Positions 1 through 64,000 of a stretch of DNA of 64,000 bases are shown here, one piece after another (within the stretch, counting starts at the first letter, position 1; each line of letters starts with the position of its first letter). Origin of the DNA: Rhodocyclaceae bacterium (GTDB lineage: Bacteria > Pseudomonadota > Gammaproteobacteria > Burkholderiales > Rhodocyclaceae); the NCBI GenBank assembly GCA_030682175.1, contig JAUXOM010000134.1:1-64000 (forward strand), given 5' to 3'. The position numbers were made by a program, and so were the translations under genes. Below the pieces are notes generated by a model. That model was not told the DNA's origin and ran no database searches. It saw nothing but the letters and a program-made list of their open reading frames with translations.

Positions 1-2
1 TT

Positions 3-80
3 CAAAAACTGCCACAGGCGATCACCGCCGACGACTTCGAGGCCTTGCTGCCTTGGCACCTCGCCACGCCAGCAACCTGA
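3..80 (+). CDS. C-terminal fragment of an open frame, possibly an IS66-type transposase
   Basis: Only the last 25 codons lie in the window, ending at a TGA at 78-80. The tail contains the string EALLPWHL. IS66-family transposases commonly end with a similar 'xxLLPWxW' stretch, so this may be the end of such an element. The fragment is too short to be certain, and no terminal inverted repeat is visible between it and amt. It could equally be the end of an unrelated protein. Confidence 0.35.
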   Translation, partial: QKLPQAITADDFEALLPWHLATPAT

Positions 81-158
81 AACCTTCCTCTACTCCCCCA
101 ACTCGCGTCAATCAATGGCGTCGTTGATTGAGCGCTTACGAAACTCTGGGGCACCACA

Positions 159-1364
159 ATGGACAACTTCAAAACTTCCGCCGACGTGCTGTTCATCCTG
201 CTCGGCGCCATCATGATCCTGGCCATGCATGCCGGCTTCGCCTTTCTTGAACTCGGCACGGTGCGGCGCAAGAATCAGGTCAATGCGCTGGTCAAGATCC
301 TTTCCGACTTTGCCGTCTCGACGCTGGCCTATTTCTTCATCGGCTACGGCATCGCCTATGGGGTACATTTTTTCGTCGGTGCGGAAGAACTGACGCAAAA
401 GAGCGGCTACGAACTGACCAAGTTCTTCTTCCTGCTCACCTTCGCCGCCGCGATTCCCGCCATTGTCTCGGGCGGCATCGCCGAGCGGGCGCGTTTCGGG
501 CCGCAACTGGCGGCCACTTTCCTGCTGGTCGGCTTTCTCTATCCGTTCTTCGAGGGCATCGCCTGGAACCAGGCTTACGGCATTCAGGGCTGGCTCAAGG
601 CCACCTTCGGCGAGGAGTTTCACGACTTTGCCGGCTCGGTAGTGGTGCATGCGGTGGGCGGCTGGGTCGGGCTCGCGGCCGTACTGCTGCTCGGCGCGCG
701 ACGGGGTCGCTATCACAAGGATGGCCGAATTGCCGGCGCCCACCCACCGTCCTCCATTCCCTTTCTTGCGCTGGGTGCGTGGATCCTCATCGTCGGCTGG
801 TTCGGCTTCAACGTCATGAGCGCGCAGACGCTCGAAAAAGTCTCCGGTCTGGTCGCCATGAATTCCTTGCTGGCCATGGCCGGCGGCACCCTGGTGGCCC
901 TGGGCTTGGGCAGGAACGATCCGGGCTTCGTCCACAACGGACCGCTGGCCGGGTTGGTGGCCATCTGCGCCGGGTCCGACCTGATGCACCCCCTCGGTGC
1001 GCTCCTCACCGGCGGCATTGCCGGCGGCCTTTTCGTCGTGATGTTCACCCTGAGCCAGAACCGCTGGAAGATCGACGATGTGCTTGGCGTCTGGCCCTTG
1101 CATGGCCTGTGCGGTGCCTGGGGCGGCATCGCCGCCGGTATCTTCGGGCTCAAGGAAATGGGTGGCATGGGCGGCGTGGCCTTCATGAGCCAGGTCGCCG
1201 GCACCCTGCTCGGCGTTTCCATCGCCTTTGTCGGCGGCCTGGCGGTTTATGGCCTGGTCAAACTGACTGTCGGCATCCGCCTCGACCCCGAAGACGAGTA
1301 CAACGGCGCCGACCTGGCCATCCACAAGATCTCGTCCAGCGCGGAACGCGAAACGCTCTGGTGA
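159..1364 (+). CDS. amt: Amt/MEP/Rh family ammonium transporter
   Basis: A 401-residue inner-membrane channel for ammonium. The sequence is almost wholly hydrophobic, with about eleven membrane segments and the N-terminal segment expected of Amt proteins. The two pore histidines of the family are recognisable in 'SVVVHAVGGW' (about residue 168) and 'VWPLHGLCGAWGG' (about residue 312). The stretch 'IVSGGIAERARF' is also typical of the family. No glnK/PII gene lies next to it, unlike the usual glnK-amtB pair, so regulation must come from elsewhere. It is monocistronic, with a hairpin/T-tract terminator at 1391-1416. It has no tail resembling a fused signalling domain. The start is the first ATG that gives the complete first membrane segment. 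Confidence 0.93.
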   Translation: MDNFKTSADVLFILLGAIMILAMHAGFAFLELGTVRRKNQVNALVKILSDFAVSTLAYFFIGYGIAYGVHFFVGAEELTQKSGYELTKFFFLLTFAAAIPAIVSGGIAERARFGPQLAATFLLVGFLYPFFEGIAWNQAYGIQGWLKATFGEEFHDFAGSVVVHAVGGWVGLAAVLLLGARRGRYHKDGRIAGAHPPSSIPFLALGAWILIVGWFGFNVMSAQTLEKVSGLVAMNSLLAMAGGTLVALGLGRNDPGFVHNGPLAGLVAICAGSDLMHPLGALLTGGIAGGLFVVMFTLSQNRWKIDDVLGVWPLHGLCGAWGGIAAGIFGLKEMGGMGGVAFMSQVAGTLLGVSIAFVGGLAVYGLVKLTVGIRLDPEDEYNGADLAIHKISSSAERETLW

Positions 1365-1390
1365 TGCAGCGATGATAGGAAGGAAAAACG

Positions 1391-1416
1391 AAGCCCGGGC
1401 TACCGAGCTTTTTTTT
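1391..1416 (+). terminator. intrinsic terminator after amt
   Basis: The stem is AAGC (1391-1394) plus CGG (1396-1398) pairing with CCG (1403-1405) plus GCTT (1407-1410). It has one mismatch and a GCTA loop, and is followed directly by a run of T. It is placed to end amt transcription before the convergent restriction operon. Confidence 0.7.
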
Positions 1417-1546
1417 CCCGCTGTTCGGCCGGCGAGGCCATTCGCGCATGTAGCCCCATCTTCGGGAATTCGCATCACCAAAAGAGAAGCAGTGCTCTCC
1501 GTTCCAGGACTCTTTCTCGCCCTTGCTGGATGGGCATGGCTTCCTC

Positions 1547-3214
1547 CTAGGCAGTCAATTCGGCGACAACGGCTTCCATGAGTTTTTCGGCGGCAGCGCG
1601 GGAAGCGGCAAGCTGGGTTTCCATCTGATCCACCAGGGCCATGAGTTGATCGACCTTGGCGACGATGCGGCGTTGTTCGGCGAGGGGTGGAAATGGCACG
1701 GGGCATCCACGAACTTGCCGCATATTGATAGACGCAAGGTTGGTCGTTTGTTTTGACGCCGACTCGAAGTATCTCCGTCCATCAGGCGAGTTGAAATAGC
1801 GCTCGAACCAGACTGGTGCAATTTCCACAGAGCGCATGCGCGAGCGAAAGACATGGTTTTGATGCAGGCAGACAGGGATTTGAGCCTTCCAGATCGCAGC
1901 CCTCCCCACCTTGTCCCAGTCACCGCCCTCGGTCATCAAAAGGTCGTTCTCACGCAAGGCGTAACGCTCGATTTCTTCTTCGGCGATTGACACTTCCTTA
2001 ATGACACTCAGATCAATCTCGCCTCGCTTGACGTTGGCAACGCGGAGATAGGGAAGGCTTACCGTCTTGCGGGCACCGAGTTTCCTTCCAAGCGTGACAC
2101 CGCCAGCGACGAAAGCGATGTCCTCGAAGCGAACACGGCTCCATGATGGTGGTAATGAATCGTTAGACCGGTCGGCGCTATCCACAGGATCAAGCGTGCA
2201 TTCCAGTCCAAGGCGAGAGAGGCATGTCTCCGCCAGTTCATCATCAAGTTCTTGGGCAACGAGCTTGCCTTGCACCGCGAGACTGAGGATGGCCTTGCGC
2301 AGGTCGGCGGGGGTGATGGGGTAGGACTGGTGGAAAAGGAAGTCGAGGTTGGCTGGGGTGGGGGCTTCGGCGAAGCGGGTCAGGGACGCGCGGGCGAGTG
2401 CGGCGTGGCGGGTGTCGCGCTCCTGCTGCTGCGCCTCCAGCCGGTCACACAAGGCCATCAACTCATCCACCTTCGCCACGATTCGCTTTTGCTCAGCGAG
2501 GGGTGGAAGACCGAAAGGGAACGACCGAACCAAATCCGTGTTCAGATTGAGTTGAGCAAGGCCACGTGCGTTCCGCTCTGCGTGCTTCTTCAGCGTGTGA
2601 AACAGGTAGAGGAGAAACTTCTGGCTCAGGAGGTCATGCGGGAAAGTTGGGAATGCCAAGTAGCCGTCATGAATGCAGCAGCCTTCAATTCCGAGCACGA
2701 TGGGAACACCGATTGTCGCGCTATTGGTCAAGACGAGTGTCCCTTTCGGGAGGAGGACCGATTTGCGCATCCCCGCTTCTGTGAGGAACTCATCCGTATC
2801 CATCAGAAGCCCGTTTTGACCGTGTTTGCGAATGTCGGAAATCTTGACCCAGTGATAAGGCGTCCGCGTCCCTGAGAAATACTGAGGGTCTCCTTTGGGC
2901 CGGGGCGATGCACCCCGAATTACGTAAAGTACCTCACCGATGGTCGTGTTCACCCAATTGGCGGGAAGACCGTCAGCGTCGGCTTCAACTTCTACCGGAC
3001 CTTCCTTGCTGCGACCGCTGCGTCCCATGAGTGGGTTAGCCAGTTTGAACGTGATCAAACGCTGGAGCAGCTCAGCGGCGGGTTCGTCGTTTGCATCCTG
3101 TTCGGCTACTTTTCCTGCAACCGCCAAATCCAACACTAACTCCCGCATCTTCCCTACCGCATTCGGCGTATCGGCGAACAGCTCGAACTTCTCGAAAAAC
3201 TGCTCCAACTTCAT
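1547..3214 (-). CDS. hsdS: type I restriction-modification specificity subunit
   Basis: The 555-residue S subunit gives the HsdR/HsdM complex its DNA target specificity. Two target-recognition domains are each followed by a conserved helical spacer. These are visible as 'PPLAEQKRIVAKVDELMAL' near residue 238 and 'PPLAEQRRIVAKVDQLMAL' near residue 508, the usual two-fold architecture of full-length HsdS. The ATG at 3214 overlaps the hsdM stop (ATGA), which fixes the start; the longer open frame upstream only runs antiphase through hsdM. It is the last gene of the operon. No inverted repeats or second partial hsdS are nearby, so there is no sign of phase-variable shuffling. The recognition sequence cannot be read from the protein. 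Confidence 0.95.
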   Translation of the reverse strand: MKLEQFFEKFELFADTPNAVGKMRELVLDLAVAGKVAEQDANDEPAAELLQRLITFKLANPLMGRSGRSKEGPVEVEADADGLPANWVNTTIGEVLYVIRGASPRPKGDPQYFSGTRTPYHWVKISDIRKHGQNGLLMDTDEFLTEAGMRKSVLLPKGTLVLTNSATIGVPIVLGIEGCCIHDGYLAFPTFPHDLLSQKFLLYLFHTLKKHAERNARGLAQLNLNTDLVRSFPFGLPPLAEQKRIVAKVDELMALCDRLEAQQQERDTRHAALARASLTRFAEAPTPANLDFLFHQSYPITPADLRKAILSLAVQGKLVAQELDDELAETCLSRLGLECTLDPVDSADRSNDSLPPSWSRVRFEDIAFVAGGVTLGRKLGARKTVSLPYLRVANVKRGEIDLSVIKEVSIAEEEIERYALRENDLLMTEGGDWDKVGRAAIWKAQIPVCLHQNHVFRSRMRSVEIAPVWFERYFNSPDGRRYFESASKQTTNLASINMRQVRGCPVPFPPLAEQRRIVAKVDQLMALVDQMETQLAASRAAAEKLMEAVVAELTA

Positions 3215-4665
3215 GCCTCGGTTCCGGCGCGGGCGGTCAGGGCGTGGTGTAGTTCCTTTTTCAGCGCGGCGCGGGTTTCCGCGATCTGCGCCAGCAGCTT
3301 TTCGTATTCCGGCAGCAGATGGTCCACGTCGCCGGGACCATCGTCGCTGCGGTGCGGATTCTTGAGGTCGAGGTTGTAGTTGCCGGCCTTGATGGTATCG
3401 ATCGAGACACGCCAGGCCTGCTCGTTTTCCACGCGATTGTTCCACCAGGCGCGCTCCGCCTCGAATTCCTCGATGCGGATCGGCTTGCCCTTGTTGTAGG
3501 ACTTGGCGCCGGTCGGATAGGGATGCTCGTAGTACCAGACCTCGGTGGTGGGCTGGCCCTTGGTGAAGAACAGCAGGTTGGTGCGGATGCCGGTGTAGGG
3601 GTTGAACACGCCGTTGGGCAGGCGGACGATGGTGTGCAGATTGCAGTCGGTGAGCAGGGCTTCCTTGATGCGGGTCTTGACGCCTTCGCCGAACAGCGTG
3701 CCGTCGGGCAGCACCAGGCCGGCGCGGCCGCCTGGCTTGAGGATTTTCATCAGCAGCACGAGGAACAGGTCGGCGGTTTCGCGGGTACGGAATTCGGCGG
3801 GGAAGTTGGATTCGATGCCGTCTTCTTCCATGCCGCCGAAGGGCGGATTGGTGACGATGACATTTACCCGCTCGCGCGGCGCCCAGTCGCGCAACGGCCG
3901 CGCCAGGGTGTTGTCGTGACGCACGTTGGACGGCACGTCGATGCCGTGCAGCAGCAGGTTGGTCATGCACAGCACGTGCGGCAGGTGCTTCTTTTCGATG
4001 CCGGCGAAGCAGTCCTGGATGGTCTGCTCGTCGGCTTCGGTTTTGGCCTGCTTGCGCAAATGTTCGATGGCGCAGGTGAGGAAGCCGCCGGTGCCGCAGG
4101 CGGGGTCGAGCACGGTTTCGCCGAGGCGCGGATTGACCTGCTCGACGATGAACTGCGTCACGGCGCGCGGGGTGTAGAACTCGCCGGCGTTGCCGGCGGA
4201 TTGCAGGTCCTTGAGGATCTTCTCGTAGATGTCGCCGAACATGTGGCGGTCATCCGAGGCGTTGAAGTCGATGCCGTTGATCTTGTTGATCACCTGCCGC
4301 ATCAGGGTGCCGTTCTTCATGTAGTTGTTGGCATCCTCGAAGGCCATGCGCACCAGCCCGGCGATCTTGTCGCCGCCGCCGGTGAGCGCCTTCAGCTTCG
4401 GCAGCAGGGTGTTGTTGACGAAGTCGAGCAGAGCCTCGCCGGTGATGCCCTCGGCGTCGGTGGCCCAGTTGCACCAGCGCAGGTGCTTGGGCAGCGGCGA
4501 TTTGTAATGGTCGCGCAGAAGTTCGAGTTCCTTTTCGCGGTCGTCGAATATCTTGAGGAAGAACATCCAACCAAGCTGTTCCAGGCGCTGCGCGTCGCCG
4601 TAGGTTCCGGCGTCCTTGCGCATGATGTCCTGGATGGATTTGACGATATTCGAGACGTTGGGCAT
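3211..4665 (-). CDS. hsdM: type I restriction-modification DNA adenine methyltransferase subunit
   Basis: This 484-residue M subunit methylates adenine at the site chosen by HsdS and is also needed for restriction. The N-terminal HsdM helical domain (about 1-130) is followed by the SAM-dependent catalytic domain. Motif I is 'DPACGTGGF' near residue 188, and the catalytic N6-adenine motif 'NPPFGG' lies near residue 271. 'AGEFYTPRAVTQFIVE' is the usual lead-in to motif I. Length and motif order are normal. It starts 3 nt after the stop of the KilA-N gene, and its stop overlaps hsdS by 4 nt, so all three are translationally linked. Confidence 0.97.
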   Translation of the reverse strand: MPNVSNIVKSIQDIMRKDAGTYGDAQRLEQLGWMFFLKIFDDREKELELLRDHYKSPLPKHLRWCNWATDAEGITGEALLDFVNNTLLPKLKALTGGGDKIAGLVRMAFEDANNYMKNGTLMRQVINKINGIDFNASDDRHMFGDIYEKILKDLQSAGNAGEFYTPRAVTQFIVEQVNPRLGETVLDPACGTGGFLTCAIEHLRKQAKTEADEQTIQDCFAGIEKKHLPHVLCMTNLLLHGIDVPSNVRHDNTLARPLRDWAPRERVNVIVTNPPFGGMEEDGIESNFPAEFRTRETADLFLVLLMKILKPGGRAGLVLPDGTLFGEGVKTRIKEALLTDCNLHTIVRLPNGVFNPYTGIRTNLLFFTKGQPTTEVWYYEHPYPTGAKSYNKGKPIRIEEFEAERAWWNNRVENEQAWRVSIDTIKAGNYNLDLKNPHRSDDGPGDVDHLLPEYEKLLAQIAETRAALKKELHHALTARAGTEA

Positions 4666-4668
4666 GGC

Positions 4669-5511
4669 TTATTTCGAATCTTTGTCGGGGGCTTGCAGCA
4701 GGCACGCGGCGTTGCCGGTGCTGAGGACCTGCATCTGCCGGATGGCGATGGCGTTGAGTTTGGTCAGGCGCTCGCCCTGGGACAGGTGCATATGGATAAA
4801 CTCGGCGTTCATGGCTTCGATGTTGGCCAGAACGAGCAACTGCTCGATGGTGGCGTATTCGCGCATGTTGTCTTCGAGCTTGGGATTGGCATCGCGCCAC
4901 TGTTTGGCGGTGAGGCCGAACAGGGCGACATTGAGCAGGTCGGCTTCGCTGGCGTAGGTGATGGCGGCCTGGGCCGCAGTCACGGCGGCGGGGATCAGGT
5001 TGGCCTTGATGGCGTCGGTGTGGATGCGGTAGTTGAGCTTGGACAGCGTGCGGTTGAGGTTCCAGGAGAGGGACAGGCGGCGGTTCTCGTCGTCCTTCAG
5101 GCGCTGGAATTCCTTGATCAGGTAAACCTTGAATTCGGGACTGATCCACATGCCGAATTCGAAAGCGATGTCCTTGTGGGCATAGGTGCCGCCGTATCTT
5201 CCGGTACTGGCCTTGAGGCCAATGGCTCCGGTTTTCTCGGCCCATTCCTTGACGCTAATCTTGTAGCTGTTCAGGCCGGCCTGACTTTTAATTGCGGCGA
5301 ATTCGCCATAATTAAAAACGGGGTTGTGCACCGACTCCCAGATGCCGAGGAATTCGACGGTGTTCCGGTTCCGCAGCCAGTCGGAGATGAAGAAGTCCCC
5401 GTCCTTGGCCTTGAGCATGTCGGTCAGGGAGATGAAATCGCCGTCCTCGTTGCTGAGCACGGTGATGTCCGTGCCGCGCACGTCGATGGTGGTTTTCTTG
5501 GGTTTGCTCAT
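4669..5511 (-). CDS. KilA-N domain protein embedded in the type I R-M operon
   Basis: A 280-residue protein. The first 110 or so residues carry KilA-N features: 'GDFFISDWLRNRNTVEFLGIWE' split by a linker from 'RYGGTYAHKDIAFEFGMWIS', then 'EFKVYLIKEFQRLK'. KilA-N is a DNA-binding module known from phage and large DNA virus proteins. The C-terminal half is helical and resembles the tail of 'RhuM-like' proteins seen beside restriction systems. It lies between hsdR (2-nt gap) and hsdM (3-nt gap) on the same strand, so it is made together with the restriction enzyme. Its role is unknown. A regulator of the operon, an anti-phage accessory factor or a modulator of HsdR are all possible. Confidence 0.88.
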   Translation of the reverse strand: MSKPKKTTIDVRGTDITVLSNEDGDFISLTDMLKAKDGDFFISDWLRNRNTVEFLGIWESVHNPVFNYGEFAAIKSQAGLNSYKISVKEWAEKTGAIGLKASTGRYGGTYAHKDIAFEFGMWISPEFKVYLIKEFQRLKDDENRRLSLSWNLNRTLSKLNYRIHTDAIKANLIPAAVTAAQAAITYASEADLLNVALFGLTAKQWRDANPKLEDNMREYATIEQLLVLANIEAMNAEFIHMHLSQGERLTKLNAIAIRQMQVLSTGNAACLLQAPDKDSK

Positions 5512-5513
5512 GC

Positions 5514-7880
5514 TCAGGCTGCCTTGGAATACAGCGCGGTTTCCAGTTCGCGGATGGCGGTGAGGTAGTTCGCCTTGCCGCCAAAGAGTTTGACGATCTC
5601 GACCGGGGTGCCGAAGGTGGTGAGCGGGTCGACCTTGAGGATTTCGAGGGACTCGACGCTCCTGATGCCGCCGTCGGCGTATTTCTCCAGCAAGGCATCG
5701 AGCACGGCGCGGGTCTGTTCGCCGTACTTTCCGAAAACATGGCGCTTCCTCACCTGCTCGGCGCGTTCGCGCCGGGTCAGCGGCGGCTGGTCGAAAGCGA
5801 CATGGCAGACCAGGTCGAAAGCGTCGTAGCTGCGGCCGACCTGTTCGGCGAGTTCGTCGAGGAATACGCCCTGGGTCGAGAGTTCTTCGATGATGGCCTG
5901 TTTGCGCTCGGCATCGTTCCAGGCATTGAGGAAGGCATTCAGCGAGGTATAGGCCTTGCGCACGGTCTTGCGGGTGTAGTCCTTGAGCGACTCGGTGATG
6001 AGCCGGCCGTGTTCGTCGAGATACTGGACGCGCTCGGTGGCGACGGTGACTTCGACATCGTCGACATAGTATTTCGTCGGCGGTTCGCCGATGCCAGGCG
6101 GCCCAAGGGGGCCGGGCGGTTCGTAGATCACCTCGCCCGCCTCGTCTTCGGGGTTCAGTGGCGGCTCGTCAGGCGGCACCGGTGGGTCATTGGGTCCAGG
6201 TTCGTAAATTTGCACCGGATCGCCATCGAAAGCTGGGTCGGCGAACAACGCCGTGGCCCGTTTGAAATCCATGATGGTGAAAAAGAACTTGTTGTAGTCC
6301 TCGTTGATGCGGGTGCCGCGGCCGATGATCTGCTTGAACTCGGTCATCGAGTTGATGCGCTTGTCGAGCACGATCAGGTGACAGGTCTGGGCATCGACGC
6401 CGGTAGACATCAACTGCGAGGTGGTGACAATAACCGGGAAAGTGGATTCGGGATCGATGAAGTTGTCGAGCTGAGCCTTGCCCTCGTCGTTGTCGCCGGT
6501 GATGCGCATGATGTAGCGCTTGTTGGCGGCGGCCAGGTCGGCGTTGGCATTGACCAGCGCCTGGCGCATGCGCTCGGCGTGGTCGATGTTTTCGCAGAAG
6601 ACGATGGTCTTGGCGTAACGGTCGGTGGCCTTGAGGAACTCGGTGATCTTCGCGGCGACGACGGCGGTGCGTTTTTCGAGGATCAGATTGCGGTCGAAGT
6701 CGGATTCGTTGTATTCGCGGTCTTCGATGACCTGGCCGTACTTGTCGGTCTTGCCGGTCTCCGGCCGCCAGCCGTCGAGGTCTTTGTCGAGGCCGATGCG
6801 CACCACTTTGTAGGGTGCGAGAAAACCGTCGGAAATGCCCTGCCGCAGCGAATAGGTGTAGAGCGGGTCGCCAAAGTAATGGATGTTGGAAACGTCGCGG
6901 GTTTCCTTCGGTGTGGCGGTGAGGCCGATCTGGGTGGCCGACGAGAAGTAGGTCAGCACATCGTGCCAGGCGGCGTCTTCCGCCGCGCTGCTGCGGTGGC
7001 ATTCATCGATGATGACCAGATCGAAGAAATCGGGCGAGAACTGCTTGTAGATGTTCTTCTCTTCTTCGGTGCCGGTCACCGCCTGGTAGAGCGACAGGTA
7101 GATTTCGTAGGACTTGTCGACCAGGCGGTTGGTGATCTTGGTCATCGCCTGGCCGAAGGGCTTGAAGTCGTTGGTCTTGGTCTGGTCGGCAAGGATATTG
7201 CGATCGACGAGAAAAAGAATGCGCTTCTTGGCGCCAGATTTCCAGAGGCGCCAGATGATCTGGAAGGCGGTGTAGGTCTTGCCGGTGCCGGTGGCCATGA
7301 CCAGCAGGATGCGGTTTTCGCCACGGGCGATGGCCTCGACGGTTCGATTGATGGCGACGAGTTGGTAGTAGCGCGGCGCCTTGCCGGAGCCGTCGTCGTA
7401 GTAGTCCTGGGCGGTGATGGATTCTTGTGCGGGGCTGTAGCCCTTGCCCCTGCAGTAACGATTCCACAGTTCGTCAGGCGACGGGAACTGGTCGAGACGG
7501 AGTTCGCGTTCCACGACCTCACCAGCGCCGGTGCGGTCGTGTTCCAGAAAGCCGTCGCCGTTGGAACTGTAGGCAAACGGAACGTCGAGGATTTCCGCAT
7601 AGTCCAGCGCCTGCTGCATCCCGGCGCCTATCGTGTGGTTGTTGTCCTTGGCCTCGACCACCGCGATAGGGATGTTGGGTTTGTAGAACAGCAGGTAGTC
7701 GACCTTCTTGGCTTCGCCGCGCCTCACGGTCTTGCCGCGCACGATAACGCGACCTTTGGTGAAGTAGATCTCCTCTCGAAGCTGGGTCAGTACATCCCAC
7801 TTTTCGCCACTCGCGCCGACGATGGCGGGCGTGATGAACTTGGTGCGGATGTCGGCCTCGGTGAGTTCCTTCTTGTTCAA
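5514..7880 (-). CDS. hsdR: type I restriction endonuclease / translocase subunit (EcoEI-like)
   Basis: This is the restriction and ATP-driven translocation subunit, 788 residues from the chosen TTG start. A PD-(D/E)xK nuclease signature lies near the N-terminus ('VDYLLFYKPNIPIAVVEAK'). SF2 helicase motifs follow: Walker A 'MATGTGKT' near residue 195, 'DECHRSS' near 290 and 'GLTATPKE'. A proline/glycine-rich linker comes before the C-terminal helical domain. No ATG occurs before the nuclease motif. TTG at 7880 is preceded by GGGAAA at good spacing and gives the family-like start 'NKKELTEADIRTKFITPAI'. A further TTG at 7979 would add 33 unrelated residues. It is the first gene of the hsdR-KilA-N-hsdM-hsdS operon. 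Confidence 0.93.
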   Translation of the reverse strand: MNKKELTEADIRTKFITPAIVGASGEKWDVLTQLREEIYFTKGRVIVRGKTVRRGEAKKVDYLLFYKPNIPIAVVEAKDNNHTIGAGMQQALDYAEILDVPFAYSSNGDGFLEHDRTGAGEVVERELRLDQFPSPDELWNRYCRGKGYSPAQESITAQDYYDDGSGKAPRYYQLVAINRTVEAIARGENRILLVMATGTGKTYTAFQIIWRLWKSGAKKRILFLVDRNILADQTKTNDFKPFGQAMTKITNRLVDKSYEIYLSLYQAVTGTEEEKNIYKQFSPDFFDLVIIDECHRSSAAEDAAWHDVLTYFSSATQIGLTATPKETRDVSNIHYFGDPLYTYSLRQGISDGFLAPYKVVRIGLDKDLDGWRPETGKTDKYGQVIEDREYNESDFDRNLILEKRTAVVAAKITEFLKATDRYAKTIVFCENIDHAERMRQALVNANADLAAANKRYIMRITGDNDEGKAQLDNFIDPESTFPVIVTTSQLMSTGVDAQTCHLIVLDKRINSMTEFKQIIGRGTRINEDYNKFFFTIMDFKRATALFADPAFDGDPVQIYEPGPNDPPVPPDEPPLNPEDEAGEVIYEPPGPLGPPGIGEPPTKYYVDDVEVTVATERVQYLDEHGRLITESLKDYTRKTVRKAYTSLNAFLNAWNDAERKQAIIEELSTQGVFLDELAEQVGRSYDAFDLVCHVAFDQPPLTRRERAEQVRKRHVFGKYGEQTRAVLDALLEKYADGGIRSVESLEILKVDPLTTFGTPVEIVKLFGGKANYLTAIRELETALYSKAA

Positions 7881-8019
7881 TCGATGATTTCCCGTTTTGC
7901 GATGCACCGACAGAGCCGGCTTGGCTGCGCGGGGTGCCGCTGATGCTTCCAAGTGGAATATTATCAGCGTTACCGTCAATATCTGAATTCCGATAGCTAC
8001 TGATTGCGGAAACCTCAGG

Positions 8020-8083
8020 GTCAGACCACGGTTTCCCTGCCCGAAACTTGGCGCTGGCGGGGCGGCAAAAACCGTGGTCTGAC
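8020..8083. repeat. 15-bp inverted repeat enclosing a diverged copy of the dispersed repeat
   Basis: GTCAGACCACGGTTT (8020-8034) is perfectly inverted at 8069-8083. The 34-base spacer contains AAACTTGGCGCTGGCGGGGC at 8044-8063, a diverged copy of the dispersed repeat found across this window. It lies between hsdR and the lipoprotein gene. From memory, GACCACGGTTT-type sequences occur at REP/RAYT elements in betaproteobacteria, but that cannot be checked here. It could also act as a large stem-loop between the two minus-strand units. Confidence 0.75.
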
Positions 8084-8137
8084 CACTGTTTTCGAAACAA
8101 CTAAGCTTGTGGCTTGGTTACACCCGAAAGCAAACAC

Positions 8138-9103
8138 TCATCGCCCATAAAGCTGCGTCAGTAGCTGCTGGAACGCAAACTGCCGCTCTGGCGGCGTGGC
8201 GCGGACAATGCCCTCGCGCTGAAATACATCGATCAGTTTGTGGGGCGTGACACCGGATTCGCCGACAATTTCGACGTGTCCTGCAGGCACCTCGACGTCA
8301 GTGGTTCGGGATGCCCGGGTGACCAGTGGATACCGCTGTTCGTCCAGGCTGAAGATATAGTCGTCTTCGATGCATCGGCCGGCATCGTCGCGACGACGGC
8401 ACGTGCCGCGCTCGTCGGTAACAACCTTGAGATGGCTGCGCACCTGGGGGATCAGACTGCCCGGCTGCTGGATGAAACCAGAGGCATGCGTGATCTCATA
8501 CCATTTATCCCCGCTGACGAGCCAGCAGGCCAGATCATTGAGGCCGAGCGAGGCGATGCGCAGCGCGGGGGACGCGCACATCCGCGCTGCAGCGATACCG
8601 GCAAACGGCGCCGAGACCGTAACCAGTCGCAGATCGATTTGGGTGTTACGCAACGGGTTGGGGGCGTTTTCGATGAGCGCCTTACGGGCAATGAGGCCAC
8701 CCATGCTGTGGCCAATTACCGTAATTTTCGGCGTGTCGAGATGCTGTGCAAGCGTATCAACAGCGTGAGCCATCTGGCCAGAACTCACCATGAGGCTATC
8801 GCGATCATCGTATTCGAAACAAGCGGTTTGCTGCCCATGAAAAGCCAGCACTTCAGCCAGCGCGTGAAACTTTCCAGTCGAGCCGTTGCAACCATGTACC
8901 AGTATGTTGATCGGCTGGCTCGGATCGATTTGCAGCGTACGCTCCATACCATCGTTACACGGACGAAGCCCGGCAACGCTCACTCCCTGTTGAGCGGAGG
9001 GCAGACGTCCCGGATCTGCTATTTCGATGGCATTAGGGCGAGGCTGGGTGGCGCAGCCACCCAAGATGCCAGCCAGTAGCAGCAATGCAAGATTCGGAGT
9101 CAT
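8138..9103 (-). CDS. alpha/beta-hydrolase lipoprotein
   Basis: A 321-residue predicted lipoprotein. A lipobox 'LAGILGGC' puts the acylated cysteine near residue 17, so the mature protein should sit in the envelope. The core is an alpha/beta hydrolase. 'NILVHGCNGSTGKF' resembles the oxyanion-loop HG motif, and 'VIGHSMGG' is the nucleophile elbow with its serine near residue 132. A later 'GHVEIVG' could supply the catalytic histidine. Substrate is unknown; an esterase or lipase activity is the natural guess. The ATG at 9103 has a GGA nine bases upstream and is preferred, while ATG 9109 has almost no spacing. It is not obviously co-transcribed with a neighbour. Confidence 0.85.
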   Translation of the reverse strand: MTPNLALLLLAGILGGCATQPRPNAIEIADPGRLPSAQQGVSVAGLRPCNDGMERTLQIDPSQPINILVHGCNGSTGKFHALAEVLAFHGQQTACFEYDDRDSLMVSSGQMAHAVDTLAQHLDTPKITVIGHSMGGLIARKALIENAPNPLRNTQIDLRLVTVSAPFAGIAAARMCASPALRIASLGLNDLACWLVSGDKWYEITHASGFIQQPGSLIPQVRSHLKVVTDERGTCRRRDDAGRCIEDDYIFSLDEQRYPLVTRASRTTDVEVPAGHVEIVGESGVTPHKLIDVFQREGIVRATPPERQFAFQQLLTQLYGR

Positions 9104-9336
9104 GGACATCAATCCAGTTCAACCACAATCGTCCAAGTGTTCGGACTTGATCGTTTAGGCTAGCACAGCAACTTGTTGCCTGTCGCGCTCAATCAATCTC
9201 AAGCCAAATTTCGTTACGTCGCCAGAACCATGGCTTCCAGGGCGGATCATAGCGAGCCCACACCGGCTCGCCATGCCGCAGCCCCGCCCCGTGGTGAGCA
9301 GGCGCCCTGATCCCCCCTGATAATGCATGGGATTAC

Positions 9337-9990
9337 TTATTTGCCGCCCCAGACTTCCTTGATCCGGTTATCCCGGCCGCAACTGCTGCGGTAGTAGTTG
9401 TAACGGATCGGATTCTTGATGTAGTAGTCCTGGTGGTACTCCTCGGCGGGATAAAACGCTGAAGCAGCGGCGATTTCAGTGAAGATCTGCGGCAGCTTGC
9501 CGCTTTTCAGCAATGCGTCGCGGCTCGCCTCGACGATCTTGCGCTCGGCCTCGTTCTGCCAATAGATGCCGCTGCGATATTGCGTGCCGACATCGCAGAA
9601 TTGGCGATCCTTCACCGTCGGATCGATATGCCGCCAGAAATATTCGATCAGTTGCTGATACTTGATTTTGGTCGGGTCATAGGTGATGCGCACCGCTTCG
9701 GTATGGCCGGTGCCGCCGGCGCTGACCTGCTCGTAGGTGGGATTGGGTGTTTTGCCGGCGGTATAGCCGGATTCCGTCGCGATCACGCCCGGTAATTTGT
9801 CGAAATCGGATTCCACGCACCAGAAGCAGCCACCGGCGAGGATGGCTGTCGCTGTCGTTACTGTCGCCGCTGTTGCGGGCTTCACGCCCTCTGCGGTCTT
9901 GCCTGGCTGGGCACCCACGACAGATCCGCTGCTGCCGAAAAGCAGAACTGCAACAGTCGCCAGACCGGACAATTTCAATTGGTTTTTCAT
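9337..9990 (-). CDS. msrA: peptide methionine-S-sulfoxide reductase, exported
   Basis: Repairs oxidised methionine (S-form) in proteins. The catalytic motif 'GGCFWC' places the active cysteine at about residue 55, followed by the family stretches 'GYTAGKTPNPTYEQVSAGGTGHTEAVRI', 'IDPTVKDRQFCDVGTQYRSGIY' and 'AEEYHQDYY'. About 45 residues precede the domain and begin with a hydrophobic signal-like segment, so this MsrA probably works in the periplasm. Later cysteines may resolve the disulfide. Its ATG overlaps the msrB stop by 4 nt, so the two repair activities are coupled. Confidence 0.95.
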   Translation of the reverse strand: MKNQLKLSGLATVAVLLFGSSGSVVGAQPGKTAEGVKPATAATVTTATAILAGGCFWCVESDFDKLPGVIATESGYTAGKTPNPTYEQVSAGGTGHTEAVRITYDPTKIKYQQLIEYFWRHIDPTVKDRQFCDVGTQYRSGIYWQNEAERKIVEASRDALLKSGKLPQIFTEIAAASAFYPAEEYHQDYYIKNPIRYNYYRSSCGRDNRIKEVWGGK

Positions 9991-10496
9991 GTCCGCAGTT
10001 CCGGCAGTTTGTCGGCACGCGGTACGAATTTCAGCGCCACCCCGTTGTTGCAGTAGCGCTTGCCAGTCGGCTTCGGGCCGTCATTGAAGATGTGGCCCTG
10101 ATGCCCGCCGCAACGCGAGCAGTGGTACTCGGTACGCGGATAAATCAACTTGAAATCGGTCTTGGTGCCGACGCCCCCGCCCGGCAACGGTTCCCAGAAA
10201 CTTGGCCAGCCGGTGCCGCTTTCATATTTCCTGCTGCTGTCGAACAACGGTTGATTGCAGGCAGCGCAGACGAAGGTGCCATCGCGCTTTTCCTGATTCA
10301 ATGGGCTCGAGCCGGGAGATTCCGTACCCTCTTCGAACAGCACGTGATACGCCGGTGCCGGCAGCAAGGCCGCCCACTCGGTTTTGGTTTTTTTCAGTAC
10401 CGGGCCGGAACCCTCCTTCGCTCGTGTCAAACCCATGCCGAGCATGGGTATCGCGGACAAACCCAACAACCATTTCAATGAATGACGACGATCCAT
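9987..10496 (-). CDS. msrB: peptide methionine-R-sulfoxide reductase, exported (Tat-like signal)
   Basis: A 169-residue MsrB that reduces the R-form of methionine sulfoxide. Two zinc CxxC pairs ('CAAC' and 'CSRC', the latter in 'CSRCGGHQGHIFNDG') and the catalytic 'RYCNNGVALKFV' are all present. The N-terminus 'MDRRHSLKWLLGLSAIPM' resembles a twin-arginine signal (RR-x-x-L-K then a hydrophobic stretch), pointing to periplasmic delivery alongside MsrA. The ATG at 10496 has a strong GGAGG 7 nt upstream, and the open frame extending beyond it has no homology. It comes first in the msrB-msrA pair. Confidence 0.95.
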   Translation of the reverse strand: MDRRHSLKWLLGLSAIPMLGMGLTRAKEGSGPVLKKTKTEWAALLPAPAYHVLFEEGTESPGSSPLNQEKRDGTFVCAACNQPLFDSSRKYESGTGWPSFWEPLPGGGVGTKTDFKLIYPRTEYHCSRCGGHQGHIFNDGPKPTGKRYCNNGVALKFVPRADKLPELRT

Positions 10497-10639
10497 GATT
10501 TCCTCCGTTATCAAGCGGATGACAGTTCTGCATCGACCATCCCGCCGTGATGGCTCTGCATCGGTAAAACAGGCTGACCGGGCGACGTTCCCGGACAAGT
10601 TCATTTGAGACGTCATGGCAGTTTGATAGTTCATTAAAA

Positions 10640-10911
10640 ACTGGCGCTTGCCTGCCGGCTGCGGTTGTGGCGGTGTTCGGCGTGCCCGATGAAAAATGGG
10701 GCGAGACGCCCGTGGCCGCGGTGGTATTGAAAGTCGGCGCTGGTGCGACGGCGGAAGAATTGTGCGACTGGTCAACGCGGGGGTTGCCGCCCGTTATCAG
10801 CGCGTCACGGCAGCGATCGTCCTGCCGGAATTTCCGCGCAATGCCGCCGGCAAGACGCTCAAGCGCAAGATGCGCGATCCCTACCGGGCCGGGCGCGCAA
10901 CGAAACTCTGA
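10640..10911 (+). pseudogene. C-terminal remnant of an acyl-CoA synthetase, frameshifted
   Basis: One frame reads '[19 protein letters not shown]' and continues to about 10770. The next frame then reads '[19 protein letters not shown]' and '[16 protein letters not shown]' to a stop at 10911. Together they match the C-terminal AMP-binding domain of fatty-acyl-CoA synthetases, including the catalytic lysine region '[11 protein letters not shown]'. The bulk of the gene is missing and one indel lies near 10765-10775. At 10730-10753 the sequence is a near-copy of the dispersed repeat, reading KVGAGATA here. Confidence 0.8.
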
Positions 10912-11023
10912 GCAGACGGCGGCAGGGTTCGCGGGCCGGCTGGCCACGACGATGCCGAGGATGACGCTCAATTGTTTCAGTTATTTGCACAACCCCAAGG
11001 GACATTCGGCTTGTCCCGTTCAG

Positions 11024-12691
11024 TCATGCCCCGCTATAACCCAGACCGAACACTTGTCCCGCAGTTCCCGTATGGTGTTTCCGCTGCGCCAGGTCATCGG
11101 CACGTTCGACCCGGTTGCGACCGCTGCGCTTGGCTTCGAGCAGGGCAGTATCGGCCAGGTTGATCAGTTCGGTTGAGGTGCAGGAATCCGGGAATGCGGC
11201 AATCCCGGCGCTGAAGCTGGCACGCAACGAACCTCCGCCGTGGGCGTGTGGCAGCTTGGCGAAGTCGCTGCGGATACGATCAATGACTACCCAGGCTTCA
11301 TCGGGACCGACATCGGGCAGGGCAAGAACGAACTCTTCGCCGCCGTAGCGACCGATGAGGTCGCTCCCGCGCAAGCGTCCCTTGAGCAGCCAGGCGAGGC
11401 TGCGGATCACCTGATCGCCCACCGGATGGCCGTAGGTGTCATTGACTGACTTGAATTTATCGATATCCAGCATGGCGACACACAGTTTGCCATCGGGCGG
11501 CAGCGTGGCCAGCATGGCATCGAGCCTGGACTTGGATGCGGTGTGTGTCAGCAGCCCGGTGAGGCCATCGTTGTGGCTGCAACGCTGCATTTCCCGATGG
11601 CGCTCGATCGTGGTTTTCAGGGTGGCGGCCAGTACCACCGGGTTGAAGGGCTTGGTCAGGAACTGGTCACCGCCCAGGCGCAGCGCTTCGACCTGCAAAC
11701 CGATGTCGGTTTCGCTGGACAAATACACAATGGGAATGGATTGATAGGCAGGCAATTGCCGCAATACCCGCGTTGCCTCGACACCGTTGCAATGCGGCAT
11801 GTACATGTCCATCAGCACCAGATCGGGACGGTAGGCATCCAGGGTAGCGAGCAGACCGGATGGATCGATGATGACCTCGCACTGGATGCCATGCTGATTC
11901 AAGGCACGCTGAATTTGCGCCACCGCCACCCGCGAGTCTTCGACCACCAGCACCTTGAAGCTCTCCTGTTCGCGGGTCTGGATGAAATCGAGGATCCTCG
12001 ACAGCAGGTTGGCGGCCTGTTCTTCGCGCTGAATGGTGATATCGATGCCGACGCGCATCAAGGTGACCATGACATCGAGTTCGCGCGGCACACCCACATA
12101 AAACAGCTGGGTGGCGGGACAACTGACGCGCGCCTGCTTGATCAGGGCCAGTTTCCCATCATCGATATGCTCATCGCTCGGGACGAAGATGATGGCAAAT
12201 GGCGCTTCACGCTGGGGCAGTGGCTCATCCCAACTCGACTCGACCACCCGGAAACCATAGAACGACAGTTGCTCGCGCAGCCCCTTGGCCCAACCGTTTT
12301 TCAGCTCGACGACCATCCACACGGTGCGCGGCCTGACCCATTCCGGCATGCCGAGCGCGGTCATTGTTTCGTTGATGCGCTTTTCGGTATCGACTGCGGC
12401 ATGGCGCGCGGTGAGGATTGCGCCCAACAGCGGACCGACCCGCTGATCGAGTGTCGTCACGCTTTGTTCGGCAAGCGGGTGCGTGGAGGGGTCGCCAAAC
12501 AAAGCCAGCGCCGCGTTTTCCAGGCTCTCGCACTGACGCACCAGACCGGGCAGCCGGAGGCGAGTCAGTTGCTCGGCCAGGCTGTTCAGCGCCAGGGTGA
12601 ACTCAACGAAGCGGTCAAATGAGCCGTCATCGCGATAGGCCTGCCAGCGCTGCTGGACAGCATCAATATGACCACCGACATCGTGCGACAT
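11024..12691 (-). CDS. response-regulator diguanylate cyclase
   Basis: A 555-residue cytoplasmic signalling protein. About 130 helical N-terminal residues are followed by a degenerate receiver-like region (about 120-240). A clear receiver domain comes next ('[15 protein letters not shown]', phospho-acceptor in 'LVLMDMYMP', 'FLTKPFNP'). The C-terminal GGDEF domain has the active-site motif 'RYGGEEF'. An RxxD inhibitory site (RGSD) stands five residues before it, so product inhibition by c-di-GMP is likely. No EAL domain is present. It probably makes c-di-GMP when phosphorylated by an unlinked kinase. An AGGAGGT lies 11 nt before the ATG. No partner kinase is adjacent. Confidence 0.92.
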
Positions 12692-12730
12692 GAACTGTCA
12701 TGACCTCCTTGGTGGCAGCGATTATAAGAG

Positions 12731-12754
12731 CGCCGTACCGCCAGCGCCGACTTT
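12731..12754 (-). repeat. dispersed repeat, short form (intergenic)
   Basis: The plus strand reads CGCCGTACCG + CCAGCGCCGACTTT, the reverse complement of the 24-bp consensus with one change. It lies in the 116-bp gap between recN and the diguanylate cyclase gene. No terminator is obvious in this gap. Confidence 0.85.
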
Positions 12755-12807
12755 TATTGGGGTAACCCGCCAGACCAGTCTGATCCTGCTGCCCGGACAC
12801 AACGTCT

Positions 12808-14478
12808 CTATATTCCCAGCATCTCCCGCGCGTGCCGGCGTGTGGTGTCGGTAATTTTCACGCCACCCAGCATGCGGGCGACTTCCTCGACACGGCCATC
12901 GGGGTCGAGCGGCGTGACGCGGCTGACAGTGGCGACACCGCCATTCTCGCTGCGGGTTTCCTTGGCAATCGACCATTGCCAGTCGGCGCGCGCCGCGACC
13001 TGCGCCAGATGGGTGACGCACAGCACCTGGCGGTCCGTGCCGAGTTGCTTGAGCATCTGGCCGACGATTTCGGCGACGCCGCCACCGATGCCGACGTCGA
13101 CTTCGTCGAAGATCAGCGTGCCGACCGCGTGGGACTGGCTGGCGATGACTTGCAGGGCGAGGCCAATGCGGGAAAGTTCGCCTCCCGACGCTACCTTGGC
13201 GAGTGGCCGCAGCAGCTGGCCGGCATTCGCGGTGACCAGAAACTCGACGGCTTCGCGTCCGTAAGAGGCGGCTTCGGCGAGCGGCGACAAGGCCACCTCG
13301 AAACGACCGCCGGCCATCGCCAGTTCCTGCATGGCGGCACTGACGGCCTTGCTCAGCGCTGTTGCAGCGCGGCTGCGTTCGGCAGTGAGGCGCTTTGCCA
13401 GATTGCCGTAAGCCGCCGCCGCATGCTGCTCGCGCTCGGCCAGCGCCGCGGGATCGGCGGCAAGCGTCAGCTCATGCAGACGCGCGGCCAATCTGGCATG
13501 CACAGCGGATAGTTCTTCCGGCGCGGCGCGGTGCTTGCGTGCCATCTGCGTCACGGCGTCGATGCGCGCATCGAGTTCGGCCAGGCGGGCGGGATCGAGA
13601 TCGAGCCGCTCGCGATAGCGCCGTAGCGCCAGCGCCGACTCTTGCAACTGGATCAGCGCACTGTCGAAAAGCTCTGCGGCTTCGCCCAACGCAGTATCGT
13701 AGGCGGTCAATTCCGTGAGCCGCACGCTGGCATGCTGCAAGGCCGGCAGCGCCGCAGCGCCGTCACCCTGGCCTTCGTCAAGCACAGCCAGTGCGGCATC
13801 GCTGGCTTCGAGCAGGCTGGCGGCATGGGCGAGCCGGCGCTGTTCCTGCTCGGTTTCCTGCCATTCCTGCGCATCGAATGCCAGTGCGGCGAGTTCCTTG
13901 ACCTGCCAGTCAAGCAGTTCGCGTTCGCGTGTGCTGGCTTCAACATCCTTTTCCGCAGCCAGACGCGCCGCGCTGGCATTGCGCCAGACAGCGTGAGCGG
14001 CGGCCACGTCCCTGGCCAGTGACTGTGCCCCGGCATGCGCATCGAGCAGGGCGCGCTGGGCATCGGCGCGCAGCAACGAGTGGTGCGCATGCTGGCCATG
14101 AATGTCGGCCAGGAAATCCGCCGCTTCGCGCAACTGGCCCAGCGTTGCCGCCGCGCCGTTGAGGTAGGCCCGCGAACGACCGCCGGCATCGACGATGCGG
14201 CGCAGAATGCAGGTGTCGGAGTCGAAATCGTTGGCCGCCAGCCAGTCGGCCAGCGGCGTGCCGGGCGTCACGGCGAATTCGGCGGAAACCTCGGCCTTCT
14301 CGGCACCGGCCCTGACCAGGCTGCCATCGCCGCGTTCGCCGAGCGCCAGCGACAGCGCATCGACGAGGATCGACTTGCCCGCGCCGGTTTCGCCGGTCAG
14401 CGCGCCAAAGCCGGCCGCGAACTCAAGTTCGAGCCGGTCGACAATGACGAAATCGCGAATGACGAGGCGCAGCAGCAT
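12808..14478 (-). CDS. recN: DNA repair protein RecN
   Basis: An SMC-like ATPase acting in double-strand break repair, 556 residues, the usual length. The N-terminal ATPase half has Walker A 'GETGAGKS' at about residues 30-37 and the 'LADIHGQHAHHSLL' motif. A long coiled coil (about 150-360) follows. The C-terminal half has the ABC signature 'ASGGELSRIGLALQVI' and Walker B 'TLIFDEVDVGIGG'. The sequence at 13621-13643 closely resembles the dispersed repeat and encodes part of the coiled coil, though the residues fit RecN well. It is followed downstream by a short-form repeat copy and preceded by nadK, all on the same strand. Confidence 0.97.
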   Translation of the reverse strand: MLLRLVIRDFVIVDRLELEFAAGFGALTGETGAGKSILVDALSLALGERGDGSLVRAGAEKAEVSAEFAVTPGTPLADWLAANDFDSDTCILRRIVDAGGRSRAYLNGAAATLGQLREAADFLADIHGQHAHHSLLRADAQRALLDAHAGAQSLARDVAAAHAVWRNASAARLAAEKDVEASTRERELLDWQVKELAALAFDAQEWQETEQEQRRLAHAASLLEASDAALAVLDEGQGDGAAALPALQHASVRLTELTAYDTALGEAAELFDSALIQLQESALALRRYRERLDLDPARLAELDARIDAVTQMARKHRAAPEELSAVHARLAARLHELTLAADPAALAEREQHAAAAYGNLAKRLTAERSRAATALSKAVSAAMQELAMAGGRFEVALSPLAEAASYGREAVEFLVTANAGQLLRPLAKVASGGELSRIGLALQVIASQSHAVGTLIFDEVDVGIGGGVAEIVGQMLKQLGTDRQVLCVTHLAQVAARADWQWSIAKETRSENGGVATVSRVTPLDPDGRVEEVARMLGGVKITDTTRRHAREMLGI

Positions 14479-14567
14479 GCTTATCGGGATTCAGGATGGG
14501 ACGCGAAGGCGAGCCGCGGACAGCGCTGTTGCACGGCAAGGCGAAGTCGACAAAATATCATCTCGAA

Positions 14568-15458
14568 TCAGCGGCGCGGCGTGGAGCTCCAGTTCAGCTT
14601 TTCGCGCAGCATGGCGAAATAACTGTAACCGGGCGGATGCAGCAGGGTGACGACATGGTTCGAGCGTGCCACGCGGACGATGTCGCCGGCGGCAATGTCG
14701 AAATGGCTCTGGCCATCGAAATGGACGCGGGCATCTCCCGGCGTGAGCAGCACCATGTCGACACGACTCGAATCGGCAATCGTGATCGGATGGTAGGTCA
14801 GGGAATGCGGGCACAGCGGCACCAGGGCGATGCCCGGCACGGCGGGATGCAGGATCGGGCCGTTGGCCGAAAGCGCATAGGCGGTCGAGCCAGTGGGGGT
14901 GGCGACGATCATGCCATCGGCGCGCAGCACATAGAGGAATTCGTCATTGACGCGCACTTCCATTTCGATCAGGCGGCCGAGATCGCCTTTATTGACCACC
15001 ACATCGTTGAGCGCGAGTGTCTGAAACGCCGGCTCGCCGGCCCGCAGCACCTGCGCCTCGAGCAGCAGGCGCCGGTCTTCGGCGAACTCGCCCGCCAGCA
15101 ACTGGTCGATCGCTGCCAGCATGTCGTCACGGGCAATGTCGGTCATGAAGCCGAGCCGGCCCTGGTTGATGCCGACCAGTGGCACTTCATGTTCGGCCAG
15201 GTGCCGGGCGGCATTCAGCAGGGTGCCGTCGCCGCCGACCACGATGGCGACATCGGCGCACGCGGCAATCTGGTCAAAACCGGCCGCCAGTTCCGGCACG
15301 CCGATCGCCGCGGCGCTTTCCGTCTTGACCCGGAGCGCCAGGCTGCCGTCATGCACCCGGCGCAGATGTTGCAGCAACAGGCCCAGCGCCACAGTGGCCT
15401 CGGGACTGCCGTCCTTGCCGATCAGGGCAATCGTGCGATATTTAGGCGCGATGTTCAT
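14568..15458 (-). CDS. nadK: NAD kinase
   Basis: Phosphorylates NAD to NADP in the cytoplasm. At 296 residues it has the standard 'VVGGDGTLLNAARHLA' motif near residue 70, 'NQGRLGFMTDI', 'LALNDVVVNKG' and 'VATPTGSTAYALSANGPI'. The ATG at 15458 overlaps the stop of the upstream methyltransferase (ATGA) and gives the family-typical start '[15 protein letters not shown]'. A longer reading frame would add 16 residues lying inside the methyltransferase gene. The nadK-recN order is common in betaproteobacteria. Confidence 0.96.
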   Translation of the reverse strand: MNIAPKYRTIALIGKDGSPEATVALGLLLQHLRRVHDGSLALRVKTESAAAIGVPELAAGFDQIAACADVAIVVGGDGTLLNAARHLAEHEVPLVGINQGRLGFMTDIARDDMLAAIDQLLAGEFAEDRRLLLEAQVLRAGEPAFQTLALNDVVVNKGDLGRLIEMEVRVNDEFLYVLRADGMIVATPTGSTAYALSANGPILHPAVPGIALVPLCPHSLTYHPITIADSSRVDMVLLTPGDARVHFDGQSHFDIAAGDIVRVARSNHVVTLLHPPGYSYFAMLREKLNWSSTPRR

Positions 15459-16624
15459 GTCGCAGGCGGCCTCAGCAGGGTTTCGAATTTTGGCGGTACC
15501 AGGCAATTTTGCAGGGTACGCTGGGCGAACAGGTGGCGACCGTCACAGACGAAGCCCAGTTCCTCCCAATCCACCGCATCGTTGAGCATTTCAGTCGCCA
15601 GTTGCAGGTCCATCCCCGCCACTTTCGGAAACAGCGCCAGCACCGAACCGTCGTAGTTGGGACAATCATGCAGGAAAAAGGGGCGGGCGCGCCGCGTCTT
15701 GGCATTCACATAGATCCGTGGCGAGGTGCTGACAGGGTGCAGCCGGCCCCAGTGCCACCAGTTGGATTCGTCGAAGGGCCGCACCCGGCGTCCCAGCAGG
15801 CGCTCCTTGTGCGCCTCAAGATGCGCCAGCAAATGCGCCGGGAGCGACTGGCCGAAGATCATGCGCCGCGTCAGGCCGTCATCCACCGTTTTTGAACAGA
15901 CGAACTCGGTGTTGCCTGCCGGATGTTCGTATATCTCGTCGGCGCCCGACACCGCGCCGACCTTCACATCGAACAGTTCGGAGAGCGGCAGGCGGTAATC
16001 GCCGCGCAAGAACATCAACTGCCCATCCACCAGTGCGAAATAGCGGCCATCGTTGAGGCGGCGCGTGTGGCGGCCACGCTCGAAACGGAAAATCGCGCAA
16101 TTGGGATTGTGCGAACCAAAGATGCGCGTATCGCCCAGCTCGATGAAATCGGTGATGTCGCCCTCCTCGTAGAGGAAGGTATTCAGCTTGCGCGCCGCCG
16201 TGAGCTTGGTGAATTCGCGCGGGACGATGAAGATCAGTTCACCGCCACGCCGCAGGTGGCGCACCGACTTCTCGATGAAATACAGGCAGAGGTTGCTGCG
16301 CCCATCGAACAAGGCGCTATCGAGCCGCCCCAAGGTTTCCGCGGGAATGTCCTGCTGGCGCACATAGGGCGGATTGCCGATCACCGTGTCGAATTTTTCG
16401 CTGACGGGATAAGCGAAAAAATCCATCACCTGGGCACCCGCCGGTGCAACCGTCGAATCGATCTCGATAGCCTCGCAGCCATTGATGCGCGTGCAGAAGG
16501 CGCCGTCGCCGGCCGCCGGGTCCAGGCTGCGTCCACGCCGCTGCCGCAAGGCCAGCATGCGCTCAACCACCGCCGCAGGGGTGAAGACCTGACCAAGGGC
16601 GTGGACATTCAATTGGCGGGACAT
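15455..16624 (-). CDS. orphan class I N6-adenine DNA methyltransferase
   Basis: A 389-residue SAM-dependent methyltransferase of the TaqI/Eco57I type. '[16 protein letters not shown]' opens the fold, the SAM-binding motif I is '[10 protein letters not shown]' near residue 35, and the catalytic amino-methyltransferase motif is 'NPPYVRQ' near residue 83. The C-terminal half would hold the DNA recognition domain ('[19 protein letters not shown]'). No restriction endonuclease is adjacent. The gene sits between hrcA (divergent) and nadK, with which it overlaps, so it looks like a stable chromosomal 'solitary' methylase rather than part of a mobile R-M system. Its target is unknown, and a non-DNA substrate is not excluded. 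Confidence 0.82.
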
Positions 16625-16630
16625 GGTTTA

Positions 16631-16678
16631 AAAGTCAGCTTGACCGAAGGGAATCCCCGTGGGACTGGCAGGACGGCG
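16631..16678 (+). repeat. dispersed repeat, long form with the 24-base insertion module
   Basis: AAAGTCAGCT is followed by TGACCGAAGGGAATCCCCGT + GGGA and then CTGGCAGGACGGCG. Compared with the short form, it carries one additional 24-base module. It lies in the divergent gap between the orphan methyltransferase and hrcA, just upstream of the region expected to hold the hrcA promoter. Confidence 0.8.
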
Positions 16679-16753
16679 AATAACTTGCGAAGAACGAATT
16701 TAACCACGAAGGCCAACCGTAATCCGGCCATTCAGTTCGTTACAATCCATGCC

Positions 16754-17773
16754 ATGCTCGACCCGCGCGCCCAAACCCTGCTCAAGACCCTGATCGAACG
16801 CTACATCGTCGAAGGTCAGCCGGTCGGCTCGCGCACGCTGTCGAAATACTCCGGCCTGGAATTGTCGCCGGCAACCATCCGCAACGTCATGGCCGATCTG
16901 GAAGAGATGGGCTTCATCACCAGCCCGCACACCTCTGCCGGCCGCGTGCCGACGCCGCTCGGCTACCGTCTGTTTGTCGACACCCTGCTCACCGTACGGC
17001 CTCTCGACCCAAAGCATATTTCCGAACTCAAGGGCGCCCTCCATCCCGATGCCCCGCAACGCGTGTTGAGTCAGGCCTCCCATCTGATCTCCGAGCTCAC
17101 GCATTTTGCCGGCGTGGTGATCGCCCCGCACCGCCAGGCACCGCGCATCCGTCAGATCGAGTTTCTCAGCCTCACCGAGACGCGCATCCTGCTGATCATC
17201 GTCACCGCCAGCGGCGAGGTGCAGAACCGCATTCTGCTCACCCAGCGGCCCTACTCGCCGTCCGAACTGGTGACCGCCGCCAACTACCTGACGCAGAATT
17301 TCGCCGGTCTCGACTTCCAGCAGATCCGTCATCGGCTCAAGGAAGAACTCCAGCAATTGCGCAGCGACATGACCGAACTGATGAGCGCCGCCGTCGATGC
17401 CGGCGCTGCCGTCACCGCCGAGACAGCTTCGCAATATGTCATCTCGGGCGAGCGCAACCTGCTCAACGCCAACGACCTATCGACCAACATGGAACGTCTG
17501 CGCCAGCTTTTCGACCTGTTCGAGCAGCGCACCGGGCTGATGCAACTGCTCGACCTGTCCAACCGCGCCGAGGGCGTGCATGTCTTTATCGGCGGCGAAT
17601 CGGGTATCGCGCCGCTCGACGAATGCAGCGTGGTCGCCGCCCCCTACGAAGTCGATGGCCAGATCGTCGGCACCATCGGCGTCATCGGCCCGACGCGCAT
17701 GGCTTACGAGCGTGTCATCCCGATCGTCGACATCAGCGCGCGACTGCTTTCTTCCGCGCTCAATACCCACTAA
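16754..17773 (+). CDS. hrcA: heat-inducible transcription repressor HrcA
   Basis: A 339-residue repressor of class I heat-shock genes that normally binds the CIRCE operator with help from GroE. The N-terminal winged helix is clear ('[31 protein letters not shown]', then '[12 protein letters not shown]'). The GAF-like middle and C-terminal '[10 protein letters not shown]' and '[11 protein letters not shown]' stretches are typical. The ATG at 16754 gives the family start '[18 protein letters not shown]'. The frame is open far upstream but without homology. No CIRCE repeat (TTAGCACTC-N9-GAGTGCTAA) was found by eye in this window. Downstream hemH begins 20 nt after the stop. Confidence 0.95.
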
Positions 17774-17793
17774 GCCAACCAAGTCAACCAGGC

Positions 17794-18828
17794 ATGCCAC
17801 GCTACCGCACCGAACCTGTCCGCGACACCGCCGCCGCGCCACGCACCGCGATATTGCTGGTCAATCTCGGCACGCCGGAAGCACCGACCACTGCGGCGGT
17901 GCGCCGCTATCTCGGCCAATTTCTCTGGGATCCGCGGGTTGTTGAAATCCCGCGCCTGGCCTGGTGGTTCGTCCTCAACGGCATCATCCTCAACACCCGG
18001 CCGAAAAAATCCGCCGAAAAATATGCGGCGGTCTGGATGACGGAAGGTTCGCCGCTCAAGGTGCATACCGAACGGCAGGCCAAGCTGTTGAAAGGCCTGC
18101 TTGGCCAACAGGGGCTGGACGAACTGCTGATCGACTTCGCGATGCGCTACGGCCAGCCTCCCATCGAGTCGAAACTCGACGAGCTCAAGGCCGCCGGCGC
18201 CACGCGCATCCTGATCGTGCCGCTCTACCCGCAGTTTGCCGCCTCGACCACCGCCAGCGTGATGGACAGCGTTGCCGGCTGGATTCTGCGCGCGCGCAAC
18301 CTGCCCGAGATCAGCTTCGTCCGCGACTACCACGACCATCCGGGCTACCTCGATGCGCTGGCCGCCAGCGTGCGCGAACACTGGCAGGCCCATGGCCGGC
18401 CGACGGACAATACCCGGCTGCTGCTCAGCTTTCACGGCCTGCCGCAGCGTTCCACCGAACTGGGCGACCCTTATTTCCACGAATGCCAGCGCACCGGCCA
18501 GTTGCTCGCCAGCCGACTGGGCTTGCCGGACGGACAACTGCTCGTCACTTTCCAGTCGCGCTTCGGTCCGGCCAAATGGCTGCAGCCCTACACCCAGCCG
18601 ACGCTCGAAGAACTGGCCGGACAGGGCGTCGAACGCGTCGACATCCTCTGCCCCGGCTTTGCCGCCGACTGCCTTGAAACGCTGGAAGAGATCGCGCTGG
18701 AGTGCAAGGCCGCCTTCCTCGGCAAGGGCGGCAAGGAATTTCATTACATCCCCTGCCTCAACGAACGACCGGACTGGATCGCCGCACTGGCCGACATCGC
18801 CCTGAACCGGTTGCGTTCGCGCGGCTGA
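17794..18828 (+). CDS. hemH: ferrochelatase
   Basis: Inserts iron into protoporphyrin IX, the last step of heme synthesis. At 344 residues it shows '[20 protein letters not shown]' near the start, the catalytic-histidine motif '[11 protein letters not shown]' at about residue 210, and '[17 protein letters not shown]' with '[15 protein letters not shown]'. This is the bacterial membrane-associated type without an obvious transmembrane tail. The ATG at 17794 is 20 nt after hrcA. The bio operon begins 7 nt after its stop, so hrcA-hemH-bio may be one transcript. Heme supply fits the cytochrome content of the genome. Confidence 0.96.
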
Positions 18829-18835
18829 TTCCAGC

Positions 18836-20161
18836 ATGCCAGACCCCAGGCCGGACGCCCTCCTCCAGCGCAGTCGCGCCGCCGTCTGGCACCCCTGCAC
18901 CCAGATGAAACATCACGACAGTGGCGAACTGCCGCTGCTGTCCATCACGCGCGGGGAAGGCGCCTGGCTGTATGGCAGCGACGGTCGGCGCTGGCTCGAC
19001 GGCATCAGTTCCTGGTGGGTCAATCTCTTCGGTCATTGCAATCCGCGCATCAACGCGGCCCTGCGCGACCAGCTGGAAAAGCTGGAGCACGTCATGCTCG
19101 CCGGCTTCACCCATGAACCGGCGGTGCAACTGGCCGAACGCCTCGCGGCGCTGACCGGCAACAAGTTGGGCCACTGCTTCTATGCCTCCGACGGCGCTTC
19201 GGCCACCGAGATCGCGCTGAAGATGTCCTTCCACTACTGGCAGAACAGCGGCCGGCCGGAGAAACAAAACTTCCTCTGCCTCGCCGGCGGCTATCACGGC
19301 GAAACCGTCGGTGCGCTGGCGGTCACCGACATCCCGCTGTTCCGCGCTGCCTATGGGCCGTTGCTGCGCGGCGCCACGGTGCTGCCTTCGCCTGATGCGC
19401 GCAACGCGGCGTCTGCAATCGAGGCCGCCCGCAGCGCGGCTGCCGCACTGGAGGCGCATCTGGCCGAGCACCATGGCCAGGTCGCCGCACTGATTGTCGA
19501 ACCACTGGTGCAGTGCGCCACCGGCATGGCCATGCATGATCCCGAATACCTGCGGCTGGCCCGCGCCTTGTGCGACCGCTACCAAGTGCACCTGATCTGC
19601 GACGAGATAGCGGTCGGCTTCGGCCGCACCGGCAGCTTCTTCGCCTTTGAGCAGGCCGCCATCACGCCCGACTTTCTCTGCCTGTCGAAGGGCATCTCCG
19701 GCGGCTATCTGCCGCTCTCCGCCGTCATGACGACGGACCCGATCTACGCCGCCTTCTACGACGATGCCACGACACGTGGTTTCCTCCATTCGCACTCCTA
19801 CACCGGCAACCCGCTCGCCTGCCGGGCGGCGCTGGCGAGTCTGGACATTTTCGCGACGGACGACGTGATCAACGCCAACAAAGCCCGGGCGGCGCACATC
19901 GACGCGCTGCTGGCGCCCCTGGCCGATCACCCGAACGTTCGCCACTACCGCCGGCGCGGCATGATCTTCGCATTCGACGTCGTCTCCGACGCCGGCTTTT
20001 CCAGACGTTTCTACCAGGCCGCACTAGCGCGCGAAGTGCTGCTGCGGCCGATCGGCAACACCGTGTACCTGATGCCGCCCTACATCCTCGACGCGGCGGA
20101 AACCCGGCACCTGTGCCACGCCACAGTCGCGGCGCTGGATGCCGCCATCCAATCGGGATGA
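18836..20161 (+). CDS. bioA: adenosylmethionine-8-amino-7-oxononanoate aminotransferase
   Basis: A PLP enzyme that converts KAPA to DAPA in biotin synthesis. At 441 residues it has the family start 'VWHPCTQMK', '[18 protein letters not shown]', the substrate motif '[14 protein letters not shown]', and the PLP lysine in '[15 protein letters not shown]'. It is the first gene of bioA-F-H-C-D. Its stop overlaps the bioF start (ATGA). Confidence 0.96.
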
Positions 20162-21318
20162 ATCTCGACGCCGAACTGGCAGCGCTGGCCGCGGCCGGCC
20201 TGTTGCGCCGTCCCGCCAGCGCCGACTCTTGCTGCGGTCCGGAAATGATCCTCGACGGCCGGCCGCTGCTCGCCTTTGCCAGCAACGACTATCTCGGCCT
20301 GGCCGCCGACCCGCGGCTGGTTGAAGCCGCCGTCGCGGCGGTCCGCCGCTGGGGCGTCGGTGCCGGCGCCTCGCATTTCCTCGGCGGCCATTTCCGGCCG
20401 CATCAGGAACTGGAGGAGCAGCTTGCCGCCTTTGTCGGCGCGGAGCGCGCGCTGTTCTTTTCCACCGGCTACATGGCCAACCTCGGCGTGGTCCCTGCGC
20501 TGGCCGGGCGCGGCGACGTCATCTTCGCCGACAAGCTCAACCACGCCTCACTGATCGACGCGGTGCGCCTCTCGTTGGCATTCAACCACCGCTATCCGCA
20601 CCTCGATGTCGCCGTGCTGGAAGGGCAACTGACCGCCAACCGCGCCAAGCAGCGGCTGATCCTCACCGATGCCGTCTTCAGCATGGATGGCGACATCGCG
20701 CCGCTACCGGAACTCCTGGCGCTCGCCGAAAGCTACGACGCCTGGCTGGTGGTCGATGATGCCCACGGCTTCGGCGTACTCGGTCCGCAAGGTCGCGGCA
20801 CACTGGCCCACCACGGTCTCAAGCCGGGTGGCCGCATCCTGCTGATGGGCACGCTCGGCAAGGCGGCCGGGGTCGCCGGCGCTTTCGTCGCGGGCGACAG
20901 CACAGTCATCGAGTGGCTGACCCAGAAAGCGCGCACGGCCATGTTCACCACCGCCACGCCGCCCATGCTGGCCGCGGTTTTGCAAGAAAGCCTGAAACTC
21001 ATTGAATCAGCAGACGACCGCCGCGCGCACCTCCAATCATTGATCGCCCGCTTAAGGGCCGGACTGGCACCGCTTTGCGCCCGCAGCGGCTGGCGGCTGC
21101 CGCCCTCGAGCACGCCGATCCAGCCGCTCGTCATCGGCGACAACCATGCGACCGTCGCGCTGGCCGAAGCCTTGAAGGCGCACGGCGTCTGGGCGCCAGC
21201 GATCCGTCCGCCGACCGTGCCTGAGGGTCAGGCGCGCTTGCGCATTTCGCTCTCCGCCGCGCACACCGAAGCACAGGTGGATCGGCTACTCGACGCGCTC
21301 GCGGAAATCACGCGGTGA
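20158..21318 (+). CDS. bioF: 8-amino-7-oxononanoate synthase, with a repeat-derived N-terminal patch
   Basis: Condenses pimeloyl-ACP with alanine to give KAPA. At 386 residues it has '[15 protein letters not shown]', '[16 protein letters not shown]' and the PLP lysine in '[15 protein letters not shown]'. Residues about 17-24, 'RRPASADS', are encoded by a near-perfect copy of the dispersed repeat (20207-20230) just before the '[17 protein letters not shown]' motif. The region is variable in the family, so the enzyme should tolerate it. The start overlaps the bioA stop. The bioF stop overlaps a GTG start of bioH. Confidence 0.95.
20207..20230 (-). repeat. dispersed repeat, short form, inside bioF
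   Basis: GCCGTCCCGCC + AGCGCCGACTCTT on the plus strand matches the reverse complement of the consensus with one substitution. It is read in the frame giving RRPASADS within BioF. Confidence 0.85.
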
Positions 21319-22010
21319 AAGATCTGGTTTTACTGCCCGGCTGGGGCTTCGATTCCCGCGTCTGGCAGCCGCTCACCCGTTTGCTGGAACAAGACTTCCG
21401 CATCCATTCCGCCAGCGACGACCTGCCGGCCGGTGCCCACCTGCCGGCAGGCGCCATAGTGTGCGGCTGGTCGCTCGGCGCACTGACCGCAATGCAAATG
21501 GCGCTGACGCAGCCCGGGCGGATCGCCCGCCTCGTCCTGATCGGCGCGACGCCGCGCTTCGTGCAGGCACCCAACTGGCCGCATGCCCAGCCAGCGGCCC
21601 TGCTGGAGGGCTTCGCCACAGCGGTCGCCGCCGATCCTCACACAGCCCTGCGGCGCTTTGCCGCGCTGCTGAATCAGGGGGACGCCCAGGCACGCCGCCT
21701 GACCCGCGAACTTTCCGCGGTGCTGGCCACCGAGGCAACTGAGGTCACTGAGGTCATAGCGACCACGCTGGCCGCCGGTCTGAAAACCCTGCGCGACACC
21801 GACTTGCGGAATGACGTCAGCCGGATCCGCCAGCCAGTCCTGTTACTGCATGGCGCACACGACGCCCTGATGCCGCTGGCCGCAGGCGAATGCTTGGCCA
21901 CACATCTGCCGAATGCCCGGCTGGAAGTCTTTCCCGACGCGGCTCACGCGCCTTTTCTGGCACATCCGGAGCGCTGTGCGGATCTGTTGAGGCGCTTTGC
22001 GCATGAATGA
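21315..22010 (+). CDS. bioH: pimeloyl-ACP methyl ester carboxylesterase
   Basis: Removes the methyl group from pimeloyl-ACP methyl ester, ending the BioC-BioH branch of biotin precursor synthesis. It is a 231-residue alpha/beta hydrolase. '[15 protein letters not shown]' is the family opening, '[13 protein letters not shown]' holds the catalytic serine, '[12 protein letters not shown]' the aspartate and '[14 protein letters not shown]' the histidine. It uses a GTG start overlapping the bioF stop (GTGA). Around 21725-21760 a small tandem repeat encodes '[10 protein letters not shown]', a likely slippage tract in a surface loop. Confidence 0.93.
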
Positions 22011-22860
22011 ACGCGCCGACAAACGTGCAGTTCGCCAGTCCTTCGACCGCGCCGCCGCCAGCTACGATTCAGTGGCCGGCCTGCAGCGGCAGGTCTGCGA
22101 ACTGCTGCTCGCCGCTCTGCCAGCGCCGACTTTGTTAGCCCCCCACGCTCGCAACCCCGGCTCGCCGCCCCCCACCCCCAGAGGGGGCAATCCGCTGACG
22201 TCGGCTTGGGGCGGCCCGGCGCCGACTGTTGCCTCCACGATCCTCGATGCCGGTTCCGGCACCGGCTACGGCCAGCGCCTGCTCGCCGCACGGTGGCCGG
22301 CTGCGCGGCTGGTCGCCGCCGACTTTGCCCACGCGATGTTGATCGGTTCGGCAGGCGAGCGGATCTGTGCCGACATCGAAGCGCTGCCCTTGCCAGCAGA
22401 CGCCTTCGACCTTTACTGGTCGAGCCTGTCGATCCAGTGGTGCGACACGCGACGAGTCATTGCCGAGGCTGCCCGCGTGCTTTCCCGCGGCGGGGTGCTC
22501 GCCGTCAGCACTCTGGGCACCGGTACCCTGGCCGAATTGCACCATGCCTTTGCCGGTGTTGACCAGCACCGCCATGTACTTGAATTTTCTCCGGAACAAC
22601 TGCTGGCGGACGCCTGCGCCACGGCGGGCTTGCGCAATGTGACGCTGGAAACCCGCAGTATCCGCCGCTACCATCCCGACCTGAAAACATTGTTGCGCAC
22701 CCTGAAATCGCTCGGCGCGAATCAGGTCGGGGCAAACCGCCGGCCGGGACTGTTCGGTCGCCAGGTCTGGCAAGCGGTCGAGGCGCGCTACGAATCCCTG
22801 CGGGAAGATGCCGGTCTGCCCGCGACTTACCAGGTAATTCTATGCACCGCGCTGAAATGA
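22003..22860 (+). CDS. bioC: malonyl-ACP O-methyltransferase with an in-frame repeat insertion
   Basis: Methylates malonyl-ACP to start pimelate synthesis. At 285 residues, 'SFDRAAASYDSVAGLQRQV' and the SAM motif 'ILDAGSGTGYGQRLL' are standard. Between them, about 38 residues (39-77) rich in Pro, Gly and Ala are not expected in BioC. They are encoded by repeat sequence at 22115-22232 and read 'PAPTLLAPHARNPGSPPP' and onward. The frame stays open and the rest of the protein is intact. The insertion falls just before the SAM-binding strand, where a loop could be tolerated, so the gene is probably functional, though this needs testing. ATG 22003 overlaps the bioH end. The stop overlaps bioD (ATGA). 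Confidence 0.92.
   Translation: MNERADKRAVRQSFDRAAASYDSVAGLQRQVCELLLAALPAPTLLAPHARNPGSPPPTPRGGNPLTSAWGGPAPTVASTILDAGSGTGYGQRLLAARWPAARLVAADFAHAMLIGSAGERICADIEALPLPADAFDLYWSSLSIQWCDTRRVIAEAARVLSRGGVLAVSTLGTGTLAELHHAFAGVDQHRHVLEFSPEQLLADACATAGLRNVTLETRSIRRYHPDLKTLLRTLKSLGANQVGANRRPGLFGRQVWQAVEARYESLREDAGLPATYQVILCTALK
22115..22232. repeat. composite repeat insertion in bioC
   Basis: The left edge carries half of the dispersed repeat (TGCCAGCGCCGACTTTG, 22119-22135), and the right edge a partial copy (GGCGCCGACTGTTGCC, near 22218-22233). Between them lies a second element with a CCCCC-AGA-GGGGG hairpin (22175-22187) and TTGGGGCGGCCCGGCG (22206-22221). A related element is at 36459-36496. The nested arrangement looks like one repeat inserted into another. 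Confidence 0.75.
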
Positions 22861-23534
22861 CCTCGCCACGCCCCGGCACTGGCTTCTTCATCACCGGCAC
22901 CGATACGGGGGTCGGCAAAACCCTCGTCAGCTGCGCCCTGCTCCATGCTGCGCGCCAACAGGGCCGCACGGCCATCGGCATGAAGCCGGTTGCCGCCGGT
23001 ACCGACAACAGCGGCCGCAACGAGGATGTCGAGTGCCTGAACGCCGCAAGCTCATTCATTGCGGCAGCGGAACTCGTCAATCCCTACTGCTTTCCCCCGC
23101 CAATCGCCCCGCATATCGCCGCGGCCGAAGCGGGGCGGGCCATCGATCTTGCCGTGATTCGCACCGCCTTCGAGCAACTCGCCGCGCAGGCCGACCTCAC
23201 CCTGGTCGAAGGTGCGGGCGGCTTTCTGGTGCCGCTGGGCGAATCGATTGACACCGCCGATCTGGCTGCTCATCTAAATTTACCGGTGATTCTGGTGGTC
23301 GGTCTGCGCCTCGGCTGCATCAACCACGCCCGGCTCACCGCCGCAGCCATCCTTGAACGCGGCCTGACCCTCGCCGGTTGGGTGGCCAACAGCATCGATC
23401 CGGCGCTGCCTCGCCGGGTGGAAAACATCGCGGCGCTGGTGGATCGGCTGCCCGCACCGCTACTCGGCGTCCTGCCGCATCAGGCAGCGCATGATCCGGC
23501 GGCAGTCGCACATTTACTGCGAATTCCAGGCTGA
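22857..23534 (+). CDS. bioD: dethiobiotin synthetase
   Basis: ATP-dependent closure of the ureido ring to give dethiobiotin. The 225-residue protein has the P-loop 'ITGTDTGVGKTLVSCALLH' near the start, 'GMKPVAAG', 'NPYCFPPPIAPHIAA' and 'LVEGAGGFLVPLG'. The start ATG overlaps the bioC stop. It is the last gene of this bio cluster. bioB is not in the window, so biotin synthase must be encoded elsewhere. Confidence 0.95.
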   Translation: MTSPRPGTGFFITGTDTGVGKTLVSCALLHAARQQGRTAIGMKPVAAGTDNSGRNEDVECLNAASSFIAAAELVNPYCFPPPIAPHIAAAEAGRAIDLAVIRTAFEQLAAQADLTLVEGAGGFLVPLGESIDTADLAAHLNLPVILVVGLRLGCINHARLTAAAILERGLTLAGWVANSIDPALPRRVENIAALVDRLPAPLLGVLPHQAAHDPAAVAHLLRIPG

Positions 23535-23614
23535 ACAATAAACATATTTATATTAATTAACATATCGTTATTTATTATTGTTAATCTAATTTGTTATGTA
23601 AGTTGGCATCTTTG
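23534..23614. other. AT-rich intergenic segment with a weak inverted repeat
   Basis: After bioD the sequence turns sharply AT-rich for about 70 bases, unlike the GC-rich surroundings. AACAATAA (23534-23541) is inverted as TTATTGTT (23575-23582). It could be a transcription end or a promoter/UP region for the next gene, or the trace of an insertion. No gene is visible. Confidence 0.5.
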
Positions 23615-23683
23615 AAAGTCGGCGTGACCGAAGGAAATCCCTTTGGGACTGGCGGAATGAAATGCCCCGTAGCGGGTACGGCG
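23615..23683 (+). repeat. dispersed repeat, longest form (both extra modules)
   Basis: This copy contains every module: AAAGTCGGCG, TGACCGAAGGAAATCCCTTT + GGGA (24 bases), CTGGCGG, then a 23-base stretch containing TGCCCCGTAGCGGGTA in place of the usual GA, and CGGCG. The last module has a small CCCG-TAG-CGGG hairpin. Because the additions are 24 and 21 bases, the frame starting KVG stays open to the AGTA end. It lies about 70 bp upstream of the start at 23755. Confidence 0.85.
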
Positions 23684-23754
23684 ACCGACTAAAGCTGGCT
23701 TCCCGAACGTCGTTACCCTCCTGATGGGCAAGCTTTGCCCGGAGGAGAAGACTC

Positions 23755-24930
23755 ATGAAAATCGCCAGTAGCGAGCTTGCCCTGCAAGCCGACCATGCTG
23801 CGCAGACGCGCCAGCAAAGCAGTGAAACCCTGCGTGCCTGGCGTGGCGAACGACCGGATTTTGAACGCGCGGACCGGCCGGCCCTACCCTCTACCATCGC
23901 CAGCATTTCGACCGCGGCGCGCCAGGCATTTGCCGCCGTCCCTGATTTGCGCGGTCTTCCGGCTATCGCTGCCCAAAATTTACGCGGTGTTCCGGCTGTC
24001 GCCGTCCCACCAGCGCCGACTTTTGCGGCAGACCAAACCGACACATCCCAAGCCCAGGCCATCGACGCCGCCTTCGAAGCCGCCGACAAGGATCCTTTTC
24101 TTGTCCTCATCAGGCACATGATCGAGATGCTGACCGGCGAGAAGGTACGGACCCTTGATGTTGAAGCTTTTTCTGCGGAAATGCGGCGCAGTGCGCATGG
24201 CACTGAGGCGATCGCGGCGAGCACGGCGGCGACCGGCAGCAATCAAGCTGCCGGCTTCGGCATCGAATACGACTACCACGCCATCCGCGAAGAAATCGAA
24301 ACCAGCCGGTTTTCCGCCCAGGGCGTGGTGCGCACCGCTGACGGGCAGGAATTCAGCTTCCAGTTGAACCTTGAAATGACCCGTTACTACCGGGAAGAAA
24401 CCAGCGTCAGCCTGCGTGTCGGCGATGCCGTGCGCAAGGACCCGCTGGTCGTCAATTTCGGCGGCACGGCAGTGCAATTGGCCAGTCTGGCAAACCAGCG
24501 TTTCAGTTTCGACCTCGACGGCGACGGCCAGGCAGAAAACCTGCCCTTGTTCGCCTCGGGCAGTGGCTATCTGGCGCTGGACCGCAACCACAATGGCCGC
24601 ATCGACTCCGGCAAGGAACTGTTTGGCCCGCAAACCGGCAAGGGATTCGCCGAACTGGCCCGCCTCGATGCCGACGGCAATGGCTGGATCGACGAAAACG
24701 ATCCGGATTTCAAGCACCTGGGTGTTTGGGTACCGGCCAGCACCGGCCCCGGCTCGCTGAAAACACTGGCCGATCTGGGCATCGGCGCCCTCGCGCTGGC
24801 GCATGCCACGACGCCGTTTGCCCTGCGTGACAGCGAGAACAGGGATCAGGGGCAGGTCAAGGCGAGCGGACTCTATCTCAGTGAATCCGGCCAGGCCGGC
24901 AGCCTGCAGGAGATCGATTTGACGGTTTAA
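23755..24930 (+). CDS. uncharacterised protein with EF-hand-like calcium loops
   Basis: A 391-residue protein with no signal peptide or membrane segment. The C-terminal third has three acidic calcium-loop-like motifs: 'DLDGDGQAENLPLF', 'DRNHNGRIDSGKELFG' and 'DADGNGWIDENDPDF'. Similar uncharacterised proteobacterial proteins share the 'LDxNxNGxIDxGxELFG' pattern. The N-terminal 110 residues are low-complexity and include a tandem 11-residue repeat ('DLRGLPAIAAQ', 'NLRGVPAVAVP') followed by 'PPAPTF' from the dispersed repeat. A GGAGGAG precedes the ATG, and a GGGCAA-GCT-TTGCCC hairpin lies directly before that site. Function is unknown. A secreted or surface calcium-binding protein is possible, but the sequence gives no export signal. 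Confidence 0.8.
   Translation: MKIASSELALQADHAAQTRQQSSETLRAWRGERPDFERADRPALPSTIASISTAARQAFAAVPDLRGLPAIAAQNLRGVPAVAVPPAPTFAADQTDTSQAQAIDAAFEAADKDPFLVLIRHMIEMLTGEKVRTLDVEAFSAEMRRSAHGTEAIAASTAATGSNQAAGFGIEYDYHAIREEIETSRFSAQGVVRTADGQEFSFQLNLEMTRYYREETSVSLRVGDAVRKDPLVVNFGGTAVQLASLANQRFSFDLDGDGQAENLPLFASGSGYLALDRNHNGRIDSGKELFGPQTGKGFAELARLDADGNGWIDENDPDFKHLGVWVPASTGPGSLKTLADLGIGALALAHATTPFALRDSENRDQGQVKASGLYLSESGQAGSLQEIDLTV
23942..24024 (-). repeat. 33-bp tandem repeat plus a dispersed repeat copy, inside the EF-hand-like gene
   Basis: ATTTGCGCGGT-CTTCCGGCT (from 23945) recurs as ATTTACGCGGT-GTTCCGGCT (from 23978), a period of 33 bases or 11 codons. It runs straight into GCCGTCCCACC + AGCGCCGACTTTT (24001-24025), a dispersed repeat copy read as AVPPAPTF. 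A similar CCGATTTACGCG segment stands beside the repeats in tex (45299-45310). Confidence 0.75.
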
Positions 24931-24942
24931 AACAAATACCCG

Positions 24943-24981
24943 CCACTTTGCCCTTGAAAAAATGGCAAAGTGGCCTCATTC
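24943..24981 (+). promoter_or_regulatory. sigma-32-type promoter of grpE within a perfect palindrome
   Basis: CTTGAAA (24953-24959), a 14-base spacer and CCTCATTC (24974-24981) fit the heat-shock sigma pattern CTTGAAA-N11-16-CCCCATNT with two mismatches in the -10. The -35 box and spacer lie inside a perfect 10-bp inverted repeat, CCACTTTGCC (24943-24952) with GGCAAAGTGG (24964-24973). This is not a CIRCE sequence. Confidence 0.72.
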
Positions 24982-25016
24982 ACTGCATGGTTTAACGTAA
25001 TAAAGGACACCGTCCC

Positions 25017-25574
25017 ATGCAGGAAGAAAAAAACCTATCCCTTTCCGAACAAGAAGCAGATGCCAAAGACGCCAGTGCAGCGACTGCGTCTGAAACAAGC
25101 GGTGTCGATAGCACCCACAGCCCGGAAGCACTGCTCAAGGCCGCCGAACTGAAGGCTGCCGAAAGCCACGACGCCTGGCTGCGCGCCAAGGCCGACACCG
25201 AAAACCTGCGCCGCCGCGCCCAGGAAGACGTCACCAAGGCCCACAAATTCGCCGCTGAAAAATTTGCCGGCGAACTTCTGGCCGTGAAAGACAGCCTTGA
25301 GGCTGCCCTGGCCAACGAAACCCAGACCGCCGAAGCGCTCAAGGCCGGCGTCGAGCTGACACTGCGGCAACTCAATGCCGCCTTCGAAAAATCTGCCGTG
25401 GCCGAATTGAACCCGCTCGGTGAGAAATTCGATCCGCACTTCCATCAGGCCATCGCCATGGTCGACGCCCCACAGGAGCCCAATACGGTGGTCAGCGTAC
25501 TGCAGAAAGGCTATGCCCTGCACGAGCGCATTCTGCGCCCGGCACTGGTGACTGTCGCCAAGCCGAAAGACTAA
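25017..25574 (+). CDS. grpE: nucleotide exchange factor GrpE
   Basis: Drives ADP release from DnaK. At 185 residues it has an acidic, disordered first 45 residues and then a long helical coiled coil ('[21 protein letters not shown]'). The compact C-terminal domain includes '[36 protein letters not shown]' and '[12 protein letters not shown]'. It leads the grpE-dnaK-dnaJ chaperone cluster and has a sigma-32-type promoter about 40 bp upstream. Confidence 0.97.
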
Positions 25575-25587
25575 AGCGCAGCCACCG

Positions 25588-25615
25588 CTTGAACCATGGG
25601 GCAATAACCCCATAT
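25588..25615 (+). promoter_or_regulatory. sigma-32-type promoter of dnaK
   Basis: CTTGAAC (25588-25594), a 13-base spacer and CCCCATAT (25608-25615) make an almost perfect heat-shock promoter. ATGGGG (25596-25601) and CCCCAT (25608-25613) form a 6-bp inverted repeat across the spacer and -10. It lies about 55 bp before the dnaK start, so dnaK can be induced independently of grpE. Confidence 0.85.
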
Positions 25616-25667
25616 TTAACGCAGACAAGTTTTTATCCACGAATTTCAGTACTAAAGGAAAACACAC

Positions 25668-27602
25668 ATGGGCAAGATCATCGGCATCGACCTCGGCACC
25701 ACCAATAGCTGCGTCGCCATCATGGAAGGCGGCAAGCCCAAGGTCATCGAGAATTCCGAAGGTGCGCGCACCACGCCATCCATCGTCGCTTACACCGAGG
25801 ATGGCGACATTCTGTGCGGCGCCAGCGCCAAGCGCCAGGCCGTCACCAACGCCAAGAACACCCTGTTCGCCGTCAAGCGCCTGATCGGTCGCCGCTTCGA
25901 AGAGAAGGAAGTGCAGAAGGACATCGACCTGATGCCCTTCAAGATCGTCAAGGCCGATAACGGCGACGCCTGGGTCGAGGCACGCGGCCAGAAGATGGCC
26001 CCCCCGCAGGTTTCTGCCGAGGTGCTGCGCAAGATGAAGAAAACCGCCGAAGACTATCTCGGCGAGGAAGTCACCGAAGCCGTCATCACCGTACCGGCCT
26101 ACTTCAACGACTCCCAGCGCCAGGCCACCAAGGATGCCGGCAAGATCGCCGGGCTTGAGGTCAAGCGCATCATCAACGAGCCGACCGCCGCAGCCATTTC
26201 CTTCGGCCTCGACAAGCAGGAAGGCGACCGCAAGATCGCGGTGTTCGACCTCGGCGGTGGCACCTTCGACATCTCCATCATCGACATCGCCGAGATCGAG
26301 GGCGAGCACCAGTTCGAGGTCATGTCGACCAACGGCGACACCTTCCTCGGTGGCGAGGACTTCGACCAGCGCATCATCGATTACATCGTCACCGAGTTCA
26401 AGAAGGAACAGGGCGTCGACCTCAAGAAAGACGTGCTGGCACTGCAGCGTCTGAAGGAATCCGCCGAAAAGGCCAAGATCGAACTCTCGTCCAACCAGCA
26501 GACCGAGATCAACCTGCCCTATATCACGGCAGATGCATCCGGCCCGAAGCACCTGGCGATGAAGATCACCCGCGCCAAGTTTGAGTCGCTGGTGGACGAA
26601 CTGATCGAGCGCTGTGTCGCGCCCTGCCGTATGGCCATCAAGGATGCCGGCGTCAAGATCGAGGACATCGCCGACGTCATCCTGGTTGGCGGCATGACGC
26701 GCATGCCCAAGGTGCAGGACAAGGTCAAGGAACTGTTCGGCCGGGAACCGCGCCGCGACGTGAACCCGGACGAGGCCGTCGCCGTCGGTGCCGCCATTCA
26801 GGGCGGCGTGTTGCAGGGCGAAGTCAAGGACGTGCTGCTGCTCGACGTCACGCCGCTCTCCCTCGGCATTGAAACCCTGGGCGGCGTGATGACCAAGCTG
26901 ATCAAGAAGAACACGACGATTCCGACCAAGACCAGTCAGGTGTTCTCCACCGCCGACGACAACCAGAACGCGGTGACCATCCATGTGCTGCAGGGCGAGC
27001 GTGAAATGTCCGCCGGCAACAAGAGCCTCGGCCAGTTCAACCTGACCGACATCCCGCCCTCACCGCGCGGCATGCCGCAGATCGAGGTCACCTTCGACAT
27101 CGATGCGAACGGCATCCTCCACGTTTCAGCGAAGGACAAGGGTACCGGCAAGGAGAGCAAGATCACCATCAAGGCCAACTCGGGCCTCTCCGACGAGGAG
27201 ATCCAGAGCATGGTGCAGGATGCCGAGGCCCACGCCGAAGAAGACAAGAAGGCCCACGAACTGGTCGATACCCGCAATCAATGCGATGCCATGGTGCACT
27301 CGGTGAAGAAGGCCGTGGCCGAGCACGGCGACAAGGTCGACGCCGATGAAAAGGCCAAGATCGAAGCCGCCATCAAGGAGGCCGAAGAGGCCATGAAGGG
27401 CAACGACAAAGCCGACATCGAAGCCAAGACGCAGGCACTTGGCCAGGCTTCGCAGAAACTCGGCGAGAAGATTTATGCCGAGACGCAGCAGGCTGAAGCG
27501 GCTGGTGCTGGTGCTGCTGGCGCCGCTTCAGGCGGCGAAGCCAAGAAAGACAACCCGGATGTAGTGGATGCCGAATTCACCGAAGTAAAAGACAAGAAGT
27601 AA
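25668..27602 (+). CDS. dnaK: Hsp70 chaperone DnaK
   Basis: ATP-dependent chaperone, 644 residues, full length. The nucleotide-binding domain starts '[17 protein letters not shown]' and includes '[22 protein letters not shown]', '[13 protein letters not shown]' and '[11 protein letters not shown]'. The substrate domain has '[19 protein letters not shown]', and the lid ends in the typical '[13 protein letters not shown]'. It has its own sigma-32-type promoter and sits between grpE and dnaJ on the same strand. Confidence 0.99.
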
Positions 27603-27678
27603 TTCACCTGCAACACATCGGCAGCGGGCCGCCGGCTAGTTTCTAGCCCCGGCCCATTGCCGTTTTATCAGGACAGTC

Positions 27679-28794
27679 ATGGCAAAACGCGACTACTACG
27701 AAGTCCTCGGCGTCAATCGCGACGCATCCGACGAAGAGATCAAGAAGGCCTATCGCCGCTTGGCGATGAAGCATCACCCGGACCGCAACCCGGACAATCC
27801 GAAGTCCGAAGATCGCTTCAAGGAAGCCAAGGAAGCCTACGAAATCCTTTCCGAACCCAAGAAGCGTCAGGCCTACGACCAGTTTGGTCACGCCGGGGTC
27901 GACCAGCAGGCCGGCATGGGCGGTGGTCCCGGAAACTTCGGCGATGCCTTCTCCGACATCTTCGGCGACATCTTCGGCGGCCGGGGCGGCGGCGGGCGTT
28001 CCAATGTCTATCGTGGCGCCGACCTGCGCTACAACCTTGAAGTCACGCTCGAAGAGGCCGCGCGCGGCACCGAGACACGCATCCGCATTCCCACCATGGC
28101 TGAATGCGAAAGTTGCGAGGGCACTGGCGCCAAGAAAGGCACCGAACCCAAGACCTGCCCGACCTGCGGCGGCCACGGCCAGGTGCGCATGCAGCAAGGC
28201 TTTTTCTCCATTCAGCAAACCTGCCCGAAGTGCCACGGCAGCGGCCGCTACGTCGCCGACCCTTGCGGCACCTGCCACGGTGCCGGCCGCATCAAGCAGC
28301 ACAAGACCCTCTCGGTCAAGATTCCATCCGGCATCGACGAAGGTGATCGGATTCGCCTGTCCGGCGAGGGCGAACACGGTGTCAATGGCGGCCCGCCCGG
28401 CGACCTGTATGTGCAGATTCACATCAAACCGCACCAGGTTTTCCAGCGCGACCACGACGACCTGCATTGCGAAATGCCGGTCAGCTTCACCGCCGCCGCG
28501 CTGGGTGGCGAGATCGAAATTCCCACGCTGGACGGTGTCGCCAAACTCAAGGTTCCCGCCGAAACCCAAACCGGCAAGGTCTTCCGCCTGCGCGGCAAAG
28601 GCATCAAGGGCGTCCGCTCGGCCGCTCATGGCGACCTGCTCTGCCATGTCGTCGTCGAGACCCCTGTCAGCCTCACCGACCGCCAGAAGGAACTGCTGCG
28701 CGAGTTCGAGGAAATCAGCCAGGGCAATGCCGCCACTCATCACCCGAAGGCGCAAGGCTGGCTGGACAAGGTGAAGGACTTTTTTGCGGGCTAG
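27679..28794 (+). CDS. dnaJ: co-chaperone DnaJ
   Basis: Type I Hsp40 of 371 residues that delivers substrates to DnaK and stimulates its ATPase. The J-domain carries '[10 protein letters not shown]' with the HPD motif near residue 33. A Gly/Phe-rich linker (about 75-115) follows. The zinc region has four CxxCxGxG motifs: 'CESCEGTG', 'CPTCGGHG', 'CPKCHGSG' and 'CGTCHGAG'. The C-terminal substrate-binding domains are complete. A strong terminator follows at 28809-28837. Confidence 0.98.
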
Positions 28795-28808
28795 CCTCGG
28801 GAATAAAT

Positions 28809-28837
28809 AAAAAAACCGCCCATTGGGCGGTTTTTTT
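28809..28837. terminator. bidirectional intrinsic terminator between dnaJ and the tRNA cluster
   Basis: AAAAACCGCCC (28811-28821) pairs with GGGCGGTTTTT (28825-28835) around an ATT loop. A run of A precedes it and a run of T follows. It can end dnaJ transcription rightward and the convergent tRNA transcript leftward. Confidence 0.9.
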
Positions 28838-28848
28838 ATTTGATTTTT

Positions 28849-28925
28849 TGGGGTGGCTGATGGGGCTCGAACCCACGACAACTGGAATCACAATCCAGGA
28901 CTCTACCAACTGAGCTACAGCCACC
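28849..28925 (-). tRNA. tRNA-His (GTG)
   Basis: The minus strand reads GTGGCTGTAGCTCAG at the 5' end with anticodon GTG in the loop between CTGGATT and ATTCCAG. The acceptor stem GTGGCTG/CAGCCAC pairs perfectly. A G stands at the -1 position and C is the discriminator, as required for histidine identity, followed by an encoded CCA. Confidence 0.95.
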
Positions 28926-28968
28926 ACCTTTGAACTACACGTCACGCCTTGCGGCGCCACCGAAAATC

Positions 28969-29045
28969 TGGTCCGCCCGGCGAGACTCGAACTCACAACC
29001 CCCGGCTTAGAAGGCCGGTGCTCTATCCGGTTGAGCTACGGGCGG
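28969..29045 (-). tRNA. tRNA-Arg (TCT)
   Basis: Acceptor CCGCCCG (29045-29039) pairs with CGGGCGG (28979-28973). The anticodon loop is CTTCTAA with anticodon TCT, the T-arm TTCGAGT is normal, the discriminator is A, and CCA is encoded. It is the middle member of a three-tRNA cluster. Confidence 0.95.
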
Positions 29046-29089
29046 CCTGTCAAGCGGTCTCGGTGGTGCAGGCCGGTTGTCAGACGCTT

Positions 29090-29166
29090 TGGTCGGGGTG
29101 GAGGGATTCGAACCCCCGACATCTTGCTCCCAAAGCAAGCGCGCTACCGGGCTGCGCTACACCCCG
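29090..29166 (-). tRNA. tRNA-Pro (TGG)
   Basis: Acceptor CGGGGTG (29166-29160) pairs with CACCCCG (29100-29094). The anticodon loop is CTTTGGG with anticodon TGG, the T-loop is GGTTCGAATCC, and the discriminator A is followed by an encoded CCA. It is the first gene of the minus-strand Pro-Arg-His cluster. Confidence 0.95.
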
Positions 29167-29250
29167 AAGAGCGCGCATTCTACTGATCTGCTGTTTTGCG
29201 GTCAATGCCAAATTCACCCATTTGACCCCATTGACCAGTAATCAAGCTGT

Positions 29251-29763
29251 TTAACGATTGGGCGGCGGGGGCGGCATCCCGGCCGGCGGCGGGGGCGGAG
29301 TGCCGGGAGATGCCGCCGGGATGCGCGCAGGAGTATAGCTTGCGCTAACCGGTACCCGATGGCCTTTGGCGTACATGCATTGCACATAGGCGATGTCGTA
29401 CTGGCGCTGGCTGCCATAGGCCACGGACCGGGAGGCTTCTGCCCCCGTAGCGCTGCCGATGATCAGTCCGGTGCCGGCGCCCACCCCGGCGCCGCGCTGT
29501 CCACCGATGGCGGCACCGGCAACGGCGCCGATGGCCGTACCGACTGCCGCGCTACCGATTGCGGCATGGCTACCCGTTTGTTCGCGGGCCTTGCCGCCGA
29601 TCTGCTGATACGCAAAATCGCGGCACATCAGATCATCGGCACGAAATTGTTCGAAAGTTACGCCGGTACCCGGCAGGGCCATGACATTGGGGCCGGTCGG
29701 CACGCTGGCACAACCGGCAAGCACTGCCAGGGCGGCCAGAGAAAGCAGAAGTCTGGTTTGCAT
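29251..29763 (-). CDS. glycine-zipper lipoprotein
   Basis: A 170-residue predicted lipoprotein. The signal 'RLLLSLAALAVLAGC' has a clear lipobox. After 'RADDLMCRDFAYQQIGG' comes a glycine-zipper stretch of alternating Gly/Ala/Val ('IGSAAVGTAIGAVAGAAIGGQ') that probably inserts in or packs against a membrane. The C-terminus is proline-rich ('SPGTPPPPPAGMPPPPP'). ATG 29763 has GGAG 8 nt upstream and is chosen over an upstream GTG at 29772. It follows the proline-rich secreted protein by 13 nt, probably in one transcript. It is likely an envelope-integrity protein of unknown exact role. Confidence 0.83.
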   Translation of the reverse strand: MQTRLLLSLAALAVLAGCASVPTGPNVMALPGTGVTFEQFRADDLMCRDFAYQQIGGKAREQTGSHAAIGSAAVGTAIGAVAGAAIGGQRGAGVGAGTGLIIGSATGAEASRSVAYGSQRQYDIAYVQCMYAKGHRVPVSASYTPARIPAASPGTPPPPPAGMPPPPPNR

Positions 29764-29776
29764 GAGATTCACTCCA

Positions 29777-30202
29777 TCACTGTGCGGGCTGCGGAGCGAC
29801 CTGTTGCCACCCGCCCGGGCATTGCTTCACATAGGGGTAATACGCTTGTGCCTCGTTGCAGTAATACCAGTACCCTGGTTCCAGCACCGGCACTGAAGTT
29901 CTGGGTTGCTCGACATAGACCGGCGGCGGGGTCACCACCACGACGGGTGCAACAGGCGGCGCATAGACGTATGGCCAATAAATCGGCGGCGGATAGCCCC
30001 AGGGCACACCGATATGCACCCCGAACTGCACGGAACTGCGCGGATAGGGATGGTGCGGCCAACCGCGCGGCCCGGCCCACGCGCTCCCGACGACGAACAT
30101 GGTCAGTATCAATAACAGCCACAAGCGTTTGAATGTGTCTGAAGAAATGTACCGCGCAGAGTTGCAGGCGGCGGTCCGCACTTCAATTTCATTGGCTTTC
30201 AT
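29777..30202 (-). CDS. secreted proline/tyrosine-rich protein of unknown function
   Basis: A 141-residue protein from ATG 30202. A hydrophobic segment 'LWLLLILTMFVVGSAWAG' about 25 residues in looks like an export signal. The mature part is rich in Pro, Tyr and Val ('GVPWGYPPPIYWPYVYAPP') and ends in a compact cysteine motif 'YWYYCNEAQAYYPYVKQCPGGWQQV'. That motif recurs in small proteobacterial envelope proteins, and I know no assigned function for it. An upstream in-frame ATG at 30244 is also possible. It is paired with the glycine-zipper lipoprotein downstream. Confidence 0.78.
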   Translation of the reverse strand: MKANEIEVRTAACNSARYISSDTFKRLWLLLILTMFVVGSAWAGPRGWPHHPYPRSSVQFGVHIGVPWGYPPPIYWPYVYAPPVAPVVVVTPPPVYVEQPRTSVPVLEPGYWYYCNEAQAYYPYVKQCPGGWQQVAPQPAQ

Positions 30203-30382
30203 AGCGCTGCTCCACGTCTTGCTAAAAGTACAATTAAAACGCACGGCTGTATCTTGTTGATGACGCCATGGCAGCAGAACGTAAGCGAATGTTGCAGCCT
30301 GCTATCTGATGAATGATCTCGCCTTCATCGATAGGCCCATGCGGGCTGGCGCCATCCATATCGACACAATAGAACAATTGGC

Positions 30383-30438
30383 GCCGTCCCGCCAGCGCCG
30401 ACTATTGCCGGCGCTCCAAACCCCGACTTTTGCCGGCG
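30383..30438 (-). repeat. dispersed repeat, one full and one partial copy
   Basis: GCCGTCCCGCC + AGCGCCGACTATT (30383-30406) matches the short-form consensus. CCCCGACTTTTGCCGGCG (30421-30438) is a second partial copy. CCGACTNTTGCCGGCGC is shared by both, so this is a local duplication. It lies in the 250-bp gap between purA and the secreted protein gene; nothing else is evident in that gap. Confidence 0.8.
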
Positions 30439-30455
30439 CAGCGGAAAGTCATGCC

Positions 30456-32928
<2,473 letters not shown>

Positions 32929-32935
32929 TTGAACT

Positions 32936-33118
32936 TCATCCCAGGAAGAACAAGATCACCAGACCGATGATGATCGAGGTCAGGCCGATGAAACGCAACT
33001 GCCCGTCGCCAAGTTCGGTGACACGGCGAAAAGTCTCGCGCCAGACGCGCGGCGCGACAAACGGCAGCAAGCCCTCGATCACCAGCATCAGGGCCAGTGC
33101 CAGCAGCAGAGTGGTCAT
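32936..33118 (-). CDS. DUF2065 small membrane protein (YjeT-like)
   Basis: Sixty residues with two hydrophobic segments, '[20 protein letters not shown]' and '[17 protein letters not shown]', joined by '[16 protein letters not shown]'. This is the DUF2065 pattern, almost always found next to hflC. It starts at ATG 33118; the preceding TTG would add only one residue. Function is unknown, and a partner of the HflKC membrane complex is suggested only by position. Confidence 0.9.
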
Positions 33119-33133
33119 CAAGCGCTCTGCGAA

Positions 33134-34015
33134 TTACTTGCTGCCACCGCCCCTGCCGCTGTTCTTCAGATACTTGAAGAAATCGGCGCTCGGGTCAACC
33201 ACCAGAAGGTCATTCTTGTTGCCAAAGCTCTGGCGATAGGCTTCGAGGCTGCGATAGAAGGCATAGAACTCGGGATTCTCGCCGAAAGCCTTGCCGTAAA
33301 TCGCGGCAGCCCTGGCATCGCCCTCACCTTTGACTTTCTGGGCATCACGATAGGCTTCGGCAATAATCACCTCGCGCTGCCGGTCGGCGTCGGCACGAAT
33401 CTTTTCGCCTTCCGCGGCACCTGTCGAACGCAGTTCGTTGGCCACCCGTTTGCGTTCGGTTTCCATGCGGCGATAAACCGATTCGGAAACTTCCGGCGGC
33501 AGATCGACACGCTTCAGGCGCACATCGACAATTTCCACACCAATCGCCCGCGCATCCGCATCGGCTTTTTTCTGCACGTCAGCCATGATCTTGTCGCGCG
33601 AGCCGGACACCACATCATGGACGGTACGCCGACCAAACTCTTCGCGCAGACCGGAATTCACCGTTTGCGACAGGCGCGTGCGCGCCAGCAACTCGTCGCC
33701 GCCCACCGAAATGTAATACTGACGCACGTCGGCAATTCGCCACTTGACAAAGGAATCGACCAGCACCGGTTTTTTCTCGGCAGTGAGAAAACGTTCGGGC
33801 TCGACCGAATCCAGCGTCAGGATGCGCCGGTCGAAGAAACGCACGTTCTGGATCATCGGCCACTTGAACGACAAGCCCGGCTCCTTGATGACCTCCTTGA
33901 TTTCGCCCAACTGGAAAACCAGTGCGTATTGGCGCTGATCGACGGTAAATAACATTGAGCCGGCCGTGACGAAGACGGCAAACATCAGCGCTGCGATAAA
34001 AGGTAGGCGTTTCAT
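33134..34015 (-). CDS. hflC: HflC, modulator of FtsH protease
   Basis: A 293-residue SPFH/prohibitin-type protein with one N-terminal membrane anchor and a large periplasmic part. With HflK it cages FtsH and limits its access to membrane substrates. The family features 'FTVDQRQYALVFQLGEIK', 'FFDRRILTLD' and the coiled 'RMETERKRVANELRSTGAAEGEKIRADADRQREVIIAEA' are present. Its start overlaps the hflK stop by one base (TAATG). Confidence 0.97.
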   Translation of the reverse strand: MKRLPFIAALMFAVFVTAGSMLFTVDQRQYALVFQLGEIKEVIKEPGLSFKWPMIQNVRFFDRRILTLDSVEPERFLTAEKKPVLVDSFVKWRIADVRQYYISVGGDELLARTRLSQTVNSGLREEFGRRTVHDVVSGSRDKIMADVQKKADADARAIGVEIVDVRLKRVDLPPEVSESVYRRMETERKRVANELRSTGAAEGEKIRADADRQREVIIAEAYRDAQKVKGEGDARAAAIYGKAFGENPEFYAFYRSLEAYRQSFGNKNDLLVVDPSADFFKYLKNSGRGGGSK

Positions 34016-35253
34016 TAACGGTCTCCTCGTTCGCGCGTGCCAATCGAACCACGGGTCTGCACGTCGCGGTTATCCTGGGCGGATGCCGGCGCGCCCGGGC
34101 GATCGCTTGAGGCGTCATGTACGAGAGGTGCAGCAGCGCTGGCGGTGGCCATCAACTTGTCGAGTGGCAGGTAAAGCAGGTTACCCGAGCCTTTGGTATC
34201 GATCATCACCTTGGTGGTGTTGGCATACAGTTGCTGCATGGTTTCGAGATAGAGGCGCTGGCGCGTCACTTCGGGCGCCTTGGCGTATTCGGCATACAGC
34301 TTGGAGAAGCGTGCCGCCTCGCCCTCGGCGGTGGCGGTCAAGCGGGCCTTGTAGCCTTCCGCCTCTTCTTTCAGGCGTGATGACGCCCCCTGGGCACGCG
34401 GAATCACATCGTTGGCGTAGGCCTGACCTTCGTTTTTGTGGCGTTCCTTGTCCTGACCGGCCTTGACGGCGTCGTCAAAGGCCGCCTGCACCTGTTCGGG
34501 CGGCTGCGTACTCTGCATGGTCACCGCAAGAATCTGGATACCGGTTTCGTAGCGATCAAGGTTTTCCTGCATCAGCTTCTGCGTGTTGGCGGCGATCACG
34601 TCACGACCTTCGTAGAGCACGAAGTCCATGCGATTCTTGCCGACCACCTCGCGAATCGCCGTCTCGGCCGTTTGCATGACGGCATCGTCCGGATGGCGGT
34701 TCTTGAAGATGTAATCCTTGGGATCCTTGAGCAGATATTGAACGGCAAACTGCACGCTGACGATGTTTTCGTCATCGGTCAGCATCAGCGCCTCTTTAAG
34801 AACCTTGTTTTTTTCCGAGCCGCGATAGCCGATTTCGACGGTCCGCACGCCGGTCAGATTCACCACCTCGTTGGTCTGGATCGGCCAGGGCAGGCGCCAG
34901 CGCAGGCCGGGGTCAGTGGTTTCGCTGTATTTGCCGAGGGTCAATACCACGCCGCGCTGGCTGGCATCGACGATATAGAAGCCGCTGGCAAACCAGACTA
35001 CGACTACCAGACCAAATAGCAGGCCGATTCCGCCACCGAACTGGCCAGGGGTCAAGTTCGGCATATGGGGTCCGCCACCATCATCGCCGCCGCCGCCAGA
35101 ATTACTTGGACCACCGCGCTTCTTGCCGAACAGGCCGGACAGGCGGCGATTGACGTCGCGCCAAAGCTCGTCGAGATCGGGCGGGCCCTGATTATTGCGG
35201 CCACCGCCACCACGCTTGGGATCGTTGCCCCAGCCGTGGTCATTGAGAGACAT
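34015..35253 (-). CDS. hflK: HflK, modulator of FtsH protease
   Basis: The partner SPFH protein, 412 residues. The N-terminus 'MSLNDHGWGNDPKRGGGGRNNQGPPDLDE' is the Gly/Asn-rich cytoplasmic tail typical of HflK. One membrane segment ('IGLLFGLVVVVWFASGFYIV') and the SPFH domain follow ('RGVVLTLGKYSETTDPGLRWRLPWPIQ'). The coiled coil runs through 'AQGASSRLKEEAEGYKARLTATAEGEAARF'. ATG 35253 gives the standard start. The frame extends 6 codons upstream without support. Confidence 0.96.
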   Translation of the reverse strand: MSLNDHGWGNDPKRGGGGRNNQGPPDLDELWRDVNRRLSGLFGKKRGGPSNSGGGGDDGGGPHMPNLTPGQFGGGIGLLFGLVVVVWFASGFYIVDASQRGVVLTLGKYSETTDPGLRWRLPWPIQTNEVVNLTGVRTVEIGYRGSEKNKVLKEALMLTDDENIVSVQFAVQYLLKDPKDYIFKNRHPDDAVMQTAETAIREVVGKNRMDFVLYEGRDVIAANTQKLMQENLDRYETGIQILAVTMQSTQPPEQVQAAFDDAVKAGQDKERHKNEGQAYANDVIPRAQGASSRLKEEAEGYKARLTATAEGEAARFSKLYAEYAKAPEVTRQRLYLETMQQLYANTTKVMIDTKGSGNLLYLPLDKLMATASAAAPLVHDASSDRPGAPASAQDNRDVQTRGSIGTRERGDR

Positions 35254-35286
35254 CAGAATGCCTGTAATCATAATTTTAGTCTTGGG

Positions 35287-36429
35287 TTAATTATTTTCAT
35301 ATTCGATTGGGGCCGCCAGCTTACGCGACATTTCGGCCAGCGCAGCGCGCAAAAGATCAAGGCCAGCGCCGGTCCGGGCACTAACCCGAACCCGACCGAT
35401 GTTATCACACTCATCCCGCTCCAACCCGGGCGCAAGCCCGGTCAGATCGAGCTTGTTCATGACAACAATTTGCGGCACGCCGGCAGCGCCGATTTCATCG
35501 AGAACACGCGCCACGGCGGCCATTTGCTGCTCACGGTCTGGACTGGCGGCATCGACCACATGCAGCAGCAAATCGGCATGCGCGGTTTCTTCCAGCGTTG
35601 CGTGAAAAGCCGCCACCAGTGCATGCGGCAAATCGCGAATGAAACCAACAGTATCGGAGAGCACAATCTGACAGCCCGAGCGACCATCGCTCATCTCGCA
35701 GGTCGGCACATACAGGCGCCGCGAGGTCGTATCCAGTGTGGCAAACAATTGATTGGCCACATAGGCGCCCGCCTTGGTCAGCGCATTGAACAGGGTGCTT
35801 TTTCCGGCATTGGTATAGCCCACCAGCGAGACCGACAGCACTTCGCTGCGACTGCGCGCCTTGCGGCGCACGCCGCGCTGGCGTTCCAGCTGCTTCAGCC
35901 GGTCCTTCAGCAGGGCAACGCGCTTGCCCAACAGCCGACGGTCGGTTTCCAGCTGTTTTTCACCGGGACCGCGCAAGCCGATCCCGCCTTTTTGACGTTC
36001 GAGGTGGGTCCAGCCACGCACCAGGCGCGTCATCAGGTGCTCAAGCTGGGCAAGCTCGACCTGCAGCTTGCCTTCGTGACTTTTTGCGCGCAGGGCGAAG
36101 ATGTCGAGGATCAGGCTGCTTCTGTCGACCACCCGCAGTTCGCAGATGCGTTCGAGGTTGCGTTGCTGTGCCGGTGACAACTCGTGATTGAACATCACCA
36201 GATCGGCGCCAGCCGCCGCCGCAGCCGAAACGATCTCCTCTACCTTGCCTTTGCCGGCAAAGGTGGCGGGGTCGGGCCGCCCGCGTCGCCCGGAAATCGT
36301 GGCGACCGGACGCGCACCGGCACTGGTCGCCAGCAGACGAAATTCTTCCAGGCGTTCGGCAAAGTCACCATCGCCGAAATCCAGCTGGACCAGCACGGCA
36401 CTTTCGCCGGCAGCTGGCCGCTCAATCAT
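35287..36429 (-). CDS. hflX: ribosome-associated GTPase HflX
   Basis: A 380-residue GTPase that binds 50S subunits and rescues stalled or heat-damaged ribosomes. The N-terminal HflX domain has 'FAGKGKVEEIVSAAAAAGADLVMFNHELSPAQQRNLE'. A coiled region with 'GPGEKQLETDRRLLGKR' and the G domain follow: 'GYTNAGKSTLFNAL' (G1), 'DTVGFIRDLPHALV' (G3) and 'VMNKLDL' (G4). It follows hfq as in most proteobacteria, but with an intervening terminator-like repeat at 36459-36519, so its expression may be partly separate. Confidence 0.97.
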   Translation of the reverse strand: MIERPAAGESAVLVQLDFGDGDFAERLEEFRLLATSAGARPVATISGRRGRPDPATFAGKGKVEEIVSAAAAAGADLVMFNHELSPAQQRNLERICELRVVDRSSLILDIFALRAKSHEGKLQVELAQLEHLMTRLVRGWTHLERQKGGIGLRGPGEKQLETDRRLLGKRVALLKDRLKQLERQRGVRRKARSRSEVLSVSLVGYTNAGKSTLFNALTKAGAYVANQLFATLDTTSRRLYVPTCEMSDGRSGCQIVLSDTVGFIRDLPHALVAAFHATLEETAHADLLLHVVDAASPDREQQMAAVARVLDEIGAAGVPQIVVMNKLDLTGLAPGLERDECDNIGRVRVSARTGAGLDLLRAALAEMSRKLAAPIEYENN

Positions 36430-36458
36430 TGAGCCAGGCGCAAACTTCCAAGAAACAC

Positions 36459-36519
36459 GCCGGGCCGTCCCAAGTGTTTCCTGGCCCCCTGGGGGGAAAA
36501 AGCCGCAAAGCGGCTTTTT
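36459..36519 (-). terminator. GC-rich repeat element with terminator hairpin between hfq and hflX
   Basis: CGCCGGGCCGTCCCAAG (36459-36475) and GGCCCCCTGGGGGG (36483-36496) match, inverted, the element inserted in bioC. Next to it AAAAAGCCGC-AAA-GCGGCTTTTT (36497-36519) is a perfect 10-bp stem with A and T flanks, a good intrinsic terminator on either strand. It could attenuate hfq-to-hflX read-through. From memory, similar GGGCCGCCCCAAG elements are common in betaproteobacteria. Confidence 0.75.
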
Positions 36520-36540
36520 CGGGGGGGCTTATTACAAGAA

Positions 36541-36783
36541 TCACTCGGAATCGGATTCTGGCTCTGTGCTGATATTGACCGGGCGGGCGGGAACCACGGT
36601 TGATATGGCGTGCTTGTACACCATCTGGGTGACGGTATTCTTGAGCAACACGACATATTGGTCGAAAGACTCTACCTGCCCCTGCAGCTTGATACCATTG
36701 ACCAGATAGATTGAAACCGGAATATGCTCGCGGCGTAATGCGTTGAGAAAAGGGTCTTGTAGCATCTGCCCCTTGCTGCTCAT
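36541..36783 (-). CDS. hfq: RNA chaperone Hfq
   Basis: An 80-residue Sm-like hexameric protein that helps small RNAs pair with mRNAs. The start '[35 protein letters not shown]' covers the N-terminal helix and Sm1. Sm2 is '[13 protein letters not shown]', with the conserved YKHA. The C-terminal tail is very short, as usual in betaproteobacteria. It heads the hfq-hflX-hflK-hflC-hisZ-purA block. Confidence 0.99.
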
Positions 36784-36879
36784 AGTGACCTCACTGAGTT
36801 ATGGTTGGAAAAACGAGCCGGCACTGTAGCCGATTTTTGCTGGACTGACCAGCGCCGCGCGGATCAATATTCGCGCGAC

Positions 36880-36933
36880 ATCAGCTGCACCGGTGTGGCC
36901 GCAGGAAATCCCCGGGGGATTGGCGGTACGGCG
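36880..36933 (+). repeat. dispersed repeat, diverged long form
   Basis: GCAGGAAATCCCCGGGGGAT + TGGCGGTACGGCG (36901-36933) matches the second half of the long form seen at 16631-16678, while the first half is eroded. It lies between hfq and the sigma-54 regulator gene, just downstream of the latter. The rest of this 155-bp gap shows no gene. Confidence 0.65.
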
Positions 36934-36938
36934 AACCC

Positions 36939-38282
36939 TTAACGGGGTGGCTCGATGGCAAGTTTCTTCATCTTTTCCCAGAGGCTCTTGCGACCGATGC
37001 CGAGCGAGGTCGCGGTCTCGCCGATGCGCCAGGCGTTGGCAATCAGGCGGTTTTCGAGATATTTGCGCTCGCATTGGTTCAGGTAGTCGCCGAGCGATCC
37101 GCCGTTATCCATCATCACCGCCGCAACCGGCGAGTCGGTTTGCGCTTCAGGATGGCCAAACAGCATCTGCGGCGTCATCTGGGTAGCGTCATGCAGGATG
37201 CAGGCCCGTTCAAGGCAATGCTTGAGCTCGCGGACATTACCCGGCCAGGCGTAATCGAGCAGAGCCCATTCAGCCTCTGGCGTCAGCGTACAGCACTCGT
37301 GATGCGCCGCCTCGTTGGTGGCGAGGAACTTGCGGGCCAGCCACAATATGTCATCCCGGCGTTCGCGCAACGGCGGAACATGGACATGGACGACGTGAAC
37401 GCGGTAGTAGAGGTCTTCGCGGAAGCGCCCGACCTCGACCATATGCTTCAAGTCCTGATGGGTTGCGCAAATCAAACGAATATCGACATTGATCGGCACA
37501 TCTCCGCCGACGCGCATGATTTCCTTGTTCTGCAGAACACGCAGCAATTTGACCTGCATGCCCGGCGACATTTCGCCGATCTCGTCGAGAAACAGCGTGC
37601 CGCCGTGCGCCAGTTCGAAACAGCCTTTCTTGTCGCGGCTGGCACCCGTGTAAGCGCCCTTCATGTAGCCGAACAGTTCGGCTTCGAGCAGCGTTTCGGC
37701 CAGGGCGCCGCAATTGATGGCCACGAAAGGCTGCTGGCCTTCAGAGTCGGCCAGCCGGTGGATGGCATGGGCCACCTCCTCCTTGCCGACGCCGGACTCG
37801 CCGGTGATGAGAATCGAGCCCGAGCGCGCCGCCAGCCGCGGCAGCAGTGACTCGATATGGCGCATCGCCAGCGAGACGCCCAGTCCCAGCCCTGGCCCGG
37901 CGACCGGCTGACCATGTTCGAACAGTTGATCCAATTTTTCCAGCAGGATGCGGACATCGAGCGGCTTGGTTAAAAAGTCGTGGGCGCCCTGCTTCAGCAG
38001 ATTGACGGCGCGATCGATGGAACCATAGGCCGTGGTGAAAATAAACGGCGGCAGGTCGATCGCCATGTCTTTCAAGGTGACGAACACGGTTTCGCCGCTA
38101 ATATCGGGCAGCTGGATATCGCAGACGACAGCGTCATAGCGCTGCCCACGCAGGGCGGCAATGGCACTGCCGCCATCCTTGAACCAGTCGCAGCGGAGAC
38201 CCTCCAGCAAGAAACGATCGGAAAGAGCCTCTCCGACAATTTCGTCATCCTCGATCAGGCAAATACTAAAGCTGTGGGTCAT
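36939..38282 (-). CDS. sigma-54-dependent response regulator (NtrC family)
   Basis: A 447-residue transcription activator. The receiver domain has 'LIEDDE' and the phospho-acceptor Asp55 in 'VVCDIQLPD', then 'TTAYGS' and 'FLTKPLD'. The AAA+ domain has Walker A 'GESGVGKEEVAHAIH' and the sigma-54 contact loop as 'GAYTGA' (a Tyr variant of GAFTGA). 'GTLFLDEIGEMSPGMQVKLLRVLQ' and 'WPGNVRELKHCLERA' follow. A Fis-type helix-turn-helix ends the protein ('RIGETATSLGIGRKSLWEKMKKL'). Its start overlaps the kinase stop (ATGA). Its likely targets include the sigma-54 promoter at 40930-40945 in front of the divergent cytochrome-porin operon, inferred from position. Confidence 0.95.
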   Translation of the reverse strand: MTHSFSICLIEDDEIVGEALSDRFLLEGLRCDWFKDGGSAIAALRGQRYDAVVCDIQLPDISGETVFVTLKDMAIDLPPFIFTTAYGSIDRAVNLLKQGAHDFLTKPLDVRILLEKLDQLFEHGQPVAGPGLGLGVSLAMRHIESLLPRLAARSGSILITGESGVGKEEVAHAIHRLADSEGQQPFVAINCGALAETLLEAELFGYMKGAYTGASRDKKGCFELAHGGTLFLDEIGEMSPGMQVKLLRVLQNKEIMRVGGDVPINVDIRLICATHQDLKHMVEVGRFREDLYYRVHVVHVHVPPLRERRDDILWLARKFLATNEAAHHECCTLTPEAEWALLDYAWPGNVRELKHCLERACILHDATQMTPQMLFGHPEAQTDSPVAAVMMDNGGSLGDYLNQCERKYLENRLIANAWRIGETATSLGIGRKSLWEKMKKLAIEPPR

Positions 38283-39730
38283 GGTGGCGCCCCCAACGGC
38301 AGATTGACGGTAAAGCAGGTAAGTTCAGCCTGTCGTTCGACCTGGATGCGGCCCTGCAACTGGCTGACGATCTGGTAAGTGACCCATAGCCCCAGGCCAA
38401 GACCCGTGCGACTTTTCGAGGCAAAGGGTTCGAAGATTCCCGGCAAGCGCTCGGGTGGAATCGGCTCGCCGTTGTTACAAACCAATATTTCCAACTGGGC
38501 ATCGCCAGCCACCACGCGCAGTGTCACGCAACCCTGTTCAGGCGCGGCCTGCAGGGCATTCAGCAGCAGGTTGATCATGACCTGCCGGGCAACGGTGGCG
38601 GCAATCGGCACGCTGGCCGGCATTTCGTGCGTCACGGCAAAGTTCACCCGCTTCTTGTCCGCCTGCAGTTTGATCAAGACCCGGATATCCTCGATATCGT
38701 CACGCCCCAGCAACCGTCCCTTGACGTTCGCCTGCACCAGGATTGCGCCGACAATTTCCTTGATCTGCACCAGTCCGCGCTCCAGCAGGCCAATGGTTTT
38801 CATGGTGCGGGAATCCCCCTGGCCATATTCCTTGAGCGTATCGATGGCGGTCAGCATGCCGCTCAGCGGGTTGTTGATTTCATGCGCCACACCCGCGGCC
38901 AGCTGACCCACCGCAGCGAGCCGCTCCGCTCGCACCACCTGGTCCTGGAGCAGTTTTTTCCCCTCGAGTTCTTTCTGCATCCACAAATAAGCGTCATAAA
39001 GTTGTGCAACCTCGTCCTGCTGGTGACGGTCGGCCGCGGAACTGTCCTTGGACAAGGGATCGCCCGTGAGCGCGCGGATGCGCTCCGCAATATCGACCAG
39101 TGGCAGCGATATCTTGCGTCCCCAATACCAACTGAAAGGCAGCAGCAGGAGCAGCACCAGCCCACCGGTCATGACGCTCCGGCCGACAATCGCGCTGAAA
39201 CGCTCGGCCATCACCTGCCGCGGGTAGCTGACAATCAGCGTTGCTCCGTCAGGGCCGATACGACGGGCGAAATAAAAGTATTCGGTGTCCGGCAAATTGA
39301 TTTCCGTTAACGCCAACGATGACTTTTCGGGGAGCAGAGGAACGATTCGGGCGTATTCCGAAGTGGCGTCCTGCAGCGCCATGAACATCGGGAACTGTTT
39401 CGGCCGGGCGGAAACCACGATGCGCCGCTTCTCGTCCACCACCAGCAAATTGTGGGGGTGGATGGTCGCCGGGCGGCCAGGATGGGGAATCTCCATCAGC
39501 CAGGCCAGACTCTGATAGGCCATCCAGACATCGTCGTTCGCCATCGCGGGAAGCAGCCTCGATTCGACCGATTTGACGACGACCATGGCGTTGGCCGCGA
39601 TATTGTCGCGCACCCGGCCGTAAATATCCGCCATCAGCGCCAGACTGATCGCCAGGGTCGTCATCGCGATCAGGAGCACGCCCCAGAGCGGCAGCTTATG
39701 GCGCAGACTGGAAGCGAATCGCGGCGTCAT
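38279..39730 (-). CDS. membrane sensor histidine kinase
   Basis: A 483-residue kinase. One membrane segment lies at about 13-35 ('LWGVLLIAMTTLAISLALM') and a second near 190-208 ('GGLVLLLLLPFSWYWG'). They bracket a periplasmic sensor region of about 150 residues. A HAMP-like linker leads to the H box 'AAGVAHEINNPLSGM' with the phospho-accepting histidine. The N box is 'INLLLNALQAA', and the G boxes include 'KSRTGLGLGLWVTYQIV'. It overlaps both neighbours by 4 nt, placing it between the PhnD-like protein and the sigma-54 regulator in one operon. The ligand signal is probably relayed through the periplasmic binding protein. Confidence 0.95.
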   Translation of the reverse strand: MTPRFASSLRHKLPLWGVLLIAMTTLAISLALMADIYGRVRDNIAANAMVVVKSVESRLLPAMANDDVWMAYQSLAWLMEIPHPGRPATIHPHNLLVVDEKRRIVVSARPKQFPMFMALQDATSEYARIVPLLPEKSSLALTEINLPDTEYFYFARRIGPDGATLIVSYPRQVMAERFSAIVGRSVMTGGLVLLLLLPFSWYWGRKISLPLVDIAERIRALTGDPLSKDSSAADRHQQDEVAQLYDAYLWMQKELEGKKLLQDQVVRAERLAAVGQLAAGVAHEINNPLSGMLTAIDTLKEYGQGDSRTMKTIGLLERGLVQIKEIVGAILVQANVKGRLLGRDDIEDIRVLIKLQADKKRVNFAVTHEMPASVPIAATVARQVMINLLLNALQAAPEQGCVTLRVVAGDAQLEILVCNNGEPIPPERLPGIFEPFASKSRTGLGLGLWVTYQIVSQLQGRIQVERQAELTCFTVNLPLGAPP

Positions 39731-40617
39731 GGATTGCCCGCCGCATCCAGGAGTTGCGACAAATTCTTGTATCGCCGCAGATCGCCAATCGTAAAACCGA
39801 TCAGGCCAACCCCCTGCAGCAAGCGTCTACCATCATTGTCCTTGTCCATGGCCAGCAGCACATTGCGCATTGCCGCGGCGTCCCGCGCGGCAACCCCGGA
39901 CACGGTCACGACCGGCGGAAATCCATACTCGACAGAACGGGTGACGATGCGAATTTCCGCGGCCAGACCGGGCGCGCTGTCGATAGCCCGGTCCCAGGCG
40001 TAACTGTCCACCATGCCGCCGTCTGCCAGCCCGCTGGCCACGGCCGTAATGGTGTTGTGATGGGACCGGGTGAAAAATGTCTTGCGAAAAAACCGGTTCG
40101 GATCAGGCTCGCCGAGTTGCCGCAACCAAAGCCGCATCACCTGATAGCCGGTCAGCGAATAGGGATCGGCAAAGGCAAACACACGCCCCCTGAGGTCTTC
40201 AATCGAACGGGTTTGGCTATCGGAAGAAGGCACCAGCAAGTAGGCGGCGTAGCTGCCGCTCTTGTTGCGGGGAATCGGGGTGACCAGCAGTTTTACCCGC
40301 CCGCGGTGGGCCATGTAGGCATAAGGGAAAGTGGAGAGCCAGGCGAACTCCACCTCCTGTTGTTTGATGACATCCATCATCTCCCGGTAAGTATCGCGGT
40401 GGACAAATGCCACTGGCCGCTTCAAGCGGGCGGAAAGATAGCGTTCCCACTCGGGCAAGACTTCGGGGTGCTGTTTAAGAACGGACGCGTTGACGCCGAT
40501 CCGCAACGGCCGATCCTCGTGCCAATCCGCCAGACTGGCCAGCGGGAAAACCATCAGCCAGAGCAATAACAGCACTCGCCCCGACCAGCCGGAGAGAATC
40601 GGGCCGCGTATCGGCAT
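39727..40617 (-). CDS. PhnD-like periplasmic binding protein, probable sensor component
   Basis: A 296-residue protein of the phosphate/phosphite/phosphonate-binding (PhnD) superfamily with a signal peptide ('GRVLLLLWLMVFPLASLA'). Family stretches are 'PLRIGVNASVLKQHPEVLPEWERYLSARL', 'EFAWLSTFPYAYM', 'LRGRVFAFADPYSLTGYQV' and 'GLADGGMVDSYAWD'. No ABC permease or ATPase is near; a kinase and response regulator follow with 4-nt overlaps. It is therefore probably a ligand sensor, as AioX is for AioS/AioR. The mature protein has no cysteine, so AioX-type thiol arsenite binding is unlikely. ATG 40617 has GGAAA upstream; an earlier ATG at 40674 would run through two palindromes and lacks a ribosome site. 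Confidence 0.88.
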   Translation of the reverse strand: MPIRGPILSGWSGRVLLLLWLMVFPLASLADWHEDRPLRIGVNASVLKQHPEVLPEWERYLSARLKRPVAFVHRDTYREMMDVIKQQEVEFAWLSTFPYAYMAHRGRVKLLVTPIPRNKSGSYAAYLLVPSSDSQTRSIEDLRGRVFAFADPYSLTGYQVMRLWLRQLGEPDPNRFFRKTFFTRSHHNTITAVASGLADGGMVDSYAWDRAIDSAPGLAAEIRIVTRSVEYGFPPVVTVSGVAARDAAAMRNVLLAMDKDNDGRRLLQGVGLIGFTIGDLRRYKNLSQLLDAAGNP

Positions 40618-40623
40618 GCACGC

Positions 40624-40758
40624 GTTTCCATTCGGAAACCAGTCGCGAAAGATGTCGTTTCTATTTGGAAACATTACAAGCTACTTACATTCATTTACAT
40701 TCAAAGTGTTAGCTGACTTTATACAGGATTGCGATTTTATTTGTTTCCATAACGAAAC
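40624..40758. promoter_or_regulatory. three copies of a 16-bp palindrome, candidate activator binding sites
   Basis: GTTTCC-ATTC-GGAAAC lies at 40624-40639, GTTTCT-ATTT-GGAAAC at 40657-40672 and GTTTCC-ATAA-CGAAAC at 40743-40758. Between them are two direct repeats of TTACATTCA at 40685-40693 and 40695-40703, ten bases apart. The sites stand about 170-310 bp upstream of the sigma-54 promoter of the cytochrome operon, where enhancer-bound NtrC-type activators normally act. They also lie just upstream of the PhnD-like gene, so autoregulation is possible. Confidence 0.75.
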
Positions 40759-40929
40759 ACTCGACCAGCCAAGTCGTTTTTTTCAGAAAACTCCAGATGT
40801 CGCTGGTTCCCGCCTGAAATTTCATATTTCGCAATAAGCCATTTAAAAACATGCTGTTAAAAAATCAGGCTCATCCGGATGACATACATTGGCCGCGACC
40901 CGGCCCACGCTGTCACGTTTTCATAAGCA

Positions 40930-40945
40930 TGGAACGCGCCTTGCT
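40930..40945 (+). promoter_or_regulatory. sigma-54 promoter of the cytochrome-porin operon
   Basis: TGGAACG-CGCC-TTGCT matches the -24/-12 consensus TGGCACG-N4-TTGCW at all but one position. The GG (40931-40932) and GC (40943-40944) are separated by exactly ten bases. It lies 36 bp before the ATG at 40981, giving a short leader. A sigma-54 activator is encoded by the divergent operon. The rest of the 363-bp gap between the two operons holds the palindromes and no gene. Confidence 0.87.
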
Positions 40946-40980
40946 TTAACCCGTCGGGCACAACTGTTTTTCAATCGGGT

Positions 40981-42012
40981 ATGAAAGGGGAAATGAACGT
41001 GAAATTACTACGACAGGTGATGTTCCTGTGCATGCTGGCAGGCGCAGCCGGAATGGCTTTCGCGCAGATAACGCCGGCAAGCCAGAACCCGGTAGTCAAG
41101 GATCTGTTCATGAAGGACGATGCGCGCTGCACGATCTGCCACGACGAAGCCGATGACCCGCGCATGCTCCATATCGGCAAGACACGCCACGGCGTCACGG
41201 CAGACAAGCGCGGCCCCACCTGCGTCTCCTGCCATGGTTTCAGTGAAGAACACGTCGTCAATTCCAAGAAACTCAAGGACCGTCCCAAGCCCGACCTGAC
41301 CTTTGGCGGCCAGCTCCTGACAGTACCTGCCGATAACCGGGTGGATATTTTCTTTGGCCAGCAAGGCAAGAAAACCGACACGCCGGTAGTCGATCGCAAC
41401 AAGGCCTGCCTGACCTGCCACCAGGGTGGCAACCGCATCGGCTGGCAGTCGAGCACGCACGCCAATCGCGACGTCGCCTGCACCTCCTGTCACAAGATCC
41501 ATAATCCCGCCGGCGACGAGGTGCGCAACAAGACGGTGCAAACCGAACTCTGCTACACCTGCCACAAAGAGCAGCGCACCCAGTTCAACAAACCCTCGCA
41601 CCACCCGGTTACGGAAGGCAAGATGGCCTGCTCGTCCTGCCACAACGTGCATGGCGACAATCCCAAGCAACTGATCAAGAGTAGCACCAACGACACCTGC
41701 TACACCTGCCACATGGAAAAGCGCGGACCCTTCGTGCATAACCATCAGCCGGTGGCGGAAGACTGCGGCATTTGCCACCAGCCCCACGGGACGACGGTTC
41801 CCAACCTGCTCAAGGCTAGATCACCGTTCCTATGCCAGGAATGCCATTCAACTAGCTCGCATCGCTTGGTGGAGGCTGGTTTACCGACGGGCAGAACAAC
41901 CAGCACGGGACTTGCCTCCACAGTCGGCAGAGGTTGCGTTAACTGCCACACCAACATCCATGGTGGTAACAGCAAGGTCAACAATGCCACGGCCGGGCGT
42001 TTCCGTCGCTGA
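40981..42012 (+). CDS. DmsE/MtrA-type periplasmic decaheme c-type cytochrome
   Basis: A 343-residue exported cytochrome. After a signal peptide ('MFLCMLAGAAGMAFAQ') ten CxxCH heme sites follow: CTICH, CVSCH, CLTCH, CTSCH, CYTCH, CSSCH, CYTCH, CGICH, CQECH and CVNCH. Ten hemes with this spacing is the MtrA/DmsE pattern, a wire that passes electrons from the periplasm through an MtrB-type porin to acceptors outside the cell. In iron oxidisers the flow can be reversed. The first ATG (40981) is used; a second at 40993 gives the same signal peptide. It lies behind a sigma-54 promoter. No outer-surface multiheme partner (MtrC-like) is seen in this window. Confidence 0.93.
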   Translation: MKGEMNVKLLRQVMFLCMLAGAAGMAFAQITPASQNPVVKDLFMKDDARCTICHDEADDPRMLHIGKTRHGVTADKRGPTCVSCHGFSEEHVVNSKKLKDRPKPDLTFGGQLLTVPADNRVDIFFGQQGKKTDTPVVDRNKACLTCHQGGNRIGWQSSTHANRDVACTSCHKIHNPAGDEVRNKTVQTELCYTCHKEQRTQFNKPSHHPVTEGKMACSSCHNVHGDNPKQLIKSSTNDTCYTCHMEKRGPFVHNHQPVAEDCGICHQPHGTTVPNLLKARSPFLCQECHSTSSHRLVEAGLPTGRTTSTGLASTVGRGCVNCHTNIHGGNSKVNNATAGRFRR

Positions 42013-42033
42013 TCGGGACAAAGGGGAAATATC

Positions 42034-44220
42034 ATGCGTAACAATATTGAACAAAAATTCCGGCTGACAGCCCTTGCGGCAGCCCTGGCAGTCACCTACG
42101 GTACGGCTTTGGCCGCTGATGACGACGAAACAGCGGCATTGGCTGCCGTGGCAGCCGAAGTCAGCCGACTCACTACACCGGAGAGTTCGATCTCCGTCGG
42201 CATCGGCAACTGGTCGGGAAATCGCCATCAACAAGGCATCTATGACGGCATGCGCGATGGCAAGGCCTATGGCCTGCTGGATCTCACACTTGTCAAGCGC
42301 GACAACGCGACCGGTACCTGGTTCACCCTGGAAGGCCGCAATCTGGGGCTTGATACCCACGAACTGAGCGTGGAATGGCTGCGCCAGGGGAATATCGGCC
42401 TGTCGCTGGACTACAGCCGCATCCAGCGTGACAACCCGCTGACATTCACCACTGGCCTGCTCGGCATTGGTACCGCAAATCAGACTTTCAGCGGTACGGC
42501 AGGGGCAAACACGCTGCCGAGCAGGGACGTCAGCCTGAGCACAAAGCGTGACCTTACCCAATTGGGTCTGTACAAGAACCTGATGCCCAATCTTAATCTG
42601 AAGGTCAGCTTCAAGAATGAAGAGAAGAACGGTGCGCGTCAATGGGGTTTGGGCAGCAATGCCATTTTTCTGACCGAGCCGATCGACAGCACTACGCAAC
42701 AACTGGAAGCCATCCTCGACTATGCGGACGAACGGCTGCAGATTTCAGGTGGTTATTACGGCAGCTGGTACAAAAATGCCGACTCACTGGTGCTTGGTTA
42801 TCAAAATGGCCTAGCTATTTCCGCCTTAAATGCCAACCCCGGCAACCCAACCTCGCTTTCCTTGCCATTGGGTAACCAGGCCCACCAGCTTTTCATGAAT
42901 GCCGGCTACGCCTTCACGCCGACGACCCGGGGAACCTTCAAGCTGTCTTATGGTAAAGCAACCCAGGACGAGACGATCCCGGTCGCTTTTAACGTGGCAC
43001 CGGCAACGGCTGCACCGTCTAATCTTAATGGCCGGATCGACACCTCGCTGGCGGAATTTGGCCTCACCTCGCGTCCTCTGCCAAAACTCTCGCTGGTGGC
43101 CAATCTGCGCTACCACGACGTCAAGGACAAGACCCCGGTTGCTACGTATATTGGTCCTGGTCCAGCAGGTACAGGTAGCGGCACAACACTGGTCTACAAC
43201 ACCCCTCACTCATTTACAAAAACATCAGGAAAGGTCGAGGCAAATTATCGGCTGCCACAGCAATTCAACCTGATCGGCGGCATTGAAATCAATAATCAGG
43301 ACCGCTCCGTGCCCACTAGAAGCACCGTTTCGGGTACAGGCGTCAATACCTATAGCGTCCCCTTCCGGGTGAAGCTGGATGAAACGACCTATCGTCTGCA
43401 GTTGCGTCGCTCCCTTTCCGACACCATCAATGGTTCCCTGGCCTACCTGAACAGTGACCGCCGTGGGCCGGGCTATGTTCCGACCGGTAACAACCCCGCT
43501 ACCAACTCAGCGGATCTGGTCAACCCGACGCATATCGCAGACCGCAAGCGGGACAAATGGCGCGCCATGCTGGACTGGTCGCCGACCGAACGGCTGTCAT
43601 TCCAGTTTGCGGTTGATCAGGCACAGGATAAGTACGGCCCTGGCAACCGTCCCTACGGGCTTGTCGATGGCAGCGCGGACATCTACACAATCGATGTCAA
43701 TTACACCATGAGCGACAACTGGCAGGTTTCCGGCTGGTATACACGCGACGACACCAAAGCACGCGAAGTTGGCGCACTGTTGCCCATCGCCCCTGCAAAC
43801 ACAAGAGATGCACAACTGCGTGAAGTGGGCGATTCGTTCGGCTTCGGCTTGCGCGGGCGGCCCAGCGCCAAGCTGCAGGTCGGCGCGAATCTGGAATGGG
43901 TCAAGAGTGTCAGCCAGTATCCACAGACTCTGAATGGCGCTTACACGGCTACGGTCTCGGGAGGGGTGTCATTAGTTCCTCTAGCGGATATCCAAAACAA
44001 ACTCACCCTGCTTAAGCTCTTTGCCGACTATGCCTTGGATAAGAAGTCAAACATCCGCGTCGACCTGATCCACGAACGCTGGCAGACCGACGACTGGACA
44101 TGGTCGTTCAGCACCGGCGCACCGTTCACCTATGGCACGACTACCGACGGCACCACCGTGACGGCGAATCCGAAGCAGACAGTCAACTTTGTCGGAGCCC
44201 GTTACATCTATAAATTCTAA
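42034..44220 (+). CDS. MtrB/PioB-family outer-membrane porin
   Basis: A 728-residue outer-membrane beta-barrel that sheathes the decaheme cytochrome. The signal peptide ('LTALAAALAVTYGTALAADD') is followed by alternating beta-strand sequence throughout. The last strand ends 'FVGARYIYKF' with the terminal Phe required for barrel assembly. Phrases such as 'GKAYGLLDLTLVKRD' and 'DKWRAMLDWSPTERLSFQF' fit the decaheme-associated porin family. The N-terminal CxxC seen in some MtrB proteins is absent. AAGGGGAAATATC precedes the ATG, 21 nt after the cytochrome gene, so the two are co-transcribed. A terminator follows at 44262-44284. Confidence 0.92.
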   Translation: MRNNIEQKFRLTALAAALAVTYGTALAADDDETAALAAVAAEVSRLTTPESSISVGIGNWSGNRHQQGIYDGMRDGKAYGLLDLTLVKRDNATGTWFTLEGRNLGLDTHELSVEWLRQGNIGLSLDYSRIQRDNPLTFTTGLLGIGTANQTFSGTAGANTLPSRDVSLSTKRDLTQLGLYKNLMPNLNLKVSFKNEEKNGARQWGLGSNAIFLTEPIDSTTQQLEAILDYADERLQISGGYYGSWYKNADSLVLGYQNGLAISALNANPGNPTSLSLPLGNQAHQLFMNAGYAFTPTTRGTFKLSYGKATQDETIPVAFNVAPATAAPSNLNGRIDTSLAEFGLTSRPLPKLSLVANLRYHDVKDKTPVATYIGPGPAGTGSGTTLVYNTPHSFTKTSGKVEANYRLPQQFNLIGGIEINNQDRSVPTRSTVSGTGVNTYSVPFRVKLDETTYRLQLRRSLSDTINGSLAYLNSDRRGPGYVPTGNNPATNSADLVNPTHIADRKRDKWRAMLDWSPTERLSFQFAVDQAQDKYGPGNRPYGLVDGSADIYTIDVNYTMSDNWQVSGWYTRDDTKAREVGALLPIAPANTRDAQLREVGDSFGFGLRGRPSAKLQVGANLEWVKSVSQYPQTLNGAYTATVSGGVSLVPLADIQNKLTLLKLFADYALDKKSNIRVDLIHERWQTDDWTWSFSTGAPFTYGTTTDGTTVTANPKQTVNFVGARYIYKF

Positions 44221-44229
44221 CCAGAGCGT

Positions 44230-44284
44230 CTGGTTGATGAACGGCTAGTATCAACCAGTTGGGGCGGCGCAAGCCGCCCTTTTT
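44230..44284 (+). terminator. terminator of the cytochrome-porin operon
   Basis: CTGGTTGAT (44230-44238) and ATCAACCAG (44250-44258) form a first stem. GGGCGGC-GCAA-GCCGCCC (44262-44279) followed by TTTTTC is a classical intrinsic terminator. Both follow the porin stop within 60 bp. Confidence 0.88.
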
Positions 44285-44335
44285 CTTTGGCAGTTTCCCC
44301 CATGCGCACGACGAACGCCATCAATTCAGATTAAC

Positions 44336-44388
44336 GCCGTCCCGCCAGCGCCTACTTTGCGGGGATTACGCAAGCCAAACCCCGCAAA
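44336..44388 (-). repeat. dispersed repeat, short form, fused to a 9-bp inverted repeat
   Basis: GCCGTCCCGCC + AGCGCCTACTTTGC (44336-44360) is a copy with one change. Its end, TTTGCGGGG (44356-44364), pairs with CCCCGCAAA (44380-44388). It lies between the porin terminator and the toxin-antitoxin genes. The rest of this gap (44389-44497) probably holds the toxin-antitoxin promoter; no further motif is clear. Confidence 0.8.
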
Positions 44389-44497
44389 ATCTTATGGCGC
44401 TTAGCTTGACCTTGCGGAGAATACTGGCTTACCTGTCACTCCAAGGCGCTTCATTGTGGTAACGTACCTACATTAGCCGAAAACAGGAGGTGCTGCC

Positions 44498-44764
44498 ATG
44501 ACCATCACGACCCTTTCAAGCCGCGAGTTCAATCAGGACGCCAGCAAGGCCAAGAAATCGGCAAAGGCCGGTCCGGTGATCATCACGGATCGCGGTCGAC
44601 CGGCGCATGTGTTGTTGACGTTTGACGAATACAAGAAAATCACGGGCGGGCAAACGAAAATAGCCGATCTGCTGGCGATGCCCGGCATTGCGGACATTGA
44701 ACTTGATATCCCGCAAATGCGCGACCTGGCACGACCGGCCGATTTTTCCCGAGACATCTCCTGA
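44498..44764 (+). CDS. Phd/YefM-type antitoxin
   Basis: An 88-residue antitoxin of the prevent-host-death family. 'SSREFNQDASKAKKSAKAGPVIITDRGRPAHVLLTFDEYKKI' is the Phd DNA-binding domain, and the variable C-terminal tail (about 50-88) should wrap the toxin. AGGAGG precedes the ATG. Its stop overlaps the toxin start by one base (TGATG), the usual coupling. It probably represses its own promoter together with the toxin. Confidence 0.93.
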   Translation: MTITTLSSREFNQDASKAKKSAKAGPVIITDRGRPAHVLLTFDEYKKITGGQTKIADLLAMPGIADIELDIPQMRDLARPADFSRDIS

Positions 44765-45186
44765 TGTACCTGCTGGATACCAATGTCGTGTCCGAGTTGC
44801 GGAAAGTTCGCCCCGGCAAGGCGGATCGGCATGTTGCGGCTTGGGCCGATAGCACGGATGCGGCCGATCTGTATCTGTCGGTGATCAGCATCCAGGAGTT
44901 GGAGATTGGCGTATTGTTGGCCGAGCGCCGCGATATATCGCAGGGTGCTGTGTTTCGGGCGTGGCTGAATGCTCACGTCCTGCCTGCTTTCGCTGGCCGC
45001 ATCCTGAACGTCGATACGGCTGTTGCGCTTCGTAGTGCGCGACTTCATGTGCCGGATCCACACCCCGTTCGTGATGGACTGATAGCTGCGACGGCGCTCG
45101 TACACGGCATGACCGTTGTCACGCGCAACGTGGCCGATTTTGAGCCAACCGGTGTTCAAACACTCAACCCTTGGGTCGGCCGCTGA
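44764..45186 (+). CDS. PIN-domain toxin (VapC-like)
   Basis: A 140-residue PIN ribonuclease. The acidic metal-binding residues are in 'YLLDTNVVSELRK' (Asp), 'ISIQELEIG' (Glu) and 'HPVRDGLIAATALVHGMTVVTRNVADF' (Asp pair). Such toxins cut tRNA or other RNA when the antitoxin is lost. It is paired with the Phd-type antitoxin upstream. Both are complete, so the module may be active. Confidence 0.93.
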   Translation: MYLLDTNVVSELRKVRPGKADRHVAAWADSTDAADLYLSVISIQELEIGVLLAERRDISQGAVFRAWLNAHVLPAFAGRILNVDTAVALRSARLHVPDPHPVRDGLIAATALVHGMTVVTRNVADFEPTGVQTLNPWVGR

Positions 45187-45206
45187 GAATGATTTTCAGC
45201 GTGGGT

Positions 45207-47657
45207 TCAGCGCTTCAGCTTGGCAAACGCGGCCGCCATTGTCCCTGTCGGCTCGGGTTGGCGCTGCGCGGAGCGCGACGCTCCGGCTGACGCCGTCCCC
45301 GATTTACGCGACGCGGCGGCTGGCGCCGTCCCGCCAGCGCCGACTTTTGGCGCGATGGTAGGACGTCCCATTTCCCCGCCAGCGCCGACTTTTGGCGCGT
45401 TGGTGGGACGTCCCATTTTCGCGCCAGCGCCGACTTGTGTATCTCGCTCAGCAGGCTTGCGCACTGCATCGTCAGTCAGGCGCATGGTGAGCGCGATGCG
45501 CTTGCGGGGCAGATCGACTTCCAGCACCTTCACCTTCACCACGTCACCAGCTTTGACGACAGTATGCGGGTCTTTGACGAAGGTATTGGCGAGCGCCGAG
45601 ATATGCACCAGGCCGTCCTGATGCACGCCGATGTCGACAAAGGCGCCAAAGTTGGTGACGTTGGTGATCACGCCTTCGAGCTGCATGCCCGGCTCAAGGT
45701 CCTTGAGCGTCTCGACGCCGTCGCGGAATGAGGCTGCCTTGAATTCCGGGCGCGGGTCGCGGCCGGGTTTTTCGAGTTCCTTGAGAATGTCCCGCACAGT
45801 GGGCAGACCGAAGCGCTCATCGGTGTATTTTCCGGCATCCAGGGCGCGCACCGCGCGGCCGTCGCCAATCAGTTCCTGCACGCCTTTTTTGATGTCTTTG
45901 ATGATGCGTTCCACCACCGGGTAAGCCTCCGGGTGCACGGCCGAGGTGTCGAGCGGATTTTCCCCGCCATTGACGCGCAGGAACCCGGCAGCCAGTTCGA
46001 AGGTCTTGTCGCCGAGGCGCGGCACTTTCTTCAACTCGGCACGCGAAGTAAAGGCGCCATTGCTGTCCCGGTGGCTGACGATATTGGCAGCGAGCGTGCC
46101 GTTGAGGCCGGAGATGCGCGCCAGGAGCGCCACCGAGGCGGTATTGACATCGACACCGACAGAATTCACGCAGTCCTCCACCACGGCATCGAGGCTCTTC
46201 GCCAGCTTGCTCTGATTGACATCGTGCTGATATTGGCCGACGCCGATGCTCTTGGGATCGATCTTGACCAGTTCCGCCAGCGGGTCTTGCAGGCGGCGGG
46301 CAATTGAGACGGCGCCGCGCAGGGTGACATCAAGATCGGGGAATTCGCGGGCGGCCAGCTCGGAAGCGGAATACACCGATGCGCCGGCCTCCGACACGAC
46401 GATCTTGGTCAGCTTGAGTTCAGGGTGGCGTTTCATCAGCTCACCCGCCAGCTTGTCGGTTTCACGACTGGCCGTGCCGTTGCCGATGGCGACCAGTGCC
46501 GCGCCATGCTTTTGCGCCATGCGCTGTAGCGCATGCAGGCTGCCTTCCCAATCGCGGCGCGGTTCGTGCGGGTAGAGCGTGGCGGTTTCCAGCAGCTTGC
46601 CGGTGGCATCGACGACGGCGGCCTTGACGCCGGTGCGGATGCCAGGATCGAGGCCGATCACCGTCTTCGGACCGGCCGGCGCGGCGAGCAGCAGATCGTG
46701 CAGGTTGCGCGCAAAAACGCGGATCGCCTCGGCCTCGGCGCGTTCGCGCAATGCCCCCATCAGCTCGGTTTCGAGATGCAGCGAGAGCTTGACCAGCCAG
46801 GCCCAGCGCGCGGTTTCCGCCAGCCACGGGTCTGCCGCCCGGCCCTGCTCGCGGATGCCGACATGACCCGCGACCATGGCGATGCACGGCGAAGGCTCGG
46901 GCGGATCACGCAGCTCGGCCTCGGTCTTGAGCGATACACGCAAAACGTCCTCGTTGCGACCGCGAAACATGGCCAGCGCGCGATGCGAAGGCACCGACTT
47001 GAGCGGCTCGCGGAAATCGAACCAGTCGCGAAATTTCGCGCCTTCCTGCTCTTTCCCGGCGACGACGCTGGACACGATCAGCGCATGTTCGTTGAGATGG
47101 TTGCGCAGCTTTTCCAGCAACGCGGCATCCTCGGCAAAACGCTCCATCAGTATCTGCCGCGCACCTTCGAGCGCGGCCTTCACGTCGGGAACGTGCTTCT
47201 CGGGAGGCTCTTTTTCCAGATTCACATAGCGTGCCGCTGCGGTTTCGGGGTGCAGGGTCGGGTCATTGAACAAGGCATCGGCCAGCGGCTCCAGCCCGGC
47301 CTCGCGGGCGATCTGCGCCTTGGTGCGGCGTTTCTGCTTGTAGGGCAGATAAAGGTCTTCGAGGCGCTGCTTGGTCTCGGCATTCTCGATGGCGCCCTGC
47401 AGTTCGGGAGTGAGCTTGCCCTGCTCCGCGATGCTGGCCAGCACCGTGGCACGGCGCTCTTCGAGCTCGCGCAGATAGCCGAGCCGTTCTTCCAGCGTGC
47501 GCAACTGCGTGTCATCGAGGTTGTCGGTCACCTCCTTGCGGTAGCGGGCGATGAACGGTACGGTCGCGCCCTCGTCGAGCAACTGCACGGCGGCGATGAC
47601 CTGGGCGGGGCGAACGCCGATTTCCGCAGCGATGCGGTCTGGAATGGATGGCAGCAT
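45207..47657 (-). CDS. tex: Tex-type S1 RNA-binding transcription accessory protein, repeat-extended tail
   Basis: An 816-residue nucleic-acid-binding protein. It has the Tex N-terminal domain ('[21 protein letters not shown]'), a YqgF-like nuclease fold ('[25 protein letters not shown]'), helix-hairpin-helix motifs ('[16 protein letters not shown]') and a C-terminal S1 domain ('[31 protein letters not shown]'). The last 75 or so residues are unusual. A 15-residue unit is repeated ('[15 protein letters not shown]', '[15 protein letters not shown]', then '[12 protein letters not shown]'), built from dispersed repeat copies at 45325-45438. It starts 3 nt after slyX. The domain part is normal, so the tail is an added, probably disordered extension. 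Confidence 0.95.
45299..45438 (-). repeat. three 45-bp tandem units built on the dispersed repeat, inside tex
   Basis: CGCCAGCGCCGACTT cores start at 45332, 45377 and 45422, a period of 45 bases (15 codons), separated by GGTAGGACGTCCCATTT-like linkers that contain the palindrome GGACGTCC. Read on the minus strand they encode VGAGG units. A CCGATTTACGCG stretch beside them (45299-45310) resembles sequence next to the copy at 24001. This is not CRISPR: the units are coding, adjoining and nearly identical throughout. Confidence 0.85.
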
Positions 47658-47659
47658 AT

Positions 47660-47863
47660 TCAGTAGTGAGGAGGAATTTCATCGAGCAGGTTGCGCTGCT
47701 CGGCCGGCTGGGATTGCAGCATCTGCTGGCGCAGCGCGCGCAACTCGTGCTGCAACTGGTCGATCTGCGCCTGCTGGCGATAAACGGTGTGATTCAGCGT
47801 TTCGAGCAGGTCTTCGGCAAAGGCCAGCTTGACTTCGAGTTCGGTGATGCGCTCTTCCATCAT
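47660..47863 (-). CDS. slyX: SlyX family protein
   Basis: A 67-residue coiled-coil protein. '[42 protein letters not shown]' has the heptad pattern, and the C-terminus 'EIPPHY' is the SlyX hallmark. Function is not established. Its start overlaps the ylqF stop (ATGA), and tex begins 2 nt after it, so the three form one unit. Confidence 0.92.
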
Positions 47864-48777
47864 TCGTCGGCCAAAGTCGGCGCTGGCAGGACGAAGTGCC
47901 CCGAAGCGGGTACGGCGGCAGCGAGCATCGCCGCGCGTGATGCGGGCGTTTCGAGGCTGATGCGCCCCAATGCGCCGCTGCGGTAGTCGGTGAGCAGGAT
48001 CATCGCCGCCTTTTCCAGGACGAGTTCGCCGCCCCGGCCCTTGATGATGCAGCCGCGTTTTCTGGCGACGGTTTCGACGACAGCGACGGCATCCATCGCC
48101 GCGACATCCATTTTGTAACGCGCGGCGAGGAGCGACGGATAACGGGACAACAAAATACCGGCAAGGAAAATGGCGACGTCGGCATCGATCACCGCGTTGC
48201 GGCCGATGGCGTGGCTGGCGGCGAGCATGTAGCCATCTTCATCGTGTTCGATTTTCGGCCACATCAGACCCGGTGTGTCGATGATGGTCTGCCGCAATGA
48301 AAGGTCGAAACTCTGCTGGCTCTTGGTGACAGCCGGCTCGTCGCCGACCGCCGCGATGCGGCGCTTCAGCAGCGCGTTCATGAAGGTCGATTTGCCGACG
48401 TTGGGGATACCCATGATCATCATGCGCAGCGGCTTCACATTGTCGTCGCGGTGCGGCGCCAGTTGCTGGCAGAGGGCCGGCACTTTCGCGGCGTCGCCCG
48501 GCTTCTTGCATGATATGGCCACCGCCTTTACGCCCGGCTGGCGACTGTAGTGGTCGAGCCAGGCCTGCGTGACGACGGGATCGGCAAGGTCGGCCTTGTT
48601 CAGCAGTTTGAGACAGGGCCGCTGGCGTGCCAGACGCAGTTCGCGGATCATCGGATTGCTGCTCGCCTCGGGCAGGCGGGCATCGAGCACTTCGATCACC
48701 ACGTCAGTGCGCGCCATGGTCTCGGCAGCTTTTCTGCGCGCCGAGGTCATGTGGCCGGGAAACCACTGGATGGACAT
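47860..48777 (-). CDS. ylqF: YlqF/RbgA-type ribosome-biogenesis GTPase with a repeat-derived C-terminus
   Basis: A circularly permuted GTPase that acts in late 50S assembly, 305 residues. The opening 'IQWFPGHMTSARRKA' is the family signature. G4 'LLNKADL' comes before G1 'GIPNVGKSTFMNALL' and G3 'DTPGLMWP', which shows the permutation. The C-terminal domain follows. The last 19 or so residues ('[17 protein letters not shown]') are encoded by a medium-form dispersed repeat at 47873-47918, so the natural stop may have been replaced. Co-transcribed with slyX and tex. Confidence 0.94.
   Translation of the reverse strand: MSIQWFPGHMTSARRKAAETMARTDVVIEVLDARLPEASSNPMIRELRLARQRPCLKLLNKADLADPVVTQAWLDHYSRQPGVKAVAISCKKPGDAAKVPALCQQLAPHRDDNVKPLRMMIMGIPNVGKSTFMNALLKRRIAAVGDEPAVTKSQQSFDLSLRQTIIDTPGLMWPKIEHDEDGYMLAASHAIGRNAVIDADVAIFLAGILLSRYPSLLAARYKMDVAAMDAVAVVETVARKRGCIIKGRGGELVLEKAAMILLTDYRSGALGRISLETPASRAAMLAAAVPASGHFVLPAPTLADE
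47873..47918 (+). repeat. dispersed repeat, medium form, at the 3' end of ylqF
   Basis: AAAGTCGGCG + CTGGCAGGACGAAGTGCCCC + GAAGCGGGTACGGCGG. It lacks the 24-base module but has the 21-base one, with its CCCG-AAG-CGGG hairpin. It is antisense to ylqF and supplies that gene's final codons. Confidence 0.82.
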
Positions 48778-48917
48778 TGGGAAGATTAAGCGTTGAACGG
48801 GCCGTGATTATAGGCGGCGCGGCGGCGTGATACGAATGCCGGCCTATCAACCCAAGAAAAGCCGGCTCTGACGATACGGCGTTCTTGTGGCGCAACGCGC
48901 CAACGAGACAAGCAGAT

Positions 48918-50120
48918 TTAGAGCAGGTGGGTCAAAGTCTTGCTGCGAAAGTGGCGCAGGATATCCGACAACCACTCGCCCACCCTGCCCGGCCATGAAT
49001 CATGCTTTTTCAGTGCTACCGCACAAGTTGCCGGATCACCAACCACGCGGTTGCGCCCACCATGCTTGGCCTGATACAGGGCCCGGTCGGCAGCCGCCAC
49101 CAGCATTTCAGCCTGGGCCGGGATCGCGTCGGTTGCTGTATCGGGCGGCAGCATGGCGAGGCCGATCGAGATGGTGACGGGCACTTCTGTTGCTGATTGA
49201 GACTGAAATGGCCTGGCCGCCACGGCCGTACGGATGCGCTCGGCAATTTCCAGCGCATTCTGGGTATGGGTTTGTGGCAGGAGCACGATGAACTCTTCAC
49301 CGCCGTAGCGGGCAATCGTATCGCCCGCCCGCAGTTGCGACTGGATGACGCCGGCCACGCCACGCAGCACCTCATCACCGCTTTGGTGGCCGTGCGTATC
49401 GTTGATGCGCTTGAATTTGTCGATATCGAGGAACATGCAGGCGAGCGGCTGGCGGTGACGCCGCACCTGGCCGATTTCAACCAGACAACGATGCTCGAAG
49501 TAACGGCGATTTTCCACGCCGGTCAGGCTGTCGGTCAGGCCTGCCCGTTTCAGGCGCTCCTGAGTCAGTGCGCTTTCCAGACAGAGGGCCACCACTGCCG
49601 CCAGGCGATCCAGAAAATCGGTGCCGGCTTCCGCACCATAGCGTTCTGCCACCGAACTACCCAGATGCAGGCTGCCGATCAGTTCCCCCTGACGCATCAG
49701 TGGCAGCAGGGCGACCGAAGCGATGGCATCGACGGGCGCCGCGAACAACGGCCCGTGCAGTTCCGGATCAAATGCGCACAGATAGGTGGAACATTGATTT
49801 TGGTACAGCGGTTCCAGCAACTCGGCCGACTGGAGCAGCAACAAGCCGTCAAGCGACTCGCTGCCCAGATCGGCGTCGAGAATACGGGTTGCCTCGTATT
49901 CCATGTCGATCAGGGCCAAACTGACGAATTCGATACCGAAGGCTGTCTTGTAATCGGTCAGCAAAGACTGCAACAGTTCGGCCAGCGACCGGGCGCCGAT
50001 CAAACGCCGCTCGAGCTGGTCAAAGCGGCGCATCTTGGTTTCGTTCTGCCGCGCCTCATGCAGCAGGCCTTCCAGTTGCTGCCGGAGGGAGAGGTTTTCA
50101 AAATGCAGGCCGCGTACCAT
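48918..50120 (-). CDS. diguanylate cyclase with N-terminal GAF/DUF484-like sensor
   Basis: A 400-residue soluble c-di-GMP synthase. The N-terminal 40 residues are coiled coil. A GAF-type domain (about 50-200) has DUF484-like phrases 'FVSLALIDMEYEATRIL' and 'ALLPLMRQGELIGSLHLGS'. The C-terminal GGDEF domain has 'DIDKFKRINDTHGHQSGDEVL' and the active site 'RYGGEEF'. An RxxD inhibitory site (RAGD) precedes it. No membrane segment is present. ATG 50120 gives a natural N-terminus; a GTG at 50141 is the alternative. It stands alone between ylqF and the nuo operon, in the same direction. Confidence 0.92.
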   Translation of the reverse strand: MVRGLHFENLSLRQQLEGLLHEARQNETKMRRFDQLERRLIGARSLAELLQSLLTDYKTAFGIEFVSLALIDMEYEATRILDADLGSESLDGLLLLQSAELLEPLYQNQCSTYLCAFDPELHGPLFAAPVDAIASVALLPLMRQGELIGSLHLGSSVAERYGAEAGTDFLDRLAAVVALCLESALTQERLKRAGLTDSLTGVENRRYFEHRCLVEIGQVRRHRQPLACMFLDIDKFKRINDTHGHQSGDEVLRGVAGVIQSQLRAGDTIARYGGEEFIVLLPQTHTQNALEIAERIRTAVAARPFQSQSATEVPVTISIGLAMLPPDTATDAIPAQAEMLVAAADRALYQAKHGGRNRVVGDPATCAVALKKHDSWPGRVGEWLSDILRHFRSKTLTHLL

Positions 50121-50217
50121 GGTCAGCTTAACGGCCGGCACCGCGACAACTTGAGTGGTGCTGCAGGCCTTTGCCCGTTCGCGCCATGAACTGGGCGCGA
50201 GGCGCCAGCCGGGTTGT

Positions 50218-51693
50218 TTATAGCGAGCGAAGCAGCGCGTAGGTGCACAACGACATCAGCGTGTTCGGAAACAGGCCGAACAGGGCAATGGCAATACCAT
50301 TGAGCGAGAGCAGGAAGCGCATGTCGAGATTGGCGACAATCGGCGCGGTGTCAACCGGCGCATCGAAATACATCAGCTTGATCACGCGCAGATAATAGAA
50401 AGCACCAATCAGCGAGAACATCACGGCAAAGACGGCAATCGCGACATAGCCGGCATCGACCGCGGCGATCAGCACCGAGAATTTCGCGAAGAAGCCGACG
50501 AAGAAAGGCACCCCGGCCATCGAGAGCATGGTGACCATCATCACGGCGGCAAACCAGGGACTGCGCTGGTTCAGGCCCTTGAAATCCTCCAGATGCTCGG
50601 CTTCGTAGCCGGCGCGCGACAGCAGCAGGACCATGCCGAAGGAAGCCAGCGACATGATCACGTAGGCCACGGCGTAATACATTGCCGAACTGTAGGCATT
50701 CAAAGCGTAGTGACGGTCGGGGCCGACCACGCCACTCATCAGCGCGAGCAGCATGAAACCCATGTGGGCGATGGCCGAATAGGCCAGCATGCGCTTGATG
50801 TTGGTCTGGGCAATCGCCGCCAGGTTGCCGAGCGCGATGGAAAGCACCGCCATGATCATCAACATCGACTGCCAGTGCTCGGCCAGTTCGAACAGGCCGT
50901 ACACCAGCAGGCGCATGGCCATGGCGAAGGCGGCCAGCTTGGGGGCGGAAGCGATCAGCAGCGTGATCGGCGTCGGTGCGCCATGATAGACGTCGGGCAC
51001 CCACATGTGGAAAGGCACGGCACCCAACTTGAAGGCGATGCCAGAGACGACGAAAACCAGGCCAAAGACCAGCACGGTCTTGTTGGCAACCCCGAGATTC
51101 AGCGCCTGCGCGACGCCGCCGATTTCGAGCGTGCCCGTCGCGCCATACACCATCGACATGCCATAGAGCAGCAGGCCGGAAGCCAGCGAACCCAGGATGA
51201 AATATTTCATCGCCGCCTCGGTGGCACGCGAGCTGTTACGGTCGATGGCCACCAATGCGTAGAGGGACAGCGACATTATTTCCAGGCCAAGGTAGAGGGT
51301 CAGGAAATGCGACGCCGAAATCATCACCATCATGCCGAGCGTGGCAAACAGCACCAGGAGGTAGTACTCCCCCTTGTCCAGCTGGCGCGCCACCAGATAA
51401 CCCCGGCTATAGACCACCACAAAGATTACCGACAGATAAACCATCAACTTGAGGAAGTCGGCGAGCAGATCGTCGACGAACATGTTGTTGAAGGTCAACA
51501 CGACCTGGCCATCCATGGTCAGGTAGGTGATGAGCGCGCAGCCGATCAGGGTAATGATGGTCAGGGCAGGTGTGATCCAGCGCTGCGAGCGACCGAGCAA
51601 GACGTCCACCAGCAGGATGACGCAAGCCATCGCCAACAGGAAAATCTCCGGTGCGGCCGGGTAGAAATCGGGCATTACAAAATTCTTGAACAT
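50218..51693 (-). CDS. nuoN: NADH-quinone oxidoreductase subunit N
   Basis: A proton-pumping membrane subunit of complex I, 491 residues with about fourteen membrane segments. The antiporter-like core includes '[21 protein letters not shown]', '[37 protein letters not shown]' and '[18 protein letters not shown]', with the key lysines. It is the last gene of the nuo operon, 19 nt after nuoM. Confidence 0.97.
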
Positions 51694-51712
51694 CGCTTCT
51701 CTCGTCTCGCGG

Positions 51713-53185
51713 TTACAGCTTGCTCACGGCGACATGCTTGAGCAGGTTGTCCACCGAGGCATGCATCACTTCAGTGAATGGATAGGGATAGATACCCATG
51801 GCCAGCACGCAGAACGCCAGCAGTGCAAGGAACAGGAATTCCCGGCTGTTGATGTCGGCAAGTTCCGCCACGTGACTGTTGGCCACTTCGCCGAAGATCA
51901 CGCGCTTGTACATCCACAGGGTGTAGGCGGCACCCAGGATCAATGTCGTCGCCGCCGCAAAGCCGACCCAGAAGTTGAACTTGATGGCACCCAGAATCAC
52001 CATGAACTCGCCGACGAAACCGGAGGTGGCAGGCAAACCGGCATTGGCCATGGCAAACAGCATGAAGAAGGCGGCGAACTTCGGCATGGTATTCACCACC
52101 CCGCCGTAGTCGGCGATGTTGCGTGAGTGCATGCGGTCGTACATGACCCCGACGCAAAGGAACATCGCGGCCGAGATGAAGCCGTGGGAAATCATCTGCA
52201 CCAGGGCGCCCTCGACGCCGATCTGGTTGAAGATGAAGAAACCCAGGGTGACGAAACCCATGTGCGAGATCGAAGAATAGGCGATCAGCTTCTTCATGTC
52301 GGTCTGCACCAGCGCGACAAAGCCGATATAGATGACGGCAATCAACGACAGCGCAATCATCATTGGCGCCAGATAGTGGCTGGCATCCGGCGCGATGGGC
52401 AGCGAGAACCGCAGGAAGCCATAGGCACCGAGCTTCAGCATGATTGCCGCCAGCACCACCGAACCACCGGTCGGCGCCTCGACGTGGGCGTCCGGCAACC
52501 AGGTATGCACCGGCCACATCGGCACCTTGACGGCAAAGGCCACCAGGAAGGCGAGGAAGATCAGGATCTGCGGCGTCATGTCGATGCGCAACTGGTGCCA
52601 CTCAAGCAGGTTGAAACTACCGCCCGATGAGAGGAACAGATAGATCAGCGCGATCAGCATCAGCAAAGAGCCAAGCAGCGTGTAGAGGAAGAACTTGAAG
52701 GCCGCATAGACGCGGTTATGGCCGCCCCAGACACCGATGATGATGTACATCGGGATCAGCGAAGCCTCGAAGAAGACGTAGAACAACACCGCATCGAGCG
52801 CGCTGAAAATGCCGTTCATCAAGCCCGACATGATGAGGAAGGCGCCCAGGTACTGCGCGACCTTGTCCTCGATCACCTGCCAGCCGGCAATCACGACGAT
52901 GATGGTGATGAAGCTGTTGAGCAGGAGGAACAACATCGAGATGCCGTCAACGCCCAGCAGGTATTCGATGTTGAAGCGCGGAATCCAGGCACGTTGTTCG
53001 ACGAACTGCATGCCGGCCTCGGACATGTCGAAGCCGAGATACAGCGGCACGGTGACGATAAATCCGGCCAGCGCCACCCCAAGAGCCGTCCAGCGTGCCA
53101 GATTCTTGTTGGAACCGGCGGCGAATACCATGAGCGCGCCCATGATGGGCACCCAGATAGCAAGACTAAGTAGATACGAACTCAT
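51713..53185 (-). CDS. nuoM: NADH-quinone oxidoreductase subunit M
   Basis: A second antiporter-like proton channel of complex I, 490 residues. Key stretches are '[18 protein letters not shown]' with the conserved Glu, '[41 protein letters not shown]' and '[17 protein letters not shown]'. ATG 53185 gives '[14 protein letters not shown]'; a TTG five codons upstream is less likely. It sits between nuoL and nuoN. Confidence 0.97.
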
Positions 53186-53208
53186 CTGCACAGTGTCCAA
53201 TTATCTCG

Positions 53209-55215
53209 TCAGGCTCGATTCAGCCACAAGGTCAGCAGCACGAAGACGCCGATGATCATGGAGAACGCATATTGATAGATGTGGCCGGACTGGATCAGGC
53301 GCACGACACTGGAGAACCACCCAACCAGGCGCGCCGTACCATTCACCGCCACGCCATCGATCAGCATCTGATCGCCAGCCTTCCACAGGCCGCGGCCCAG
53401 ACCACGGGCGCCACCGGCGAAGAACCAATCGTTGAATTTGTCGAAGCCATATTTTTCTTCGAGGATGGTTGCCAGCACGCCCGACTTGCGCTTGATGACC
53501 GCCGGCAGATCGGGACGCTTGATGTAGAGGAACCAGGCCGTCACCGCACCAGCGAGCGCAAGCCAGAACGGCAGCGTCACCACGCCGTGCGCCAGCATGC
53601 CGAACACGCCGGTGAATGCTGCCTGCAGTTGCGCCATGCCGGCGTGCGTAGCGGAAATGTAGATTGCGTCGCCAAACCAGCTGCCGTAGAGGAAGGAACC
53701 GATCAGCCACCCGGAAGCAATCGCCGGGATCGACAGCAGGATCAGCGGCACGGTGACGACCTTGGGCGATTCGTGGGGGACATGCACGCCATGGTGACCA
53801 TGCCCGTGATGGGCGTCATGCGCCTGCTCACGAAAACGCTCTTTGCCGTGGAAAGTGAAGAAAATGAGCCGGAAGGAATACAGACCGCCGATAAACACCG
53901 CCGCCAGCGCGCAGACATAGGCGAAGGTAGCGCCGGGGATCTGCGATGCCTGCACCGCCATGATGATCGAATCCTTGGAGAAGAAACCGGCGAAAGGCGG
54001 CAGGCCGGCGTTGGCGATGGCACCGATGAGCATCGTCGCGTAGGTGATCGGCAGATACTTGCGCAACCCCCCCATCTTGCGCATGTCCTGCTCGTGGTGC
54101 ATGGCAATGATCACCGAGCCCGCACCGAGGAACAGCACCGCCTTGAAGAAGGCGTGCGTCATCAGGTGGAAGATGGCGACCGAATAGGCCGAGGCGCCGA
54201 GCGCCATGGTCATGTAGCCGAGCTGCGAGAGCGTCGAATAGGCGACCACGCGCTTGATGTCGGTCTGCACGATGGCGATCAGCGCCATGAACAGCGTGGT
54301 AATCGCGCCGATGACGATGACGAAGGACAATGCGGTGTCGGATAGCTCGAACAGCGGCGACATGCGCGCGACCATGAAGATGCCGGCCGTGACCATGGTC
54401 GCGGCGTGGATCAGCGCGGAGATCGGCGTCGGGCCTTCCATCGAATCAGGCAGCCAGACATGCAGCGGAAACTGCGCCGACTTGCCCATCGCGCCGATGA
54501 ACAGACCGATACAGATGGCGGTGATCAGCGGCCAGCCGGTGACGCTTTCCGTAATGGTCGCGAGTTCCTTGGACATGCCGAAGACGGTGGCGTAGTCAAG
54601 GCTGCCGGCATAGGCGGCGATCAGGCCGATACCCAGCAGAAAACCGAAATCGCCGACGCGGTTAACCAGAAATGCCTTGAGGTTGGCGTAGATCGCCGTC
54701 GGCCGGTTCGACCAGAAGCCGATCAGCAGGTAAGACACCAGGCCGACCGCCTCCCAGCCGAAGAAGAGCTGGACGAAGTTGTTGCTCATGACGAGCATCA
54801 GCATCGAAAAGGTGAACAGCGAGATGTAGGCGAAGAAGCGCTGGTAGCTGTTGGTCCCGGCAAGGCTGCCGGCCGGCCAGTTGTCTTCATCGTGGGCCAT
54901 GTAGCCAATGGTGTAGATGTGCACCATCAGCGAAACGAAGGTGACGACAACCATCATTACGACCGTCAGCTGATCGATCAGGAAGCCGATCTTGAGGCTG
55001 AGGCCGCCCGATTCGAGCCAGGTGTATAGATCACCATTGAAGGTATTGCCGGCCATGACATCCTGCAAAATGACCAACGAAGCCAGAAAGGAAATGGTGA
55101 CGCCGAGGATGGTGACGACATGCGCGCCGACGCGGCCGATGGCCCGGCCGAAAAATCCGGCGATGATGGCGCCCAGCAGGGGGGCAAACGGAACAATGAG
55201 ATAGAGCATTTTCAT
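53209..55215 (-). CDS. nuoL: NADH-quinone oxidoreductase subunit L
   Basis: The largest membrane subunit of complex I, 668 residues, at the far end of the pump arm. 'QLFFGWEAVGLVSYLLIGFW' carries the key Glu. 'AQFPLHVWLPDSMEGPTPISALIHAATMVTAGIFMVARM' and 'DIKRVVAYSTLSQLGYM' hold the pump lysines. The C-terminal extension includes the long lateral helix ending in membrane segments. A His-rich cytoplasmic loop ('HDAHHGHGHHGVHVPH') is present, as in many NuoL proteins. Confidence 0.98.
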   Translation of the reverse strand: MKMLYLIVPFAPLLGAIIAGFFGRAIGRVGAHVVTILGVTISFLASLVILQDVMAGNTFNGDLYTWLESGGLSLKIGFLIDQLTVVMMVVVTFVSLMVHIYTIGYMAHDEDNWPAGSLAGTNSYQRFFAYISLFTFSMLMLVMSNNFVQLFFGWEAVGLVSYLLIGFWSNRPTAIYANLKAFLVNRVGDFGFLLGIGLIAAYAGSLDYATVFGMSKELATITESVTGWPLITAICIGLFIGAMGKSAQFPLHVWLPDSMEGPTPISALIHAATMVTAGIFMVARMSPLFELSDTALSFVIVIGAITTLFMALIAIVQTDIKRVVAYSTLSQLGYMTMALGASAYSVAIFHLMTHAFFKAVLFLGAGSVIIAMHHEQDMRKMGGLRKYLPITYATMLIGAIANAGLPPFAGFFSKDSIIMAVQASQIPGATFAYVCALAAVFIGGLYSFRLIFFTFHGKERFREQAHDAHHGHGHHGVHVPHESPKVVTVPLILLSIPAIASGWLIGSFLYGSWFGDAIYISATHAGMAQLQAAFTGVFGMLAHGVVTLPFWLALAGAVTAWFLYIKRPDLPAVIKRKSGVLATILEEKYGFDKFNDWFFAGGARGLGRGLWKAGDQMLIDGVAVNGTARLVGWFSSVVRLIQSGHIYQYAFSMIIGVFVLLTLWLNRA

Positions 55216-55224
55216 GTCGGCGCC

Positions 55225-55530
55225 TTATCCCTTAAGACTGTCGATATCATCGACGTGAATGGTCGAGAGGTTACGGAACAGCGCCACAAGTATCGCCAGA
55301 CCAATCGCTGCCTCGGCTGCCGCCACTGCAAGTATGAAGAAGACGAACAATTGACCCGCGGCATCGTTGAGATAATGCGAGAAAGCAACGAAATTCATAT
55401 TCACCGACAGCAGCATCAACTCAATGGCCATCAGCAGGACAATGATGTTCTTGCGGTTGAGAAAAATACCGACGATGCTGATGGAGAACAGCAGCGCTGA
55501 AAGAATCAGATAGTGGGAGAGCGACAGCAT
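55225..55530 (-). CDS. nuoK: NADH-quinone oxidoreductase subunit K
   Basis: A 101-residue, three-helix membrane subunit of complex I. '[39 protein letters not shown]' contains the conserved glutamate of the proton path. '[20 protein letters not shown]' has the second conserved acidic residue. It lies between nuoJ and nuoL with short gaps. Confidence 0.98.
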
Positions 55531-55533
55531 GAC

Positions 55534-56178
55534 TTATTGACCTCCCTGCTTTTCTGCAGGTGTCTCGGTAACGGACGGCTGCTCTTTTTCCGAAGCCATG
55601 CTGACCATGCGGATGCGATCCTCGCGCTTGACGGCAACCTGCTCATGAGGCTGTTGATACTTGGTGTCCTTGCGGGCCCGCAAAGTCAGCATGACAGCAG
55701 CGATGATGCCAACGAGGAGCACCACCGAGGCCAGTTCAAACGGATAGTAATATTCGGAAATGAGCAGACGGGCAAGTTCCTTGGTGTTGCTGTAGTCGGC
55801 GGGCATGGCGTGCCCCGGCAGCGCATCGGCGCTGAAATAATTGCCGCCCAGCACCAGCGCCATCTGTACCGCAATCAGCAAGCCGATCACGGCCCCCAAT
55901 GGCAGGTAACTCCAGAAGCGGTGACGCAAGCGCGCTACATCGATGTCGAGCATCATCACGACAAACAGGAACAGCACCATCACGGCACCGACATACACCA
56001 TGAGCAGTACCAGGGCGAGGAACTCTGCCTGCAGGAGCAACCAGAGACTGCCGGCCGAGAAAAACGCCAGTACCAGAAATAGCACGGCATGCACGGGGTT
56101 CTTGGCCGTGATCACGCGCAGCGCTGCGAGCAGCAGCATCGCTGCAAGCACATAAAAGACGAAGGTCTTGAATTCCAT
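55534..56178 (-). CDS. nuoJ: NADH-quinone oxidoreductase subunit J
   Basis: A 214-residue membrane subunit with five helices, including 'NPVHAVLFLVLAFFSAGSLWLLLQAEFLALVLLMVYVGAVMVLFLFVVMMLD', the highly conserved pi-bulge helix region. The last 40 residues form a hydrophilic C-terminal tail rich in Gln, Glu and Pro. Its length and sequence vary in the family. Confidence 0.97.
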   Translation of the reverse strand: MEFKTFVFYVLAAMLLLAALRVITAKNPVHAVLFLVLAFFSAGSLWLLLQAEFLALVLLMVYVGAVMVLFLFVVMMLDIDVARLRHRFWSYLPLGAVIGLLIAVQMALVLGGNYFSADALPGHAMPADYSNTKELARLLISEYYYPFELASVVLLVGIIAAVMLTLRARKDTKYQQPHEQVAVKREDRIRMVSMASEKEQPSVTETPAEKQGGQ

Positions 56179-56188
56179 TGTCAGCGTG

Positions 56189-56677
56189 TTACCTGTAAGG
56201 AGCGTCCAAAGCGCGATTCTTGGCGATTACCGGCTCATAGCGATCGCCATTGGCCAGCAGCATCTGTTTGGTGTAGTGGAGATCACCACGCGTTTCGCCG
56301 TGATATTCGAAAATGTGGGTCTCGACGATGGCATCCACCGGGCAGGCTTCTTCGCAGAAACCGCAGAAGATGCACTTGGTCAGGTCGATGTCGTAGCGTG
56401 TCGTCCGGCGGCTGCCGTCCTCGCGTTGCTCACCTTCGATGGTGATCGCCAGCGCCGGACAGACCGCTTCACACAACTTGCAGGAAATGCAGCGTTCCTC
56501 GCCGTTGGGGTAGCGGCGCAAGGCATGCAGGCCGCGGAAGCGGAAGCCTTGCGGCGTCTTCTCCTCCGGATACTGGACCGTGATCTTGCGGGCGAAGAAG
56601 TAACGCCCGGTCAGGCTCATGCCCTTGAAAAGCTCCGTCAGGAACAGGCTTTTAACAAATTCTTTCATGGCACCCAT
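56189..56677 (-). CDS. nuoI: NADH-quinone oxidoreductase subunit I
   Basis: A 162-residue iron-sulfur subunit that carries clusters N6a and N6b towards the quinone. Two 4Fe-4S motifs are '[12 protein letters not shown]' and '[16 protein letters not shown]'. '[16 protein letters not shown]' is the family signature. The ATG at 56677 is used; ATG 56668 three codons in gives 'MKEFVKSLF', also common for this family. Confidence 0.97.
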
Positions 56678-56696
56678 GCTTGTCTTTTGTCCTCTC

Positions 56697-57773
56697 TTAT
56701 TGCCAGATGTTGAAAGGCGTCAACATCCAGATGGCGACAACAATGATCCAGACGAAACAGAGCGGGAGGAACACTTTCCAGCCAAGACGCATGATCTGGT
56801 CATAGCGATAGCGCGGGAAGGTGGCACGGAGCCAAAGGAACAGGAATAGCAGAACCGAGATCTTGGCGATCAGCCACCAGATTCCATCCGGCAGGAATCC
56901 CACCGGCGAAAGCCAGCCGCCAAGAAACAGGATGGAAACCGCCGCCGACACCAGAATCATGTTGGCGTATTCGGCGAGGAAGAACAGGGCAAAGGCCATG
57001 CCCGAATATTCAACCATGTGGCCGGCGACAATCTCGGACTCGCCTTCAACCACGTCGAAAGGCGAACGATTCGTTTCGGCCACACCCGAGACCAGGTAAA
57101 CGAAGAACATGGGCAGCAACGGCAACCAGTTCCACGACAGAATGCCAATACCCATTTCCGCAAACATGCCGCGGCCCTGGCCAGCAACAATTTCCGAAAG
57201 GTTGAGGGTGTTCGAAATCATCAGCACCACGATCAGCGCCATGCCCATCGAAACCTCGTAGGAGATCATTTGCGCTGTCGCCCGCATGGCCCCCATGAAC
57301 GCGTATTTGGAGTTGGAAGCCCATCCGGAAATGATGATGCCGTAGACACCGAGCGAACTGACCGCCAGAAGGTAGAGTACACCGGCATCGATATCGGCCA
57401 ACACCAGGCCGGCATCGAAGGGGATTACCGCCCAGGCTATCAGGGCCGGCGCCAGGGCCATGATGGGTCCCAGCACGTACAGCACCTTGCTGGCCTGGGT
57501 GGGTACGATGATTTCCTTGAACACCAGTTTGAGCGCGTCGGCAATCGGCTGCAACAAACCTGCGGGGCCGACGCGGTTGGGGCCGATGCGCACATGCATG
57601 TAAGCGATGACCTTGCGCTCGAAATAGGGCAAATAGGCTACCGCTGCGACCACCGGAGCGAGGATCGCGACGATCTTCATCAACGACCAGAGCAACGGCC
57701 AAACGGGTTCGACCAGGGACCACTGCGTGCCCAACTGGCTCTGGAGGAATTGCAGGAGCTGTGCTTCCATCAT
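56697..57773 (-). CDS. nuoH: NADH-quinone oxidoreductase subunit H
   Basis: A 358-residue membrane subunit that forms the quinone entry site with NuoB and NuoD. It has '[38 protein letters not shown]' and '[37 protein letters not shown]', the two best-conserved regions. Its start overlaps the nuoG stop (ATGA). Confidence 0.98.
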
Positions 57774-60133
57774 GCGCGCTCCACGGTCAGGTTTGCAAAC
57801 ATCGGGCCAAGTCCAACGGTCGAAGCATGTGCCGCAGCGACCCGGACACAGTTGTCAGGGACCCCATCATCGAGTCGGGCAAGCAACGTCGCCGTCCCGC
57901 CAGCGCCGACTTTTACCATGTCGCCGGCCGCCACGCCCAGCTTGGCCAGAGTTGCCGCGTTGATGCGGGCGCTCGGGACGCTGGCGTCAGCGGTGGCCTG
58001 CAGGCTGGATGCCCGCCGCACCAGGGCATCGGCAAAATGGATCGGCACATCGGCAATCCGCTCGATGCCAGCAGCGGCCGTCGGGATTTCCTTGGCAATG
58101 CCGTCGATGGCGTTGTCGAGGCCGGAAACGAAATCGGTCTTGCCACCCAGCAATTCGTCGCGCACCTGTTCGGAACTTTCGTAATTGAAGCCGTCAAGTT
58201 CGAGAATGTTGCCCAGCACGCGCAACACCTTCCAGGCCGGACGGGTTTCACCCTGCGGCTTCACCACGGCATAGAAACTTTGCACCCGGCCCTCGGTGTT
58301 GATGAAGGTTCCGGAGGTTTCGCTGAAGGGCGACACCGGCAACAGGACATCGGCGTAATCGAGTGCCGCCGCCGACTTGTAGGAAGACAACGCGATCACG
58401 CTGCTGGCCTGTTGCAGTGCCGCCAGGGCACGCGCACCGTCGGCGCAGTCGAATTCGGGCTCGGTACCAAGCAGCAGATACAGCTTGCGCGGAGCCGCCA
58501 GCATGGCTGCCGCGTTCATGCCATCAGCCACGGGGATCGCGCCGGCGACGTAACCGCCGACGCTGTTGGCGGCCTCGCCGAGAAAACCGAACCTGGCACC
58601 CAGCAGACCGGCGAGTTGCTGGGCCAGCGCATTGAGGAGCGCGGCTTGCGGATGCTGCTGGGCGAAATTGCCGAGCAGGATCGCCGCATTGCTGCCCGCC
58701 ACGAGGCTGGCGGCGATCTTTTGCGCCGTCTCCTGGTTGGCGGCGGACCCGGCTGACGCCGTTCCGCCAGCGCCGACTTTTGCCAGGGCGGGATCTGCGG
58801 CGATGCCCTTGAGCGCAGCGACGGCCTTGACCACCGCGGCAAGTTGCGTCGGCAGTTGCGACGGCGCGACCGTCGCTTGCGCGAACAGCTTGATCAGCAG
58901 ATTATCCTGGGCAGAGTGAACAAGGGAAATCTGCGCACCCTTTTTCGCCGCCTGACGCAGTCTCTGGGCGAGCAGCGGGTGATCCTTGCGCAAGAAACTG
59001 CCCACTACCAGTACGCGGTCGAGCGTGTTGAGTTCGGCTACCTTCATGCCCAACCAGGGCGTGCCCTTGCGTTTGCCATCGGCCGAAAAATCGGCCTGGC
59101 GCAAACGGAAGTCGATGTTCTTGCTGCCGATGCCATGCGTCAGCTTTGCCGCCAGCGTCATTTCTTCAAGCGTGGCATGCGGACTCACCAGCATGCCGAT
59201 TTCGGCCGCTCCATGATTCTTGGCGACATCGCGTAGCGCATGCGCGGCGTAATCAAGCGCGACGTTCCAGTCGACCTCCTGCCACTTGCCGCCCTGCTTG
59301 ACCATCGGCCGGGTCAGCCGCTCGGTGCTGTTCAGGCCTTCATAGGAAAAGCGTTCCTTGTCCGAGAGCCAGCATTCGTTGAGCTGCTCGTTCTCGAGCG
59401 GCAACACGCGCTTGACGTGATCGTGCTGGGTCTGGACGATCAGATTGCTGCCGAGACCATCATGCGGACTGACCGACTTGCGGCGCGCCATTTCCCAGGT
59501 GCGCGCGGAAAACCGGAAGGTCTTGGAGGTCAGCGCGCCGACCGGGCACAGATCGATGATGTTGCCGGAGAGTTCCGAGTCGACCGTTTTTTCGACGAAG
59601 GACATGATCTCGGCGCGATCGCCGCGGAACGCCTGGCCCAATTCCATCAGGCCGGAGATTTCCTGGGTAAACCGTACGCAACGCGTGCAGTTTATGCAGC
59701 GGGTCATGTCGGTGGCAACCAGCGCACCGAGATTCTTGTTGGAAACGACGCGCTTCTCTTCCTGGAAGCGGGCGGCACTGCTGCCGTAGCCGACGGCAAG
59801 ATCCTGCAACTGACACTCGCCGCCCTGGTCGCAGATCGGGCAGTCGAGCGGATGGTTCATGAGCAGAAACTCCATCACATCCTTCTGCGCCTTGACGGCC
59901 AGAGCGGAATGCGTAAAGACCTTCATGCCCTTGGCCACGGGTGTCGCACAAGCCGGCATCGGCTTGGGTGCCTTCTCGATTTCCACCAGGCACATGCGGC
60001 AGTTCGCGGCAATCGAAAGCTTCTTGTGATAGCAGAAGTGCGGAATGTAGATACCGGCGGCATGGGCCGCCTCGATCAGCATCTTGCCTTCTTCAACCTG
60101 CAGCGGCTTGCCGTCGATTTCAATTTCTAGCAT
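57770..60133 (-). CDS. nuoG: NADH-quinone oxidoreductase subunit G, with two repeat-derived insertions
   Basis: The large iron-sulfur subunit of the peripheral arm, 787 residues. The N-terminal ferredoxin domain has '[15 protein letters not shown]', the His-Cys3 cluster segment follows with '[10 protein letters not shown]', and the next cluster has 'CINCTRC'. A molybdopterin-oxidoreductase-like C-terminal domain follows without the cofactor role. At residues about 451-459 and 740-747 it contains KVGAGGTA, each encoded by a dispersed repeat copy (58758-58781 and 57891-57914). Both lie in the variable C-terminal domain, far from the iron-sulfur clusters. ATG 60133 overlaps the nuoF end by 7 nt; the longer frame is not supported. 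Confidence 0.95.
57891..57914 (-). repeat. dispersed repeat, short form, in the 3' part of nuoG
   Basis: The plus strand reads GCCGTCCCGCC + AGCGCCGACTTTT, a perfect match to the consensus. On the coding strand it reads KVGAGGTA in '[15 protein letters not shown]'. Confidence 0.9.
58758..58781 (-). repeat. dispersed repeat, short form, in the middle of nuoG
   Basis: GCCGTTCCGCC + AGCGCCGACTTTT, one change from the consensus, read KVGAGGTA in '[15 protein letters not shown]'. It is preceded by GGCTGAC, which also precedes the repeat region in tex (45286-45291). Confidence 0.9.
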
Positions 60134-61491
60134 GTCGCCCCCGCCATCAAACGGGTGTGGAAGGTACTCCCCGCCTTTTGCACATCGCGCGGCACCAGGC
60201 ACCTCTTGTGCTCGATGTGATATTCGAACTCGCTGCGGAAATGCTTGACGAAACTCCGTACCGGCAGCGCCGCGGCATCGCCGAGCGCGCAAATGGTGCG
60301 GCCCATGATATTGCCGGCCACATCGTTGAGCAAATCGATATCCTCGGGACGTCCCAGGCCATGCTCGATGCGATGGATAACCTTGTACAGCCAGCCGGTG
60401 CCTTCGCGACAGGGCGTGCATTGGCCGCAGGACTCTTCGTAGTAGAACCAGGACAGGCGCTCCAGTGCCTGGACCATGCAGACTGTCTCGTCCATCACGA
60501 TCACCGCGCCGGAACCCAGCATCGAACCGGCCTTGGCGATGGAATCGTAGTCGAGCGTGCAATCCATGATGATGTCGGCGGGCAGAACCGGCGCCGACGA
60601 ACCACCGGGAATTACCGCTTTCAGTTTGCGGCCAGCGCGCACGCCCCCCGCCATCTCGAGCAGTGTCGCGAACGGGGTACCCATCGGCACTTCAAAATTG
60701 CCGGGCTTGTTGACATGACCAGACACTGAAAATAGTTTCGTGCCGCCATTGTTGGGCTTGCCGAGATCGAGAAACGACTGCCCGCCACTGCGCAGAATGT
60801 AGGGAATGGACGCCAGCGATTCGGTATTGTTGATCGTCGTCGGCTTGCCGTAAAGACCGACGTTGGCGGGAAACGGCGGCTTGTAGCGCGGCTGGCCCTT
60901 TTTTCCTTCGATAGACTCGAGCAGCGCAGTCTCTTCGCCGCAGATATAAGCGCCATATCCCTGGTGCGCAAACAGATCGAAGTCGAATCCAGCGCCCAGA
61001 ACATTCTTGCCCAGATAACCGGCGGCACGCGCTTCGTCAAGGGCTTCCTCGAAGCGCTGATACAACTCGTAAACTTCGCCGTGGATATAGTTGTAGCCGC
61101 GTGTTGCACCCACCGCATAACCGGCAATGATCATGCCTTCGATGACCGAGTGCGGATCGAGGCGCATGATGTCGCGGTCTTTAAACGTACCCGGCTCTCC
61201 TTCGTCGGTATTGCAGACGATGTATTTTTCCGGCGCGCCCTTGGGCATGAAGCTCCACTTCAGGCCGGTCGGGAAACCGGCGCCGCCACGGCCGCGCAGC
61301 ACGGACGTCTTCACTTCGGCGATGACCTGGTCCTGGCTCAGCTTGTCGCTGATCACTTTTTTCAAGGCCTGATAACCGCCACGCGCCTCGTAGTCCTTGA
61401 GCCGCCAGCCAGTATCACGATTCATGTCGCGCAGATCCGGCTGGTGCCATCCGGCGGTCAGCGTGGGATTGATCGCTTCGAGGATTGCCAT
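60127..61491 (-). CDS. nuoF: NADH-quinone oxidoreductase subunit F
   Basis: The NADH- and FMN-binding subunit, 454 residues. The nucleotide site is '[20 protein letters not shown]', the FMN region '[17 protein letters not shown]', and the N3 4Fe-4S motif is '[15 protein letters not shown]' with the fourth Cys in '[12 protein letters not shown]'. About 20 residues before '[15 protein letters not shown]' form a slightly long N-terminus. An internal ATG ('MNRDTGW') is a possible alternative. It starts 4 nt after nuoE. Confidence 0.97.
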
Positions 61492-61495
61492 GATG

Positions 61496-61969
61496 TTATT
61501 TGCACTCCGCGAGCAGTTGATCGATTTCTTGCGGGGTCATGAAGCAGCGCATGTGGTGATTGTTCACCAGCATGACCGGCGCATCGCCGCAGGCGCCCAT
61601 GCATTCCCCTTCCTTCAGGGTGAACTTGCCATCCGGTGTGGTTTCGTTGAAACCGATGCCAAGCTTGCTCTTCAGGTAATCAGCCGCATGCACGCCGCCC
61701 GATAATGCACAGGGAAGATTGGTGCAGACGGTCAGCTTGTATTTGCCGACCGGCGCCAGGTTGTACATGTTGTAGAACGAGGCGACTTCGAACACGGCCA
61801 TCTCGGACAGTTCAAGATAACTGGCGACATAACTGATCGTCTCGTTCGCCAGCCAGCCTTTTTCCTCCTGGGCGAAAACCAGCGCCGCCATGACGGCAGA
61901 CTGCTTCTGATCATCCGGGTACTTGCTGACCTCGCGGTCAATTCTTCTGAGGGTGGCTTCGCTCAACAT
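61496..61969 (-). CDS. nuoE: NADH-quinone oxidoreductase subunit E
   Basis: A 157-residue thioredoxin-fold subunit with a 2Fe-2S cluster (N1a). The four ligands lie in '[12 protein letters not shown]' and '[15 protein letters not shown]'. The N-terminal helical domain '[24 protein letters not shown]' is typical. It lies 4 nt after nuoD. Confidence 0.97.
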
Positions 61970-61973
61970 GGTC

Positions 61974-63233
61974 TTATCTATCTACATCACCGAACACAAC
62001 ATCGATCGTACCGATCAGGGTCACCACATCGGCCAGCATGTGCCCCTTCGCCAATTCATCCATGGCGGCCAGGTGCTGGAAAGCTGCCGAACGCAACTTG
62101 ACGCGGTAGGGCTTGTTGGCGCCATCCGAGATCATGTAGACGCCGAACTCACCCTTGGCGTGCTCGGTGCCGACATACACTTCGCCGGGCGGAACATGCA
62201 TACCCTCGCTGAAGAGCTTGAAATGATGGATCAGCTCTTCCATGCTGCCCTTCATCTTCTCGCGCGAAGGCGGCGCCACCTTGTGGTTGTCGGTAATGAC
62301 CGGGCCGGGATTGGCCCGCAGCCAGGAAATGCACTGCCGGATAATACGGTTGGCCTGGCGCATCTCTTCCATGCGCACCAGATAACGATCATAGCTGTCA
62401 CCCTTGACGCCTACCGGAATATCGAAATCCAGACGGTCATAAACCTCGTAGGGCTGCTTCCTGCGCAAGTCCCATTCGACACCCGAACCGCGCAGCATCG
62501 GACCGCTAAAACCGAGTTGCAGGGCACGCTCGGGCGATACCACGCCGACGCCGACCAAACGCTGCTTCCAGATGCGGTTATCGGTGAGCAGGGTTTCGTA
62601 CTCGTCGCAATAAACCGGGAAACGGCTGGTGAAATCCTCGATGAAATCGAGCAGCGAACCTTCCCGTGCAGCGTTGAGCTCCTTGACCGTCTGCGCGTTC
62701 TTGAACTTGTTGATTTCGTACTTCGGCATGCGATCCGGCAGATCGCGATACACGCCACCCGGCCGGAAATAGGCGCCATGCATGCGCGCGCCGGAAACCG
62801 CTTCGAGCATGTCGAAGATGTCTTCGCGCTCGCGGAAGGTGTACAGCACCATCGCCATGGCACCGACGTCCAGCGCGTGGGTGCCAATGCTCAACAGGTG
62901 ATTCAGTATCCGGGTGATCTCGGCGAACATCACGCGGATGTATTGCGCGCGGAGCGGCACCTCGATACCGAGCAGGCGCTCGATCGCCAGGACAAAGGGA
63001 TGCTCATTGACCAGCATCGACGTGTAGTCGAGCCGATCCATGTAGGGCAGCGACTGAATCCAGGTACGCGTCTCCATCAGCTTTTCAGTACCGCGATGGA
63101 GCAGGCCGATATGCGGATCGGCACGGACGACCACTTCGCCGTCAAGTTCCAGCACCAGCCGCAACACCCCGTGCGCCGACGGATGCTGCGGTCCGAAGTT
63201 GATCGTGTAGTTCTTGATTTCAGCCACGGTCAC
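61974..63233 (-). CDS. nuoD: NADH-quinone oxidoreductase subunit D
   Basis: A 419-residue, hydrogenase-like subunit forming the quinone site. '[23 protein letters not shown]' is the signature near the start, with '[19 protein letters not shown]' and 'SISLTxxD'-like end regions ('[15 protein letters not shown]'). It uses a GTG start at 63233 that overlaps the nuoC stop region, so it is probably coupled to nuoC. Confidence 0.97.
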
Positions 63234-63846
63234 CCACCTTGCCGTAATTTTCCTCGCGCACGATCCGCGGCGTATTCTCGCGCGGCTCGATGGTCACCGG
63301 CTGATAAACCACGCGGCGCAGCTCCGGGTCATAGCGCATCTCGACATAGCCAAAGATCGGGAAATCCTTGCGGAACGGATGGCCGACAAAACCGTAATCA
63401 GTCAGGATGCGGCGCAGGTCGTTATGACCGCTGAACATGATGCCGTAGAGGTCGAAGGCCTCGCGCTCGAACCAGTTCACGCCATTCCAGACATCCATCA
63501 AGGAATCGAGGACCGGAAAGTCGTTGTCTGTCGCGAACACGCGCAAACGCAGCCGCCAGTTGTGCGTCAACGACAGTAGTTGCGTGACGGCGGCAAAACG
63601 CCGCGCGCCGATCTGGTCCGCCTCCGGGAATGCCACCGCGCCATAGGATGCGTAATCAACACCGCACAAATCCATGGCTTGCTCGAAGCGCAGATCAGGG
63701 TGATCGCGCAAGGTGGTTGCCACCGCCAGATAGTCTGCCGCGGCAACTTCCAGGGCAACTTCACCTCGATCGACGACGAGGCTCTCGATGCGCTCACCGA
63801 GCACATCCCGCAGGTTCTGACAAAGCCGGTCCAGCTTGGCGCTCAT
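63220..63846 (-). CDS. nuoC: NADH-quinone oxidoreductase subunit C
   Basis: A 208-residue subunit of the connecting module. It has '[16 protein letters not shown]', '[39 protein letters not shown]' and '[20 protein letters not shown]', all conserved. ATG 63846 gives '[17 protein letters not shown]'. The frame continues upstream into sequence overlapping nuoB, which is not supported. An ATG two codons earlier is equally possible. Confidence 0.96.
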
Positions 63847-63886
63847 TGGCATACGTGAAATGCGTAAAATTTGTTGGCGTGGCTCA

Positions 63887-64000
63887 TCAGCGGGCGATCG
63901 TGCAGGTGCGGGTAATCTTGTTCTGCAACTGGATGATGCCGTAGAGCAAGGCCTCGGCTGTTGGCGGACAACCCGGCACATAGATGTCTACCGGCACGAT
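63887..64000 (-). CDS. nuoB: NADH-quinone oxidoreductase subunit B, 3' end only
   Basis: The last 37 codons before a TGA at 63889-63887 read '[19 protein letters not shown]' and end in 'TRTCTIAR'. The cysteine in '[10 protein letters not shown]' is one of the N2 cluster ligands. The gene runs off the right edge. With nuoC to nuoN following, the operon is nuo(A)BCDEFGHIJKLMN, nuoA being beyond the window. Confidence 0.95.

Follow-up and report, generated by a model that had tools for sequence, protein, structure and literature searches.

A dispersed 24-bp repeat in a Rhodocyclaceae lineage as a putative uptake-type label of self DNA

A 64,000-nucleotide stretch of a Rhodocyclaceae genome (the window) carries a short repeat between and inside its genes, which raises the question of what this repeat is and how it came to lie within protein-coding sequence. 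The unit, AAAGTCGGCGCTGGCGGGACGGCG, occurs in the window in 12 copies at up to three mismatches, two of them exact, compared with a mean and a maximum of 0 in 100 dinucleotide shuffles. The initial annotation had described a dispersed repeat far above chance at about 17 places, and this is confirmed: the repeat is real. At the same threshold the genome (G000; 3,493,354 bases) holds 567 copies (296 + 271; about 162 per Mb), against 0 for the reversed pattern, and at least about 100 of the matches listed are exact. Eleven of the 17 places are copies at up to three mismatches, found 0 to 9 bases from where they had been put. The other six are weaker, since the one at 8044 has four mismatches, those at 16631 and 23615 are interrupted by an insert, the one at 36880 is a right part alone and two within 45325-45438 are left parts alone. 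A twelfth copy, at 13619-13642 in recN, had been missed. The copies and related forms in the window are the following.

8044..8067, plus strand: degenerate copy with four mismatches, flanked by the two arms of an inverted repeat that spans about 8018-8084
10730..10753, plus strand: copy with two mismatches, read as KVGAGATA, in ORF 10568-11173 with an AMP-binding_C match; present in G009 too
12731..12754, minus strand: copy with one mismatch, outside predicted genes; G009 has additional 21-bp-type units at this site
13619..13642, minus strand: copy with three mismatches in recN (QESALALRR), no gap against two outgroups
16631..16678, plus strand: split form, composed of the left part, an insert and CTGGCAGGACGGCG
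20206..20229, minus strand: copy with one mismatch in bioF (RRPASADS), a profile-confirmed gene
22110..22133, minus strand: copy with three mismatches in bioC (PAPTL), where alignments with relatives have gaps
23615..23683, plus strand: longest form, carrying both inserts
24000..24023, minus strand: copy with one mismatch in ORF 23725-24927, which has no family match
30382..30405, minus strand: copy with one mismatch, outside predicted genes; in the best alignment with G009 the right part alone remains
36905..36933, plus strand: partial form, an insert and TTGGCGGTACGGCG
44335..44358, minus strand: copy with one mismatch
45324..45347, minus strand: exact copy, read as KVGAGGTA, at the C-terminal end of tex; two more left halves up to 45438 belong to a 45-bp array
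47873..47917, plus strand: copy with a 21-bp insert in the C-terminal part of ylqF, common to G009
57890..57913, minus strand: exact copy, nuoG site 2 (KVGAGGTA)
58757..58780, minus strand: copy with one mismatch, nuoG site 1 (KVGAGGTA); the 33 bp after it are present in 4 of 15 aligned congeners

Profile matches confirmed NuoG, BioF, RecN, BioC, YlqF, Tex and the AMP-binding C-terminal fragment; the ORF called EF-hand-like in the initial annotation found no family match in either library. The repeat lies in genes in several frames, as had been noted, and thereby gives many proteins the same small set of peptides.

The borders of the unit are sharp at 24 bp and the flanks are unconserved (44 copies, 64% of them preceded by the base A). 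Over hundreds of sites the motif has an information content of 35-39 bits. Motif words are the top over-represented 12-mers in samples of G000 and G017 (159 and 220 kb) and are absent from the top over-represented 12-mers of G020, G021, G023 and G024. The 24-mer folds no better than shuffles (z -0.20), in agreement with the earlier description of a non-palindromic unit, and neither do the long forms (z -1.01, 0.81 and 0.10), so that a structured element was rejected. All six frames of the 24-mer are open, as had been observed. Selection to stay open in six frames, which had been proposed, is not needed, because six open frames are also present in 54% of permuted forms of the 24-mer and in 47% of 24-mers drawn at random from the relative G021, and are lacking in the spelling of genus g11.

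The motif is found in 18 of the 19 genomes of the genus, with 184-660 copies each, or about one per 5-15 kb. Related words occur in eight genera of the family, and the motif-bearing records are mostly Rhodocyclaceae, several of them Sulfuritalea sp. The spelling of the motif leans by clade. Four congeners end it in near-pure GGCA (last base A:G 30:0 in G002, 82:0 in G004, 124:4 in G013 and 82:2 in G017) and five mostly in GGCG, among them G000 (21:136), G008 (9:160) and G015 (16:175). At least five congeners are mixed (68:104 in G003, 97:69 in G011, 50:68 in G012, 95:73 in G014 and 32:31 in G018), which we count against the uptake reading given below, as we do the about equal use of GGTG and GGCG in G026. 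Three genomes of g11 have a spelling beginning with AAAGTCAGTC.

How the motif arises was addressed at gene sites shared with relatives. In bioF, eight family relatives have different residues in place of RRPASADS with no change in length; one G009-G020 alignment of bioF had a 2-residue gap. Replacement in place was also seen in nuoG, in a glycosyltransferase (two sites), in recN and in others. When orthologous sites were grouped, with one member representing each group, 13 of 24 groups showed no gap in any outgroup alignment with motif-free relatives (two of the 13 are 4-mismatch sites and may be chance). A full-length gap of eight residues was present at the motif in 4 of the 24 groups, and gaps were commoner in motif windows (17/42) than in flank windows (12/84), so that insertion is possible at some sites. 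Likewise, alignments with at least 50% flank identity, mostly of nuoG, had a gap in the motif in 70 of 137 cases and in the flank in 34.

Between congeners, all 20 in-gene sites of G017 that could be aligned to G002 lacked a gap in the motif, and at seven of them the partner stood at 4-7 mismatches, a graded state; the three other comparison directions gave 13/14, 4/6 and 7/7 gapless sites. These four comparisons leave aside 9, 5, 9 and 6 copies where the ortholog did not span the site and 13, 9, 3 and 3 copies without ortholog. In genes, third codon positions are better conserved in the motif than in the flanks, with identities of 123/139 against 870/1128 and 87/93 against 580/769 for G017/G002, and of 30/32 against 194/240 and 52/55 against 330/413 for G000/G009 (sites with more than six mismatches or an insert excluded). 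Among 122 copies, target duplications of at least 3 bp were not seen, and 2-bp repeats were slightly in excess (15 versus 9.3). At the testable gene sites, in a species-level comparison, the motif therefore seems mostly to arise and decay by substitution in place. A mobile insert as the main mode, as suggested in the initial annotation, does not agree with the equal or nearly equal length of the replacements at most conserved alignable gene sites; overall, its interpretation is partly supported.

Copies lie in genes as well as between genes, with an intergenic density about 2-5 times that in genes (genes predicted with a home-made Markov model, coding 73-92%), and the two arginine-rich frames are almost unused in genes (2/76). 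Placement was tested with 200 of the 202 copies (at most one mismatch) of one complete genome, G017. There we found no strand bias by replichore (102 and 100 copies on the two strands; no bias by arc, p 0.69), and the copies were not restricted to one part of the chromosome; spacing was clumped (CV 1.16, p 0.019), and only two neighbour pairs lay within 600 bp, one of them inverted. A 150-kb island of this genome contains no copy at up to four mismatches, where about 30 would be expected. From the stretch around it 87 ORFs with a length of 250 aa or more were picked, of which 20 were searched in Pfam and five in PADLOC, four of these five being also among the 20. The island holds DISARM DrmA, DrmB and DrmD (PADLOC) as well as phage tail and tape-measure proteins, a D5-type primase and metal transporters (Pfam), and a tRNA-Phe lies 6.6 kb inward of its right border; four of the 20 ORFs had no Pfam match and one was an ordinary symporter.

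Taken together, the in-place origin, the clade-leaning spellings, the lack of strand bias, the third-codon conservation and the motif-free island match the DNA uptake sequences of Neisseriaceae (DUS) and Pasteurellaceae (USS). We therefore think it somewhat probable that the 24-mer is an uptake-sequence-type label of self DNA in a third family, in one lineage of the Rhodocyclaceae. A receptor at the surface or associated with type IV pili would prefer DNA bearing the label, transformation and recombination would bring labelled alleles into the corresponding position in other cells, and labels would thereby accumulate at every site where the protein can bear them; a changed receptor preference would shift the spelling. 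ComEC is present in 17 of 18 motif-rich congeners and also in motif-free genomes, G006 included, so its presence does not discriminate.

DUS, whose receptor is ComP, likewise occur in hundreds to thousands of genic and intergenic copies in the core genome and form clade dialects with some mixing, as described in PMC3630211. Their distribution is atypical in mobile elements, according to PMC7371117, which we count as a likeness to the motif-free island. USS also arise by substitution in pre-existing genes, as found by the same gap test in PMC1626085, and have two spellings by clade, as stated in PMC12616744. DUS have 10-12 bp, an unrelated sequence and another host family, whereas the present motif has 24 bp and a putative uptake role. 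USS consist of a 9-bp core with less conserved flanks, while here 24 bp are contiguous, and the present motif sites show gaps more often than those of USS. The motif also lacks the inverted pairing of DUS. Frequent inverted pairs are a usual by-feature of DUS and USS and do not define an uptake function. Counted against the uptake reading are the motif density, lower than that of DUS, the size of the motif (24 bp, 35-39 bits), longer than published uptake sequences, the lack of inverted pairing and the clumped spacing in G017, the excess of gaps at motif sites over flanks, the presence of ComEC in motif-free genomes, and the inserts in or beside the motif at some copies.

That the motif is a site recognised by a protein that organises the chromosome or processes DNA (nucleoid protein, Chi-like or KOPS-like signal), kept by selection in the host and not by uptake, appears unlikely to us. 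DNA-level conservation in place and shifts of spelling would fit it too, as would the higher density between genes. However, 35-39 bits over hundreds of sites would be unusually strict for such a site, which also does not specifically predict that a foreign island should lack the motif. Moreover, the 200 copies in G017 show neither the replichore bias of Chi or KOPS, which rejects these two candidates, nor regional confinement.

We consider it rather improbable that the motif is a mobile or copying element of 24 bp, inserted in and between genes. The sharp borders with random flanks, the many exact copies, the 21-bp units attached to the motif and the gaps at gene sites such as L144, L121, L004, L016 and G017 104326 would be expected of it. 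The exact 23-mer was also found in 40 of 2.9 million viral contigs, with 70 copies at up to three mismatches in 381 kb; 15 of these 40 loci bear further copies, at about 73 per Mb beyond the seed copies versus 162 per Mb in G000, a comparison that carries no information on a phage origin, a reading that was set aside. Equal-length replacement with graded intermediates in place, the missing target duplications and the empty island of G017 argue against such an element. The palindromic elements of Rickettsia, the precedent named in the initial annotation, are longer palindromic insertions; they share with the motif the in-frame peptides in many proteins; compared by description, the motif differs in its mostly equal-length replacement and in having no palindrome.

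A REP element mobilised by RAYT (TnpA-REP) transposases, with which the motif shares the short dispersed chromosomal repeats, is very improbable despite three Y1_Tnp matches in G000 and inserts with short inverted repeats beside some copies. The 24-mer does not fold and is common inside genes, and of the 18 motif-rich congeners five have a PF01797 match; the 13 that lack one include G017, a single contig, and G002, which has three contigs. The absence of RAYT from these 13 refutes it as the general mechanism.

In 2013 a required uptake sequence was called unique to Neisseria and Pasteurellaceae in PMC3630211. Our literature search, covering few subscription journals, returned no report of the motif or of a Rhodocyclaceae uptake sequence. 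With related words in eight genera and clade-leaning spellings, the chances are slightly better than even that the motif represents a third, independently evolved uptake watermark of 24 bp. If so, its receptor might be identified as a surface or pilin protein that changes with the spelling. A third lineage would allow one to test independently whether a bias in uptake can write a word into genome and proteins, and what receptors read such a word, and many proteins of these bacteria would carry peptides set by a DNA label and not by protein function.

Our searches confirmed the 24-mer repeat of the initial annotation. The window contains 12 copies of AAAGTCGGCGCTGGCGGGACGGCG at ≤3 mismatches, while 100 shuffles gave a mean and a maximum of 0. 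The repeat itself is real, but six of the 17 places proposed for it are partial, split or weaker forms, and the recN copy at 13619 had been overlooked. In the whole genome (3,493,354 bases, 153 contigs), we found 567 copies, 296 on one strand and 271 on the other, and no match to the reversed pattern used as control. The borders are sharp in an alignment of 44 copies, and flank conservation in these copies is limited to an A, which precedes the unit in 64% of them.

A 21-bp unit, TGCCCCGNNGCGGGTA followed by CGGCG or TGAAA, was searched for with one regular expression in part of the own genome and occurs solely attached to the 24-mer (10 of 10 units, seven places).

Places of the 21-bp unit
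Window: 23663
Window: 47897
Contig C7: 92953
Contig C7: 126430
Contig C7: 132433-132454
Contig C7: 137448
Locus L025: 1458-1500

A relative of the 21-bp unit lies in frame inside nuoG of the congener G009. At 8018-8084 of the window, a degenerate copy is enclosed by the inverted repeat GGTCAGACCACGGTTT / AAACCGTGGTCTGACC; ACCGTGGTC also comes after several long forms on C7. In the C-terminal end of tex (45324-45438), the left half of the motif occurs three times in a 45-bp array, and coding fragments resembling this array match elsewhere in the own genome (G000), G010 and G015. A viral contig (L330, 883-2238) holds five motif copies at 316-385 bp spacing.

Within the genus (G000-G018), 18 of 19 genomes have 184 to 660 copies each, G006 being the sole congener with none. 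Outside the genus, copies were counted in 18 genomes of the family (G019-G036), with 510 in G019, 738 in G026 and 0-5 in each of the remaining 16; none of 24 genomes from the order's other families exceeds 4. With the reversed pattern as control, there was one match each in G012, G035 and G048 and none elsewhere in the surveyed genomes. Records with exact copies, among the matches listed, are mostly titled Rhodocyclaceae and Sulfuritalea, with single loci otherwise titled. A degenerate pattern, whose control gave 0 in all 150 family genomes, had at least 10 matches in 17 of them, spread over eight genera (g1, g2, g9, g11, g47, g62, g70 and g88), 1-7 in 28 further genomes and 0 in 105. The motif-free samples G006, G021 and G024 have no copy up to 5 mismatches, while G020 has one at 5 and G023 one at 4 and one at 5. 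In G023 (L306-L314, L203), a different repeat family is strongly over-represented (12-mers such as AGGGAAGCTCCC and CTCCCACAGGGA).

The spellings lean by clade, as seen at the last base.

Last base of the motif, A:G, in the genus
A-leaning: G002 30:0; G004 82:0; G013 124:4; G017 82:2; G001 97:25
G-leaning: G000 21:136; G008 9:160; G010 22:164; G015 16:175; G009 15:107
Mixed: G003 68:104; G011 97:69; G012 50:68; G014 95:73; G018 32:31; G007 31:10

G005 and G016 have scarcely any match to either exact form. AAAGTCGGTG and AAAGTCGGCG are in roughly equal use in G026. Among the matches listed, three genomes of genus g11 (G028, G114, G161) use AAAGTCAGTC, then variants of CCGGCGGGACGGC, and three genomes of genus g90 have 5-6 matches apiece, mostly AAAGTCAGTCGTGGCGGGACGCC or near it. 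At both nuoG sites, the spelling is that of the own species in most congeners (exceptions G001, G003 and G007).

A REP element moved by a RAYT transposase was rejected, PF01797 being absent from 13 of the 18 motif-rich congeners, as was a structured element, since the 24-mer has no fold. The openness of all six frames, which had been read as a sign of selection, is not special: 54% of permutations are also open, and the g11 spelling is not.

According to a home-made gene finder, 76 of 128 copies from four genome samples lie in genes, 49 between genes and 3 on an edge. Translated from their phases, the in-gene copies read KVGAGGTA (32), AVPPAPT (18), KSALAGR (13) and RRPASADF (11), with one copy in each of the two Arg-rich frames. 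Profile matches confirm the identity of NuoG, BioF, RecN, BioC, Tex and YlqF. In BioF, RRPASADS occupies a stretch that is equally long, with other residues, in eight family relatives. Site 1 of nuoG in G017 (KVGAGETA) aligns gapless to G020, G021, G022 and G024, not to G023; site 2 is gapless to all five, and in G000 it is shorter by one residue. A glycosyltransferase has two such motif sites.

At most testable sites the motif seems to arise in place. Motif-free outgroups could be aligned for 24 groups of gene sites: 13 of these show no gap in any outgroup (including two 4-mismatch sites), four have a full 8-residue gap and seven smaller or mixed gaps; gaps occur in 17/42 motif windows versus 12/84 flank windows. 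Requiring flank identity of at least 50% kept 137 of 226 alignments, with a motif gap in 70 and a flank gap in 34, nuoG making up most; 14 of 30 outgroup-by-site pairs then had no motif gap in any member. From these counts, conserved gene sites seem to gain the motif mainly by substitution in place, the motif sites favour gap-prone places, and some genuine insertions are possible. An excess of target duplications of at least 3 bp was not found in 122 copies. The identical gap test was applied earlier to the USS of Pasteurellaceae, according to an excerpt of PMC1626085.

The motif is conserved at the DNA level. From G017 to G002, 26 of 38 copies align across (16 common at ≤3 mismatches, 6 at 4-6, 2 with an internal insert, 2 absent), and all 20 in-gene cases are gap-free, seven with a degenerate partner (4-7 mismatches). 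In the reverse direction 20/29 align (in-gene gap-free 13/14), from G000 to G009 14/36 (9 common, 3 with insert, 2 absent; gap-free 4/6) and from G009 to G000 11/25 (gap-free 7/7). Excluding sites with >6 mismatches or an insert, third-codon agreement is higher in the motif (123/139, 87/93, 30/32, 52/55) than in the flanks (870/1128, 580/769, 194/240, 330/413, respectively). Copies at 1-6 mismatches are far above 40 permuted motifs in G000, G009, G017 and G002, with a weaker excess in G026 and G028.

In the complete genome G017, strand and spacing were tested on 200 of the 202 copies that differ from the motif by at most one base. Replichore bias is absent (strand by arc, p 0.69), and copy spacing is clumped (CV 1.16, p 0.019), with one gap of 167 kb. 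Within it lies one motif-free, foreign-looking island (C1 1,798,513-1,948,678, L367-L374, 150 kb) with 0 copies at ≤4 mismatches, while 219.5 kb of control sequence had 44. It encodes the DISARM proteins DrmA, DrmB and DrmD. Its other identified products, some of prophage and some of metal-efflux type, are a phage tail protein, a tape-measure protein, two S49 peptidases, a D5-type primase, a ParB-methylase, an AcrB-type pump, CusS and a metal-type P-ATPase; a tRNA-Phe lies 6.6 kb inward of its right end. The second-largest gap (887-961 kb) holds weaker copies.

An excerpt of PMC3630211, a paper on the DUS, calls the requirement for an uptake sequence unique to Neisseria and Pasteurellaceae, and our literature search found no paper on such a sequence in the Rhodocyclaceae. 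ComEC is present in 17 of the 18 motif-rich congeners, but it is only a necessary condition because motif-free genomes have it too. The 24-mer is more likely than not an uptake-type label of self DNA: a surface receptor would preferentially take up motif-bearing DNA, transformation would spread the labelled alleles, and a change of the receptor may shift the spelling.
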